From positions 247,109 to 311,108 of the forward strand of contig FN647938.1 in NCBI GenBank assembly GCA_000310025.1: a stretch of 64,000 nucleotides of DNA, given 5' to 3'. The DNA is from Ectocarpus siliculosus. Taxonomy: Eukaryota > Sar > Phaeophyceae > Ectocarpales > Ectocarpaceae. This document shows, piece by piece, positions 1-64,000 of this stretch. Below the pieces are notes generated by a model. It worked only from the letters and a program-made list of their open reading frames with translations, was not told the origin of the DNA and did not search any database. The translations under genes were made by a program, and so were the position numbers. Numbering within the stretch: the stretch's first letter is position 1; each line of letters begins with the position of its first letter.

Positions 1-138
1 GGCTGGTGGTCAATATCTGCTGCTGCTGTTGTTGCTGTACGGGGTGGGCTTGTACAGGGTAGCCCGCAAAGGCTCCCGCAGCGCCAGCATCACGAGCACC
101 GTAAGAGGCCGGCAGAGCAGCACTGGATGGAAGCATTC
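1..138 (-). CDS. Partial exon, Gln/Ala-rich protein of unknown function
   Basis: Read on the minus strand, an open frame runs from a candidate acceptor (ending at 139-140) to the window edge. It translates to a low-complexity stretch rich in Ala, Gly, Ser and Pro, followed by a run of seven Gln near the edge (CAA/CAG/CTG-type repeat at about 15-40). No stop interrupts it. No domain can be named. It is probably an internal exon of a gene lying mostly to the left of the window. A non-coding trinucleotide repeat is the main alternative. Confidence 0.35.
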
Positions 139-934
139 CTAGCAATGACACCACCGCACGGCAGGCCACGGGTCCCACGACGCGAGCATGGAGGGTAGAC
201 ACATGAAGTTAAGAGGTTAGGCGAGTGCGTGCACAGATGCCTGCACCTCTACCAGCCCAGCACTGTAGCACCACCATACAGCCGAGCAGCCAGAAAAGAC
301 TCCGGATTACACGGCAAGGACAACAGGCAGGGCCTGGCCTGGCCTGACCACACCAGTGCAGGCATATGATCACCAACGTACGTACGACGGCAACAACAGG
401 CACAGAGCAGCATCGACACGTGGGACAGCATGAGGGAGGCTGCAACACAAGAGACAGACCAACACACACATGGAGCTGGTGCGGGTGCGGCCGTTGCTAT
501 TTTATTTCCAAAAAAACATCACAGAGAGGGTGAGGGTGAGGCACAGACACAGAGGATGCACGGACGGCTGTCGGGACGGGATCTCACCAGTTATCGTTGT
601 GTGTCGTCTCCTCGTCTTGCCCCAGCGTGCGGGTGCGTGTCGCCGCCTTCAGACGGCTCTCCGCCGCCGTGATTATAGCTGCTTTTATTGGAGAGGGAGG
701 AGAACCTCTTCGGGGACGCTCCGGGCGGTTTCCCGGGGTTTCGATCCGTCTGGATGTTTGGACTGTGGTTCTCTTTTCTAATCCATGGATTGCAAATATT
801 CGCGCCCCCCAACCTCCTCCGGGGCTTGGGGCCCTGGCTATTTGCGTAATCTTGCCACGGAGCCCCCGGGACTGTTGGGTTCCCATGTTCCCAGGGACGT
901 AGCTCAGAGCAGGTGTTCACCAGCTGGTGTGCAG

Positions 935-940
<6 letters not shown>

Positions 941-1001
<61 letters not shown>
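941..1001. repeat. (GA)n microsatellite, about 30 units
   Basis: An uninterrupted GA dinucleotide tract ends 27 bases before the presumed kanadaptin ATG at 1029. It therefore probably lies in the 5' UTR or core promoter. It opens long artificial Arg-Glu and Leu-Ser ORFs on both strands, which should not be taken as genes. Confidence 0.95.
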
Positions 1002-1004
<3 letters not shown>

Positions 1005-1028
1005 CTGCTGCTCCAAGATCACGACAAC

Positions 1029-4000
1029 ATGGAACCTCCCCCGCCCGTACCGGCACCGATAATTGTGGCCGGAACGCGGGCAAAGGAAACTGGCGTCGAT
1101 GGCAACTCCTCCGCAGCAACAGCAGGATCAACTGCGGCTGTCTCACCCCCACTCGATAAGGCGCAGCAATCCGCGCTGGATCCGGCTAAGGATGGCAGTG
1201 CATCCCTTCCACCACCCCCGCCAAAGACCGCAGGTAGTCTTAATGGCGACGGCGTGAAAGCGGTAGCGTCGGGCGGCTACAAACCTCCAAGCTGGGGTTT
1301 GACGGAAGCACCGGGTGCGTCGGGGCTGTCCTTGACCGTGCTCAAGGGCGGGGTCGAGGTCGGCAGCATCTCTCTGGACAACCGCACACATGTTCTGCTT
1401 GGTGAGTCGGGCTTGCTGCACGTTGCTTACGTTGCCTGAAAGGTAATCATGTGTTGTACCTGCTGTGTATCGTGTGTGTCCCCTGTACCAGGGTGGGTAC
1501 CGGATGCCAAAGGTTGCAGAGGGTACCACACCCCCTGCCGATTTCCAAAGCTCGCGTACCTGCAGCAGCACTAATAGCGAAGGTGACGCCGAAAATGGCG
1601 GCGTTGGAACCGTCTCGTTGAGAGCTTCCCGAAACGTATCGTTTGCCCGTGGCATCCTCTTCGTTGTGGAGTGACCGGGCTTTGGAAATCGGTCCAGGGG
1701 GTGTGGTATATTACGACACATTCGCTGCCGGAACCGGGTTTGCACATTGGCAGTATCTCGTACACCTAAAAAGTTTCTGCCAAAGTGTTGCCAAACCTCG
1801 CCGGAACAATGGCGAAGCTGCGCCTCTTTGTACCACTTAGGCATCCAATCCAGTTTGCACGTCCCTCCTGGAGTACGTGTTCGACGCGTTTCTCCTTCCA
1901 CTCTAAGAACGAGTTGGACGTTTGTGCGCTTGACGTCAGTTGTTGACATCTCAGAACACGAATTACAGCCGCACTCTACACCATTTCTAATCTAGTCTCC
2001 AGCATGTGTCTATGGCTTGGCGCTTGAAATAGTTGGCGGTGTAATGCAACATAAAAGTTAAACTTGTATCTTGTATCGGCCATATTCCTTCCGTAACTGT
2101 CGGTCTCTGCAGGCAGGCAGCAGGGTGTCGTGGACGTGTTGCTGGAACACCCGTCCATCTCCAGGAAGCATGCCATTCTTCAGCATGGGCAGAATGGTGA
2201 GGGCTTTCGCAAATTGATCGTTTGATTGCGCCGCGTCTGATCTTTGCTTGTTTCCGCGCTTGATGTTTGAGTGTACAGGCAACGCACCTACCCGTGATGT
2301 GTGCTGTGTTGGAAGTTTTGAGTATAAAAGCTAGAGGTCGTAATGGCTATGGCAAGAAGACAGCTGATATAGGTGCGGGAGAGGGTGCGTGTTGTGGTTG
2401 TAGTGCGTAGCTGTGCTGTTCAAGATGGTGGTAGTTGGTTGAGACCTGGAGACCATTTGGATTCTGTGGGGTTGGTGATCATCGGGTACCCGGGGTGCAC
2501 ACAGCCCTCGCAGGGACGTTTCATGCTGCACATCGTCTTCCCTCCCACAAGTTTCTCTTCCCCGCACTTGTGTATGTGTGTCTGAATATGTAGCTTTAGC
2601 TTCAGACATGTCACCGGCGATCGCTCTGCTGCTTCTTCGTCTACTGCTGTGCTCTCACATGATTGTTTCCTGGTTTGTTTTTTTCCACGATTGGTTTGGT
2701 CCTTTGCTTTTTTTCCCCTCTGGTAGGTGCTCTATTCCTGTTCGACAACGGCAGCACGCACGGGTGCAGCGTCAACAAGAAAAAAATCCCACCCAAGGTG
2801 AGGCGGACCCAACTTTACTTGTCGTGAAGAAGAGGTAAAGCAATAGCTTGGAACGCTTGCAAGTACAACAAGAAGAGAGGGAGCAACATCCACCCACGTT
2901 GTTGTAGTGTGCGTTTCCTAAGAAACATGTGTGCCAGCTGTCGGATACCTGCACCCACCGTTTTGCCAAGCACCAATACCCCTGTCTCGCTTTCCCGTGC
3001 GTGTGAGGCCGTTTTATCTTGTTGTCGTAGTTTAAGATTTTGTATTGAAAGCAGCGTGAAACGCTCGCCTTTTCCCCGCTACTGTATTCTATTTTTTTAT
3101 GTCTTGGACTAACGTTCCGACGGACGGGGCCTACGAAACCACAATGGGACGTAACACCTACTCAATTAATAGGAGTTTCACCGTCTCCATGTGGGTGACG
3201 TGATCAAGTTCGGAGAGTCAACGCGACTGTACGCCTTGGAGGGTCCGGAGGAGCTAAGGCCTGCGGAGTACGAGAGTGACAATCTCGTAAGTGGTTTGCT
3301 GTAGACACAAATGGGGTGTGTTCGTTGTGCCCCTCGTCTGCTCTGGATCTCAGACTACATGAAGGATAGCAGAGCATGGATGTTGTTGTAGCGCCTACCC
3401 GGCGTAGACAGAGGGCGGAATGCAAAGAGAAGGACCATGTCATGAGTTGCTGTTATGCTGCAATAACGGCACCACAATACACACGCGTCGCTCTGTCTAC
3501 ACCCGTTCTCTTTGATCTATACTCCAACTTCGATGCCCGCCATCTTCCCACCCTAACCGTTTTCACGTTGGCGACAGCGTAACTTGCGCCTCGACGCCGG
3601 GCGGAAACAGCTCGCCGCAAAATTGGCCAAAATCAAGGCAGGCGGGGCGGGAGAGGGCGGAGGGAAAGGAGGGGGCGACAGTGGGGAGTACGGCATCAGC
3701 TGGGGTTTCGACGAAGATGCGGTAGCCGAGGAGGAAGACGAGGACGGGGATGGGGCCGAGCGCGACGAAGATGAGGTAGGTGATTTGTTGTTATATTTAC
3801 GGGTGTTGTACAATGTCATGTCAATTGTATTGAAACTCTTTCTGGCCTCTATCCGACTGTCTCTTCTCTGATTTGAATCTTCGAGGCAACAAGCCATGTT
3901 TCTGTGGTTAGATGCCGCACACACTCTCTATTGGGAATGCGTACAATAAGTCTATAGTACATCAAGATCGACGCCGACAATGTGACTTCGTGATACATCT

Positions 4001-7000
4001 TTCCGTAGAGAGTACCATGGTAGGATGAATTGTTGGCCTCGTACCCTTTGGATTAATTTTAGTTGGTGTTCCATAGAGTTTTGATGGTTGCCCTCCCATG
4101 GTCAGACTTGCTTGGTGTCCCTGCAAGACGTTTCAGCAGTTGTTTGCTCGGCAGCAGCCACAGCAGTCACACCAGTCACGGTTTGCCTCTCTGTCCTCTG
4201 AAAGGTTTACGTTTTATGGCTGTTGTGCCCCAAGAGGAATTTGCTCTCGGAGCGCGCTTGATGCGACAAAATGTAACTGGAATTCTCTCCTTGCCCCCCC
4301 CACCTCATCACTTCGATTTTTGTCACGCTCGTCTGTGCACACTGCTGGTGTGTCACGTGACATCGATACGCCTATCGCACGCAGGTGGAACTCCCTGACT
4401 ACCTCAAAACTGAAGCCCAGAAGCGGAGAAGGCGCGACACAAAGTGAGCGAAGTTAACCACGCAGTCATGGGCGCTATAGAGATTTGTCGCTGGCCTGCT
4501 GCTGTTTTGGTCGTGCACGATGACATTGCCCCGTTTGACGGGGGGTGAATTTGTTACATTCAAATTTTTGTGAGAGGTTGACGGACACGATGCTGACCGC
4601 TTTGAGGTCGTGGTGCACGGGAACACGTATGTGCGCTTGTGTTCTCATGTTGTCACTACAATTGCACGTGGTTACTGTCGCGTACGGGTTTCGGTCAATA
4701 TTAGTAAGACGCGTAGCCATGATGCCAAGTACGCCGGGAGGGCGGCCTAGGTCATGGGTGGTGTAACGTATCCTCTTTGAGAAGCCGCTGCTGAGCGTGT
4801 GTAGATATGTGGATAGCGGCATCGAAGAAACGCTGTTGTTGCGGTAGTTTGAAGTACTGCAGTGTTGGACGTGTCGTTCCTTGCCCCCGCCTCTCCCAGC
4901 ATGATGTGTACGCCATTGTTGGTTTTCTGGGTGCGATTGCGACCGTGTTGCCGCTGCTTGACCTCCGCTGCTTCTCTTCTCGTTTGGTTTTGGTGCTGTC
5001 TTACTTGGTTTTGGAAGGATTGGCCTAACGGAAGATAACGTGCACAAGAGAGACGCGAAGCTCTTCGAAAAGCTGCAGCTCAAGCTTACCAAGGTATGTG
5101 CAATGTTCCTCCAAGACCTTCGAGCGCTGCCCGTGATGCTGTTTCATATGCCATCTGTGGCAAGCCCCGCCAGTTGAGCCCAAGGTATGTTTAGTTATGT
5201 AGGTGTTGAATCTTGAACACAACTGCGTGTCCCCCTACACCCCAACCATCCGCCCTTCGCTTTCAGCTTTTTGTAGTTCCATCCCATACATCACACACAC
5301 TTTTGTGTTTTCGCCATGCCCGATATGGTTTTAGAGCATTATTCAGGCGGTGATATGGATGTCATTGCTCTCCATGCTAACCCCAGCCGTAAATTGAAAC
5401 CGATGTATTTTTTTCCCCAGAATACTGTCCTTATTCTTGTGCAAAGCGACACATGACCCTATGCGGATTTCGGCGAATGTGAATTTTGTTCGTGCTTGAG
5501 GACAAACATTTTTTTTTAGCAAAACTTACTAGGAATACAGCTCCATGTTTAGCTTGGCGATGTCTCAACCGATGCAGGGCTCATCATCCATCATCTACAT
5601 GAAGTTGTTCCATCATGTTAGGGTGAGGGTTAGACACTCTAGGTACTGAGGACACGGCGCTTGGCGACAGGTGGAACACCTGTTGACCGAAAACGAGCGC
5701 ATCACTGCGAAGGAGGGCGGGCAGGGGGGACTTACGGAAGGCCAGCAGGCGCAGCTTACGAGGAACGACAAGGCCATCACGGCGGTCAGGCTGCAGGCGA
5801 GCGAGATCGACCCGGTTTACCGCATGTATCGGACAGTACATACAACTCTGGAACCGAGTACTTTCGTCGTACGTGTTCCCGCCTGTGACGAGATCTCGAG
5901 ATGGACACAACTTCGCAAGCAGATTCATACTTGGCTACTCTTGTTGTCGGTGGAGATGTTGCTGTCATGGTTCCATGTGTTATCATCGTGGTTGAAGATA
6001 GATTGGTGCGTCATCGCTGTTTTCATTGTTTCGTTTCGCGAGTCATGACACATGTCGGCGGGATGCAAATTCTGACCGGAATCAGCCAAGTCGCCCTATT
6101 TCTCCTCCTGTAGCAACGTTGACGAGATGTTTGCCATCACTCCCTCATGAAACAAAGCGAGAATGACGCGGGTGACTTATTTCGAGTGTCCTAGATTGCG
6201 AAACCGCGGATTCCTCGGGGCTGCGCCGTTCATCAGCGGGCTTATTTGGTTGGGGTTGGGGGATCAAGTTGCCGTCTTGCATGTGCTTGCTTCCCGACAC
6301 CGACCGCATTACTGTGACCCGACAGATTGAAGAGATCGAGGAGACCATCCGTTCCAAGAACAAGGCGCGAGAGCGAGGCAAAGAGGGGGGAGAGGGAGGT
6401 TCCGGGGGTGAAGAGGGCGGGAGGAAAGCGGGGAGAGGCACAGAGGACGGGGAAGAAGACGACGACTACTACGACCGGCAAGACATGGCGGTTGCTGTTG
6501 TTTTGGCATTCCCGTGTGATATTGAAGTTCATTCAGACGCGGCTTGCGACTTCACGGCCATGAAGAGAGGCGTTCTCTGAAGCTGAAGCTGAGGACGGGG
6601 TGGTTGTGAGGCTGCAGTGCTGAAACCATCAGTGGCCGCCGAGCTGACTACACTAGGGTCCGCTCCGATAAGGAGGGGGGGCAGTTCACCCTTTGTTGCT
6701 GATTTCTGAGCCCTGGCTTTCGTACTACAGCAAACCTTGTACTTCTACATCGCCAATAGTTTGTCAGTCAACTTAGCAGCGATCCCGGCACGGTAGAACT
6801 TTTTCGCAGTCTTTCCTGATGTACTCGTAGCCTGGTCAACCCTGTGTGTCTCCGGGAACGAAGCTATGCCCGAGCATGCTGTTGTGGTACATGCGTGCGC
6901 GTAGACAGGGATCTACGGCACAGGCTGACGAGTGGAATCAAATGCCGGCCTTCATTTCTAAAGGGACACTTTCGCCAACCCCGAAGCCAAAGGTTGCACG

Positions 7001-8410
7001 TCATAACAGGCCACCCGCCTCCAACCTGCTAGAAGAACCGTTGTGTCTCGCTAGCTTGACGGACTGATTTCTGTTCACGAATCGTCTTATCCTTTCATCA
7101 CGTCGCGCAGGACTGCTCCCGTAGTGCCCACCTCGTCGGGAACATCAAAATCAGACCTCGCCTCAAAGAAGGCCGAGATCAAAGCTCGCCGTTTCGGCGC
7201 CAGAGACAAAACCAAAAAGTTGTCTGCCGTGACACCACCAGCAGACGACACTGCGGCGGCAGAGCGTAAGCGCGGGGTTGGCCCGGGGCAGAACGAGGCT
7301 GCGGCTCAAAGCTTGGAGGCACTGACGAGGCGCGGCGAAGCGGTCGTGGAGGATTTGGAAAGGACGCAGGCGGGGTTGGCGGAGTTGGAGGCGGAAGAGG
7401 CGGGAGAGGCAGCGTTAGCGGAAGATGGCGGCGTTGCGGCGGACCCGCTAGACATGTTCATGACCGAAAACCGACGGAAGGAGAGACAACAGGCGATAGT
7501 GAGGCTGACGGCCAAGCGCGAAGCGCTCCGCGAAGAGCAGGCGCTCCTCAAGGTAATGGTGGAAGCGGCGCGCCCGTCCATGCCAACCTTGAAGAAAAGT
7601 CCCGCTCCGGCCGCTGCTACTGCTTCTGTCGCAGCCACCAAGGAGGAGACGGTGCCTGTGCCTGAGACGACAACCCGGGGTTCGGGTTCATCGTCGTCGG
7701 ACCAAGCGGCCGAACCCGACGACAGAAAGGACACACGCGCAGCAGCGGTGGACCGAGAGCACATGCCGGGAGGTGGAGGTTATGGGGAAGCTATGCCTGG
7801 CAGCACCGGCAGCGGGAGCCATGAGAAATACGGCGACGAGGTGGAAAAAACGGCCCCGTCTAGAGCAGTTCTGGCACCAGAAGCTGCTAGTACCCTTGGT
7901 TCAATGCCGTCACCAGTGGCGCCACCCTGCCGCTCCAACGCAATCCCAGAAGCCAGAAAATCGCCTGCTGGCACTGTGGCAAGCGCTGGAACGAGAGAAA
8001 GAGGGGTTGAAAAGGGTCAAGCGGAGACGCGACACCCGGGCGTGAAGGAGGGTAAGGAGGCATCGGGCACGAAGAAAAGGGGTACGCCGGTGGGGACATC
8101 GATGCTTCCCCCCCCGCCCTCGAAACGCCAACAACGAAGAGCAGAAAACTCGAAGGCGGGCCTAGCGGGAGAGAACGACGATGATCCCGTCGAACCCAAG
8201 GCAAAGCGAACGGTTAAAGGGCCTGCAATGCCTCCGCCCTTGGGCAAACCTTCGAAAGTTGGTGGAGGCGTTTCCGTGCCGACGGCGGTCGCACGTGTAG
8301 GGGAAAAGGTTGCCGGGAAAGAGGCCTTGGAAGGGGGAGACGTCGATTGGGTGCCACCAAAAGATGCGCTAGAAAAGATGGCGGCACTCAACCGAAAATT
8401 CGGATACTGA
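1029..8410 (+). CDS. SLC4A1AP: Kanadaptin-like FHA-domain protein (SLC4A1AP orthologue), 10 exons
   Basis: Exons: 1029-1401, 2113-2196, 2727-2797, 3173-3286, 3578-3775, 4385-4443, 5018-5093, 5671-5796, 6326-6477, 7111-8410. Together they make 2,553 nt, exactly 851 codons with the TGA stop, and all phases agree. The product is close in length to human kanadaptin (about 800 aa). Exons 1-4 build a complete FHA domain. Visible marks are the PSWGL entry, the LEHPSISRKHA phosphopeptide-binding loop, the DNGSTHGCSVN turn and the LHVGDVIKFGESTRLY strand. Later exons carry the acidic EEDDDYYDRT segment and the family-type C-terminus WVPP...LNRKFGY. FHA domains bind phosphothreonine. The animal protein is nuclear and was named for binding the AE1 anion exchanger, so an equivalent exchanger partner here is not implied. 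Introns 8 and 9 appear to use GC donors (5797 tentative, 6478 strong). The start is the first ATG after the GA tract. Family identity is confident; exact borders of exon 8 are less so. Confidence 0.88.
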
Positions 8411-8677
8411 TTCAACTGTTTGGATTGAAAGGTGCTCATCAAGTGCGCACCCGCAACATCGTGCTTTGCTGTTGATCTCGGTTTTCGTGGTGTGTCTTGG
8501 AGAAGCGCACACAATAAAGTAATAGAGCGTGTTTTCGTATTTTTGCCTGCGTTTCCAGTGTTCTGGATTAATCGTGGTGCAGCCAACGGCTGTGTGAGTG
8601 TCGGTCGAGGTCTATCTACTCCGGCCATAGGCTTTCGCCAATATAGTTTTCGACGCTATGGGCTACATCGGCAGGCT

Positions 8678-8729
8678 GTGTCTGTTCATCGGGAGGCCGT
8701 GTCTGTTCATCGGGAGGCCGCGTCTGTTT
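8678..8729. repeat. 21-bp tandem repeat, about 2.5 copies
   Basis: Two perfect 21-bp units (8678-8698 and 8699-8719; each begins GTGTCTGTTCATC) are followed by a partial third. They lie in the presumed 3' UTR of the kanadaptin-like gene. Confidence 0.85.
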
Positions 8730-9180
8730 CGGCAGAGGTATCAGCGGTCGGTCGTAGTTGGACGAAATCTACTCATGAGAACGGCAAAAAGGAGGAATCA
8801 GTATCGGAGGTAAGGCACGAGAGAGATCCTCGCAACTACTGTAGTTTAGAGGTCGCACAGAGTCACGGTTCACACAAATGATGTTGATTCAACCTTCTTC
8901 CCAACCCCCCCCCCGCCCAAGATTCTTCTCCCACAGGGACTCATCATAATCGTTACATTCAACCGCCGAGAGAACAACTTCATAGTGAAACTCACCCCCC
9001 TACACACCGCAACTAACGCTGCCGAGGATAGTGGTGGCTCAATTTCGTGCCGCTGTGCATTTCCAACACTTGCTTGACGTCTATTGACCTTAGGCGCAAT
9101 TTCTGAAGAAAGCAGACTTGTTCTTCACATTGCGGGTATTGCCTTAGGATCGGACAAATAAGCTACACCCGCGGGTTGTG

Positions 9181-9218
9181 CTCTCTTGACGGTGTGAAGC
9201 TCTCTTGACGGTGTGAAG
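9181..9218. repeat. 19-bp direct tandem duplication
   Basis: The unit CTCTCTTGACGGTGTGAAG occurs twice in a row (9181-9199, 9200-9218). It lies directly downstream of the stop codon of the minus-strand gene ending at 9224, in its presumed 3' UTR. Confidence 0.9.
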
Positions 9219-9223
9219 CTGGT

Positions 9224-12200
9224 TTAGGTCGGCCTCCTAGGGTCCTCGGTGTGGGTAAGATGCCTCCTGCCCAGCTTCAAGAGCTGGTTCTGCGTGATGT
9301 GCTTGCCATCCACCCGTAGAACATCTTCGATCTTATCCTGCAAGAAGACAGGCAGTAAACACACCAGACAAGTGGCACCGATAGCGAGCGTTAAACTGGC
9401 CTGCACAAACGTTCGCTGAGGATGTTCATTTTTGGCCCTCCTTGAAGACATACATGTAGGTACAAATATCATCAGTATCACGGCGGTCGGGGAGGGTAGT
9501 GGGATACCGACAGGCTGAGCAGATATCGGGAGGAACTTCCTATCCCAGGTTAAAGCGGTGAACTAAAAAGCTGGTCAACACGGCGGTTCAGTTCGTAACC
9601 TCGTAAACCTGACCCTCATGTTCGGGGTTCGAATCTCTCCGGCGTGATGAAACTCGCAAATTGACTTGGGAGCGTTTCGTCATGAACATGCACAAACACG
9701 AGTGAATAGACTGCTAAGCACTTTTCGCGTGGGAACTGAAAGCAAGCACCGCAAGAGGGAAGTGGAACAACACAAACCTGAGTCTTACCTTCGTTAACTC
9801 ATTACCGTCGACAAACTCATACCGAATGGTGAAGGCTGACACCCAGAATGAAGAATAAAGGGGACGATAACACATACACAGGGTGTTTCAAGGGGTGCCA
9901 ACCGGCGGCCAGAGAAAGAGAAAGAGAGCGGCTTGTTTCTCACCGTCAAACCAGGCTGGCGTTCGCAGAGAGCCGATGCTAGAACCTCGGCGATGTTGGA
10001 TTTTGCGTTGCCGTGACCGACCTGTGACGTCATGTTTCATATTGTGTGAGAACCAAGTGGACGAACCCCAACGGAACACGTTCAGGTGTTAGCTCGATCT
10101 GTGGTTACACCGACGGTGCAGTCCTCTGTGAAGGTGTAGCAACAACAGGTCCTAGTTTGACAACCAACGGACGGCGGGTAGATGTTCTTGCCGTTGTCGT
10201 CTTCACACCGTAAGCATTCGGCTTCTTCTGCTGTTCAGTGCAAATATCTCTTATGCTGAAACCAAAGTCGCATGTCGTATGCTACCCTCGGTTGTCGCCA
10301 ACATCGAAAACCTAACGTCCTTTCGTGTGTAGTGATACCGAGTAACCTGAAGGTTGGTGTCCTACTCACAACAGCTTCACAACAGCATTGCTCTCACCAG
10401 AAGCACTGAATCGGCCTTCTCGATCACCCCGGACAGCTCCTCCATATAAAACTTGACGAGGTACGCCTCTTCTGCCACCGGGTCCGTCTGATTTCGCCAT
10501 GGAATTAAGGAAAGGCGCGACAACACATGGGTATATGAGGGCATTGCGTGGACAACGAAGTCAGAGAAGGCCGTGAGAGCGTAGGTCGTACATGTGGCCT
10601 GCGTTGTAACACATATACAATATAACATGACAAGTTTTACGGCCGTCAACCCTTGGACAAAAAGTCCGAGACATGACGCCCAAGTTGAGAAGAGCCCTAC
10701 ATTCGCGAGGGGCTGGTAGGGGAAGGGTACACCGTCTGCAAGTAGAGGTTCACGAACGGTTAGCCTTGCTACGTGCATGTCATTGCCAGCAGCGTGGATA
10801 GCACAGTCGTGCAGTTCCTGTGTAGTTTCCCGTGACCGCTGCAGCACCAATGTCGGCATACAGTGACGATAGGAAGGAAAATACGTTTCATAGGTACCGT
10901 GCTTTCAACTTAGCTGCCCGTTCTCATTGGGCCTTGATTGCTGCCATCCAGGAGGAGTATTTTTCGAAGGATTCTGTTGGCTACGCGATCCCGCGAACGG
11001 CACCAACCCGTGGCATTGCAAAACACGAAACCACGTAACCTCGACGGCACGCAGGGTGTTGCCCGCGACACCGTCCACGTCTTGGCAACTCAACGACCCG
11101 GCCGGCCTCCCCCCTTCTCTCTTGCCTTTTCTGCGTGGTGCTTGCCCTGCCCCTGGCTCCTCTTCTCCCTATTGCTTGTCTCATGTACCCTCCATTCGTC
11201 AATCGGCTCCACAACTTCAGGCACGCTATTTCACAAACAACAACAGCAGTATATAATGGAGACGGTAGGAGGGTCGAGGGCGGGTAGCGGGCATTCAAAA
11301 GCGAAATCAAGGAGACAAGGGTGGTGGGGGGAGACATGCATCAGCACGAGAAAGCTAAGCGCGACACATGCCACATCACATGTCAGCACGAACAGGAACT
11401 TCAAACACACCCCATGCGCGGAATTGACTGCGGCATGGTCTGGTGATCGATAGCACAGTGGGGCAAGTTTTTTTTATGCCCCTTCGGCATGTTTACCACC
11501 GGCGCTGGCTTTGCTACCTCAGCAAAGTTTCCCGAAACACCGCAAAAAGAAGGTCATCGCACATCTAAGGGACCGGCTTTGAACACTCGATTGCTCCACA
11601 ACCAAGCAGTGGGAACCGATCGATACGTCTAAAGAGAGCTCTCAACGTCATCCACGAAACAATCCGTTGAAATATCACTACTTCCATTGCTCAGGGAGCA
11701 TCGAGCTTGATTATTAGTCTTGGGAGGGTCGTTCCATAAAACTAGCAGCGTTATGGTTGTCGGAAGCAGAGCATAAGATTGCACGTGGTGACGATCTTTC
11801 TGGAATTCACCTGCCCTTGGCGACTGATTTGAAGACCTTGGCGTGCTTCTTCGTCACCTCGATCAATACCAGGGATCCCTCTGGCGCCTGCACCACACCA
11901 TAAAAAGACGGCGGGGGGGGGGGGGCAAAAAAAAAGGACAAAGACACCCCGGGTTGCCGCCCTACAAATTGAAACATTCAATTCCCATATGTTCAAACTG
12001 GATGGGGGACCCCTGATGGAAACGGCTTCAGGTCCACACGTGACCCCCTTGACTCCCGAGGGCTGGCAACCTGCAACGCTTGTTCAAACAACAAGCGAGT
12101 CCGGCAGCCAAAGGGGCTGGCCCCTGTTCCCCTTGTCGAGCTAGCCGTACGTCACAGACGATCTAGGCCACCCCACCAACTCTGCAGCTTTCAGTCCGTT

Positions 12201-13464
12201 TCGAAACCATATGTACTCGATGACACACCCTACTTGAATTGGACATACACACATTGGCCAATGGATGCGCTGATACAGCAACCTAAACCTTATTTTGAGA
12301 GGAAGGCTGACCTACACATGACGAACGAAAGAAATAAAAACCCTGTAGGTGCAAACCAGTTGGGTTGAGTCGAGGTGCATTTTGATTTGCGTCTTGTACC
12401 CGATCAATATACATCAGTAACACTGGCAGCCCTGCAGGCCGCGACTGAACAGCTCGCATACAAAGCGTCCGACACCCACCAAACCCCGAACAGCAGTGTG
12501 TGCTGCGCAAGGCGCGCGCTGACGGGCTTCCCGACTACGAACTGGTTCTTTCTGGACCCTCACCTTCTACTGGCGTACTCGTATTTCGCTGTGAACTGGA
12601 ATAAATCAACCATGGAACTACTGCCATGTAAGATGTGAGCCATCGCCGGGACAACTGGGAAACTGGGGAACCCTTCCGGCCTTCCAGTAGTACCGACCTT
12701 CATGACAAGTACGCAGACTGGCAGATCATTGGTACTGCAAATTGTTATTTTTGATGAAGGGACCCGTGGTTCATCATGCGGGGCACATTGCGAGCGCTCT
12801 CTCATCATGCCTGGTCCTATCGGTGCACACTCTCGCAGGAGCCCCAAATACCAGCAGCCCGTACCGTGTACGGCGTCGGGCAAACAAGTTCTCAACAGCA
12901 GCAGCAGCGGTGTTGTTCTCACCGTTTCGGCCGCATTTACTGCCGCTTCTTGCTGCTGACGGAGAGGCACAGGGGCGCGTTGTGGTGCAAGGTTCCCTCC
13001 AATGGATGCTACTGAGCAAGGAAGACAAACAACAAGAGGCGCAAATATGACAGGCGCAGTACAACGTATTACATGTACAGCAGTAGATATTTTGGTTACA
13101 GGTCTCGCTGTTGCATGTTGCATGAGCATGTTATTCAACGTTCAACTGCAAACAGGGTCGGCCCGAGATCGATACATTGATACCAGAGATTACGCTCTCT
13201 ACCAAAGCGAAAGCCAAAGACAGGAGCCCAAGCGACTCTTCTATTGATCCCGCACTCAACCCTGCGAAAGATCTACCCTTGCAACGCACAGCTGTCGCTG
13301 GCTATCTCCCCCTCAAACCCCTGCCACAAGCATTCTCTTGCCCCATAGTCTAGACATGCCAGAGGGTTGTTCTTGCCTGCATTCCGGCTGCCGACCAGAG
13401 GCAGGACGAACGCATGGGATATACTACACCCGAGCACCAGCACCACTGCCTGCGTGAGCATCAT
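9224..13464 (-). CDS. Secreted or plastid-targeted protein of unknown function, multi-exon
   Basis: Exons supported on the minus strand (5' to 3'): 13464-13290, 13011-12923, 12595-12571 (or to 12564), 12431-12400, 11887-11811, 10735-10701, 10487-10398, 10230-10111, 10021-9952, 9835-9789, 9337-9224. One exon between 11811 and 10735 is still needed to reconcile phases. The first exon begins MMLTQAVVLVLG, a hydrophobic signal peptide followed by SHA-FVLP. Phe at +1 after cleavage is the hallmark of stramenopile bipartite plastid targeting. A Pro/Gln/Ala-rich stretch with transit-peptide character follows. Mature segments look like folded protein (GSLVLIEVTKKHAKVFKSVA; EEAYLVKFYMEELSGVIEKA; FTIRYEFVDGNELTK), but I recognise no family. 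The exon at 10021 probably ends at a weak GTTTGA donor, because the nearby GTGAGA would break the frame. The five 3' exons are in consistent phase to the TAA stop. The gene start is 236 bp from a divergent LRR gene. Confidence 0.6.
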
Positions 13465-13700
13465 TGTCGTTCAAATCTAGGACGTATTGTGCCCAAGAGC
13501 ACGCGCCTTGCTCTTGAATTGCAGCCCGCTTGGCAGAGGGCAGCGAGGGCAAGCAGCTGCTCTCTCTCTAGGTCGCCTCTCCTGATGGAAACCCATGTGA
13601 AACGTTTTTTTCTCCAAATATTCAAGTTTCGAGCCAATTTTCGACGCAATTTTCGCCGCGTCGCGGCCGGTTGTTGCGTCCACGGGACTGTGAGTTTTTT
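13465..13700. promoter_or_regulatory. Candidate bidirectional promoter between divergent genes
   Basis: 236 bp separate the ATG of the minus-strand targeted protein (13464) from the ATG of the plus-strand LRR gene (13701). Both 5' UTRs and core promoters must fit here unless upstream non-coding exons exist. I see no clear TATA box. The function is inferred from gene layout only. Confidence 0.45.
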
Positions 13701-16700
13701 ATGTCGACAGAGCTGGCTGTCACAGCAAACAACCAAGCCAGGCGTAGCGCAGTGCGCGCGGGCACTCCAGTGGTGATGCTCCGGCAAAGTGTTGCTGGCT
13801 CCGTCGATGCCGCCAACGACGAAGACGGCCCGATGGTGGCGAAAATGGCAGAGGAGGCTGGGGACGGCGAGGTTGAAGGGTCGGCAAGGATTAGAATACA
13901 GCCACTAGACACGCGGCTTCGGCTGCACTTCAAGCAGACACAGGTGAGCATGTATACGATGCCGTGTACCACACATTTGTTGTTGGGATGATTAGGTTCC
14001 TTGGATGACCCGCCTAATGCTGGAGACCAGGGACTACTGTACAGAGCAGGTGCAAGCCCCTGTGTCATGTTGTTGTCTACAGGCCCAACCGTACCGAACA
14101 TACCAACACCGCAGGTACAGCCGTATCAGGAGCCCAAGGACTACCTCACGGACATCATGTTGAATAGTGGATGTGCACGGTAGATACGTCATTCGCCCAG
14201 TGCACAATAAGTGCATGGCTGCGATATCGAGATCCTTCCAATATCTTGCCACATCTTGACACCCAAATGACTGCGATGTTCTCGTGCGATGTGCATGACC
14301 CTGTCAACAGGTTGTTATGCCATTGAGAGCTGCCATCCAATTAAGTTGGGCTGTTGGTGTATTTTGCTTTGTACTGCATGCATGCACCTTGTTGTACAAC
14401 TTTCCAGGGGTTCAGCATGCGCTCAAGGGTAAACTTCGGTAAAACTCACATGATGGCCTCGCACCCGGGGCCGGTGAATCTGAGCACCGCCAAGCTTGTG
14501 GAATCAGGAATGACTTATGTCGAGGCCAGGAAGAAAATCGCTAGGGCGACAAGGTGACTGAATGGTGTATGGGCCTCTCTTTCTCTGTCTCCGGGTGTGA
14601 CAGGTTCGTGGCGAATGCCTAACCTTGCTCGTTTACCTCCGGCCCTCGCTCTAGAGGTTGAAGTATTGACTATGCTCCGATAGTGTGTGAAACTCAATAC
14701 TACTGTAGAACCTACAATTTTGACTTGCCGGAAGGACGTTCGGGAACTACTTATGCATATAGCGATTGTTGGCAGTCGCTTTTCCTCACAGGTATGAAGG
14801 ATGGTCAATCACATAAACACCATCGATTGCTACACACTTCAACATAGTACGTAGAAATACGACGTGCGCTACGTCAAAAGAAACATTTCTGAATTCCGGT
14901 TCTCCCGCGCCATCACCGCCGCAGTACATGCATTGCCCCCGACAGTCTTCTCGAAGAGTTGATTGATGCCCAAAAGGGGATTTAACAGGACGGTGGCAAC
15001 AGCAGCAACAGCCGCAGCGACAATGAAGTAACAGTTCCGAAGGTTTTCACGGTCGATATATTCGATACGCATGTGTTGGTGCATCGCCGTAGGGAAGCAC
15101 ATCAACAGTTCGCCCGCGAAGGCGAGCAGCAGCTCGCGAAGGAAATGTCATTTCGGGATGTGAACGAGAGAGCCCAGAACGCGCACACGCTTGGCACGGC
15201 TACGCTCACCAATAAGATCGAGCGGATGCATAGGCGCGGACGAGAGCGACAGGTAAAATGTGTGGATCGCGTGTCAATTCTGCGCGTTCGACCTAGCCAC
15301 ATCGCCATAAAGAGGGTTCAAGCAAGCAAAGTATAGCGCAAATTCAACAAGAACAACAAGGAGAAACAGAGCGAATACTACTTTGCTCGGAAGACTATTA
15401 AAGGTGCGGCAACCAGATATCTGCACTATTGTCTACAATGTACCAGACTAGAAACGCTGCAGCGGTGGACATATTGAATTGGGTCATCGACCACCGGCTG
15501 CTCTTGATCGCAGGCAAGACAAATGCTGGAGTGCAACGAAGAAGAAGCTTTCCAGGAACGGCAGCAGCAGCAAAGGAAGAAGGAAAAAACATCTGCTTAC
15601 CAGCTCCGGAAGAGTTCAAGCAGAGGCAGGACAGTTCCTATAGGGGATACCCCCGATCATAGACATTGCACGTTGGCAACGACGGCACAAGAACAAACCC
15701 AGGCCGTTCCTTCCTCTTCGCAACAGGTCCCAGCCGATTCCGTCCCGACGAGCAACAGCCCTTCCGCCAAGCAGCCGCAGGGTGATACTCCAGGCGATAG
15801 AAAACCCACCAACAGACTTATAACCACGGATCTTGGAACGAGGCATACACAGCAAACGGTGGATTCCGCAGGGCAGCCGTTGGGAAACCATCAAGAGGAA
15901 GCAGGGGTGGGAGTAGATGCCAAGGACAGAGACGGGGCAAGGAGAAAACCCAAGGGAGGAGACTGCGCGGGTGACTCGAACGATATAGCCTTTGTGCTAA
16001 GAAAGCTGTATACAGGTGGCGGGCTGGACGCGCAACAGCAGGGGTGGAAGTGCATGCCCACCAACTTGTTCAACACGCTTACGATGCAGTTGGGAACTCT
16101 GAGTAAGGTTCGTATCGAGCTGAGGTACTTCTTTTTCCCTTTTCCGCGAATATGTATCCAGTTGGCCAAACCGCCCCTCTGGGTGCACACTGGGCGATGG
16201 TGGAGTGTCTGCTGCCGACCAACAACCTATCAACCATGAAAAATCTAGTGATGGTCGAAACGGCGACAGTTTGCCACAGACCCACCGAACCTATATTGTT
16301 GCGATCGCGTAAATGGATCGCGTGTAACTCTTATCCCGCTCTCCGCCCTTTTGTGTCGATCAGATCAACATGCCTCGCAACAGCCTTGAGCTCTTAATCT
16401 CCCTGCGGAACCCCAACTTCTCCTGCGCACACATGCGTTCGGTCGGGGAGATCAATCTCAGCGGGAACAAGCTGAGAGAGCTCCCCGAGGAAGCACAAAG
16501 GCTCACCAGCCTCAAGTGAGACTGCGCCGCACTAATCCGCGTCTGGGTTGCACATCAACGCTCAAGGAAACATGTGCCGCGGTATCTCTTACTTAGTGCA
16601 GTGGCGGAGCACAAACGTCACTGAACTCATCGATGGACTAATTAACTTACGAGATACATGGACACCACAACGCAGCAGTAAGTGTAGATGGATTCAATTG

Positions 16701-19700
16701 CTTGCAAGGTGCTTCAGCTGTTTTTGTCTCTTGATGTGAGTAAGGCTTGCTTACTAGATGGTTGTGTTGCTTGCTATTTGGGTGGGTGCTATCCGGGGCA
16801 AAATACATCGTGACACCTACCGGTAAATGGAAGGGTAGCTAGGTTGATGGACGTGTTCCGACCTGTAAAGCCTTTATCTCGCTCCTCGTTGGTCAAGGGA
16901 CTGATTCATTCCATAAGATCAATTAGAGGACTTGTCAAGTTTACTGATCACCTCTGATGTGCTCACCAACTAGCCCATCTGATCCCTACCCCAACTCTCC
17001 CCCCGTGCGCGGCGCTTACAGCTTCCTGTGACCGCAGGGCCGTCTTTGGATACCCCTCCTTGAACCTGTCTGCCGTAGGTCGACGACATGCCCACGTTTA
17101 AGAAATCCTCCGTCTATGGCGCCCCTCAATGTTCCGCAACCTGGCCGTGCTATGCCCGTTTGAACGCTTCGTTTCCTGCAGAACGCTTCGCCTAGACAAC
17201 AACAAGCTTAGCGGGTTACCAGACGGGCTGCTGAACCTCACGTCCCTCACGTACCTGAGCCTGCGACATAACAACTTCTCCAACCTGCCCAACCGCTTCG
17301 GCGACCTCCACCGCCTTGAAAAGCTGGATTTGGGCGAGAACATGCTCAAGACGCTACCACCCACCATGGTACACCTGCACAACGAGTAGAACGTCTTCAT
17401 GTAGTTGAGAACTGAATGGCACTCTTGCGTTGATTCATCTTCACAATTCCGGCAATTGTCTGCATGGGCTGGGAGCGAGTTGAATGATGTAACCATACTA
17501 CATTCATAACAGCAACGCAGCAACGCTGTTTAACGCGGCCTAACCTTGCACAACTACGAGCCCTTTCTTCAGTTGCCGAATCGGTTTCTTATAGGCTTCG
17601 TTCGGTTGGAGACTATCGACCGCACTTGGAGTTGCCTCGAGTCTGGCTGGGAGAGCAAAGGATGACACGACGAGTAGGCATCAGCCAGACCGATCTGGCT
17701 CACATCACCCGAACAACCCAACACGGGAACGAATAAGCTGTACTCACGTCATGCAATCGGTATTTTCCTACGAACACTTTCCGACTGAATGCTAGCTTCC
17801 ATGACTCCAGTTTGAAGCCACGGTGGGTGTACTTCTCGCTGAGGCTTGTTCCTTTTTATAACTTCGTATTACCGTCAAGCCTTTAACCCTCGTGCTAGAC
17901 ATGCCACCACATGTTGGACCACTATGTTCTCGCTCTGTCTCAAGCATTCAATCTGCTATAGCAAATATCAGTCTCACTTGAGCACACATTCCTTAGTGTA
18001 CACGACTGTTCTTCACTTGATTTCGCTTCATAGGGTATTGGTGAACAATCCGATTCTCTGCATCGGAAGTTAATTTATCCCATTCTTCGACGCTGAAATT
18101 GGCATGTAGGGTCTTCTGACATCGCTAAAGCATCTCAAGCTGGATGGAAACAACATGCCTCATCTGGCTGTGCCCCCTCTCCTCAAGACGTCGAACGGGA
18201 AGGACCAGTGCGCCAGCTGGGTCAAGCGGTGGAACAGGGACAAGAAAAGAGAGGTACAGTAGGTAGGCGAATGCTATCCCATCTCACGTGATGTTCCTTC
18301 ACCGCACCTGTTCGCGCTGCCGTATTCATTGCCGAACTCCTTGATTGATCAACCTGTACGAACACTGCATCTCCGACCTCTTTGAAAGTTCATTGGGGGC
18401 TAGCTTGTTGGATTGGTTGAACATTGGCTGAACAACCGCGGTCTGGAGACGACCTGATCATTTCTTCGCCACGCACATAGAATCAATCACAAGGCGTTTG
18501 GTTGGCTGGACGCTTTGAAAACGTATTCAGAGGCTACTGATGCTGGTCACAACCTCTCGTTCGTCTTCCTCCCCTCTATCCTTCCCTGCGGTGCCTAGGT
18601 CTGATAACCAATGTCAATGCAATTTCTCCGTATGATTCAATTTATTGTTCGTTCACTATTCAATCAATATGTCGACCGGCGAACTGAATCCCACCTTTTC
18701 TCGATTTGGAAAACTTAAACTTCCTAACCTCCATTTCCCTAAACGACACGTCGTTGGGGTGCTATGGGGTGCTTCCACGCTACGAACTCCATCGTCCAGA
18801 TGTGGGTAAATGATGTTACCGGGGAGACTTCAGACGTGGACCCTACTTCCTCGTCGGTGAACCGCAGCAGTAACGCCTCGGCGGCATCTGTCAACTCCAC
18901 CCTTACCGTCGGGACCTTCCCGTACAACCGGAGGAGGAACGAGCTGGCAGCGAGAGGCGAGAGGAACGAGAAACAACGGGTTTCGAATAACAATATCATC
19001 GACGGCTGTCTTCCGTTCTTCTTGTCTGCGAATCCCTTCTCAAGAACTACGCAACCCCAGCGAGTTGGCATGCATTGCCAAGCTACCTGAGTCCCCAAAA
19101 TATTGGTATACTCCGAGGTGGTTATTGTAGGGATAAGAGGGGTGCATGGTGATGGTGGAATTTTATCCGGTTCCAACCGTTGTTATTTTTGCTGCCCCGC
19201 CGGAAAACTCCTATTTCTATATTGAGAGTGTTTGTGCATGTAAATATTCTGCTGTCTTTCGGAAAGTAAACAAGTGGCTCATCTTGTCTACCGTTTCTAA
19301 ATCATCCCGTTTCGTTCTCGACCAAGTTCAGGAGTCGTGCAACGTGGGGTTCTTCAAGAGAGACATGACAGGAACTGGAAGGTGTTAAACAACATTTTTC
19401 GTCCAATATATGTGAGGGTTCTTGTTGAATATTCTGCCCGCATGAAAATCGATCCGATCACAACGTTCCATCAGAACTCCTTTCTTGATGTGTTCTGGTA
19501 TGTGCAGGCATTTACGAGTGGGAAGCAGCCTTGAACATAAGCACCGGTAAGGTGTACTACATCAACAACGTCAACTTCAGCCATGTGAGAGAGCCCGATG
19601 GCCGATCTAGTCTCGTTGGTTGCGTGTAGAACCTATGGATATTCTAAGTATCTGTAATTTGGTCTGACAACTGTAGGCTGGCGAAGGCTTTTTCGTATGA

Positions 19701-22700
19701 CGTACTACATCAACCAAGACTATATTGTCTCAGGCTTTCTCATCGTGCGATAGATCTCATGAACGGGGAAAACAGTAAACAACCGCAGTTGGAGGGTAGC
19801 CAATCCCAGTTTCCACCAAGGATTGCCGATTCCTATTGGGAGAGAACAACAACAAATTGCGTGAGCAAAGAACGTGGTAACTCGTTGAAGCATCTTGAAC
19901 AGTTTCGCAAGGTAGGGGATAGGAGCAGATTTTCGCGCGACCACGACCTAGATAACGTTTCAGAAACCCAGCCCCCTTTTGAATCACGGTGGTTGGCTGG
20001 GCTATCTAGCCACACCACGCTACATCATGCAATCATGTTTCCTACGGCCATCCCCAATGTTTCTGTATCACTCTCAGGTACAAGCAATGCCTGCATGCAT
20101 GAACCGCCTTGGAGACATGACAAGGCTGGTCAGTCTCAAACTCAGCCAGAACAAGCTCCGGTCTCTGCCAAGCAGGTGTGTAACCGTCCTCAAGATGCCT
20201 TGAAGCAGATATCTCAAGGATGTCCACGTCTAGTCAACCTCCCAAAGCTGAGATAATTTTCCTGAGGGCAAGGTGACGCACGCTTGTTCATTGGTGGTCA
20301 TGATCAGGTATAGCTGGTGTTCGAAGTTGGCCACCTAGTTTACCCATCGCCTGCCAAGGCCGCCAAGCCCCATCCCTCCTTCCCTCATGCATGCGTGGTG
20401 CTTCCTTAATTTCGGCGTATCCACCGAACAAATCAGTTTTCTTTTCCCCGCCGTTTGCAATAGCATTTGCTGGTGTCACAACCTTGAGGTGCTGGAAGCA
20501 AACGACAACTACTTGGAGAAACTCCCGGCGAGGCTGGGGGAAATGAAGCAACTCAGGCACTTGAGGCAAGACTAATAGGAAAAATTCATGGTCTCGCACG
20601 TCTGAATTGTTGCAGGATCGAATGCATGCTTTGGTTCTTTCCGAACCATCAGAACATTACGTATGACGTACACCGCAACTGAACAATACCCAGATGCGTT
20701 AGGAAGGGTTTGGAGACCTTATTCTGATGAGTATACAGGAAGCGCCCGTGTAAGAACTGCTCTTTGGACTGGGTGCCAGTACTGAAGCGTTTCGCAGGCT
20801 ACCCTATTTCACAAGTCAATTAGTGTCCCTTCTTCACACCTAATTCACCGTGCGTGGTCGTTCCGTTTACAACCAGAACGATGCGACACACAGCATTGTC
20901 TGCGGGCTGAGCCACGAAAGTGACTGATGAAGATACATTACGGCCAGTCCCTTCCCATAGACACACGTTAAGGGCGGATGCATATGAATCAAGGTTTTGA
21001 AAATGCGACCACCCATCGCATTCCCGCCTGTTTGGCAACAAAGTAAAGGGTCTGGCACCTAGACCCCTTGCCAAGGGCATCCCCATCCCCCCCCCCCGCC
21101 CCCCTGGTGTTTGCCATCGGGATTGGGTTTTCGTCGCTTGGCAAAGACGTTGTAAAACAAGCCAATTCACCTCGCGAACTCGGCAACCAGGTTACCGTTT
21201 TTTTTTTACCTTCGGTTTTTTTTGGCGGCAACCATAATGGTGGTCGAGTAGATCATGTTGTGCGGGGTCGAGAACCCTCACTCCGCGCAAGGGGGATGAT
21301 CGCACCACGTTGTGTTAATTTGGTCAAGCGTCCTCGAGGCAGTTACACAGTGCTTACAACTGTCTCTGGAAGTGAAAGCACCAGAAAATAAATTAAGTCA
21401 TACGCAGCTGTCATCCGTACGCAAGGAAGTAAGCACAAGATGCCGAACACCCTTAGCAGGATGCAGCTCACCCTTCATGCGACTCGCCGAATACCTCACG
21501 GCGCTTCGCGCTTGGTGATGTGAGAGCCTGGTCCGGTGAGAACCCGGCGTGCTCCGTCCCGGCTTTGTAGGGATGCAAGGTCAATGGTCTAACGACTACG
21601 GCATGCACGACTATGAGTACACCCCCACCCCCCCCCCCATGGTGCTTCGAGTTAGTACAGGCCATGCCAGATGCTGTCCGTGGCGGCGTTTCATTGAGGG
21701 ATATGCATACGACACTCTTCAATTGCGTCAGTCTCACCCCTTTAGCCTTTCTGCAGATGTTTGTTTCTCAACGCCGGAGTACAATGGACTTGAAATGCTG
21801 TCCAAAACCACAGTAGATGTTTTTATATCCCTTGCCCAATGAGCTCCCCACCCCGTCCGTCTCTGAACAAACATCTGCCCCTTTCGTCCCTTTCGTCCTC
21901 TGATGCAAAAACGTAAAACACCGCCATTCTGCTTCAGGTTGGACGTTAACTGCTTAACTGAGCTTCCTAGCTCGATGGTGCAGTTGGACCGGTTGGAAGA
22001 GCTGTGCCTCACCAGCAACTTCTTCGCTACCTTCCCAGACTTCGCCATGAAAATGGCGGGCTTGAAGAAGGTACTCTCAAGGTCATGTCATACAACAGAG
22101 CAAACGTTTCCTCACTTGCAACCGTCAATACAGAACACGAACGAAGAATTCGATACCCTCCTGCCTGTGTATGGTTACGCCCTCGACCTACCCATGATTG
22201 AATGCCAACACTTGGCCGCAGCTTCTTCTCGGCAACAACCAGCTCAAGAAGCTGCCCTACAGCGTTGGGTTTCTGACCAGTCTCAAGACACTGCAGGTGA
22301 ACAATAACAAATATTCTAATGTTCCAATCTTAAAACATTTTTTCGGCATAACTTATTTGTGAAAGCCGAGTTTTCGTTTCTACTACGACCTGAACACTTT
22401 GTCACATTGGCCGCGTCACTTTCCCGATGCTCGTATCCGCTTATCCTCGCCAACAGTCGTTTCCCACGGCGAACCTTAGCCATTGAGTGCCGTCACCCGG
22501 TCCCTAATGTGCGTTCTATCCGAAGCATAGGCAGAAGCTCGACATTGTTCCGTGCCGAGAGCGAGAATTTCTTCACCCCTCCTCCGGCCCGTCTTTCAAA
22601 CTAACCTAACCTACACATCAACATCCAACCCGGCCCTCACCCTTAACCCTTGCCCAACCGGTCTGCGCCGCGGCTCAAACGGGAATTGTAGCTGTACAAC

Positions 22701-25700
22701 AACCCTTTGGCCGACCCTCCGGCGGAGCTACTGCTGTTGGGCATGGGGGCTATGCTGTGGGAATGCCGGAAAAGACATTGGATGCAAGTTCGAGGGCCTC
22801 CGCCTGTCGTCCGGGTGCACGGTTTCGGGATAGAGGCAAGTGGAGGGAATATATGATGGGGTTCTTCGTGCGCGTTTCAACCCAGTACCGTTTCATGTTT
22901 TGGGTTGAGGGTCGTAACGACCAAGAGGTGTGCTTGGTTTGAGATAGAGGACGGTACCAGACCGTGGATGTTACAGCTTCATCGCCGATGCGGTCTAGAC
23001 AAGTCCTGTGTGTCATCAGGGTGTATAGACTGCGGATAGAAGGAAATAACGTTCGAGTCTTTGAAAAATTTGCCCTGGATGACAGCAGTATTTGCCCCGA
23101 GATTTCGGTTTATTTTTCTGTTGATTTACGAAGTACCTTATTTCGAAAACATAGAGCATTTTAGTAGAGCGTTTGAGTCCATAACTTGAACCATCCTCAA
23201 CTCGACAGCCCATCAGTGTGGATGGGAATGCCTTTCTCACCATTCTCACTAACGTATGATACCTCTTTGGAATCGGATGAAAGTCCTCATAGAAGGAGAG
23301 AAAAACGTAGCCAACGAAAAATAAACACGCACACGTGTTATTGAGCATGGAAACAATACGAGTGGTAAACAATCGGATAGTCACATGAACCTTTGTACAG
23401 CTGGTGCTAACCCGTTCCAACCAACTGGGCATTCTAGGAGGAGAAGCTGGAGCTCCAGCCGGAGTTTGACCGCAAGCTTGCGAAACGCATTAAAATGGCC
23501 GGACGTAGCGGGGAGCTGAACTTTATGATGGAGGGGCTCACGTACTTTCCGATGGGGGTATTCCAAGAAGAGGCAAGGCAATCGGATGGGTCATGTGTGT
23601 TGATACGAGACCCAGACATTGTTAACAGAGAGCATGATACAAGTTATCGAATGGATGAGATCTACGGCGCATGATGGTGTATGATCGCGATCCGTGGCTT
23701 CTTTGTCTTGGGGCCTTGAGTGTTGGCTTGGGATTGTGACGGAAAACGCAGAGTTGACCACGGCTTCTGCATATCAACACTGGCCACAACACGACAGCAC
23801 TACCAACACCAATACCAGAGCAGCAGCAGCAACAACAACGACAGCAATAGCAAGAGGACATTGTTGGACTCGTTCATCCTCAGATTGGGAGAAAGCTCAA
23901 GAGCCTACGGCTAGACAGCAACGACTTCAGCAAGGCAACAATAGTGTTTCGCCACACTTGGCAAGACTTGGACCAGGTCACGCATTCGGTGAGCGTAGGG
24001 TACTCTTGATCCCAAGAATGAAGAGGGGCCAGGCGGAGGAGAAAAATATCACAGGAACGCTCTGCCAAGATCCTCAAAGAATGACATGTGAAAAAAACTA
24101 CCTGGTTCGATCATGTACGTCGCTGCCACATTGTGTTGGTGGTAATATTGCATAAGGTAGGGGAGGATGCAATGGGTGTGAAATGTCGTGCGTGCCTGAT
24201 ACGGCGTTTCTCCTGGTAGGAATCCAACCACCTCTGATTGGTTGCTCTTTTGGGTGGTTTAGGAACGTTTCTCGAATTGATTCTGCTTGATTCACCGTTA
24301 CATTTGTTATTGGAACCCAATCCCTGTTACGTGTGTTCCTGAATCGAAACCCAGCGCTTGCTGGCCCATTTTCGTGTTGTCAGAGTATGTTGCAACAACA
24401 CTCCGGCAAACGGACGGTATTAGAAGAGCAGGAGGCGTATCGTGTGTTGTAGATTCCATTGTACGTTGCCCTCCGAATCAATCGCGCACCCCAACCCCTT
24501 GCCGACCAACCTGACACCCCCCGCCAGGTTTCTCTTTGTAACCTGACTGTTCTGTCTCTGAAAAGCTGCAAGCTGCGCCGGTTGGACGATGATGTTGCGG
24601 AGCTGAGGTGCCTGAAGGAGCTGTATCTCGAGACCAACCTCATCTTGAATCTTCCCGAAACTTTCACCAGACTCCGAATGCTAGAGGTGGGTACAACGGC
24701 AGGCGTTTCAAGTCAACCTTCGCTTCTCTGGTTTCGTCATTTGCCTTCTGGCCATTTCTGTTTTCCTTCGTGCCAGTGCAGACATTTCGTGGGGCCATGA
24801 ATCGAAAACACCATACAGAATTCCGAAGCAATGTGCAATGCCACAAGATGACACTCTTGTATCGGTAGGGTCAACTCAGCGACAATTTGATTCATGTCTC
24901 CGCCATGCACAAATCGGGCCAGATCTTGGACGCAAAGAAGAACCGCTTGCAGGACTGCCCCGAGGCGATAGGCAGCCTCTCCCTCTTGAAGCGATTGGAG
25001 CTAGACGGTGAGCTCGGGACCTCTAGTACAGTCGAGAAAAATCGCTGCAAGAATATCGAGGCAGTTGCTAACTGAAGATGCCGTGGGAGAGAGTTCGAGA
25101 AATTTCGAGAATTATGACATCTGTTGCGAAAACGTTGATCAAACCGAGAACAACACGAAATCATGCGCAAACCTCGCAGCAACGAAGAATGAAAAGGAAA
25201 TTTTGCTCTGCGCAACTTACGTTGCCTGATTTTTGCTGCCGCCTTATGGTTCTCAGGCAATAGGGTTGGGTTAGCATCTGAGGTCTATTTGGAACAGATT
25301 CAAGCCATACACTGACACCATTGTTTTGGGCTGCTTGTTCCGTCTTTTTCAGGCAACCGTCTGGAAGTCCTCCCACCATCGCTGTCTCAGCTCACCCAGC
25401 TGGAGGTGCTCACCCTGTCGTCCAACCACGTCTATCAACTACCTGACGAAATTGTGGGGCTTGCCAAGCTCAAGGTGGGAGTGAATAAATTTAATGGTTT
25501 CATTTCGACCAGAATATTATTGTAGGTATGATATTCACACTGACCATTGGCAAAAATTTGGCCCAAACCGAAACATTTGGGACAACTTTGAGCGTGAATA
25601 TGGCCACCAAATCTGCACGGGTGAAGCGCCGAGTCCCTCTTTACAATCGCCCACCTACCCAATCCCGGAGCGTCCGTCGATGGTGGTGCTGTTGTTGGTT

Positions 25701-28700
25701 GTTTCGAACTAAACGAAGCCTGATTGGAATTGATTTTAGACGCCTCTTCAGGCGTTAACTGCAGGAATAATCCGACCAACCGTCGGGTCGAGCAACGCTG
25801 TCGGCATGGCATATCACGATCCGCTCCTCATTCCCCTTCTTGGTTGGCTGAATTGACGGATCGAATGAATCCACTGCAAGGATTGATTGTTGAAAACATT
25901 AGATGCTGATGCACCTGGTTTCTCGGTGATGCTCGTTTTGGGCAATGTGCCACCCGATTGCAGACGCTTGACGTTAACGGCAACATGCTCACGCACCTTC
26001 CGCCGGGATTCGGCGCCCTCCGGCTTCGGAGCCTGAAGCTATCCTACAACCGCCTCGAGACGTTGAGACATGAGGTTTTCCGACCTAAGCTGAACGGCAC
26101 ATTAAGACGGTTATGGCTGTCGAACAACAACCTTCTCCAGCTCCCCGATTCTTTCGTTGAGGTAAGGGCAAGGACAAGCAACCGGGAAAATGCATCGCCG
26201 ATCGTATGTATTTGTCTCGCGTGGCAAATAGTCACGTCGATAGCCGGAAACAAATGGAATGCCGATGATAGCGAAGTATCTGTGTGAGTGCCGATGATGC
26301 CCAGTGTGGCGCTTGAGATGTGAATCGCGAAATGATAGTTGTACGGATGTACTACATATAAGGATGGGCAATAACACAGGTATGCTCACACCCGCGATAG
26401 TTTCAGAAGCCGCAACTTACCTGTTCCCAACGACCATTTTCGTTGTCGATATGGCAGTTGTCGAAGGTGCAGGAGGTGCAGATGGATTCGAACCCCTACA
26501 AGTCTCCCCCTCCCGAGCTTCTCGCCGAAGGAATCACTACCGTCATGAAGTACGTCAGGGTGCGGATACATCGAATCGACCTCTTGCACAAGCTCATCCT
26601 CGACAGGTGCAGCCACTTTTGGCGTATCCTCACCTTGCTTTGTGCTCCATTCTGCTGATATACTGCTGATTTGGTTTCAAATATCGACCAATGTTGTCGT
26701 TTCCGTCGTTGCTTTTTTTCGAATTCCTGCGCACGCTTTCCGGTAAGCGCATATCTACTGTAGTGTTGAACTCAACCTACATGGAACACTATCAAACTTT
26801 ACAACTACCGCTGCATGTTGAGACTATTTTCTGGCCACTGGTTCTGAAGAAAGTCGTTTCCTCAATAAGTTGCTTCTTGCGAGCGCCAAGCCCACCCGAA
26901 GCCACGTAGGCTCAATAGAGAGCAAACCGCCTAAAAATGATGCTAAGCTACATACTTTGGGTACCCATGTCGTCCAATCCAGTACGCAGCACTCGCATCG
27001 TTGAGCAACATATGCGTTTCGTCATCCGCTAATCGTTCGAAGATTGCGACGTTGTAGGTGATTCTAGCGCATGCACCCGGGATATAGGCACAGGGCAACC
27101 GCAGTTGACTATTGAACATAACTGAAGCTCGGGTTAGATATATAGTCTAGAGAGTGAGGTTAAACAGATTAGTCCACAGGCCACAATTGGTGGAGAGCTC
27201 ACTAGAATACGGGCATGCTCGAAGCGGGGGGTGGGCACGATTTGTCAAGCCTACTACCGACTCCGTAGCCCAAGAGGATACCGATGCGCCATGGTAAGGC
27301 AGAGCGTGGTAAAACGTCATTATAGCTTTCGCCAACCACCATGACTCGGGAAAAGTATACGTGTAGGGTGTGGGACAGCAAGACAACAACAGCGGAAGTA
27401 TCCTATCTCAGAAATGCCTTGTCTCGTCAACTACAACTCCTTCTCATTTTAGTTTCATCGGGCTAAAATGTACAACGTCTGCACCGCGTTGTGGTTCTTC
27501 TTGGCATTCGTCATCATCATCATCATACCAGGGGTTTCGACACTTGTTTGGAAGCGCTTGTGCCGCAGTGTTGCGGGGTTCTGATGTCCAATACTGGGTA
27601 CCTGACTCCGCCCGACCTCGACGAATTTGACAAGGTAATAGTCTGTTGGGAGACTGTTGAGGTTGGCGATGGTCTCGGTGAGATGCTCCGTGTTGAGAAA
27701 GTCGTTTCATCTCGGCACCAGGAACGTGTGAAACTACGATAGAGACGTCCGATGCCTGTCTACCGGTGTTGCCCTACACTGCTGTTTCGTGCACTTTACC
27801 TAGGTAAAAACGTGTGTGGTATATTTTCGCGAACAACGTCGATCCAGAGAGTACCATATATTTCCCGAACTATAAATTGTGATAACGAACCATATGGCCA
27901 TACACGTTCAACAACAACCACCCTCACACGGAAATGTTAAAGAGATTTTCATCGAGCACGTTCCTACCGTGCGTCTTGTATGTGTTTCTATCGTTGTCGA
28001 ATGACATTCGTTTCATAGCTGCACCTCCACTACGCTTGTTTGCGTCACGGTTTGTCCCCGCAGGCCATCAACCGTTTCATCAACGGGGATTTCTACCGAC
28101 ATCCCCTCACAGCCGAAACAATACTCGACGTCGTTCAGGACTTGAGGGTAAGAAAGAGGAAATGTTTTCGTGCAACTATGCGCACGGAAAAGCAAACAAT
28201 ATTCTTAATTCATGGCACAATACCATTATTGACGTTCCTCGGAAGGGCACACGCGCAGCCGAGCGTGTAATTGTATTGATACTAGAAAAAGAAAATCTCC
28301 AGGCCACTGGAACCATCCTTTATGCTTGCAAATATGGGATTATTCGACCCTCTCTTCGCGCTTCTACCATCAGGCTACCAGAAAAAAGGAGTTCTACGAA
28401 CGGATGGTAGCTCATTTGATGGCCCAGATATTTTTTCAGGAGACCCGGGATGTTTTCAGCGAGAACGTGTTCTGCAGACACACAACGCGGCCGTGGGGCA
28501 GGAGGGGTGGTCCGGTGAGGAACATTCGGCCAAAAACATCAAAACGCGTTCTCGCACCGTGTGCACATTTTATCCCTCAAACGCTTGTGACATTTCAAGA
28601 GTTCGGGGCTTAGGTTGGAATAGACTAGTGTACGCTGGTGCGATGGTCATGGGATGTGGATGTTACTGAAGCATTCGTTATCGTAAAACGGGGATGAAAA

Positions 28701-31700
28701 TGTTGTCGTCAGCAATGTGTCAATTCTGCTCCCTGCCGTATGATCAAGCGTGCTTTTGGTCTGCCCTCTTTAGTTTTAGCGTCTTGGGAGCAAGCTGGTA
28801 GATCGTTCAGTTTTGAAATTTTGAAGACAACTGTATCCTCTTGTTCTCATCGGCTTTTTACCTCCAATAGGTAGGTTTGTGGAACTTTATTCAGGTGAAT
28901 TACGCATGGTATGCATACGAATCGAGCTGAGCTGCACAAACGAAGTCGTATTCAATTCATTTGTTTACCTTTGAACCAACAAGATCTGCGGCACACGATA
29001 TTTCACTTTTCCTGAGGATCCTATTTGGTACCTTTGGTAGGGGGATGTCGGGGTAGTACTGGTCAAGGTGTGTCGCGTCTCGCGACTGATTAACCTGGTG
29101 TCGTAAAGGTACAGATGCTACCCGCTCACTTGATCTTCTCCTCTGTTTGGGCACGATACAAGGGACCACATGAGTTTTGGATCAGCCACCCTCGACGCCT
29201 CATCGTGCGCCTGAATGGAACATTTCCCTGAAAGGTGGGGTGCCTGACGATTGCTCTGAGTGCCCTGTTCGAAGACACCCCCAAGAACGCCTTTGTCGAG
29301 GAGTTCCGGCCGGCGTTCTGGACGGAAGCCCTCAAAAGTCTGCCGAGAACTGTGTTCGAGTATTCACACAAGGCGCTCCGCAAGGCCCTCCTCACTCTCC
29401 GGAGCGCTTATGGACCGGTGAGACTGCGTTAGACCGTGCGTGCTCTTCATATATATCTCCCTTCATATTTAGCTTGCCATATTCGATACATTTCGTGCCT
29501 CAGTAGTCTATGAGTGATTCTACTCTTCGAGCCTTGCAGGTTCATCGTGCGAGACCAACCCAACCGAGGCACCCCGTACGAGCACTGTTGGACTTGATAC
29601 CAGAACCACGTTATGATCGTTCCCGTTTCCGATCTCCGGCCACGACGGGGTAGAAGAACAGTTACTTGCTGCGTTGCCAGACCGTCGTGGTCTACTTTAG
29701 CTTCGTACGAGTATCCGCAGATCACGTTGGCACTTCCTCCGCCGTCCTTCCTGCGATCAATGAAAAAGATCGCTACGTTCGAGGACCTCACCTTCGAGTT
29801 CTGTGAGTGCATAGACCCGGACACCGGCGAGGAAATACGGCATCCCAAGGGAGAGTGCATTGTCCCCGGGCTGGTGGTGGTAAAGATCATTTACACGGCT
29901 CAGGAAGCATTGCGACGGAAGGAAGAGGAAAAGGAAGTCTTCGAGGCTTTCAAGAAGACCGACACTCAGGTATCATAATCGGTCGTGTGCGTAAGGCAAG
30001 GATAGCAGTTAATTTCGTTAGTTTACAGAAGGTGCTGTTTTCTTCGTGTCGTGAGGTGCAAGGCAGGAACCGACGTGCGGGGCTAAGGTTAGGATATAAA
30101 TTGAATCGATCAGAGGGCACCTACCCCACGTCCGTGGAGCGTGAAAATAGTGCAGTGTAGATTACACACACAAAGAGTCACCACATGAATCTATTCGGCT
30201 TTTATCAACACGATAGATCCGTCGATTCCCCGCGAGCACAGCGTGTGATCATCGCATCACATATGACAATGCATGGTGTGAACCACGTGTGTGGATACGA
30301 ACCATCCTGATGCGAACGAAGGTGCGAAAGTGGATCAAGACCAAACAGGGCATGACTAGAGTCACGGACGAGGTCAAAAAGCGAAAAGCGGTCCAATCGT
30401 TCAGGGTTGGCATCATCAACGCATCCATTGCCCAATTGCAGGTGAGCGCCTCGCCCATGTGTTTTCCACGTGGTTCAACGGGTGTCTCGAAGGCCACCAA
30501 CCGCACACGAAAAAAGGAAAGAGTAGCAGCAACACTGTAAAAATGTCCACTACATTGACAACCACCGCAGCTTTCGTCCAACAATCCCCACCCTCTTAGA
30601 TTGTTTCATCTTTCCACCCTAGACGTTGCCGTTGTTCTGTAGCTTCATCATATGGTCGGGGCATGCAGTATCTGGTGTGAAGTCAAACCGCTCACATCTG
30701 GGCCTCCGCCAATGACAAACACGTGTACAAATCTAGGCTGATCTATGCTTCCTCCCAGGGTAAGGGGTAAACACAACGCCCGAGACGGCCACAAATTTTA
30801 TTATCGTTCAAAATTTCCTCGCGCCTGATACAGGGGCTGGCAACGCTGAAGCAGGAGCTGCTGGTCTTCGCGCAGCAGCGAAAGATGCAGTTCGAGAACG
30901 GAGAGCCGTTTCACTTTCATTCTCTGGCCAACACCGAGGAGGCTACCGCTCTTGTGGAGAACGCGGAGAAGGAAGTCAACGACAAACGAGATGAAGTGAG
31001 TCACTTTGCTCCCACATCGATCAACCAATGGGTTCAAGAACATCGTGTGGATCAGAGAAAACTAGTCTACCGATCAACGGACATGCCCATCAGCAAAGAG
31101 AGAAATCCGCTAAGTTTGGCAAGGGTGTTAGAAGAGGTAGTAATTAAAAAAAACGATGGTGCAGTACTTCCAAGCAAACGAGCAAAAAGAAATATGCACC
31201 CCACCCGCCCTCCTCAGGCAAAATGGGGCACCTAGGTGTGCAAGGGTTTTTTCGCACACCCTTGGGTCTGGGTAAATTGCGATGAAGTCAGTCAGTCAAC
31301 ACATTCAATTTGCCAATTCAATACGCCAACCCGTCAAAACTTTCAACTCCCAGAGCGAACGGAAGAGCTCCAGTCAAGTTCATACATGGAACAAACCCAT
31401 TGCCCTGCCAAGTTCGTGACTATCACCGCCAGACTTTGCGTGAGATTCGTATGGTTGGCTGTGTACTGGTTAGTAGGGGCTAGCAAACATACCAATGAAA
31501 ACGCCATGATGATGTTCATCCATCCATGTATCATGCTGCACGCTTTTGCTCGAGATTCGGCTTCCATTTGGTTGGTTGGGCAATGGGCTTGACGTCCTAC
31601 AATTTTTAGGATTTTCCGCCTTTTTCTGCTTTTTTTCTCATCTGGTTGTTGTCAACATCTATCTATTTTTTCCGAGTGGCAGGGTTTCCTCGGATAGCGT

Positions 31701-34700
31701 TGTTTTCACGATGTAGGCGCCAACATCACATGTTAGACAGCAACAACGGCGACGGCTACGACGACGACAAGAACATCAGCAAAACTTTTCACTTGGCGAC
31801 TACCGCATGTCAACCAACTGCGGGTGGAAGAAATATATATTTAGAAGTGTTCAACAAACAATTGATGTCCACACTATCGAACATTCCTCGGACCTTCCAG
31901 ATTGAAGCACTGGAGCTCGAGAAGACTCACCTCAAGGTCAAACTGAAGGAGAGGGTGCCAGAGATAGCGGCTCAGGTTGAGGACAGCCTTGTGGACAAGT
32001 ACTGCTACGTCGAGTACACTGAAATCTTTAACAGGAACAGGACCAGGGCGTTGAAGGTGGGCAATAGACCTGGTCACTACGTACTTCGTATCCTGGAGAC
32101 CACGTTAGGCGGTTCGAGCGAATTTAGTTTCCTGTGATTTTTCCCTTACTTACTTGACGGTGATATTTCGCTGAGAGTTAACCGACTGCAAGAAAGCTGT
32201 GGCATGATCGCGATTTTGCTGTAACGGGACGGACAATCCAAATCAAGGCTGAAGGTGTCGGATATTTGCACCTGATGCGATATATTTCAAGATGAACAGG
32301 GCGCGGGCATTACACGCGAGTGATACTACTGACGACCTCAGGGCCTGGAAAGGCGTAACTTTGTGTTTCATATAATTTTCATCGCATTCAAATATTCGTA
32401 CCGCTCGTCGTTGTCTTCCATGCACAGTCGAAACTTTTTAGACAGATTCTGCGATGAACGAGATGTTGGTACCTGAACCTTTCAAACAAGGTCGTAAAGC
32501 AAGGTCGTATAAGGAACATGACGAGGCATTGCAAGGCTGTGTGGTCTGTTTACGAGCCAGACTGGTGCACACGCTGAGTACTGACTTGGCTCGCGCATCA
32601 GCACTTCACTACTTGCTTCCTACGAGTTCTTCCTCTGTCGGAAGACGAGCCGGTGCGAAACGTTGGTTGCCAGTAGGTTAGAAGTGAGCTTCAGGAACCG
32701 CCTCCAAGATAGACCAAAAGACCTGGGGAATGATCAACCGGATGCTCCTCAACTGGCATGCCTTCCGCTAGATTCCCCTGGGTAGGTCGCTACATTCATC
32801 TCCCTGAGATCACGTCCCACCTTCCCTTGCTTTCTGTTTACCATGACGCATGATGGGGATTCTAGGAAGGATGGAGGAGGCCATGGGATGGTATGGACGG
32901 GGAAGATTTCGGGAAGTGGGCGAAGGAGAGAAACTGTGTCGCAGCAGATCGACACGAAAGGCCTGGAAACGTGGTACGTACGTTGGTGTTGGGGTATGAG
33001 ATGTTGCAATCATTGCAGCGAACCTATACAAACAGCAAGGTGACTCCAGCCCAATTCTCAGTCCCTCATGCAAGATTGACTTTATCATCGGGTGTATACG
33101 CCAGATCACAACGCTACCGGAATATATATTTCATGATTGTAGTGCATGCAGTGACCCACATCGTAACGATATACTTCCTGGATTTGGTTTGTAACGACTA
33201 AGAGAAGAGGCCGAACGAACCCATGACCGATAAGACAGGCCATGTTACAACACACCCAGAACATGAAATGTTCAAACAGCAAGACACGGTGCGCCCATTT
33301 GTCTGAGACATACTTGCCTGTGCAGCAACAGAGGGTTCGGGGAAGGCCCCCATGGTATATTGGCGTGCCCGGTTGCACATCCAGAGGCTTCTCTTTGTAG
33401 CTTGATACTACAGTACGATAATCTATTCCCTTCTTACTGATGCTACCAACAACAGGAACGCGTTTGGTTCAGACAAGTGTCAACCGATGGCGTGCTATGA
33501 CGGGCTTTTGCTTAGAGAAGGTTGCCACTGCTTGGTACATAGTTTTTCATACCCAGGCCCGTGATTCATCAAGAAAACTAACGGCTGGTTATGTTTAGTT
33601 GGCATTAATCTGTTGTGTGCCACCAATCAACTTCGGGGCAACTGTCCGATTTTGGTCAGGCCGAGTACAGAGCGATGGAGGTCCCAGCAGACGACCGCGA
33701 TTGGGACGAAGCACCGTCGGACCTGTCCGAGAGGCTCAAGTAAGATCTATTGTCACACATAGGTTTCCGGCGGAACACAGCGTGTATACCACGTGGTTGC
33801 TCTCGATGGCACAAAGAAGTACTCAGATCGTGACACGTTCCGGTTCACCTTGTTCGGACTACCCACGGGATGTCGCACGGGTCGCCCAAGATCAAATACG
33901 GACCATTGGTCGCTCAACAGACGTCGTGCGATCTTTAGGGCCCGGGGGTGGCAAGATCCCCCCCGGGCATTCACGCCCTGCCGCGGCTGGTCTATGAATG
34001 GTTCAAAGGGCTTCCTTCCATGGGTCACGCATCGCTGCCCGTGGCTGCCACCGACGGCCCACCGGGAGGTCATGGGGGCCTTAAGGACTGCTCAAGGGCG
34101 TCCCGTGGGCGTCCAATGGACAATCCATCGACCTCCCGCGGCGTTCGATGACAAAGCACCATGGCCCGTGGGCCGCCCATTCCCGGCCATTTGAATGTCC
34201 GATGGGATGGGGATTCCATGTGGGTCGATGCGGGTTTCCCATGGGCGGTACCAATGCTTCTGCACACGTCCTCCAAATGGCGTCCTTGCCCATTCATTCC
34301 CTGCGTCCTTCCGTCCCTCTGTACTTGCAACTCTGTACCCCCCCAATGACCCACGACAATGTTTCCCTTGGTACTCCCAGCTGGGATGGGACCGACAAAA
34401 TGGAGACGTTCCTGATACCGACCTTGGTGGAGTGGAAAGAAAAGCGCGCGGCCAGGGCTCTAGCAGGACTAGACCCGAACGCGTCGGCGAGCGAAGAAGA
34501 AGACGAAGGCGAAGATGAAGACACCAAAAGTGGCGACGGTGACGACAAGCAGCACAGCGGAGTCAGAAGGGATGACAATGACGCCGATGGTGATGCCAAT
34601 CGCAGCGGTGGAGTGGATGCCAGGGACAAGAGTGATGCTGCTGATGGTGACGCAGGAGCCGTGGGGGGGAGCGCAGCCAAAGCGGACGGGGTTGCCACCA

Positions 34701-34708
34701 CCAAATAG
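13701..34708 (+). CDS. Very large leucine-rich-repeat protein with WW-like inserts and coiled-coil C-terminus, about 34 exons
   Basis: Well-supported exons: 13701-13943, 14115-~14170, 14408-14553, 15093-15252, 15337-15403, 15514-16107, 16364-16515, 17182-17368, 18110-18253, 18800-~18981, 19508-19584, 20078-20175, 20464-20565, 21938-22070, 22222-22296, 22692-22835, 23438-23572, 23884-~23934, 24528-24686, 24923-25007, 25353-25474, 25964-26161, 26458-26606, 27532-27634, 28064-28147, 28374-28514, 29235-29417, 29540-29575 (weak), 29721-29969, 30322-30441, 30834-30995, 31901-32056, 33660-33739, 34381-34708. Product about 1,700 aa. The N-terminal ~420 aa are charged and low-complexity. LRRs begin at exon 7 (INLSGNKLRELP, LRLDNNKLSGLP). 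Two WW-like pieces interrupt them (MWVNDVTGETS; YEWEAALNISTGKVYYINN). LRRs resume until about 26600. The C-terminus is helical and basic/acidic, ending in a Glu/Asp-rich tail and TAG. No transmembrane segment or signal peptide is seen. It is probably a cytoplasmic or cytoskeletal scaffold, which is an inference. Joins at exons 2/3, 5/6 and 10/11 are unresolved. Several donors are GC. Confidence 0.72.
21105..21621 (-). mobile_element. Non-autonomous repeat element, copy 1, in an LRR-gene intron
   Basis: This 517-bp block is an inverted, nearly identical copy (only scattered substitutions visible) of 57933-58568. It is in the intron between exons 20464-20565 and 21938-22070. On the plus strand it starts at TGGTGTTTGCCATCGGG and ends at CTATGAGTACA, with long C-runs just outside both ends. 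It codes for no protein and shows no clear terminal inverted repeats. It carries one copy of the tail unit that is tandemly amplified in copy 2. The class is unknown. Confidence 0.75.
23793..23860. repeat. CAA/CAG-rich simple-sequence tract in an intron
   Basis: An imperfect CAN trinucleotide-rich stretch (CACTACCAACACCAATACC, AGCAGCAGCAACAACAACG) lies just upstream of the short LRR exon at 23884. It opens Gln/Asn-rich ORFs, but neighbouring exon phases do not require it to be translated. Confidence 0.6.
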
Positions 34709-36960
34709 AGCTGTTAGACTATGGCACTGTTGCTCAAGGGCGCGGCAGTTTACCGTTAACAGCTGGATGTATGGGGTGAGGTCTTGTGCGTCGGTCTGTG
34801 GTCCCGCCCGCACTGTCGTGCCTATTGCCTATTGCGGATCGTATGGACCACCTCGTCCTTGGGAAGCAGAACATCATGTCACTTTCATCACGTTCATGTA
34901 CCATGTTCGCGCATAAGCGGGAAATCGACGCAATGACGTCCATGGTGAACGGGCCTACAGCACAAGCCGAAACAAGCCAAAACGCTTCGGCCTTAAGCCG
35001 AAGTCGCTCGAAGGCCTCGAGAAGGCGACGAAAACAGAACCTCGTATTCCACGTGCAGCTCGTTTGTCTTGGCGTCGCGCGTACGTCCCCGGTTGAACGA
35101 CCGAAACAGTGCCGTTTTGTCTGAGTAACCCCTGGAAATCGGCGGACTCAAGAGCAGCAACACGTGGCACAAACGCGAGCAATTCTTTTTTCAAACTGAT
35201 CGCCTATGCAGCCAATCATCAGGGAACATTCCGCCTGCCCGGAGCGACGAACACATGACGGCCGTGATACCTCTCGCCCACCAAGGGTAGACTCATCATC
35301 CGTGGACCCACCCAGCTCGACAAGGTGACAACTGTAACCCTCATGCGAAAAAGCCATTAGGGAAAGCCTCCTGTTAGCACTTCCGTTGCCCGACTGCCGC
35401 CGAGGGCGGGGCCGCAGTCGTAGGTCCGGATCGTCGTGTACCCGTAGCGTCATTAACATCTTATCAGAGGGGCAAACGCCTCGCTTGGTGTTCGCTCCGA
35501 AACCGAACCCCGTTTCTCTGTCGAGATTTCATGTAGGGCACACTGTCCATCGCAAGTACACCAACCCGCTTCACTTCAATCCAACCAAACGACTTTGAAA
35601 ACGAAACAAAAATCTTCGGCGTCACAGCAAAAAACGGGAAAAGCCATGTTACGCAAAAAAAAACTGAAAAAAATTCAACTTTAAAAGTCGGGTGCGATTC
35701 GTCCGTCAGAACGTAAAGCGACAAAACCGTTGTGGTATCCCACACGAGTAGAGCAAAAGCCACGGACTTTTTTCAAATGCGCTCTCTCGACAATTCCAGA
35801 GCCCCTACAGTATGATTTAAGACAACTGTTGACCCCGCCCGAGATCATTCAGAAAGCACAAGATGCACACAAACAGTGACATAGTACCTCATCAAGCGTG
35901 TGAGTCAGTAACTGCTGGGGCCTATTTCATGCAGAGAACAGATACTACACTAACCCGTAATCGAAAAACACACAACTGGAGTCTGACATAGAGGCGAGAG
36001 GTCTATAGCAGAACATGCTCCAGCCGTTGCTTGTAACAATGCATCAACACCAACACACACGCACACTTGTTTGTCTTCGAGGCATGAGTGCTCAACATCT
36101 GTCCCCGTCTGTCGGTGCAGTGTGCACTGGCACACAAACGCGACATCATCTACTGGGAAGTACTCCCAAGGCATGCCTTACAGCGGACCATCCTGGTGTC
36201 GTAAGAGCCACACCCGGAGTCGAACTACAGTACACACACACCGATTCCGGTTCCGCACTAGCCAGGATACGAGGAGGGTATTGACGTGGAGAAATCGCTA
36301 AACAAAAAAGCTACCGCGTAACCGCTCGTTGCAACATAGGACATGATTTCCACGAAAGTCATCCCCAATACAACCTGTCGCTCCTGCTCAGCGGCAAAGG
36401 CTCTGTAGCTTGCTAGATTCTAGAGACGGCGCACAATATCCCCGCGTCGTTGGAAACAAAACGCTTCGCAAAACCTTTAATAATAATGCCGAAGCTGAGC
36501 ATAGACGCGATGCAAATATGCATAAGAGAGGCACAAAGACCTTTCATATAAATACCAACCGCCACAACACGGCCGGCCGGCTGCTAGAGACAACCGTTTT
36601 CCGACCCATTCATAAAGTGGCACCTTTGCTGCTCTCCTCTTTCAGCTGCAGCTGTGCTCTCAAGAAATGTTACACCAGGACACGGATGGATGTATCACAC
36701 GTTTACTTACACCGAAGAACCCCACGACAACAGAACAACGAAACACGGTGTGTCTACAATACCGAGGGACAATGTAGCAGAGTACAAGGCCGTCCTACGC
36801 CAAGCCTGCAGTTGTGACGCCTCCGTCCTCCGAGCAACAGGTTTACTCCCTGTGCTACATTCCGGCGCGGATGACTGATCCCGCTTGATTCGCCTTGACA
36901 TGCATCCGGGACGCGTTGCCGCGAACAAGCACCAAAATGGCTGATAATCCTCATTCAAGT
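34709..36960. other. Convergent intergenic region, no gene seen
   Basis: 2.25 kb lie between the TAG of the large LRR gene (+) and the TGA of the next minus-strand gene (36961). Long 3' UTRs probably account for part of it. No exon with coding character or flanking splice sites was found on either strand. Confidence 0.5.
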
Positions 36961-39900
36961 CAAGCGAAGTAATCGTTGCCGGTGGACTTCCCCGCGTCCC
37001 CGAATACGATGTTGTCGTCCTTCAGATTCACCTGCATATTGTATTCACAAGAAGCAAGTGGGTAGTTCTTTGCTCGCCGAACGTAGCCATTGAAAGCATC
37101 GACTACGCGCCCATTCTTAAGCCAAACCACCTGTCAAAGAAGGCGTTTCTAGCATGGGGAGGGCAAAACACGCCATCGAATGGTTTTCACCTGAAGATGC
37201 ACCATTTTGGAAGTGGGCGGAGTACACCGACACAACCGACAGCAGCTTCAACAAGACCGCTAAGCGTCGGTGGTTTCGTCTGTAACAGTCCAAGTTTCCC
37301 TTTCTCATCTCATCTACTGCGGACGTACGGGTCTACACCTACACCTCTCTCGGCACACTTTTGGGCGTACCAACGGCACCCACACAGACAGGGATTCCTA
37401 CCGCCATGAATGCCTTCAATTAGCTTTGCGAGCAAGCTTCAGCAATCTCTTCGCTTGTCGCCGTGCGTGCTCGCGAACTAGCATTTTCTAGATCCAAAGC
37501 TTGAGTTGTTTTCGAAGCGGTATTCGTGTATGGTCTTCACGGGTTCGTGTAGACCCGCCGCCTGGACTACAGTCCTTCTCGGTAAAGCGCCGCGAGATGT
37601 TCACTGGTCGCAGGCGTGTTTCAATGAAAGAGGAGCAATAGCATGACCACAACCAAAAACTGGCCAAAATGAAACGTTGTCAGAAAAACAAAATCAGAAA
37701 CGCAGACCGCACCTTCCAATAGTTGTACAGGAGCAACAGGGACTCCAAGATCTGAAATTTTGCAGGAATTGCAGGCCAAGCAGGCGAAGCACGAGCAGGA
37801 GAAAGTCGCCATCTTGCTTGTTGCTTCCCATTATGATTTCGTCGTTGACCACGAATTCCTTTCAAGACAAGGCACCGCTCTCTCTTCCAAAGACACCACC
37901 AGCATGTGGGTACTTCACGTTCTGCCATTTGGTTCGCGAAACGTCAACATTCATACCCCTCTTCGTAATATATTACGCGATCGAGCGGGGGATACTAGAG
38001 GAGAAAAATAACGGCTGGCACTGTCTCAAAACAGTTACAATGTAATGGTCGACAAGGTTTTCGAGAAAAAGTATTGTCTGATTTCGCGTGCTTCCCTCCC
38101 TATGAACCCATGCGGTTCATTGTGGGGTTCATTGGTCCAGCAAATGGTCCCCATCGTCACCTGGAGACGCCACCATCAATACTCTCGTACTAGTCAACAT
38201 TGTCGACGTGAGGATGGCTTTCCGACTACAGGATTCCCTCACCTGCTCCCAACTCCGTCCCATTTGCAAGTAGGCGTTCGCCTCCTGCGGGGGCGGATAG
38301 GGATCCAACAAGACGAATGCGACCGTAAGGGCAGAGAAGCAGATACAACACGTCACTTGTCGCTTGTTCCAGCCATAACTATCTCAACCTTGCGTATCAC
38401 GCTATCTGGATCTAATTAAAAGACAACATCGGAAGCGAGTTTCAACAACAACGTGCCGCGGTATGCCTAAATCCGTGAGAAACTTTTCGGTGAACACGAG
38501 TCAACTTTGTCTTTAACTTGTCTAGTCATCTGTTCGTCAAGTCTCTCGGTAACTCCCCTCCGCAGCTCTCCCGACTTCCCATCTCTTGCGATTGTTTTCG
38601 ACGCGTCGCTGACATGCGTCGGCGAAATACAATACGACGCCATACAACGCACACCATACCTGCGACGTAAGCAAGTCGTGGTGAGCCTTTTCCCACGCTT
38701 CTAGGTTGCCCCCGTCCACCTCCTGCACGGCATGGAACAAAAGAAACAACGGACAGAAAGACGAGGGCACAAGAACCTCAATACATTACTGTATCTCAAC
38801 ACAAAGCGCAACAACAGCATCTGCGGCGACAAAACGGAGGGCAGCACAGTCGCAAGCACCAACAGCCGGGATCGACACCGGCACAGCCAAAGGCTGGAGA
38901 GAGAGACAATGCCGCCAAAGCAGCGCATGGGAAAATTACAGCGGGTGTTATGTTGAGACCCGGAACACTCGCGCTACATACCCATTCTAGTCTGGGACTG
39001 CCTCAGCCACGTTTCAACGTCTTCAAGCTATTGCAAATTCGGATGATGACAACTTTGGCGGCTGATGCGTGGAAAAGACGCATAACTCGCATAGCTGTAG
39101 GGATGTACGCTTCTACGGAATGAGGGCGAAATTATCGCTTGATCGTCACAAGCGGTTTCAAACGGTAGAGAAATTGAGGCACGCTTCGCCAGTAGGTAGT
39201 GAGCAGTGAGGCAAGTGGTGACCTGTTCGTTGGTCCTCCTTCCTCCCCGTACACGAGAGACGGCATACCGCCATGACTACTCCACTACATAGTTATGTGC
39301 CAACCGCCCAGCCGTCCTGCTACAGGCTACAATCCTTTTCACAAGATACGCAGCTGGCGCTCTCTTTAGGATCCAAAGTCAGCTGGTCGAAAAATCCAGT
39401 CCAACCGTGTACGACGCGCGCGCCCATTTATGGCACGATAAAAGACTCCAAGGTTCTGCGAAATTTCACGGCCGGGGAAACTATGCCATAACGATAGGCG
39501 ATCGTGTNNNNNNNNNNNNNNNNNNNNNNNNNNNNNNNNNNNNNNNNNNNNNNNNNNNNNNNNNNNNNNNNNNNNNNNNNNNNNNNNNNNNNNNNNNNNN
39601 NNNNNNNGGAATTGACCTTTCAAGCAAACAATGCGCAAACCAAAGAGAAAAAAGTTAGGGAAGGGGCAGCAGGGGCGGGGGAGCGACAACAACGTCACGA
39701 GACCGAACACAATTTGTCGGGCACCAGTTGCTTTACACCATGCAGCATTGGACCGCTCCAATCTCTTGTGTCCCGTTCTTACCGTTCGCAGCACATCAGA
39801 GCGAGCGATGCATCTGCAAATGGTCAATGCCATGCCCCTGACTTGACCCTAAATAACTTTTCGTACTCCTTTGATCCTAGCCCATATCCCAACTCTACAC

Positions 39901-42900
39901 CGGACACGAGAACGAGCTGGCTCTGTCGACCCCCATGCCTACTCCTCCTCCTAGCCCACGCCTGGCATGATCCTTGTCCTCATCCAGACCCAACACAGCT
40001 CCGCATAGCGGTTTCGCCTCTGCACCCCAAATAGCGGTTTCGCCTCTGCACAAGTACGTACCTGAGAGCGAGCGCTGTTCGATCGCTTCATCTCTTGGAC
40101 GATCTGGACCTGAAACTTCTGAATCTTCTGGCGGTGCGACTCCGCAAACGCCTGATCGTTCCCCGGCAAACACAAATCACACCACGAGAACAGCCGATCC
40201 AGCAACTCCCGAAACTCTGTTTATAGGAAGAATCAATCAAGGGGAATAACCGATCATTTAATCGTTGTCGTCGAGCCATGTGATGAAGAAGCAAGCAAGG
40301 CAGAAAACAGAGAGTCAGCCCGTAGCCACTGGGCGGGTAAGGGGGGAGAGAGGGAGGGAGCATTGGACTTCGGAAATGCCATGGGGTGAACGATTGGAAA
40401 ATGTGCATAAGCGTCCTGAACGGAGCAGGCACACCACGACAGTCACACCCTAAGGCAAAGAGCACAGAGAGTCATAGCACAAGTATGCCAGACAAGAGCA
40501 TGAACGGCCTACGCAAGGACCAGCAACAATGCCGTTCTTAGGTTTTGGCAATATCATTCAAATTTGTGCAAACGTGTAAAGCGGCGCTCATCTCGGAAAC
40601 TTTTCGGACCCTCTTTCCCCCCGCTCTGCCATTTCGTTGCACCTACTGGCAAAACCTCACCGTCTACTAGCATCAGCAGCTCTCGGGAGACCTCGTAGAT
40701 TTCTCCCGTCTGGAAGCTGCCACCACGGAGAGAAGGGGCAACGGATGGACCAACTCATGGATTAATTCAAGTTACCGTGGGACAAGAAGAGGCTTAGGAT
40801 TCTTATTGGTCATGTAGCACAAGGGTTCCACCATGTATACAAAATGCAACAAGGAAGACGCACGAAGCAAAAACAGGGCAGGGTCGGGTAGCTTGCTGCG
40901 GTAGCACAACAAGAAGCAAAAAAACAACTAGCGGAACAAGGAAGAATGCCAGCTCGTCGAACATTGAATGACAGCAGATAAGTTTCGTCCACTGAAGAAC
41001 TCATGAATGTCGATTGGTTCAAAAGCAACGTCTCCACGTCAAATATTTCAAGGACACATCTACGTTGCGCTCTACTGTTGTGGTACTGCCCATTTCTCCT
41101 CGTTGTGCCCGGCGAAGTGCAAAAACTATAAAACACTTATCATACCAAACCTTTGCTCACGAAATTAGCTCGACTTTGATTGCTCTCGTCTCACTTGTTT
41201 TGTCTGGAAATAGCGCCGTTGAAATACTCGAAAACCTTCCTGCGGCGCTCCCTAGCGTTGTCCTTCTCGTCCATGAGCTTGAATACCCTGCTCCAGCGTA
41301 ACAACAAACGCGGAACAGAATCGCAACCAGAGACAGTCAAAACAAAACAAACTTCAGGAACTCCGGGTGCCCTGCCACAGTCGTGGAAGCATGCACGAAT
41401 CACTGCTGAAAACGATCACGAGCTCGAAGCTCCTTTTGAGCAGGGGCGATCATGTGCACATCGACAACAAAACTAAAGGATTTTGCAGGACACCCTGAGC
41501 ACCATCAATGATACAAGAAAAACACTTGTACAAGTATTGGTTTGTCAACCTAACACAGTCGCTTCAGAAAGCACTGGTCTTGGTTATACCCTCGGCGAGA
41601 GGCGAGCTGAAAAAACGAAAGCCACGCGCGAGAAAGTACTTTTTAACAAGAGTGAAATGCATGGAAAGAGAGGTCACACGAAAGGGTTTGGTACTTTATA
41701 GGTTGTCATCGCCTCCAGCGGAAGTAGAAAACAATACCGCAGACAAGACTGCGAGCACCAACAGCTGGTGCTACAAGTGTCCCTGCAACTCTTCGTGCCG
41801 GCCTTTGGACGACACACAAACACACGAATAGCTGCCGCTCAGGCTCAAGGGAAAAATCAAGACAGGCTCAGACAGCCAACACACGGACGCCACTTCGTTC
41901 AAGCGGGTTGGCAGTCGCACCCGACCAAAGTCGTGCACATGTGTACATAGTCTACACGCGGTGTGTCGCTCCGATCGCTCCGACATTGACACAGGCGTGT
42001 AAGGAGTGTCAGTGTTGCAAATACTGCTGCTAGGAGGTGGCTCCCCCGACTCGCCGATAGTAATCGATCTTGCGCTGCTTCCTAAGCTCGGGGAACTCTG
42101 CCATGGTGTCGTGGAGGTTCTTCTCATAAACCTATCGGAAAGGGCGAGGGGGGTAGAGAAGACGAAAGGCAGATTAATCACTCCGACAAAGCAAGAACGA
42201 TAGTATCTACGTCAAAACGACCAAGTCGCGAACCCATCACAGCATATCACGTTGGGTGGACACAGGGCCATCCCCAAGTGAGACTAGATCTCACGAGACA
42301 AAATGGTGGACACTCCACGTAGTGGAAACTTTCACGCGGCATACTGCATGCTTATTAGGATGCTTTGTTCTCTGCTCCGACACCCGTCGCTTATCGAGAC
42401 CATTATAGCTGAATCATCTATGCACTTGACCGCTTTACCCATGATGAAAGCTATGCACATGCATCAACACATTGATGCCGCAGACGTTCGAGATCCTCAA
42501 TGTTGTGCGGGCCTTCACATTTTGGGCTCCGAATGCAACAATATGCTGCAGTCTTAGACAAGGGAGAGAACGCGCAGAGGTAAAAATAGACGTATGTACT
42601 TTCGGGCCTCACTCGCGATTTCTGGAGCTTTCTCCGGATTTGTGCAACTGGACAGGCAAAGCGGTGAAGGTAAACAAACCGGTCACGCACCACGTGCCAC
42701 GTATGGAACAGGGAGGCACAGATGGACCTACTAGTAATAACTTACCTTCGAATCGGTCTCGGCACCAAGCGACCGTTGAAGCATCCTGTGATTTCATGGT
42801 TTGCGTTATCCGCACACAGGGCAACGGGAGAGAGGCACTTTAGGGTACGTCTTCTTCACCTGGTGCTTCTCGACATCAGCACGCCCCTCTCACACTATCA

Positions 42901-44369
42901 CTCGTCGCTCGTTCTGCATACAGTATGGCCTTTGCCTCTCTGTTCCTGTCGAGCTCCGACGAGGGGTCATACAGACAACGAACTCGTCAGCCGGTACACG
43001 ACCTAGTCTCAAGGGTGTAAGCGTGCTCAGGGCAAAACAAAAAAGCACACGCAACTCGACGACATCCAACTCCCCCTTTCTTGCCGCCACGAAACGACAA
43101 GTTCCGGGAAACCAACGTTGCCACCGTGTGGCGCCTACAAATGCGAAATGCGACTACAATTTTGAACTGCAGAGAAGTACTCTCAGAGTACCGACTAGAG
43201 GGTCCGAAAGTAAGGTTTCTGAAGGTGATTTTTGCCCTGCCACTGATGATGCCAACAGTTGTAACACAGCAGCCTCCAGGCGTTCTGACTGATCATTGAT
43301 TGGTCCTAGTATGCACAGCTCTGGTGTAAGCCGAGGTGTTGCCGCCGTCTAGCTCTCCACGTCGGGTATTGGCAAGTCCATAACTGCTGTGTGCTGGTGT
43401 GCTTGTGGGCAAAGCAGCCCTAGCTAGCCGGCAGGGCTCTAGGGGGGGGGGGGGTGCAGAAATACATTCTTTCTTTGGGTGTAGCCCTCTTACTACATCA
43501 ATACGACTGATCAATTGAATATACAGAAAAGAGAGTAGGTCAGGGGAATCATGGATGTGCCAAGGTCTGCAAGCCTAACCAGCTGTAGCGGTCGTCGCAT
43601 CGCGACCACCCGTCAACCCTTGTAATATCCTACGAGTTGCCACCACTCTGTCGTGGGCTGCCATTGTGGCCTACCATTATGGCCTACCATTATGTCATCT
43701 AGGTCTCTACTAGCTGTCGCGTCTACCGAAGCGACTTCTCTCGTGTTCTGCTGCACTTCTCGACTCCCTTTCTTTTTGTCCCCCTTTTTTCTGCTGTGGA
43801 TATTTTCTCTGGAAGCAAAAAAAAAAAGTTCAAACCTGCGGCTGACAGTCCAGCCGCTCGCGGGTTGAGCAGCAGCTAAGACCCAGAGGGGTCAAGTAGA
43901 AATTGGACACAACCATGCGGTAGCTCCACGTACTGAAGTACCCCCGTCCCAAAGCGAGGACTGCTGTAGTGCTGTTGTTTGAAGGTGCTTGCTTCTGCCT
44001 GCACCGTCGGGACCGTGACGAGGGACCCTAAACAAACTCAAATTTCTCATGTACTGTACTTGTACAGCAGTAGCAGGAAATTTTCTGCAAAACTGTGCTG
44101 TCTGGCAACGCCATGCGGACATCTTTGACGCAATAGTAAGAGAAGCAAGGGACACCAGGAAAGCACACCGAGATTATTAACCTTGTCAGGAGGATTGAGC
44201 AGACACCCCTCTGAACATGCTTTCGAAAAATATGCAAGTGGAGGAGACAGCAGAGACGAGAGCATCCTGATGCCTGCAAGAAATCAGAGCACAACGTAAC
44301 CGTGGCCTACCTCAGCAACAGGCTGTCCACCTCGGTTGATGCCGCTGGCACTATTGCAGTTTCAGCCAT
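36961..44369 (-). CDS. Charged, helix-rich protein of unknown function, multi-exon
   Basis: Exons on the minus strand (5' to 3'): 44369-44311 (begins MAETAIVPAASTEV), 42785-42746, 42131-42055, 41287-41195, 40716-40661, 40216-40062, 38722-38660, 38284-38243, then an unresolved part with a possible exon around 37290-37190, and the last exon 37031-36961 ending GDAGKSTGNDYFA and TGA. The first eight exons join in one frame with every phase matching, including a GC donor at 42054. The product is rich in Lys, Arg, Glu and Gln, with amphipathic helical stretches (FPELRKQRKIDYYRR; DEKDNARERRRKVFEYF; RQKIQKFQVQIVQEMKR). This suggests a coiled-coil or helical-bundle cytosolic protein. I recognise no family. 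The assembly gap at 39508-39607 lies in the intron between exons 40062 and 38722 and could hide another exon. It is divergent from the IQ-WW-LRR gene 397 bp away. Confidence 0.6.
39508..39607. other. Assembly gap (100 N)
   Basis: Exactly 100 unknown bases, the usual length of a scaffold placeholder, so the true distance is unknown. It falls inside an intron of the minus-strand gene 36961-44369. Confidence 0.99.
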
Positions 44370-44766
44370 CTCTCCCGCCGTTAGCAAACGCTGAGCAACC
44401 GCGTGTTTTCCCTCTTGTCTCCCCCTCTCTTGGTGGTTGTGGTGCGTGCAAAGCAATAAAAATAGTGAAAAATGCATCACGCCTCACAGCACAGCTCGTG
44501 GCGCCGGGGCGCCGTGAACTGCTTGGAAGTCGAAACGGAGAACACACCCCTGCTTTTTCTCACAAGAAACGACGGGACACCCCATCCGGCAGATCTCCGA
44601 TCTTGCTTGCCTTCTGCTTTGGTCATGTGGGATCTTCGTTGGTCGTCTCTGTCTTGGATACCGTGATACCGACCTAGTGCTCTCGAGGCCGAGCGAGCTG
44701 CAGAGTGGGTTAGCCATAAGCTAGACACAACTCGATGAACAGGAAGAAGGACGCCTCTTATTGTCG
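44370..44766. promoter_or_regulatory. Candidate bidirectional promoter between divergent genes
   Basis: 397 bp separate the ATG of the minus-strand charged protein (44369) from the ATG of the plus-strand IQ-WW-LRR gene (44767). Both 5' ends must be driven from here unless there are distant non-coding exons. No core element is obvious. Inferred from layout. Confidence 0.45.
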
Positions 44767-47700
44767 ATGGAACCTTCAGACCGCGAAGTTACGTCTGCTG
44801 TTCACGCGCAGCGGGTTGTACGCGGTTTCCTCGGACGACTCGCAGGTAAAGGCGTGTGACCGTGCGTTACTCTGACGGTGATGCTTGTTTTCTCGCCTTG
44901 TACTTTCGGTCAGGCCGGTTTGGGTGAAGCTGACCTCTCCCTCGCCTTCCTTTGCGCCACTCTCACTTCGCAACGCCTAACAAACATACATGTACGTGCC
45001 CTCGGCACATAATTCCTGGCGAATCTTGGGCAGCGATTCGCCAAGCGAATTTGGTGTATGAGAAGATCTTCGATCCGAGGACCCACGCGTACTACTACTA
45101 CAATACCTACAGCTTCGAAACAACATGGCAGGTGAGATGGAGATGGCCGTGAACTACAATGCCCAAGTCAAGCATGCCTCCAATGTGTTTGGGTTCTATA
45201 GTCTACGGATTTGGAAATTGGAAAGTTGGAAGCGAAATAGCTCCTGTAAACATGTATGTGCTGTTCATACGAGGAGGTTGCAAGTACATGTATCACACAA
45301 CAGCCAAGTCGCCATTGGCAGCATCCAACCACTGGGTCGCATGTTGAATGTGTCTGTATATTCCATGTATTTCTTTGCCCGCGTACTTCACAGCAGTGGT
45401 GGGCAAGATGGGCTCCTAAGCCATTGCTATCATCTCAGGACCTCTCACACTTCGATTACAAAACTGTACATACATATTCTACCCACACGCCCACGGCCAA
45501 TTTCGACCTCAGTGCAGCTTTACGGGCATGTCTTGCCGCCGATTTCCCTTGCTCGGGCTACGCTAGCCACCTGCGGTGGTAACTCGTATCCTAGGCGAGT
45601 TCGGAGACCTGGATGCCATAGCTCCGACGTACACGGAAGAAGAGGCGGCTGTCATGTTGCAGGTAAAGAGTAGTATAGTCTACAGTAGACCACCATTCGT
45701 GGACCGACGTGTTGTGCAAGATATCAAGCAGTATCACATTCGTTCCATGTGCTCTCTTGGCCAGTCTAGTCTAGCTCCTTCAGCTACTGGGCCCTCAACG
45801 ACTCTGGGAACATCGATCGCACGGAAGGCAACATCTTTACCATAGCCCTCCGCCATCTTCCTATGTACCGGTGTGCACGTGCTCTTTGCGGGTTTTCATC
45901 GCATCTATTCTAAGCGTCAGTCTACAACGTTCGATGCATCATAGACGCACCAGCCGGGGTTACACAGGGGAAATGTAAAAACGGAAAGTTTTTTTTCTTG
46001 GTAAAGGGTTCAACAATCTCTTCCCCTCTCATGCAGTGTGCACTCACGACTATGCGCTCGTCAAATTTTAAATGTCTACACTGCACGCCTTCGGACTTTG
46101 TCATATCATACCTTTCGTCAATTAGCTATGACAACGTGTGGTAGGGCAGCTGTTGACTTCGGAGGTGCGTACTGCATCTGCCTATGAGTTAGCAAAGCTT
46201 GCATCACAGAATAGTACGTAGTCTAGCCGTTCTCTGTCCACCCCCTCTCTGTGTGTCACTCTCAATCGCATCCGCGCCAGCTCTGCAGCCTTCCGTTCCC
46301 CTTTCTGGGTGTAGGAGTCATTCTCTCAATCAATTTCTCAGAGATCTCGCGCTCCCGCGGACTTTTTCCGCTCGTATTTATGTAGTTCTCCTCGAAAAAC
46401 AATAACGGAATAGACTATCTGGATAACCCTGTCAATACTCTAGTCAATTATCCAGTACAGGATGCGCTCATGTGTGTCCTATCTGCGACCAACTTGCCCA
46501 CTGAAAAAATTGACAACCCAGGCAGCTTGGCGGCGGCGGCGAGGTATCCGTATGACTCGCGCTCTGTTGGCCTCCGTGGTTAGCAAGGTGTTCGATGAAT
46601 CCACTGGTGCACACTACTACTTCAACGGTCTCAGTGGCGAGACATCTTGGTCCAAGCCTGCCCTCTTTGGTGCCGAGGTAAATGACGTCAACATGCAAAA
46701 ATAAGGTTAGAACGAGCGCAACAAGCAGCAGTGGAATACATGGATGAACTGGGCCTGCCAAGAATACTAGTACTCGCTCTTCGCCAACAATCCACCTTAT
46801 TTACTTGTTTCCAAGCTACACCTACCTCCCACGGCAGTGGTTTGAGGGCACAGCCGGAACTGCTCTACATAAAGACGTCTCGCGATTGTACCCCTTTGAT
46901 GATGGCTTCCAACACCCTTACGACATCGATCATCTTCGGCCCACGTGCACGCTGCGTACAGGATGTCGAGGACTACCCGTCAGCGATGCTGCTTGCGGAA
47001 GGGCAAAACAGCGCGGAACCTTTCGGCACAGGGAGCTATGACTACGATCAATCTCAGGTACATCAATCCATGTCCCCTTGCACCAGTATTGTGTGTTCCC
47101 AATTGCAGAAACGTTGAGACGACGAAGGCTATGTTGTGGTATCTCTTCTTACCCTCACCGTCACCAGAGTTGGGTGCAAGAACGGATTCACGTGTGGATA
47201 AGATGTTTGTAGCCATTGCCGCAAACAAGGGTACCACTATCTCTCCCGGTGGAGTTGTGGCATGCACATACAAGTTGTTCAGCCAACCATTGAGTGAAAA
47301 AATGGTCTATCATACGTAGTTGCATCTTTTGGGAAAAAACCCTTGGCCACGGAAGGTAGCTGCCTCAGTTCGACCCGGACACACTTTCCAGGTACAAAGT
47401 AGAGATCGGAATAGTTTCTATTGTGAAGACAACAAGAATAATTAACAGGAGGCCTCTCGTGAGGAGTCCCCTATGAGACGGTCCCTCCGGGCGCTCGTGA
47501 ACCATAGAAACGATGAGGTGTTGCTGCCGTTCTATCTACCACACCAGTGATCATGTTAATTCTAATGGCTGGATCCGCCCCTCGGCCACACACCATGTTC
47601 TCCAATAGCTCGATTGGTTCTGCTCAAACACGAAAGAGTAGCGTGTTACGTAGTCTAAATCTGCGGCATGTAACGCACGACACACTTCATTTTGTCGCAC

Positions 47701-50700
47701 GACAACGACACCAAGTCGAGATCTCGCCTCCCGACGATTTTTCTATCGTCATTCTTGCGGGTTGACAAACTAGGGGTGGGTAGGACAAGAAGCTTGGACC
47801 AAAGAGCAACAGGAGCAGGAACAGCAACATAATCAACAACACGCGGGCGGTAGCAACGGTGATACCAACACCGCCGAAGAGGCAGGCTACGAGGGGTGGG
47901 TATGGGACGACACCTCCGGCTGGTACTACGACGAAGACCTGGCCACACAACTCCTCACCGGTGGCGTAGACGTCGTTTCCAAGAAAGGGTCAGATGGCGG
48001 CAACGTTTCCGCTTCAGTGGAAGCCGAAAGCGAAAGCGAAAGCGAAAGCGACACTGACAGCGACAGTGAGGAGGATGGTATCGACGAGCAAGCTGGTGAG
48101 AGAAAGAAACAAAGGCGAAAACGGAGGCGTCGAAGCTTAGCCCCCAGAAACTTCCCCAGGTCGAAGGCCCAACGCTTGGTCGACGAAGCGGAGGATAGCA
48201 TAGACGGAGCGCGGCCCGAAATCTTGGACCTAAGCAAGTTGGACATGGATAGAGTTACCTCGAGGGTCTACAGGCTGGACTGGTTGCAAAGGTTGGATCT
48301 GTCGAACAACCGACTCTACAGGATTTCTCCCGATCTAGCTGGCATGGAGAGCCTTGTCGACGTTAACTTTCGGCATAACAGGTGGGTGAGAGGTGTTTCG
48401 CAGGCCAGGTATATTTTCGAAGAGGCCTTCAAACAAACGACGGTGGGACCAGCAGATACGGGCACGGGTGTTTGGTACCTAGTAATGGCCACACATTCCG
48501 AGGGTTGTCGGTAGCAAGGCGGTGGAGATGTTGCCTTGCGGGTTTCAACCTCTTGTGAAACAGACATTAGCTTGCTTGTTCGTGATCGGGAAGTATTTCG
48601 TGAGCGATTTGGAACATACACATTGTTTCTCGCCAAATCATCAACTGCAATCTATGTATATGGTTCGGTACTGAAAAATGAGCTCGTGAACACTTTCCTT
48701 CGTCTTCCTGTACCTGCGAACAAACAATGTCCTCTCTTGCTCGGAGCGACTGATAGTGATAATTCGAAAAAATTGAAATGTGAATAATTTCCTTGTTCTG
48801 TTGTTTGGGGGCGGTTTAGAATCCAGGCCATTCCAGACGAATTGGAAGCGCTGACGAAGCTCAAGCACCTGCAACTGGGGCACAACCTAATTTCCGGCTT
48901 CAGAGGCAATATCTACCTCATCAGCTCGCTAGAGACCCTCGATCTGGGGCACAACAGGTAATCATGTACCAGTACCGGGCCGCGTGTGGTAGCTGTTTCT
49001 CTTGCACGGGCACATGAGCCATATGCTTCACATGAAGACGCCGTAGCAGATTTCGCGAAGTGTATGCTTTGATCAATCAGGTAACCTGGAAGAGGGACCC
49101 ATTACGGTCAAACCCACCGTTGCCGCCTCAACATCGTTACAGGTACATTGCAGTGTCTTACAGCCGGTTACACCATTGTCTTGTGGGATGGCATAAACGT
49201 TGTATGGCTCACTCCAACTATTCTACTTTCATGTCGTCTCTGCAGGCTGAAGGAGGTACCGCTCCAAGTAGGAGACTTGCAGCTGCTCAAGAGGACGCGC
49301 GAGTGGGAGGTAGGACGACAAAGTCCATCATGATCCTTTTGTGGGGAGGATGCGGTTAAACATGGCCTGTAGTAGACGAAAACGAAAAATCTGGCAGTTG
49401 TTGTGTATCTATCATACAGGTAGATGACTGGCCGTACAACCCAAACGTACGATATTCCAGTCGCAAGGGAATCGTTCGTTTTCAGCACAAGCGTATCTGT
49501 CACGGGATGGTTTTTCTGCTCCGTTTGTACATCGCCCTACACGGTGCAACTTCTATCTTGCAAGATCGGCCTCCGTCTCCTCCGGGAACTGGTGACTCTC
49601 GACGTGAGCTACAACCGCCTCAAGACGTGGCCGCCGCAAGTGGAAGAGTGCAGGAACTTGCGGGACTTGCGTCTAGACCACAACAAGCTTCAAGAGGCGA
49701 GTAAGGGCTGTACTTGGAGCGATTCATGGTAGCGTGACCTAGAAGGGAAGATGTATGATTGAGGTGATCATATTCGTTCCGTGTGGTCGAGAAAAAGACC
49801 TACAGTTGTGTATTGGACCGGAAGGTACTACAAGCTCGGGCCCAAAGGGCTCGCGTACGTGAGCGTACCAATGGAACATCCGGGCCCAAGAGGAAAAGTG
49901 CATTGGGCGCTGTTTTACCAATCGAAACCCAGCCAGGTCTGCGCCATCTCAACTATCCAATACCCCGCTCTGCCTAGCTCGACAAAACCACTGTACTACC
50001 ACCGCTCACGACAATGCTGATTTGACAGGTACCCGCCATCGTTGGGGACAACACAGCACTCACGAACCTCAACCTTAGCGGCAACAGCCTCAAAGGCCTT
50101 CCACACACCATCAATTCCCTCTCGGCTTTGGCCCGCCTCGACCTCTCCGACAACAAGCTCAAAACCCACTCCATCCTTCCCGTGGGAAGGAAACAAAAGG
50201 GGCCGCGCCTAGTATCCCTGGAGGTGTTGCGATTGGACGGTAACCGTCTCACGGAGAGACCGGACATGGTGGAAACATTCAAGACGCTCACAGAACTAGA
50301 GTAAGTGCTACCTGGTCTGCCTATACGAACAACAATCTCCCGGTTCGTTTGGAGAGATTACTGCTTTGTCGCTATTTGCTCTTGGTACGTTGGGGGTTTC
50401 CGCGGCGAGCACCGAAAAAATTTAAGGCTTTCTTGGATCTGGTGTTGTCCTTTTCGTGACACCTTAACCTCCTCCCCTCCACGAGCAACTCTAAGCACAT
50501 GCGGTTGTTTCCACTCTTTCAGGTTCTGCGTTTGTGCTGGAGTCGAAAGCGGATTGACAGGGGTCAATCGAGGACGGAAATGAAACTAAGGGGCTTCATT
50601 TTTTGATTAACAGTTTTCTGTGGATATGGGTCCTTAAACCACACCGAGAGAGCCACTGTTGGCTTCGACAAAACGAACGTCTTTGTCGTACTTGTTTCAT

Positions 50701-53700
50701 TGGGGCGTTGTCATCTTCTGGGGCTTACGGTACGAACAGAAAAACGCTGCAGACTGTATAAAGCTCGACACTCAGTGATATTTACCCAATATCATTCGTC
50801 CGCCGTGCAACATCTTGTGACAATAAGTGCCATTTTATCACAAAACAATTTTTCGGGGAGCAGTACTTGAAATTTCGTACGCAGCCATCCAGACACCACG
50901 CAACAATATCAACCGCAACCACAACGGCAAAGACAACGGCAACGGCAACAAAGTGATTCCCGGCTTAGCTCGCCCTCATCATTTGACGTCCTCCACTCGC
51001 CCACTGCCGCCCCCCAATGTCAATCCTGCCCCCGCCTGTCCGTTCATCCGCAAAGTGTGTCCAACAATCCCATCAAAAACTGGAGCCTCGATGTGTCCAA
51101 CCTCCGCAAGATGAAACACCTGCGACTGAGGGGCGTTGGTCTGGACCGATGCCCAGAAGGGATAGGGCATCTGAACAAGCTGGAAAGTCTCGACTTCTCC
51201 GAAAACCACATCGATACTCTCGATCAATCAATGGCCGCTTTGTTCAAGCTGAAAAAGCTGGGCCTCAGGGGCAACAACATCCGGGTAATACCAACCTCCC
51301 TACGTGTCAACTTTTCCATCACATGGTAGCAACTATGCCGATAGGAGCAAGTTTCGCCATCGTCCCTCTTAGGAGAGTATCGGCGGCATTACCCCTCAAT
51401 TTGGCATCGCTGAGGACAGTTCGAGGATGGTGGGCAACACCCTTGTATTGCTGTGCCTACTCTGAAGTTGTTCCCATCCTTGCCCCCGCCCCTCCCACAC
51501 CCGGTCTGTTTCTTTTTGCGAATTAGGATAGGTACCGTATAGATTGAAATCTCCCGAACTCATAGAGCACACAACGTTGAGAGCGAATCGCTCTAGTGTT
51601 CAAACGTTAGGATTCTGCCTTCCGGAACTCCGTTGCCTCCTGCCAGGCGAACACACACACACTCCGTCCACGCAATATCAGACATGTTCATTTCAACATC
51701 AATATCGACATCGATATTTGTATCCAACGACTCTTTCAAACTGAAACCCACCACTCGCACAACAGGATCTAGGGTCTTGCGTTGGTAGCATGATCTCCCT
51801 GACGTCTCTCGACGCGGGTGGGAACAATCTGGAGCTGATTTCTCCCGAGCTGTCTCGCTGCACGGCGCTAGAGACCCTTGACGTGAGCGGTGGGACGATA
51901 AACCAACTGCCGGACGGGTTGTCTATGCTCACCAGGCTCAGGTGAGGATCCTCCAACTCCGATGTGGAACCCAGGTTATTGGCAAGCAGCAAGACCCTGA
52001 ACGCTTCTCCCCCCTCCCATCACACGGCAAGACCCAAAGTAACCTCACCGACCCTTTACTCCAATGAGGGCGCCTTGAACTTCATATCCATCAAAACCCC
52101 CTACCCTCAGACTTTGTAAACATATTTTCTTATCCCATTTGTTGTGGACGCCAGCCTACACCTTTCGGGTTAATTTGGAAGGTCACACAGGAGGATATCT
52201 CCACCGTTTCTCGTGCGGTGCTTGCCTTCAAGAATGACGCGAGGAGCCCCCAGCAGACCCCCCCCTAATTGTGTTGTGTACGAGGTTTTCCCAACCTAGG
52301 GCCGAAGGTTTTTCGAGATTACCAACCGAACCGGCCAGCCACTTTGTGGTCACAATGCACACAGGAAAAAAAATATGAACTCTCGTAAGAATGGCAGGCT
52401 GCAAAGAAAATGAGGTGTAAATAGAAGGAAGAACTACCTGCCCGATTTCTTGAAGACTCTTGCTTTCAGAACGATATTAGATGTTGATGTTCTTTCTCAA
52501 CCAAGCATTGCCTGTGTCCAATATCCCGAAAACATTTTTTCGAATATCACGCTGGGTGGTAGCAAAATCCGTTCATTTTCCCCGCACCAGCCATTCGCCT
52601 ATCCCATTGCATGGTGAAACTTGCCTTTTTTGTGCCCTCCTCCCCCTCAGGGTTCTCCGAGCCCAAGATAACGGGCTTAGGGCGATACCCCCCGACTTCC
52701 AAACGCTGACAGCGCTCGAGGAGCTTCGCCTGGGCGGAAACCAGCTCAGCAGCCTTCCGGCCTCCCTGATCACCCTAACGAAGGTAATCACATAATCTCA
52801 GGTGGTTGCCAATAGCACAAATGGTACAAGGAGAAGGGGAATAGGAGGTATCCTAGACAAAATGAGTTTCAACGGGGAGATGAGCAGAAAAAGAACGCCA
52901 ACAACAGCATGAGCAATCTCGCAAAAATTTAACGCACCCGATGTTGTTGTACGAACGCCAGATGCGATACGCGGAGCTTTCTCGAAACTCCATGGAGTCT
53001 CCGCCGCCGGTGACGCGGCAGTGGCCCCTGCTGACGCATCTTGTTCTCTCCAGAAACCCTTTGCGGGGTAGACGTCGACAATCCCTCCGCTTGCTCCAGG
53101 CTGCTCAGCGGGGACACGACGCCATGCACAGAGGGGTAAGGGGCAAGCCCGCGGAGACGCAACTACGAGAGATGTACTAGCCGCAGCTGTTTCTAAGGGT
53201 CGGATGGCAATGAATACGAAAAATCGGGCACTGAGGATGACCACGAGTCGAAAGAAGCTTCAAATGATCATGAACATTCATCGCCGTCGTTTTCTCGTGT
53301 ACTTCTAGATGGTAATACTTTAGCTTTCTTGATCAGCGAACGCCCTCCCCCTCCCCCACCAAACACAAAATATAAACGAAAAGGATTGGGAAGAGGCGGC
53401 CCGGCTCCTGAACGTGGCAGCGGAGGCCTACAAGGACGTAGTGCACGTCGTGCCCGACTTCCCTGATGTTGCCGGCGAGGGTCCTCCTCTTGCCAAGACG
53501 AGGCCTCACGACACGGACACGTTCCACCACGTCAGTTTGGCCATGGCGCACCTGCGGGGGGCTAGGAAGGTAGCTATCGAGATCGATGATATGACCGGAA
53601 AGACGGAGTGAGTATTCAGGATAAGTGGCACTCGACCTTAACCATGTTTTACTGTGCGTGCGTTGTGCTTTCATGGTCGACCAATTACTCGAAGTGCGGT

Positions 53701-56700
53701 GTGTACAGTTCGATTGCATGAACGATCGCTGGTGTATTTTTGTACCACTACGGAGCAAAACTTCGAAGGTTCAATATTGTGGTTGGTGCCGTTTGCACTT
53801 GTGTGTGCAAGGCACGTCCTCGTTAGTAAGTGTTAGGGGGAGTCAAAGGGGGAGAAGGATGACAGACCCACTCATCCTCGGACATTTTCCACCAACACGA
53901 GGCACCGGAAGGATTCAATCTAAATCCCCATATTCATCCTCACCTGTGTCGCTCGCTCCTTGATAAGACTGATTGAGACATCTATTTCCAGTTTTTCAAC
54001 ACGTTGGCCTTTACCACCTCTTCGATAACCGAAGCTCCGCGCCGTGTGATATTAGGAACGCAGCTCTTACCGAGTCCACGGTCACACATCCCCGACCCGT
54101 GTTGATAGTGATACTCGACCCTGTACCTGCTTCACGTGGCACACATAAAACTAATGTGTTGCTCCAACAATTCCCATTTCACTTTCATATTTCACGAAAG
54201 AGGAATCGCACTTCCGGGATAAAAAATTATAACCAGAGTTGATGGAAGCGTTGCGTAGTCGTAGTCCTGTTCACTACAGGCGGTCCTGCCGCAGAACGCG
54301 CAGGAGGTCGCCATGTAGAGCCGATCGATGGCCCTGGGTTGTGAGATTAAGATATCTGTCAGTTAGTCAAACGACCGCTATTCGATGACGACCCGCCATA
54401 ACGACACACACTCTTGGTCCTTCATGACGTTACGGCTGTATCGCCGTCTTTTCACCCACCACGACTCAGCGGAGCCTCCGGGGGCAGCGTCGCGGGGAGT
54501 TTGAGCTTGCAGAGCGTAGACATGACGGAGGACTCCTCCATGGCCACTAGGTCGATAGACACGGGAGAGCGCGAAGAGCGCCGTCAACAGGTATGACCCT
54601 ATTCAAGCCACGAAAAACCGAACCATGTGTATGACACCTTCATTGCTACACCGGGTCCACCAAGATTTTAAGTTTGGCCCCCTTCACTGAGTTGCGGGAC
54701 GGAGTGTGGTTCAAACAGTAGAACGGATCCCTGTGGAGGCCTTTCGTTGGTTTACAGGTATGTCTAGGCCAAACTCTCGTCTTCAGCAATTTTAACGAGA
54801 CGAAACGTTTCAGTGCGCCGTCTTAACGTTTCCCTCAGCACCATGTAGAGCGTACTAGAGCGTATGGAGCCCCTGTACCTTGAATCTGAAGTGTTGGACA
54901 TCGCCTTCTGACCTGATCTACCGAAAACGTGGAACTTTTTACGACAAGACTCGAACATAGGTTGAGGAGGCCAACCACGAGTCATCCGTCTCTCTCTACC
55001 TGCTCTTCGACGAACGGGAGACGAAGGGAAAAGCTGCCTGATGGTCGATGGTTCGAAACGAACAAGACATGAGTGCACCTGCCACGATATTTCGTCTTAT
55101 GATCACAAGACACTTACAATACTTGGCAACCTTTTCCACCACACTGTACGCCCAGGAACTGGAACGTGCATACCTGCGGGAAAAGAGAAACCACCACCAC
55201 GGAGCCGCTCTATCAGCCTTCTCTTACGCAGATCAGCTAGAGCAGCTGTCACGCCCGGTGGGGCGATCGGCGGGTGTGTGGTTGGGCAGGGCGGCCGTCG
55301 CGGCTGAAATGGGCAAGCCTGGCGTTGCACTGGATGATCTGGAACTCGCTTTGGTTCAACTCCGGAAGAACGCAAAGGTAGATGCGGGTTGAAAGCATAT
55401 GATATGAACAATGTTGGGAATTTAGACGGGGCGGATAGGGAAGGAGGGAGCAGAGGAATGCGGCATCAGTCGAGTGGGGTGAGTAATGACCTATTTTGCT
55501 ACGACGATGTGCTTCACCTGGTTGTACAGAGGGAGGACCGTTAGACACACTGTGCTCCTAGACTCTACCCTTGCATTTGCTTGGCGAAAGTGAGACTGGT
55601 AGCCGGCCCCAAGATTCTCCATAGGAATATTGGCACATAGCTAACCCCGATATCGCCATGCCCGATCAATCGGTACGGACGTCTTTAATCTGTTGTTGAC
55701 GGGAAAACAGCATGTGAGATTAAATCACTATGTACCAAGGCCTGCCGTTTTCATGACTTCCTTCCTCCTGTGTACGTACGGAAGGCTTGTTCGAGTTGAG
55801 TAGGGCAAGGGACTCTCTTCTGCAAGCCTTATGATTCCAGAAGTAGTTCAGGCTGAATCCGATGGCAGGTTGCCATACTACGATAGGTTTGACACCGCTT
55901 GCTGGATACCCACAGCAGAGCTTGCTCGTCACCATTGACATAGCGTCAAAAACACACACACTACAGGCCTACTTAGAGGCATCCGCTCCTCTTTGTGGTT
56001 CTCGCACAAACCACTGTCGAAAGGTCCGGTTTCTGCTTGCCAAGTCAAGGATAGAGCTGGGTCAGTACCAGCGGGGTTTGACCGACTGTGAGGTGGCTTC
56101 ACGTCTGTTGGATTTCGAAGAACGCCTTCTGGGGGAGAGAGAAGCCGAGCAGGTGAGGTGCCGGTACTGCTGTGTTAGAACATTCCCTAGTGCGAGCAGT
56201 GTACCCGACATAATTCAGGTGATGCAGGGTTGGGCTTAGGCCGTTAAACCTTCTTGACGCAGGAGGGCATGTGATGTCCATGTTTCTTCGATAAACCGGA
56301 GAGTGCATACGAGAATTGGTGAAGCCGTTTGGCGATTTCCTTAGGAATGCTCCGTTTAAGGATAGCTCAAGCAGATCGACGTGGTCGGTGTGTCAACTCA
56401 ACAGAAACCCCAGGTCGCTCATCACCCCAAAGTCACTCTCCCTTGCAAGGATCAAAGAACGCTGCTCTTGTTTAGTTGGAACCACCAAAACGCTCTCTCG
56501 GCTTCTTGCTCTTTCAGAATTCTATCTAAGCATGGAAGAGTATGAAGTCTCAGATGTCTTCTCTCTTATTGATTGTTGTCTAGACTATCGGTAGCCTTTC
56601 GAGCAGGGCTGCGAACAAATTTGCGCAGGTTCCAACCCTCTGTCTTTTGTCGAAATTGCGCAATACATGGAGAGCAGGACGATCGCTGACAAAAGGTGGG

Positions 56701-57841
56701 TGAAGGCAGATTTAGACCGACCTACAATCTTCTGGGTTGTTCTTCTTGGGTCTCCACCTAGCTCTCCGCGCCCACGTTGTTGACAAAATGTTTCGGCGAA
56801 TGAATCCTCAAATGCCACGACAACATACAGGAACGTAAGGATAAAAAAGCGGAGTCGGATCGCAAGACGAACGAGAGGTTGGCCGTCCGACAGCGCCAAG
56901 CAGCGGAGGCAGACGCGGAAGCGAAACGGTTAGAAGAATCTGCCATGGCAGACGTGAACGAAGATAAAGAGGAAGCCGGGGTAGAGGGAAAAAGCTCGAT
57001 AGCTGCTTCCAAGGCCGATAGTTCGTCTCCCGATGGGACAAGATCAGACCAATCAGCAGCCGGCGATACTGTTGTCACCGCGATACCATCGACAGAAGCA
57101 GCTGCAGTCGATTCCCCCGAGGAAGGGAGCAAGCAAGCCGAGGCTTTCGACCTTACCGGAGATGCAGTCGCGGCTGCCAACAGCACCAATTCAGCAGGGG
57201 AGATAGATACCTTGCCGACTATCACTGAAGAAGAACCCCCCGCTCCGGAAGCAGGAGAGGTTGTTGGCAATTCATCCACCTTCGAAGACGAATTGGACAA
57301 AACGGGCGACCAAGGCCAGGCCATAGACGAGAGGAGTGACGGAGAAAGAAGGGACGGCGGTAGGTCAGAGGCGGAGCCAAGTTCCGAAAACAAGGACCAT
57401 AGTACAACATCACCGACGCAAATCGGAGAAACCCTGCAGGGAAGCCCGTGGTTAGAAGAAGCCGCGGGGTTGTCGTCGCGAGAAAAAGAACTCCGAGAGG
57501 GAGGGAGTCTCGGAAGCGCTTCTGCTGGCACTCCTCCTGACACCGACGGAAAGAGAAATCGAAGCAACACCGTGAAAGAAAGCTCCGCACGGGTAGAGCT
57601 ATCGAAACAAAGAGCAGACATCGCGCTTCTCGTGGCACAAGCGAAAGAGGGGATGGCCTATGTCGCCCAGTCCGTCGACATGGCCGATATTAAGAGGGGA
57701 TTCGTGTTCACCCCGTATGGAGTGCCGATAAGGGACACCGCTATCAGACGGGAACTTCTGCGGGACGGGCGGAGCACTCTCCGCACAAGGTCTGAATTGG
57801 AGCGTCAAGAGCAGGGGGTTAGCAGGAAGGGAGTGCATTGA
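44767..57841 (+). CDS. IQ-WW-IQ-WW-LRR-TPR-like multidomain protein, 19 exons
   Basis: Exons: 44767-44845, 45034-45131, 45567-45662, 46522-46677, 46962-47057, 47774-48381, 48820-48957, 49246-49309, 49565-49696, 50029-50300, 51056-51284, 51766-51941, 52651-52783, 52962-53135, 53384-53607, 54470-54590, 55156-55377, 55967-56152, 56831-57841. They total 4,215 nt, 1,404 aa plus TGA, all in phase. An IQ motif (AQRVVRGFLGR) at about aa 15-26 leads into WW-like module 1 (HAYYYYNTYSFETTW). A second IQ-like basic helix and WW module 2 (AHYYFNGLSGETSW) follow at aa 91-140, then a degenerate WW (GWVWDDTSGWYYDED), an acidic Ser/Glu run and a basic cluster KKQRRKRRRR that could be a nuclear signal. LRRs span about aa 335-820 (LDLSNNRLYRI; LNLSGNSLKGLP). 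TPR-like helices follow (about 820-1070), then a long acidic, disordered tail. IQ motifs bind calmodulin-type proteins, WW domains bind proline-rich ligands, and LRR/TPR bind proteins, so a scaffold role is inferred. Exon 9 needs a GC donor at 49697. Confidence 0.82.
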
Positions 57842-57915
57842 CTTTCCGCCAACGGCTGTAGTCTTCAGACGACAGACCCCGGAACGGAACTGAAAGCGCC
57901 TATCGTTTTTTGGTC

Positions 57916-58592
57916 GTCGAGAGGGAGGGGGGTGTACTCATAGTCGTGCATGCCGTAGTCGTTTGACCATTGACCTCGCATCCCTACAAAGCCGGGACGG
58001 AGCACGCCGGGTTCTCACCGGACCAGGCTCTCACATCACCAAGCGCGAAGCGCCGTGAGGTATTTGGCGAGTCGCATGAAGGGTGAGCTGCATCCTGCTA
58101 AGGGTGTTCGGCATCTTGTGCTTACTTCCTTGCGTTCGGATGACAGCTACGTATGACTTAATTTATTTTCTGGTGCTTTCACTTCCAGAGACAGTTGTAA
58201 GCACTGTGTAACTGCCTCGAGGAAGCTTGACCATTTTAACACAACGTGGTGCGATCATCCCCCGTTGCGCGGAGTGAGGTTTCTCGACCCCGCACAACAT
58301 GATCTACTCGACCACCATTATGGTTACCGCCAAAAAAAAAACCAGAGGTAAAAAAAAAAGACGGTAACCTGGTTGCCGAGTTCACGAAGTGAATTGGCTT
58401 GTTTTACAACGTCGTTGCCAAGCGACGAAAACCCAATCCCGATGGCAAACACCGAGTGGGGGGCTTGTTTTACAACGTCGTTGCCACGCGACGAAAACCC
58501 AAACCCCGATGGCAAACACCGGGGGGGGCGGCTTGTTTTACAACGTCGTTGCCAAGCGACGAAAACCCGGGGGGGGTCGAGAGGGAGGGGGG
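57916..58592. repeat. 17-bp direct repeats flanking the second repeat-element copy (possible target-site duplication)
   Basis: The 17-mer GTCGAGAGGGAGGGGGG occurs at 57916-57932 and again at 58576-58592, exactly outside the two ends of the element at 57933-58568 apart from a short G-run. This is the arrangement left by a staggered-cut insertion. Alternatively it is the ends of a slightly larger repeat unit. Confidence 0.7.
57933..58568 (+). mobile_element. Non-autonomous repeat element, copy 2, with triplicated tail unit
   Basis: An inverted, nearly identical copy of 21105-21621 that begins TGTACTCATAGTCGTGCATG. Its 3' part (from about 58395) is a tandem array of about three 60-70 bp units, each starting TTGTTTTACAACGTCGTTG and ending near GATGGCAAACACCG plus a G-run; the third is truncated. 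It has no coding capacity. It sits 91 bp after the stop of the IQ-WW-LRR gene, in its 3' UTR or an intron. Confidence 0.78.
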
Positions 58593-59261
58593 GGGAAACG
58601 CATCCACCTTTTGTCCGAGGGCTTTCACGAAGACTATGGCTCCCCCAACATTCATACTCCCATAAAATCTTCCATCTACAGACGGCACTCGTCTCACTCG
58701 TCTCATGGGAACCTACCTCCCCGTACGTCGACAACATCTTCCGTCCATACTTCAAGTTTGTTTCGTTAATCTCCATAGCCAACGAGATTTCTTGCCATGT
58801 TACGCCTTCACTTATCGCGAAGGTACTTCCTTAGCTACGATATCGAGTTACTTGCTCGTAGGGTCTCAGACATGAGCTTTTGCACCCGTATCGTAGCACG
58901 AATCAAGTACGGGTTTGGACAGCGAAGCTTGCGCAAGTTTCGGTCTGACAACGATGGGTTCAGCATAGGCTTCTGTACTCCTGTACAGTACTTGTTATAG
59001 ACCATCTGGTGCGCATAGCTCGCACAGCGCACCCATCGTTGTGTTTTTTTGTGGCTGGTGCTCCACCATCGCCTCTGTTATGGGCATCCTATCGTGTGCC
59101 TCGTGTTTGTTGTCATCGCCCCCTGTACAGAAAGGGACGCCTGCAGATACCTGTTGCCACACGTGTGAGCGGTTGTTGAGGGGTGACCGAAACCTAGCTA
59201 ACGAGATATCATCGAGAAAAACAACAATAACACCCATATTTTGCACGCAAATCACCAACAG

Positions 59262-60683
59262 GCATCGGCGCCTGTTAGCCGTGGAGGCAGCGAAGAAGCG
59301 GGAGAGGGCGAGAGACGCAGGTTTGATGCGTAGGGCATTCAGGCAGGCAGACGCAAGGCAGAAGGCTGGTCGGGCGGCCAAGGCCAGGTAGGTGTTTATA
59401 AGTATGGTTGTAGGCGCAAGTGAATAAAACCCCGGTTATGTCAGCGTCGGGGAACATCCACCTACGTCTGTAATTTTGTATCAGTGACGAATATCTTGTT
59501 GGGATGGACGCAGAAATACATAAGAATGAAAATATACCTGGTAACGGAACATTTGAGATGGCAGTTTTTTGGGGGGAATACTCTAAACTATTATCCGAGC
59601 CACGGCATCAGCCAAACGTGCAATTTGTGAGGAACAACGTGAGGAAAAGAAAGGACACATCAACAATATAAGCAACTATCGAGTCGGCCTGGTTTTTGAT
59701 GTATTTGCTACGTGACACCGCGTACACATTTCTTGGCAATATCAGGCAAACCGGTAGGTTCCTGTGGTGGTTGTTCCCCTTACACGAAATATGGCTGATC
59801 TATGTACGTCTTTAATTGGCTTTACTCAGTTTTCCATGTTCTGCGCGCGTGTGTCGTTGTCTTAGGAAAGCGGCCGCAATGGCCATATACGGAGACGTTG
59901 AGGAAGCGTGGGAGCGTGAACAGGAGGAGAAGGAATCGACGAAACGCATCGAAGCGGCCAAGAGGAGGGTGGAGCTTGAAGTGTTGGTGAGACGAGAGCA
60001 ATCGGGGGCATCTGTAGATGGTCCTCCATCGGTGTGGCTCCTCGTGAAACATTCACACCATCCTCTAAGCATAGATAGATGGAGAAGCATCGGACGCTTG
60101 ATTGATGGTCCATAGTCGACGTGCGTCCAGGAATGAATGGTCGAATGTCCGAGTGTTTTTCTTCACCTCGCGTCGCATTGCAGAGAACACACTACTGTAG
60201 GCTACCGCATTCCGTAACACGTGTTCAGGGTGGTTGAGGACGCTGAACATGATATATCGCCGTACCTCAACCTTTCCAAACCACACCTTCCCCCCCGGCC
60301 CATGGATTCCTGTCTCCAAAAATATCCAAAATCACCCCACGCCTGCATCAAAGGCTGCCGCCGAAGAAAAAGCACAGGACGAGGCTGCTCAAACCGCAAT
60401 TGACAAAGGTCAAGACGGTGGTGTGGAGACACGAGTCGAGAATGATGACGCGCCGGTGGAGTCAGCATTTCCGCAAGCGGCACCAGGAGCACCAGCAAAG
60501 TCACCCTCGTCAAGCACACCCACAACAAAACCGGCAAACGACACCACGAAAGGTCAGAGGCAGCAGAAGCAACAACAAGAGGAGGACGAGGAGGACGAGG
60601 AGGAAGATGATCCCGAACTGCGAAAAGTCTTGGCCAGGGGGGCGGCGGCAAGGGCGAAAAAGGTGGCCGGGCGGCGGCGGTAG
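59262..60683 (+). CDS. C-terminal exons of a highly charged protein (own gene or 3' extension of the preceding gene)
   Basis: Three exons are in compatible phase: 59262-59387, 59866-59986 and 60354-60683 (TAG). Acceptor and donor sites are clear (GTAGGT at 59388, GTGAGA at 59987). The product is Ala/Arg/Lys/Glu-rich and probably forms a long helix (VEAAKKRERARDAG; EEAWEREQEEKESTKRI). A Ser/Thr/Pro/Gln linker, an acidic Glu/Asp run and a basic end (ARAKKVAGRRR) follow. The 5' part is not identified. The first exon enters in phase 2. It could join an unseen upstream exon, or the preceding gene through a weak GTCTGA donor near 57790, which would skip the TGA at 57841. No family is recognised. 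Confidence 0.5.
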
Positions 60684-62666
60684 CCGTTGTTCGTTGCCGG
60701 ATCGGCCTGGCAATTGTCTTTCGGGTAGACCGAGGCATGAAATATCCCTTATTTATCTAAACGTTGTTAGTGCTGCTGGTGTTGTTGTACGTACGACATT
60801 CACTAAATGGTTCTTCTACGGTACATTTTTTTAGTGAACCCCATCAAGCAACCACTCCCCCCCTCAAAGGTTGAGGGTTCGTCCAGTTGGTGAATGCTTT
60901 TGTGAAAAGTAGGAGTAACACCGTTTTCTCCAGTACTTGATGCCCTTTCTCCACAGCCAAGAAGCAGGTGCACGAGCAATAGATGGGGCCAACATCGATG
61001 ATCGTTAGATATCTTCACCATTCTGGTGGTGTTTGAAAGGCAGACAACGGAATGACGGTGTTAGTTGTGCTATCTGTTGTCCGGTTCCTAGTCCTGAGCT
61101 ACAAAACAAACGAACGCTAATACTTTGGTAATATGAGGTGCAATATTTTGTGTGGAGGCAAGCGGCCAAATAGTCGATTGCCACCTAGAGGGGCTAACGC
61201 CGGTGGTGTTCGTGCAGGTGCTGCTCGCTCATGGTGGAGCACACGGGTGATTGGTCGTAGTCTAGACCAGAGGCCCCGTTGAGAGACGTCTCCGCAACGA
61301 GGCTAACCATTGAGGATGGTTTTCGTTCGGAGAGGAGGAGAGAGAGATACGCACACGTTGGCTCCAAAAATACCTCTTTTTACGTTGTACATGAAAAACA
61401 ACGACCCGCACTCGTCGTCAACAATCGGTCGGAACCAAAACATCCTGTAGAAACGTCATATCTATCTAGACTAAACAATCGGCCATCAAACCAAAGGAGG
61501 ACTGTATTTTCTCTGGGCACAATTGGTTGACCTTGAGACGAGGGTGGAACTGTGAGGTGTTCGCGTAGTTTATTTTGCCACGACGTCACTGCATCACTTC
61601 CAACCAGTCGAAAGAGTCCTACCACCTACCATTCTTTTGAGTGAAAAATCCTGCCAATTTTCTCCTAACGGGGCGACACCCTTCCGTGTTAATCAAGCTT
61701 TGATCGGCTCACGTACAGAAGCAACATACATGCACGTAGCCGCGTTCAGCCTAAAATAGAAAACGAGCTGCGGCCTTCGCAGGGAAAAGGTTTACCTACA
61801 TCACATAGGGTGTGGCCTACGTCTTACATGCCGGCCACGGGAACTTTCGGGTGGACAGACCCCGGTTTCCGCGGCGGTCATCATTGTACTGCACTGACGC
61901 TAGGGATCACTGCAACACGAGCAAGGAAGTATATGGTACGGCAACACTCTCACTTCTTCCTTGAAAATCTTTCCACCTACATTGTAGTAGGTAGCCACCG
62001 GGAAGACATACCTATTGACAACTGGAGTCCGTCGCCGACAAAGACGCCCATCGAAAAGGCAAAGTAGAAACCTGGTCCTAAATACCATATGTAAATATGT
62101 TACGCGACACTGGCGCGCAGCAGCTTGTCCCCTTCGCAGGTCCTGGCCGCAAACGCATTGCGCTGTGTAGTCTAATTTTTCTACCGTGGTTTTACTTTCT
62201 TCCTCAAATGGATCGTGGTCTTGTTTCTGTCGATTCTATCATTTTTATATCTGATCAGAACCTTCGGATGCATGAGCCACACTACGATTGAGAAACTTCA
62301 TTGAACACTTCGGCAAGCAACCAACATCAACACTACTTTGAAGTGGTGCATACCAAATTGAACTACACCATCTTTGTGACAGCGTTTAGCTGACAGGGCG
62401 CCCTTCTTCTTGCAGGATACTGCTTCCACAGCCCAGACAACCCTGCCAAGTATCGAGCAATGGTGCCAAACTGTATTGTAGCTTTCCCTCCCCCAACGGC
62501 GAAAGGGTCTCCGAGGGTAGCGTAGATGGATCGGCGCTACTTCCTCGTGTGGTCCGTCGAGAACACCGTGCGCAAGCCGCCGCTCGACAAGATAGACTAA
62601 TGCGTACCAAGGCACTTCATATTTGCCGCATTTAAGTCCTGGCGGATGTGCGTGCGAGGCGACGGG
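60684..62666. other. Region without a supported gene
   Basis: About 2 kb follow the stop at 60683. There is no exon with clear coding character and matched splice sites, apart from one isolated plus-strand possibility at 62416-62516. It probably holds 3' UTR and intergenic DNA. Confidence 0.4.
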
Positions 62667-62972
62667 CTAGGTTTTGTCGTTGAAGGTCCCCGTGGTTGCC
62701 TCGTGGGTGTCCTTCTCTGTGATTACGAGGAGGTTAAAACGGCGACGTTGCAAGCGGGGGTTGGTGGGTGGGTGATGGTAGAACAACCCTAGCCACCACG
62801 CCATATGAGTCGCATTACTTGTCAATGGAACGCTGATGCGAGCGCGATCTATGGCGCTTTTAGCACCCAGTGTTCCACCCTTGCTGTTCCAGTTCCACCA
62901 CTCCATCTGTAAATAAATATCTACCTCTTCGTCAAGCAATGAAGCGAGATTCCGTTTCAGGAAATGCAACTT
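62667..62972 (-). CDS. Possible last exon of a minus-strand gene
   Basis: After an acceptor-like site (TTGCTTCCAAG, ending at 62973) an open minus-strand frame of 101 codons runs to a stop at 62667. The start has good coding character (KLHFLKRNLASLLDEEVDIY, then WWNWNSKGG), and the rest is less convincing. It may belong to the same gene as the Asn/Ser-rich ORF at 63372-63983, but no join has been established and no family is recognised. Confidence 0.25.
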   Translation of the reverse strand, partial: KLHFLKRNLASLLDEEVDIYLQMEWWNWNSKGGTLGAKSAIDRARISVPLTSNATHMAWWLGLFYHHPPTNPRLQRRRFNLLVITEKDTHEATTGTFNDKT

Positions 62973-63371
62973 CTTGGAAGCAACAGTAAATACGAACGCG
63001 AGTCTCGCCGATTGATGACAGGGGGTTGGCTTTGTGCGCCCCACGGGCGATTGCTGCCGATGAGCACCATGCAATCCAGAGGGAAAAAGTACAATGGAGA
63101 CGTTCATTGTGGTTGGGACAATGTCTCGGATCTCGGCTTAGGAGGACAGTTCCAATCCCGGAAGCTTCGAGCTTGCATAGATCGCGAGGATTCGCCAAAG
63201 AAGGCTTCCATTTCTACGTTCGTACGGGGAAGGGGGAGGAGGTATTGGAAATAATATGGCAACCTATCATATGATACAGAAAATGGGGGATGTTTGATGC
63301 AGAAAACAGAAAGTCATTGCCATTAGCTCCTTGGGCTAGTAGACTACATATGTTCTTTATTGCTCACCTCT

Positions 63372-63983
63372 TCAGGATAGCAGCAACTCTCCTCCGCTTT
63401 TCGTCTCCCCCACCGTGTCATCATCTAGCTCTTGCCACCACTCTTCCCGCCCCTCCAGGTTGTTGCTGCTCCGCTCTGTTCTTCTGCAGTCGACGCCCCC
63501 GCTACCGATAGCTTTACCTTTGTCCACAATGCCTAGACTAACTGACCCATCGGCGCTGGCATCAGGAGAGCGAATTTTCGAGCCTTGAACACCGTCAGCA
63601 AGAAAAGCGGCTGTTCTCTCCGCCCCAACCTGCGGGAGCGATGACCATGACACATCGAGCTCGGCTTGGTCCCACTGTTTCGTTCCTACGTCATCGCCTG
63701 TGTATTTTTCTGTACGCCTCGATTTCTTGGTTGTCGCTTTATCCGTAGACCGTTGCGAATCTGGCCCCGCTACTTCATCCTCGACATCTGAGAGGCGGTC
63801 GTTGCCGCTATCGTTGCCACTGTTTTTGTCCATGTCGCTGCCGTTGCTGCTGGTTGTACCACTGTTGCTGCCGCTGCTGCCGCTGCTGCTGTTGCTATTG
63901 TTGTTGTTGCAGTCACGCTTGTCGCTGGTGCTACACGTACTGCCATAAATAAAACTGTCGATGCTGTTGTTCTCATTCGACAT
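63372..63983 (-). CDS. Asn/Ser/Asp-rich low-complexity protein, 203 aa ORF
   Basis: An uninterrupted minus-strand ORF starts at ATG 63983 (MSNENNSIDSF) and ends at TGA 63372. Residues about 25-60 are a low-complexity Asn/Ser/Gly run encoded by AAC/AGC repeats. Beyond that the composition is acidic and hydrophilic (SDVEDEVAGPD, EEWWQELDDDT). It may be a first exon that splices onward, since GTGGGG follows DDDT. No domain is recognised. The trinucleotide repeat alone could open a spurious frame, but the non-repetitive second half argues for a gene. Confidence 0.45.
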   Translation of the reverse strand: MSNENNSIDSFIYGSTCSTSDKRDCNNNNSNSSSGSSGSNSGTTSSNGSDMDKNSGNDSGNDRLSDVEDEVAGPDSQRSTDKATTKKSRRTEKYTGDDVGTKQWDQAELDVSWSSLPQVGAERTAAFLADGVQGSKIRSPDASADGSVSLGIVDKGKAIGSGGVDCRRTERSSNNLEGREEWWQELDDDTVGETKSGGELLLS

Positions 63984-64000
63984 AGTGGTAGCTCCGACCA

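Follow-up and report, generated by a model that had tools for sequence, protein, structure and literature searches.

GC-AG introns are estimated to make up about 1 in 20 introns (about 5-6%) genome-wide in the brown alga Ectocarpus siliculosus, several times the norm. This rate was obtained from 27 loci (26 conserved genes, mostly housekeeping genes), all located on contigs other than that of the window, the 64,000-nucleotide stretch of contig FN647938.1 in which such introns had been noticed. The sampled genes were aligned to reference proteins from PDB or E. coli with the intron letter at +2 treated as neutral and an AG acceptor obligatory, the aligner costs being the analyst's choice; L010 and L011 (CCT genes interrupted by long stretches of N) entered the ab initio run only and were excluded from the referenced counts, and PF07724 (few matches) and the ValRS chain were left out of the analysis. 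The raw alignments gave 293 donors (261 GT, 18 GC, 8 GG and 6 GA), of which a flank filter retained 173 GT, 8 GC, 3 GG and 1 GA. When a score loss of at least 10 was also demanded, 161 GT and 8 GC donors remained with no GA or GG, a GC share of 4.7% among well-supported donors (8/169; CI 2.1-9.1; p = 3e-4 against 1%), and score and length criteria without the flank filter yielded 220 GT, 15 GC and no other donors, a share of 6.4% (15/235; p = 2e-8 against 1%). The suggestion of the sequence-only reading that GC-AG introns are commoner here than the usual 1% was thus upheld by either count.

The 15 sampled GC introns keep the frame and have GC...AG ends, and eight of them were recovered again without donor context. 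Seven do not pass the flank filter, including two (delta 4050 and eta 1990) that sit where reference residues are absent, the acceptor of one of these two having differed between runs. Two early GC calls, eta 1487 (with a 3-base exon, outside the tally) and delta 4395, disappeared in a rerun. GC-AG introns are present in 11 of the 27 sampled loci, all outside the window's contig; the excess therefore appears to be a property of the whole genome rather than of the window, and its original description as a trait of four neighbouring genes does not stand. The literature search found no title or abstract on GC-AG introns of brown algae, and in the available part of PMC10161547, which treats Diplonema, a brown alga appears only in a reference. 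A gene finder restricted to GT-AG would break about 1 intron in 20 in this genome and would leave many multi-exon genes with one or more errors of this kind.

All 15 sampled GC donors read AG/GCRAG (the slash marks the exon-intron boundary), as expected from the proposed fit to the known GC-donor consensus. The core AG/GNRAG was found in 15/15 GC donors versus 27/220 GT donors of the score-filtered sample (Fisher 5.5e-13); within this class GC accounts for 15 of 42 donors, and outside it for none of 193. The remaining donor letters are thus nearer the consensus in the 15 GC than in the 220 GT donors, as in mammals, where the rest of the donor is closer to consensus when C occupies +2; however, mammalian GC donors remain below 1%, whereas here they reach several per cent with every sampled case in the core (PMC2490688). 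A special preference of GC donors for A at +6 (p = 0.001 against all GT donors) was dropped because core-matched GT donors did not differ (p = 0.34 for A; p = 0.69 for T). The predicted U1 duplex energy was -6.3 kcal/mol for GC donors versus -8.1 for the median GT donor, and any compensation would therefore be partial.

Taken together, the rate, the AG/GCRAG context, the canonical U1 and U6 and the scarcity of nearby GT donors argue that these are very probably U2-type GC-AG introns, at about 5-6%, processed by the usual major spliceosome and its canonical U1 and compensated by a strong core. C at +2 would be tolerated only, or almost only, with an intact core (A-2 G-1 / G+1, R+3 A+4 G+5), whose pairing with U1 would offset the mismatch; T and C at +2 of such donors would be nearly interchangeable, and GC donors may have built up in strong-core sites, probably by near-neutral drift, with their introns spliced constitutively. 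GC donors have been described as holding closer to consensus, and as possibly neutrally fixed in strong contexts (PMC2490688). A more far-reaching version, for which we would give somewhat less than an even chance, is that, at an ordinary base composition, T and C at +2 are near-equivalent given AG/GNRAG, which would make letter +2 switchable and governed by the core rather than by GC pressure or a U1 variant.

An altered splicing component (a divergent U1 snRNA, a base modification in U1, or a change in a U1 protein such as U1-C) that actively accepts GC donors is unlikely, although it would fit a high GC-AG rate in sequence of only 51-53% GC. The single U1-C exon found, a translated stretch of 27 residues, departs at a few residues from what we take to be the usual form; however, it retains those that we presume to contact the duplex. 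The permissive U1 that had been suggested found no favour in the U1 genes either: the 5' end is the canonical AUACUUACCUG in 6/6 genes found, with 41 of 2618 candidates scored, so that a divergent copy could be missed, and the ACAGAGA box of U6 is intact in the single copy found (1/1). U12-type introns carry the donor consensus RTATCCTT, which occurs in 0/15 of the GC introns; since all of these read GCRAG, a U12 origin was ruled out. A genome search for U4atac gave no match, and control queries were likewise unmatched. Canonical U1 5' ends are also reported for Aureococcus and Micromonas, and E. siliculosus thus resembles Aureococcus and Micromonas pusilla in combining a raised GC-AG share with the U1 5' end AUACUUACCUG (PMC3033335). 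A genome-wide excess of one non-GT donor is likewise seen in Eurytemora affinis and Oikopleura dioica, but there the donor is GA and suspicion falls on a variant U1 isoform, whereas here it is GC, with no GA past the filter and no U1 variant found (PMC7072748).

It is also doubtful, somewhat more so than an altered component, that base composition is responsible, with a GC-rich genome mutating GT to GC. Among the algae rich in GC-AG introns, Aureococcus is an ochrophyte. Such a compositional effect has been proposed for Aureococcus, M. pusilla and Emiliania huxleyi (PMC3033335, PMC4028052), and GC-AG introns amount to 39.6% in Aureococcus anophagefferens (69.5% genomic GC), 22.2% in M. pusilla (65.9% genomic GC) and 7.7% in Chlorella, also of very high GC (PMC3033335). 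In contrast to Aureococcus and M. pusilla (PMC3033335), E. siliculosus has its 5-6% of GC-AG introns in sequence of 51-53% GC: the window has 51.5% GC and the mean of 17 loci is 53.1%, not matching the 65-70% of GC-AG-rich algal genomes, and introns with GC and with GT donors equally have 51% GC. E. huxleyi shares the GC donors, the ordinary AG acceptors and the poor predictions of standard gene finders, but differs in its GC-AG share (56% of 241 curated junctions), its genome of about 65% GC and its frequent intron retention (PMC4028052). High GC and splicing tolerance coincide in the known algal examples, and the present case helps to separate them because the excess is found together with a canonical U1 and a GC content of about 52%.

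A role in regulated or alternative splicing might instead maintain GC donors as weak sites, in the manner of nematode let-2, and links between GC donors and alternative splicing are known in animals (PMC7242645, PMC2490688). This idea, also raised by the sequence-only reading, is improbable for the sampled introns: apart from +2 each donor signal is at maximum strength, 14/15 lack any GT donor with a score above 3 at a distance of up to 40 bases, in-frame retention is possible for 0/15, and the introns lie in housekeeping genes at varied positions along them.

That the GC calls are alignment artefacts, with true GT donors a few bases off, is very improbable, because GA and GG donors vanished after filtering once references and a proper cost were used, while GC persisted and the context-free GC calls all read AG/GCRAG; when references were omitted or introns were cheap, GA or GG had been roughly as common as GC. 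In this context-free control, in which the donor required only G at +1 and filtered, unambiguous calls were counted, a cost of -20 with all filters gave 145 GT, 8 GC (all AG/GCRAG), 0 GA and 0 GG, and a cost of -16 gave 137 GT and 4 GC. Before the ambiguity filter the counts were 165 GT, 11 GC, 7 GA and 3 GG at -20, and 169 GT, 14 GC, 10 GA and 10 GG at -16; the 15 GC sites were re-found in 12 and 13 cases, respectively. A cheap intron cost produced 254 GT, 80 GA, 69 GC and 68 GG (168, 39, 40 and 44 after filtering), no signal apart from GT appeared when all 16 dinucleotides were free at this cost, and the run was discarded for its large overprediction of introns. Ab initio prediction without references in ten loci gave 88 GT, 13 GC, 11 GA and 4 GG; reference proteins were therefore required, GA being close to GC. 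The first run of a second referenced set gave 81 GT and 2 each of GC, GA and GG (n=87).

Table 1. Candidate GC-AG introns of the window, with posteriors from the unguided gene finder (two values: by prior) and the score loss when the donor is forbidden
Feature	Position	Strand	Donor	Phase	Junction or remark	Posterior	Loss
Probable GC-AG intron, kanadaptin-like gene	5797..6325	+	gcag/GCGAGC	0	frame open	0.64 / 0.27	
GC-AG intron, kanadaptin-like gene	6478..7110	+	accg/GCAAGA	2	joins DYYD-R-T	0.57 (7% GC prior) / 0.31 (0.9%)	1.1, in a path using another frame
GC-AG intron, long LRR gene	20566..21937	+	tgag/GCAAGA	2	MKQLRHL^RLDVNCLTELP	0.02	18.2 half-bits (guided)
Plausible GC-AG intron, LRR gene	22836..23437	+	agag/GCAAGT	0	acceptor end by eye	0.015 / 0.002	
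Probable GC-AG intron, LRR gene	23573..24527	+	agag/GCAAGG			0.11	10.4 (guided)
GC-AG intron, minus-strand gene	41288..42054	-	atcg/GCGAGT	2	RKIDYY^RVFKLMDEKD	0.62 / 0.28	4.4
GC-AG intron, second LRR gene	49697..50028	+	agag/GCGAGT	0	LRLDHNKLQE^VPAIVGDNTA	0.89 / 0.52	15.4 half-bits (guided)

In the window, five introns (at 6478, 20566, 22836, 42054 and 49697) had been held to fit the frame only with a GC donor; GC is present at the named base and strand in 5/5, and most of the named sites are probably real donors (Table 1). The LRR genes were analysed with an LRR-consensus-guided spliced aligner with a neutral +2 letter, which picked 20566 and 49697, both of whose introns restore the LRR phase; in the exon of 20566 no GT occurs after 20489 before in-frame stops. 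Against 20566 and 23573 stand their low posteriors in the unguided gene finder (Table 1). Donor 22836 scores 14.6 versus -0.5 for the best GT of its exon, and with a prior the aligner paired it with an acceptor at 22885; weak GT sites precede the stop in this exon, and the claim that only a GC donor fits is therefore too strong, leaving this donor plausible but not forced. As for the additional candidates, 23573 was the guided choice, replaced by GT 23558 under a GT-favouring prior, and its intron may be split by an extra exon (23884-23934), the form given under neutral scoring; 5797 was favoured or not according to the prior, and 23935 (caag/GCAACA) is weak. GC donors occur in 3/17 LRR introns of the window and 15/235 of the sample, with no significant difference (p = 0.11).

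Donors 5797 and 6478 belong to a gene that we take to be kanadaptin-like, whose product contains an FHA domain (E 1.3e-12). Acceptor 7110, picked by no program, was paired with 6478 by motif (...DDDYYD-CG/G-ACT, DYYDRT), and the junction leaves one open frame to a stop at 8410; this donor, like 42054, is supported by frame and motif, and 5797, in place of which one run took GT 5826, is plausible but not forced. In the minus-strand gene, which matched no Pfam family, donor 42054 keeps the frame whereas the neighbouring GT 42049 meets a stop, and programs with a neutral +2 letter favour GG at 42045. Both 6478 and 42054 read CG/GC, against the AG/GCRAG rule of the sample, and are therefore either exceptions or wrong calls.

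An unguided scan of the window with a neutral +2 letter was noisy and gave no clear GC excess on the plus strand (posterior sums GT 26.2, GC 11.7, GA 9.4, GG 9.1) or the minus strand (GT 9.9, GA 5.6, GC 5.6, GG 4.5), and the case therefore rests on guided alignment and the genome-wide sample. Under a GC prior of 7% they came to GT 40.3 and GC 5.2 (plus strand) and GT 11.7 and GC 2.1 (minus strand). Two further candidate GC donors of this run lie at 53143 and 11125 (minus).

The excess of GC–AG introns is very probably real, and the sequence evidence suggests that it is genome-wide and of a kind already known. Conserved genes were found in the assembly (189.5 Mb, 492 contigs) by Pfam searches; 31 stretches were fetched, and 27 loci (29 stretches, 26 genes) were aligned to PDB chains or E. 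coli K-12 proteins, with no score placed on the second intron letter (+2) in any alignment. The 293 introns called at these loci comprised 261 GT, 18 GC, 8 GG and 6 GA donors. A filter blind to the donor letters, which kept introns of length 60 or more with both flanks aligned and a junction free of gaps and unknown residues, left 173 GT, 8 GC, 3 GG and 1 GA. When forbidding the donor also had to cost 10 half-bits or more, 161 GT and 8 GC remained and no others, a GC share of 4.7% (95% interval 2.1–9.1%; p = 3.4e-4 against 1%). The loss and length criteria without the flank filter gave 6.4% (220 GT, 15 GC; 3.6–10.3%; p = 2.3e-8). The rate differs between gene sets, because GC donors make up 8 of 62 introns in the first six CCT genes (54 GT) and 2 of 87 in the second set (81 GT, 2 GA, 2 GG). 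The six training CCT genes (L007–L009, L012–L014) show a strong codon bias, the nearly avoided codons including AAA, ACA, AGT, CAA, CAT, TAT, TCA, TGT and TTA. Elsewhere (G000:C11:2317911-2323269), two GTP_EFTU genes with equal match scores, whose open frames span 428 and 423 residues, are oppositely oriented at a spacing of about 4 kb.

A donor matrix trained solely on GT introns recovered 15/15 GC sites. With donor context removed (only G at +1 demanded) and the intron cost set properly, 145 GT and 8 GC calls passed the filters and were unambiguous, with 0 GA and 0 GG; each of the eight GC sites carried AG|GCRAG. A slightly cheaper intron cost gave 137 GT and 4 GC, the counts before the ambiguity filter being 14 GC versus 10 GA and 10 GG. 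At a much cheaper cost the control failed, GC being no more frequent than GA or GG, and a scan of the window by ab initio posteriors gave no clear GC excess.

The core A-2, G-1, R+3, A+4, G+5 is present in 15/15 GC donors versus 27/220 GT donors (Fisher 5.5e-13); the GC share is 15/42 within this class and 0/193 outside it. Phase 0 is more frequent among GC introns (14/15 versus 149/220 for GT; p = 0.04); against core-matched GT introns (21/27) p is 0.39, and the +6 letter is no different between GC donors and GT donors with the same core. GC and GT introns have median lengths of 466 and 485.5, and both kinds are 51% GC.

Neither mechanism proposed in the sequence-only reading, regulated weak splicing or a permissive U1 snRNA, is supported. 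In-frame retention is possible for 0/15 GC introns, and one of the 15 has a GT scoring >3 within 40 bases. With 41 of 2618 candidates scored, six U1 genes exceeded the Rfam cut-off, each with a 5′ end reading AUACUUACCUG; ACAGAGA is present in the single U6 gene found; and in the one U1-C exon found (L047, the zinc-finger exon), the residues that we take to touch the U1–donor duplex are kept, with differences elsewhere. This exon has G after CDYC and APG where PSV is usual, which may merit comparison with relatives. One contig (G000:C479:122328-455542) carries four of the six U1 genes, including a pair separated by about 1.4 kb.

In a survey of 61 species and about 2.46 million introns, GC–AG introns account for 1.3% overall and for 39.6% in Aureococcus, 22.2% in Micromonas pusilla and 7.7% in Chlorella, elevations tied to high genomic GC, and U1 5′ ends are canonical where examined (PMC3033335); a curated set from Emiliania huxleyi has 56% of 241 junctions (PMC4028052). 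Beside these algae the present genome is a moderate member, unusual against the GC-rich ones in that the sequence read is just 51–53% GC. For mammals, a closer consensus match of GC donors and neutral fixation in strong contexts are proposed (PMC2490688). The reading that fits best is that a strong core donor would compensate for C at +2, where the letter may drift between T and C.

Both LRR genes of the window (G000:C456:247109-311108) were aligned by a purpose-written spliced aligner guided by a generic LRR consensus, the donor model giving zero weight to +2. Seventeen distinct introns lost 10 half-bits or more when their donor was forbidden, namely the three tabulated and 14 GT; below 10 half-bits, GG at 18198 (4.9) and GA at 22761 (1.5) were also taken.

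GC donors chosen in the LRR genes by the guided aligner
Position	Gene	Junction	Register
20566	LRR gene	MKQLRHL^RLDVNCLTELP	in LRR phase
23573	LRR gene
49697	second LRR gene	LRLDHNKLQE^VPAIVGDNTA	in LRR phase

Every GC donor named from sequence alone is present as GC at the position given for it. The assertion that 22836 in the LRR gene is placeable solely with a GC donor fails, as weak GT sites precede the stop, though 22836 is the top-scoring donor of its exon. An unguided gene finder gave no support to 20566 (posterior 0.02), 22836 (0.015) or 23573 (0.11).

The FHA-domain gene (Pfam search), kanadaptin-like and with DYYDRT presumably as its motif, reads as a single open frame through GC donors 5797 and 6478 to a stop at 8410, given a 6478–7110 join made by hand. 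For the minus-strand site 42054, GC joined to acceptor 41288 keeps the frame and GT at 42049 loses it; programs favour GG at 42045 once +2 is neutral. CG precedes the junction at 6478 and 42054, and both fall outside the AG|GCRAG rule of the sampled GC donors. The minus-strand interval 36960–42784 holds a gene of several exons whose coding signal is coherent and which matches no Pfam family at E 0.01, and a run of 100 N (39508–39607) lies within an intron of this predicted gene.
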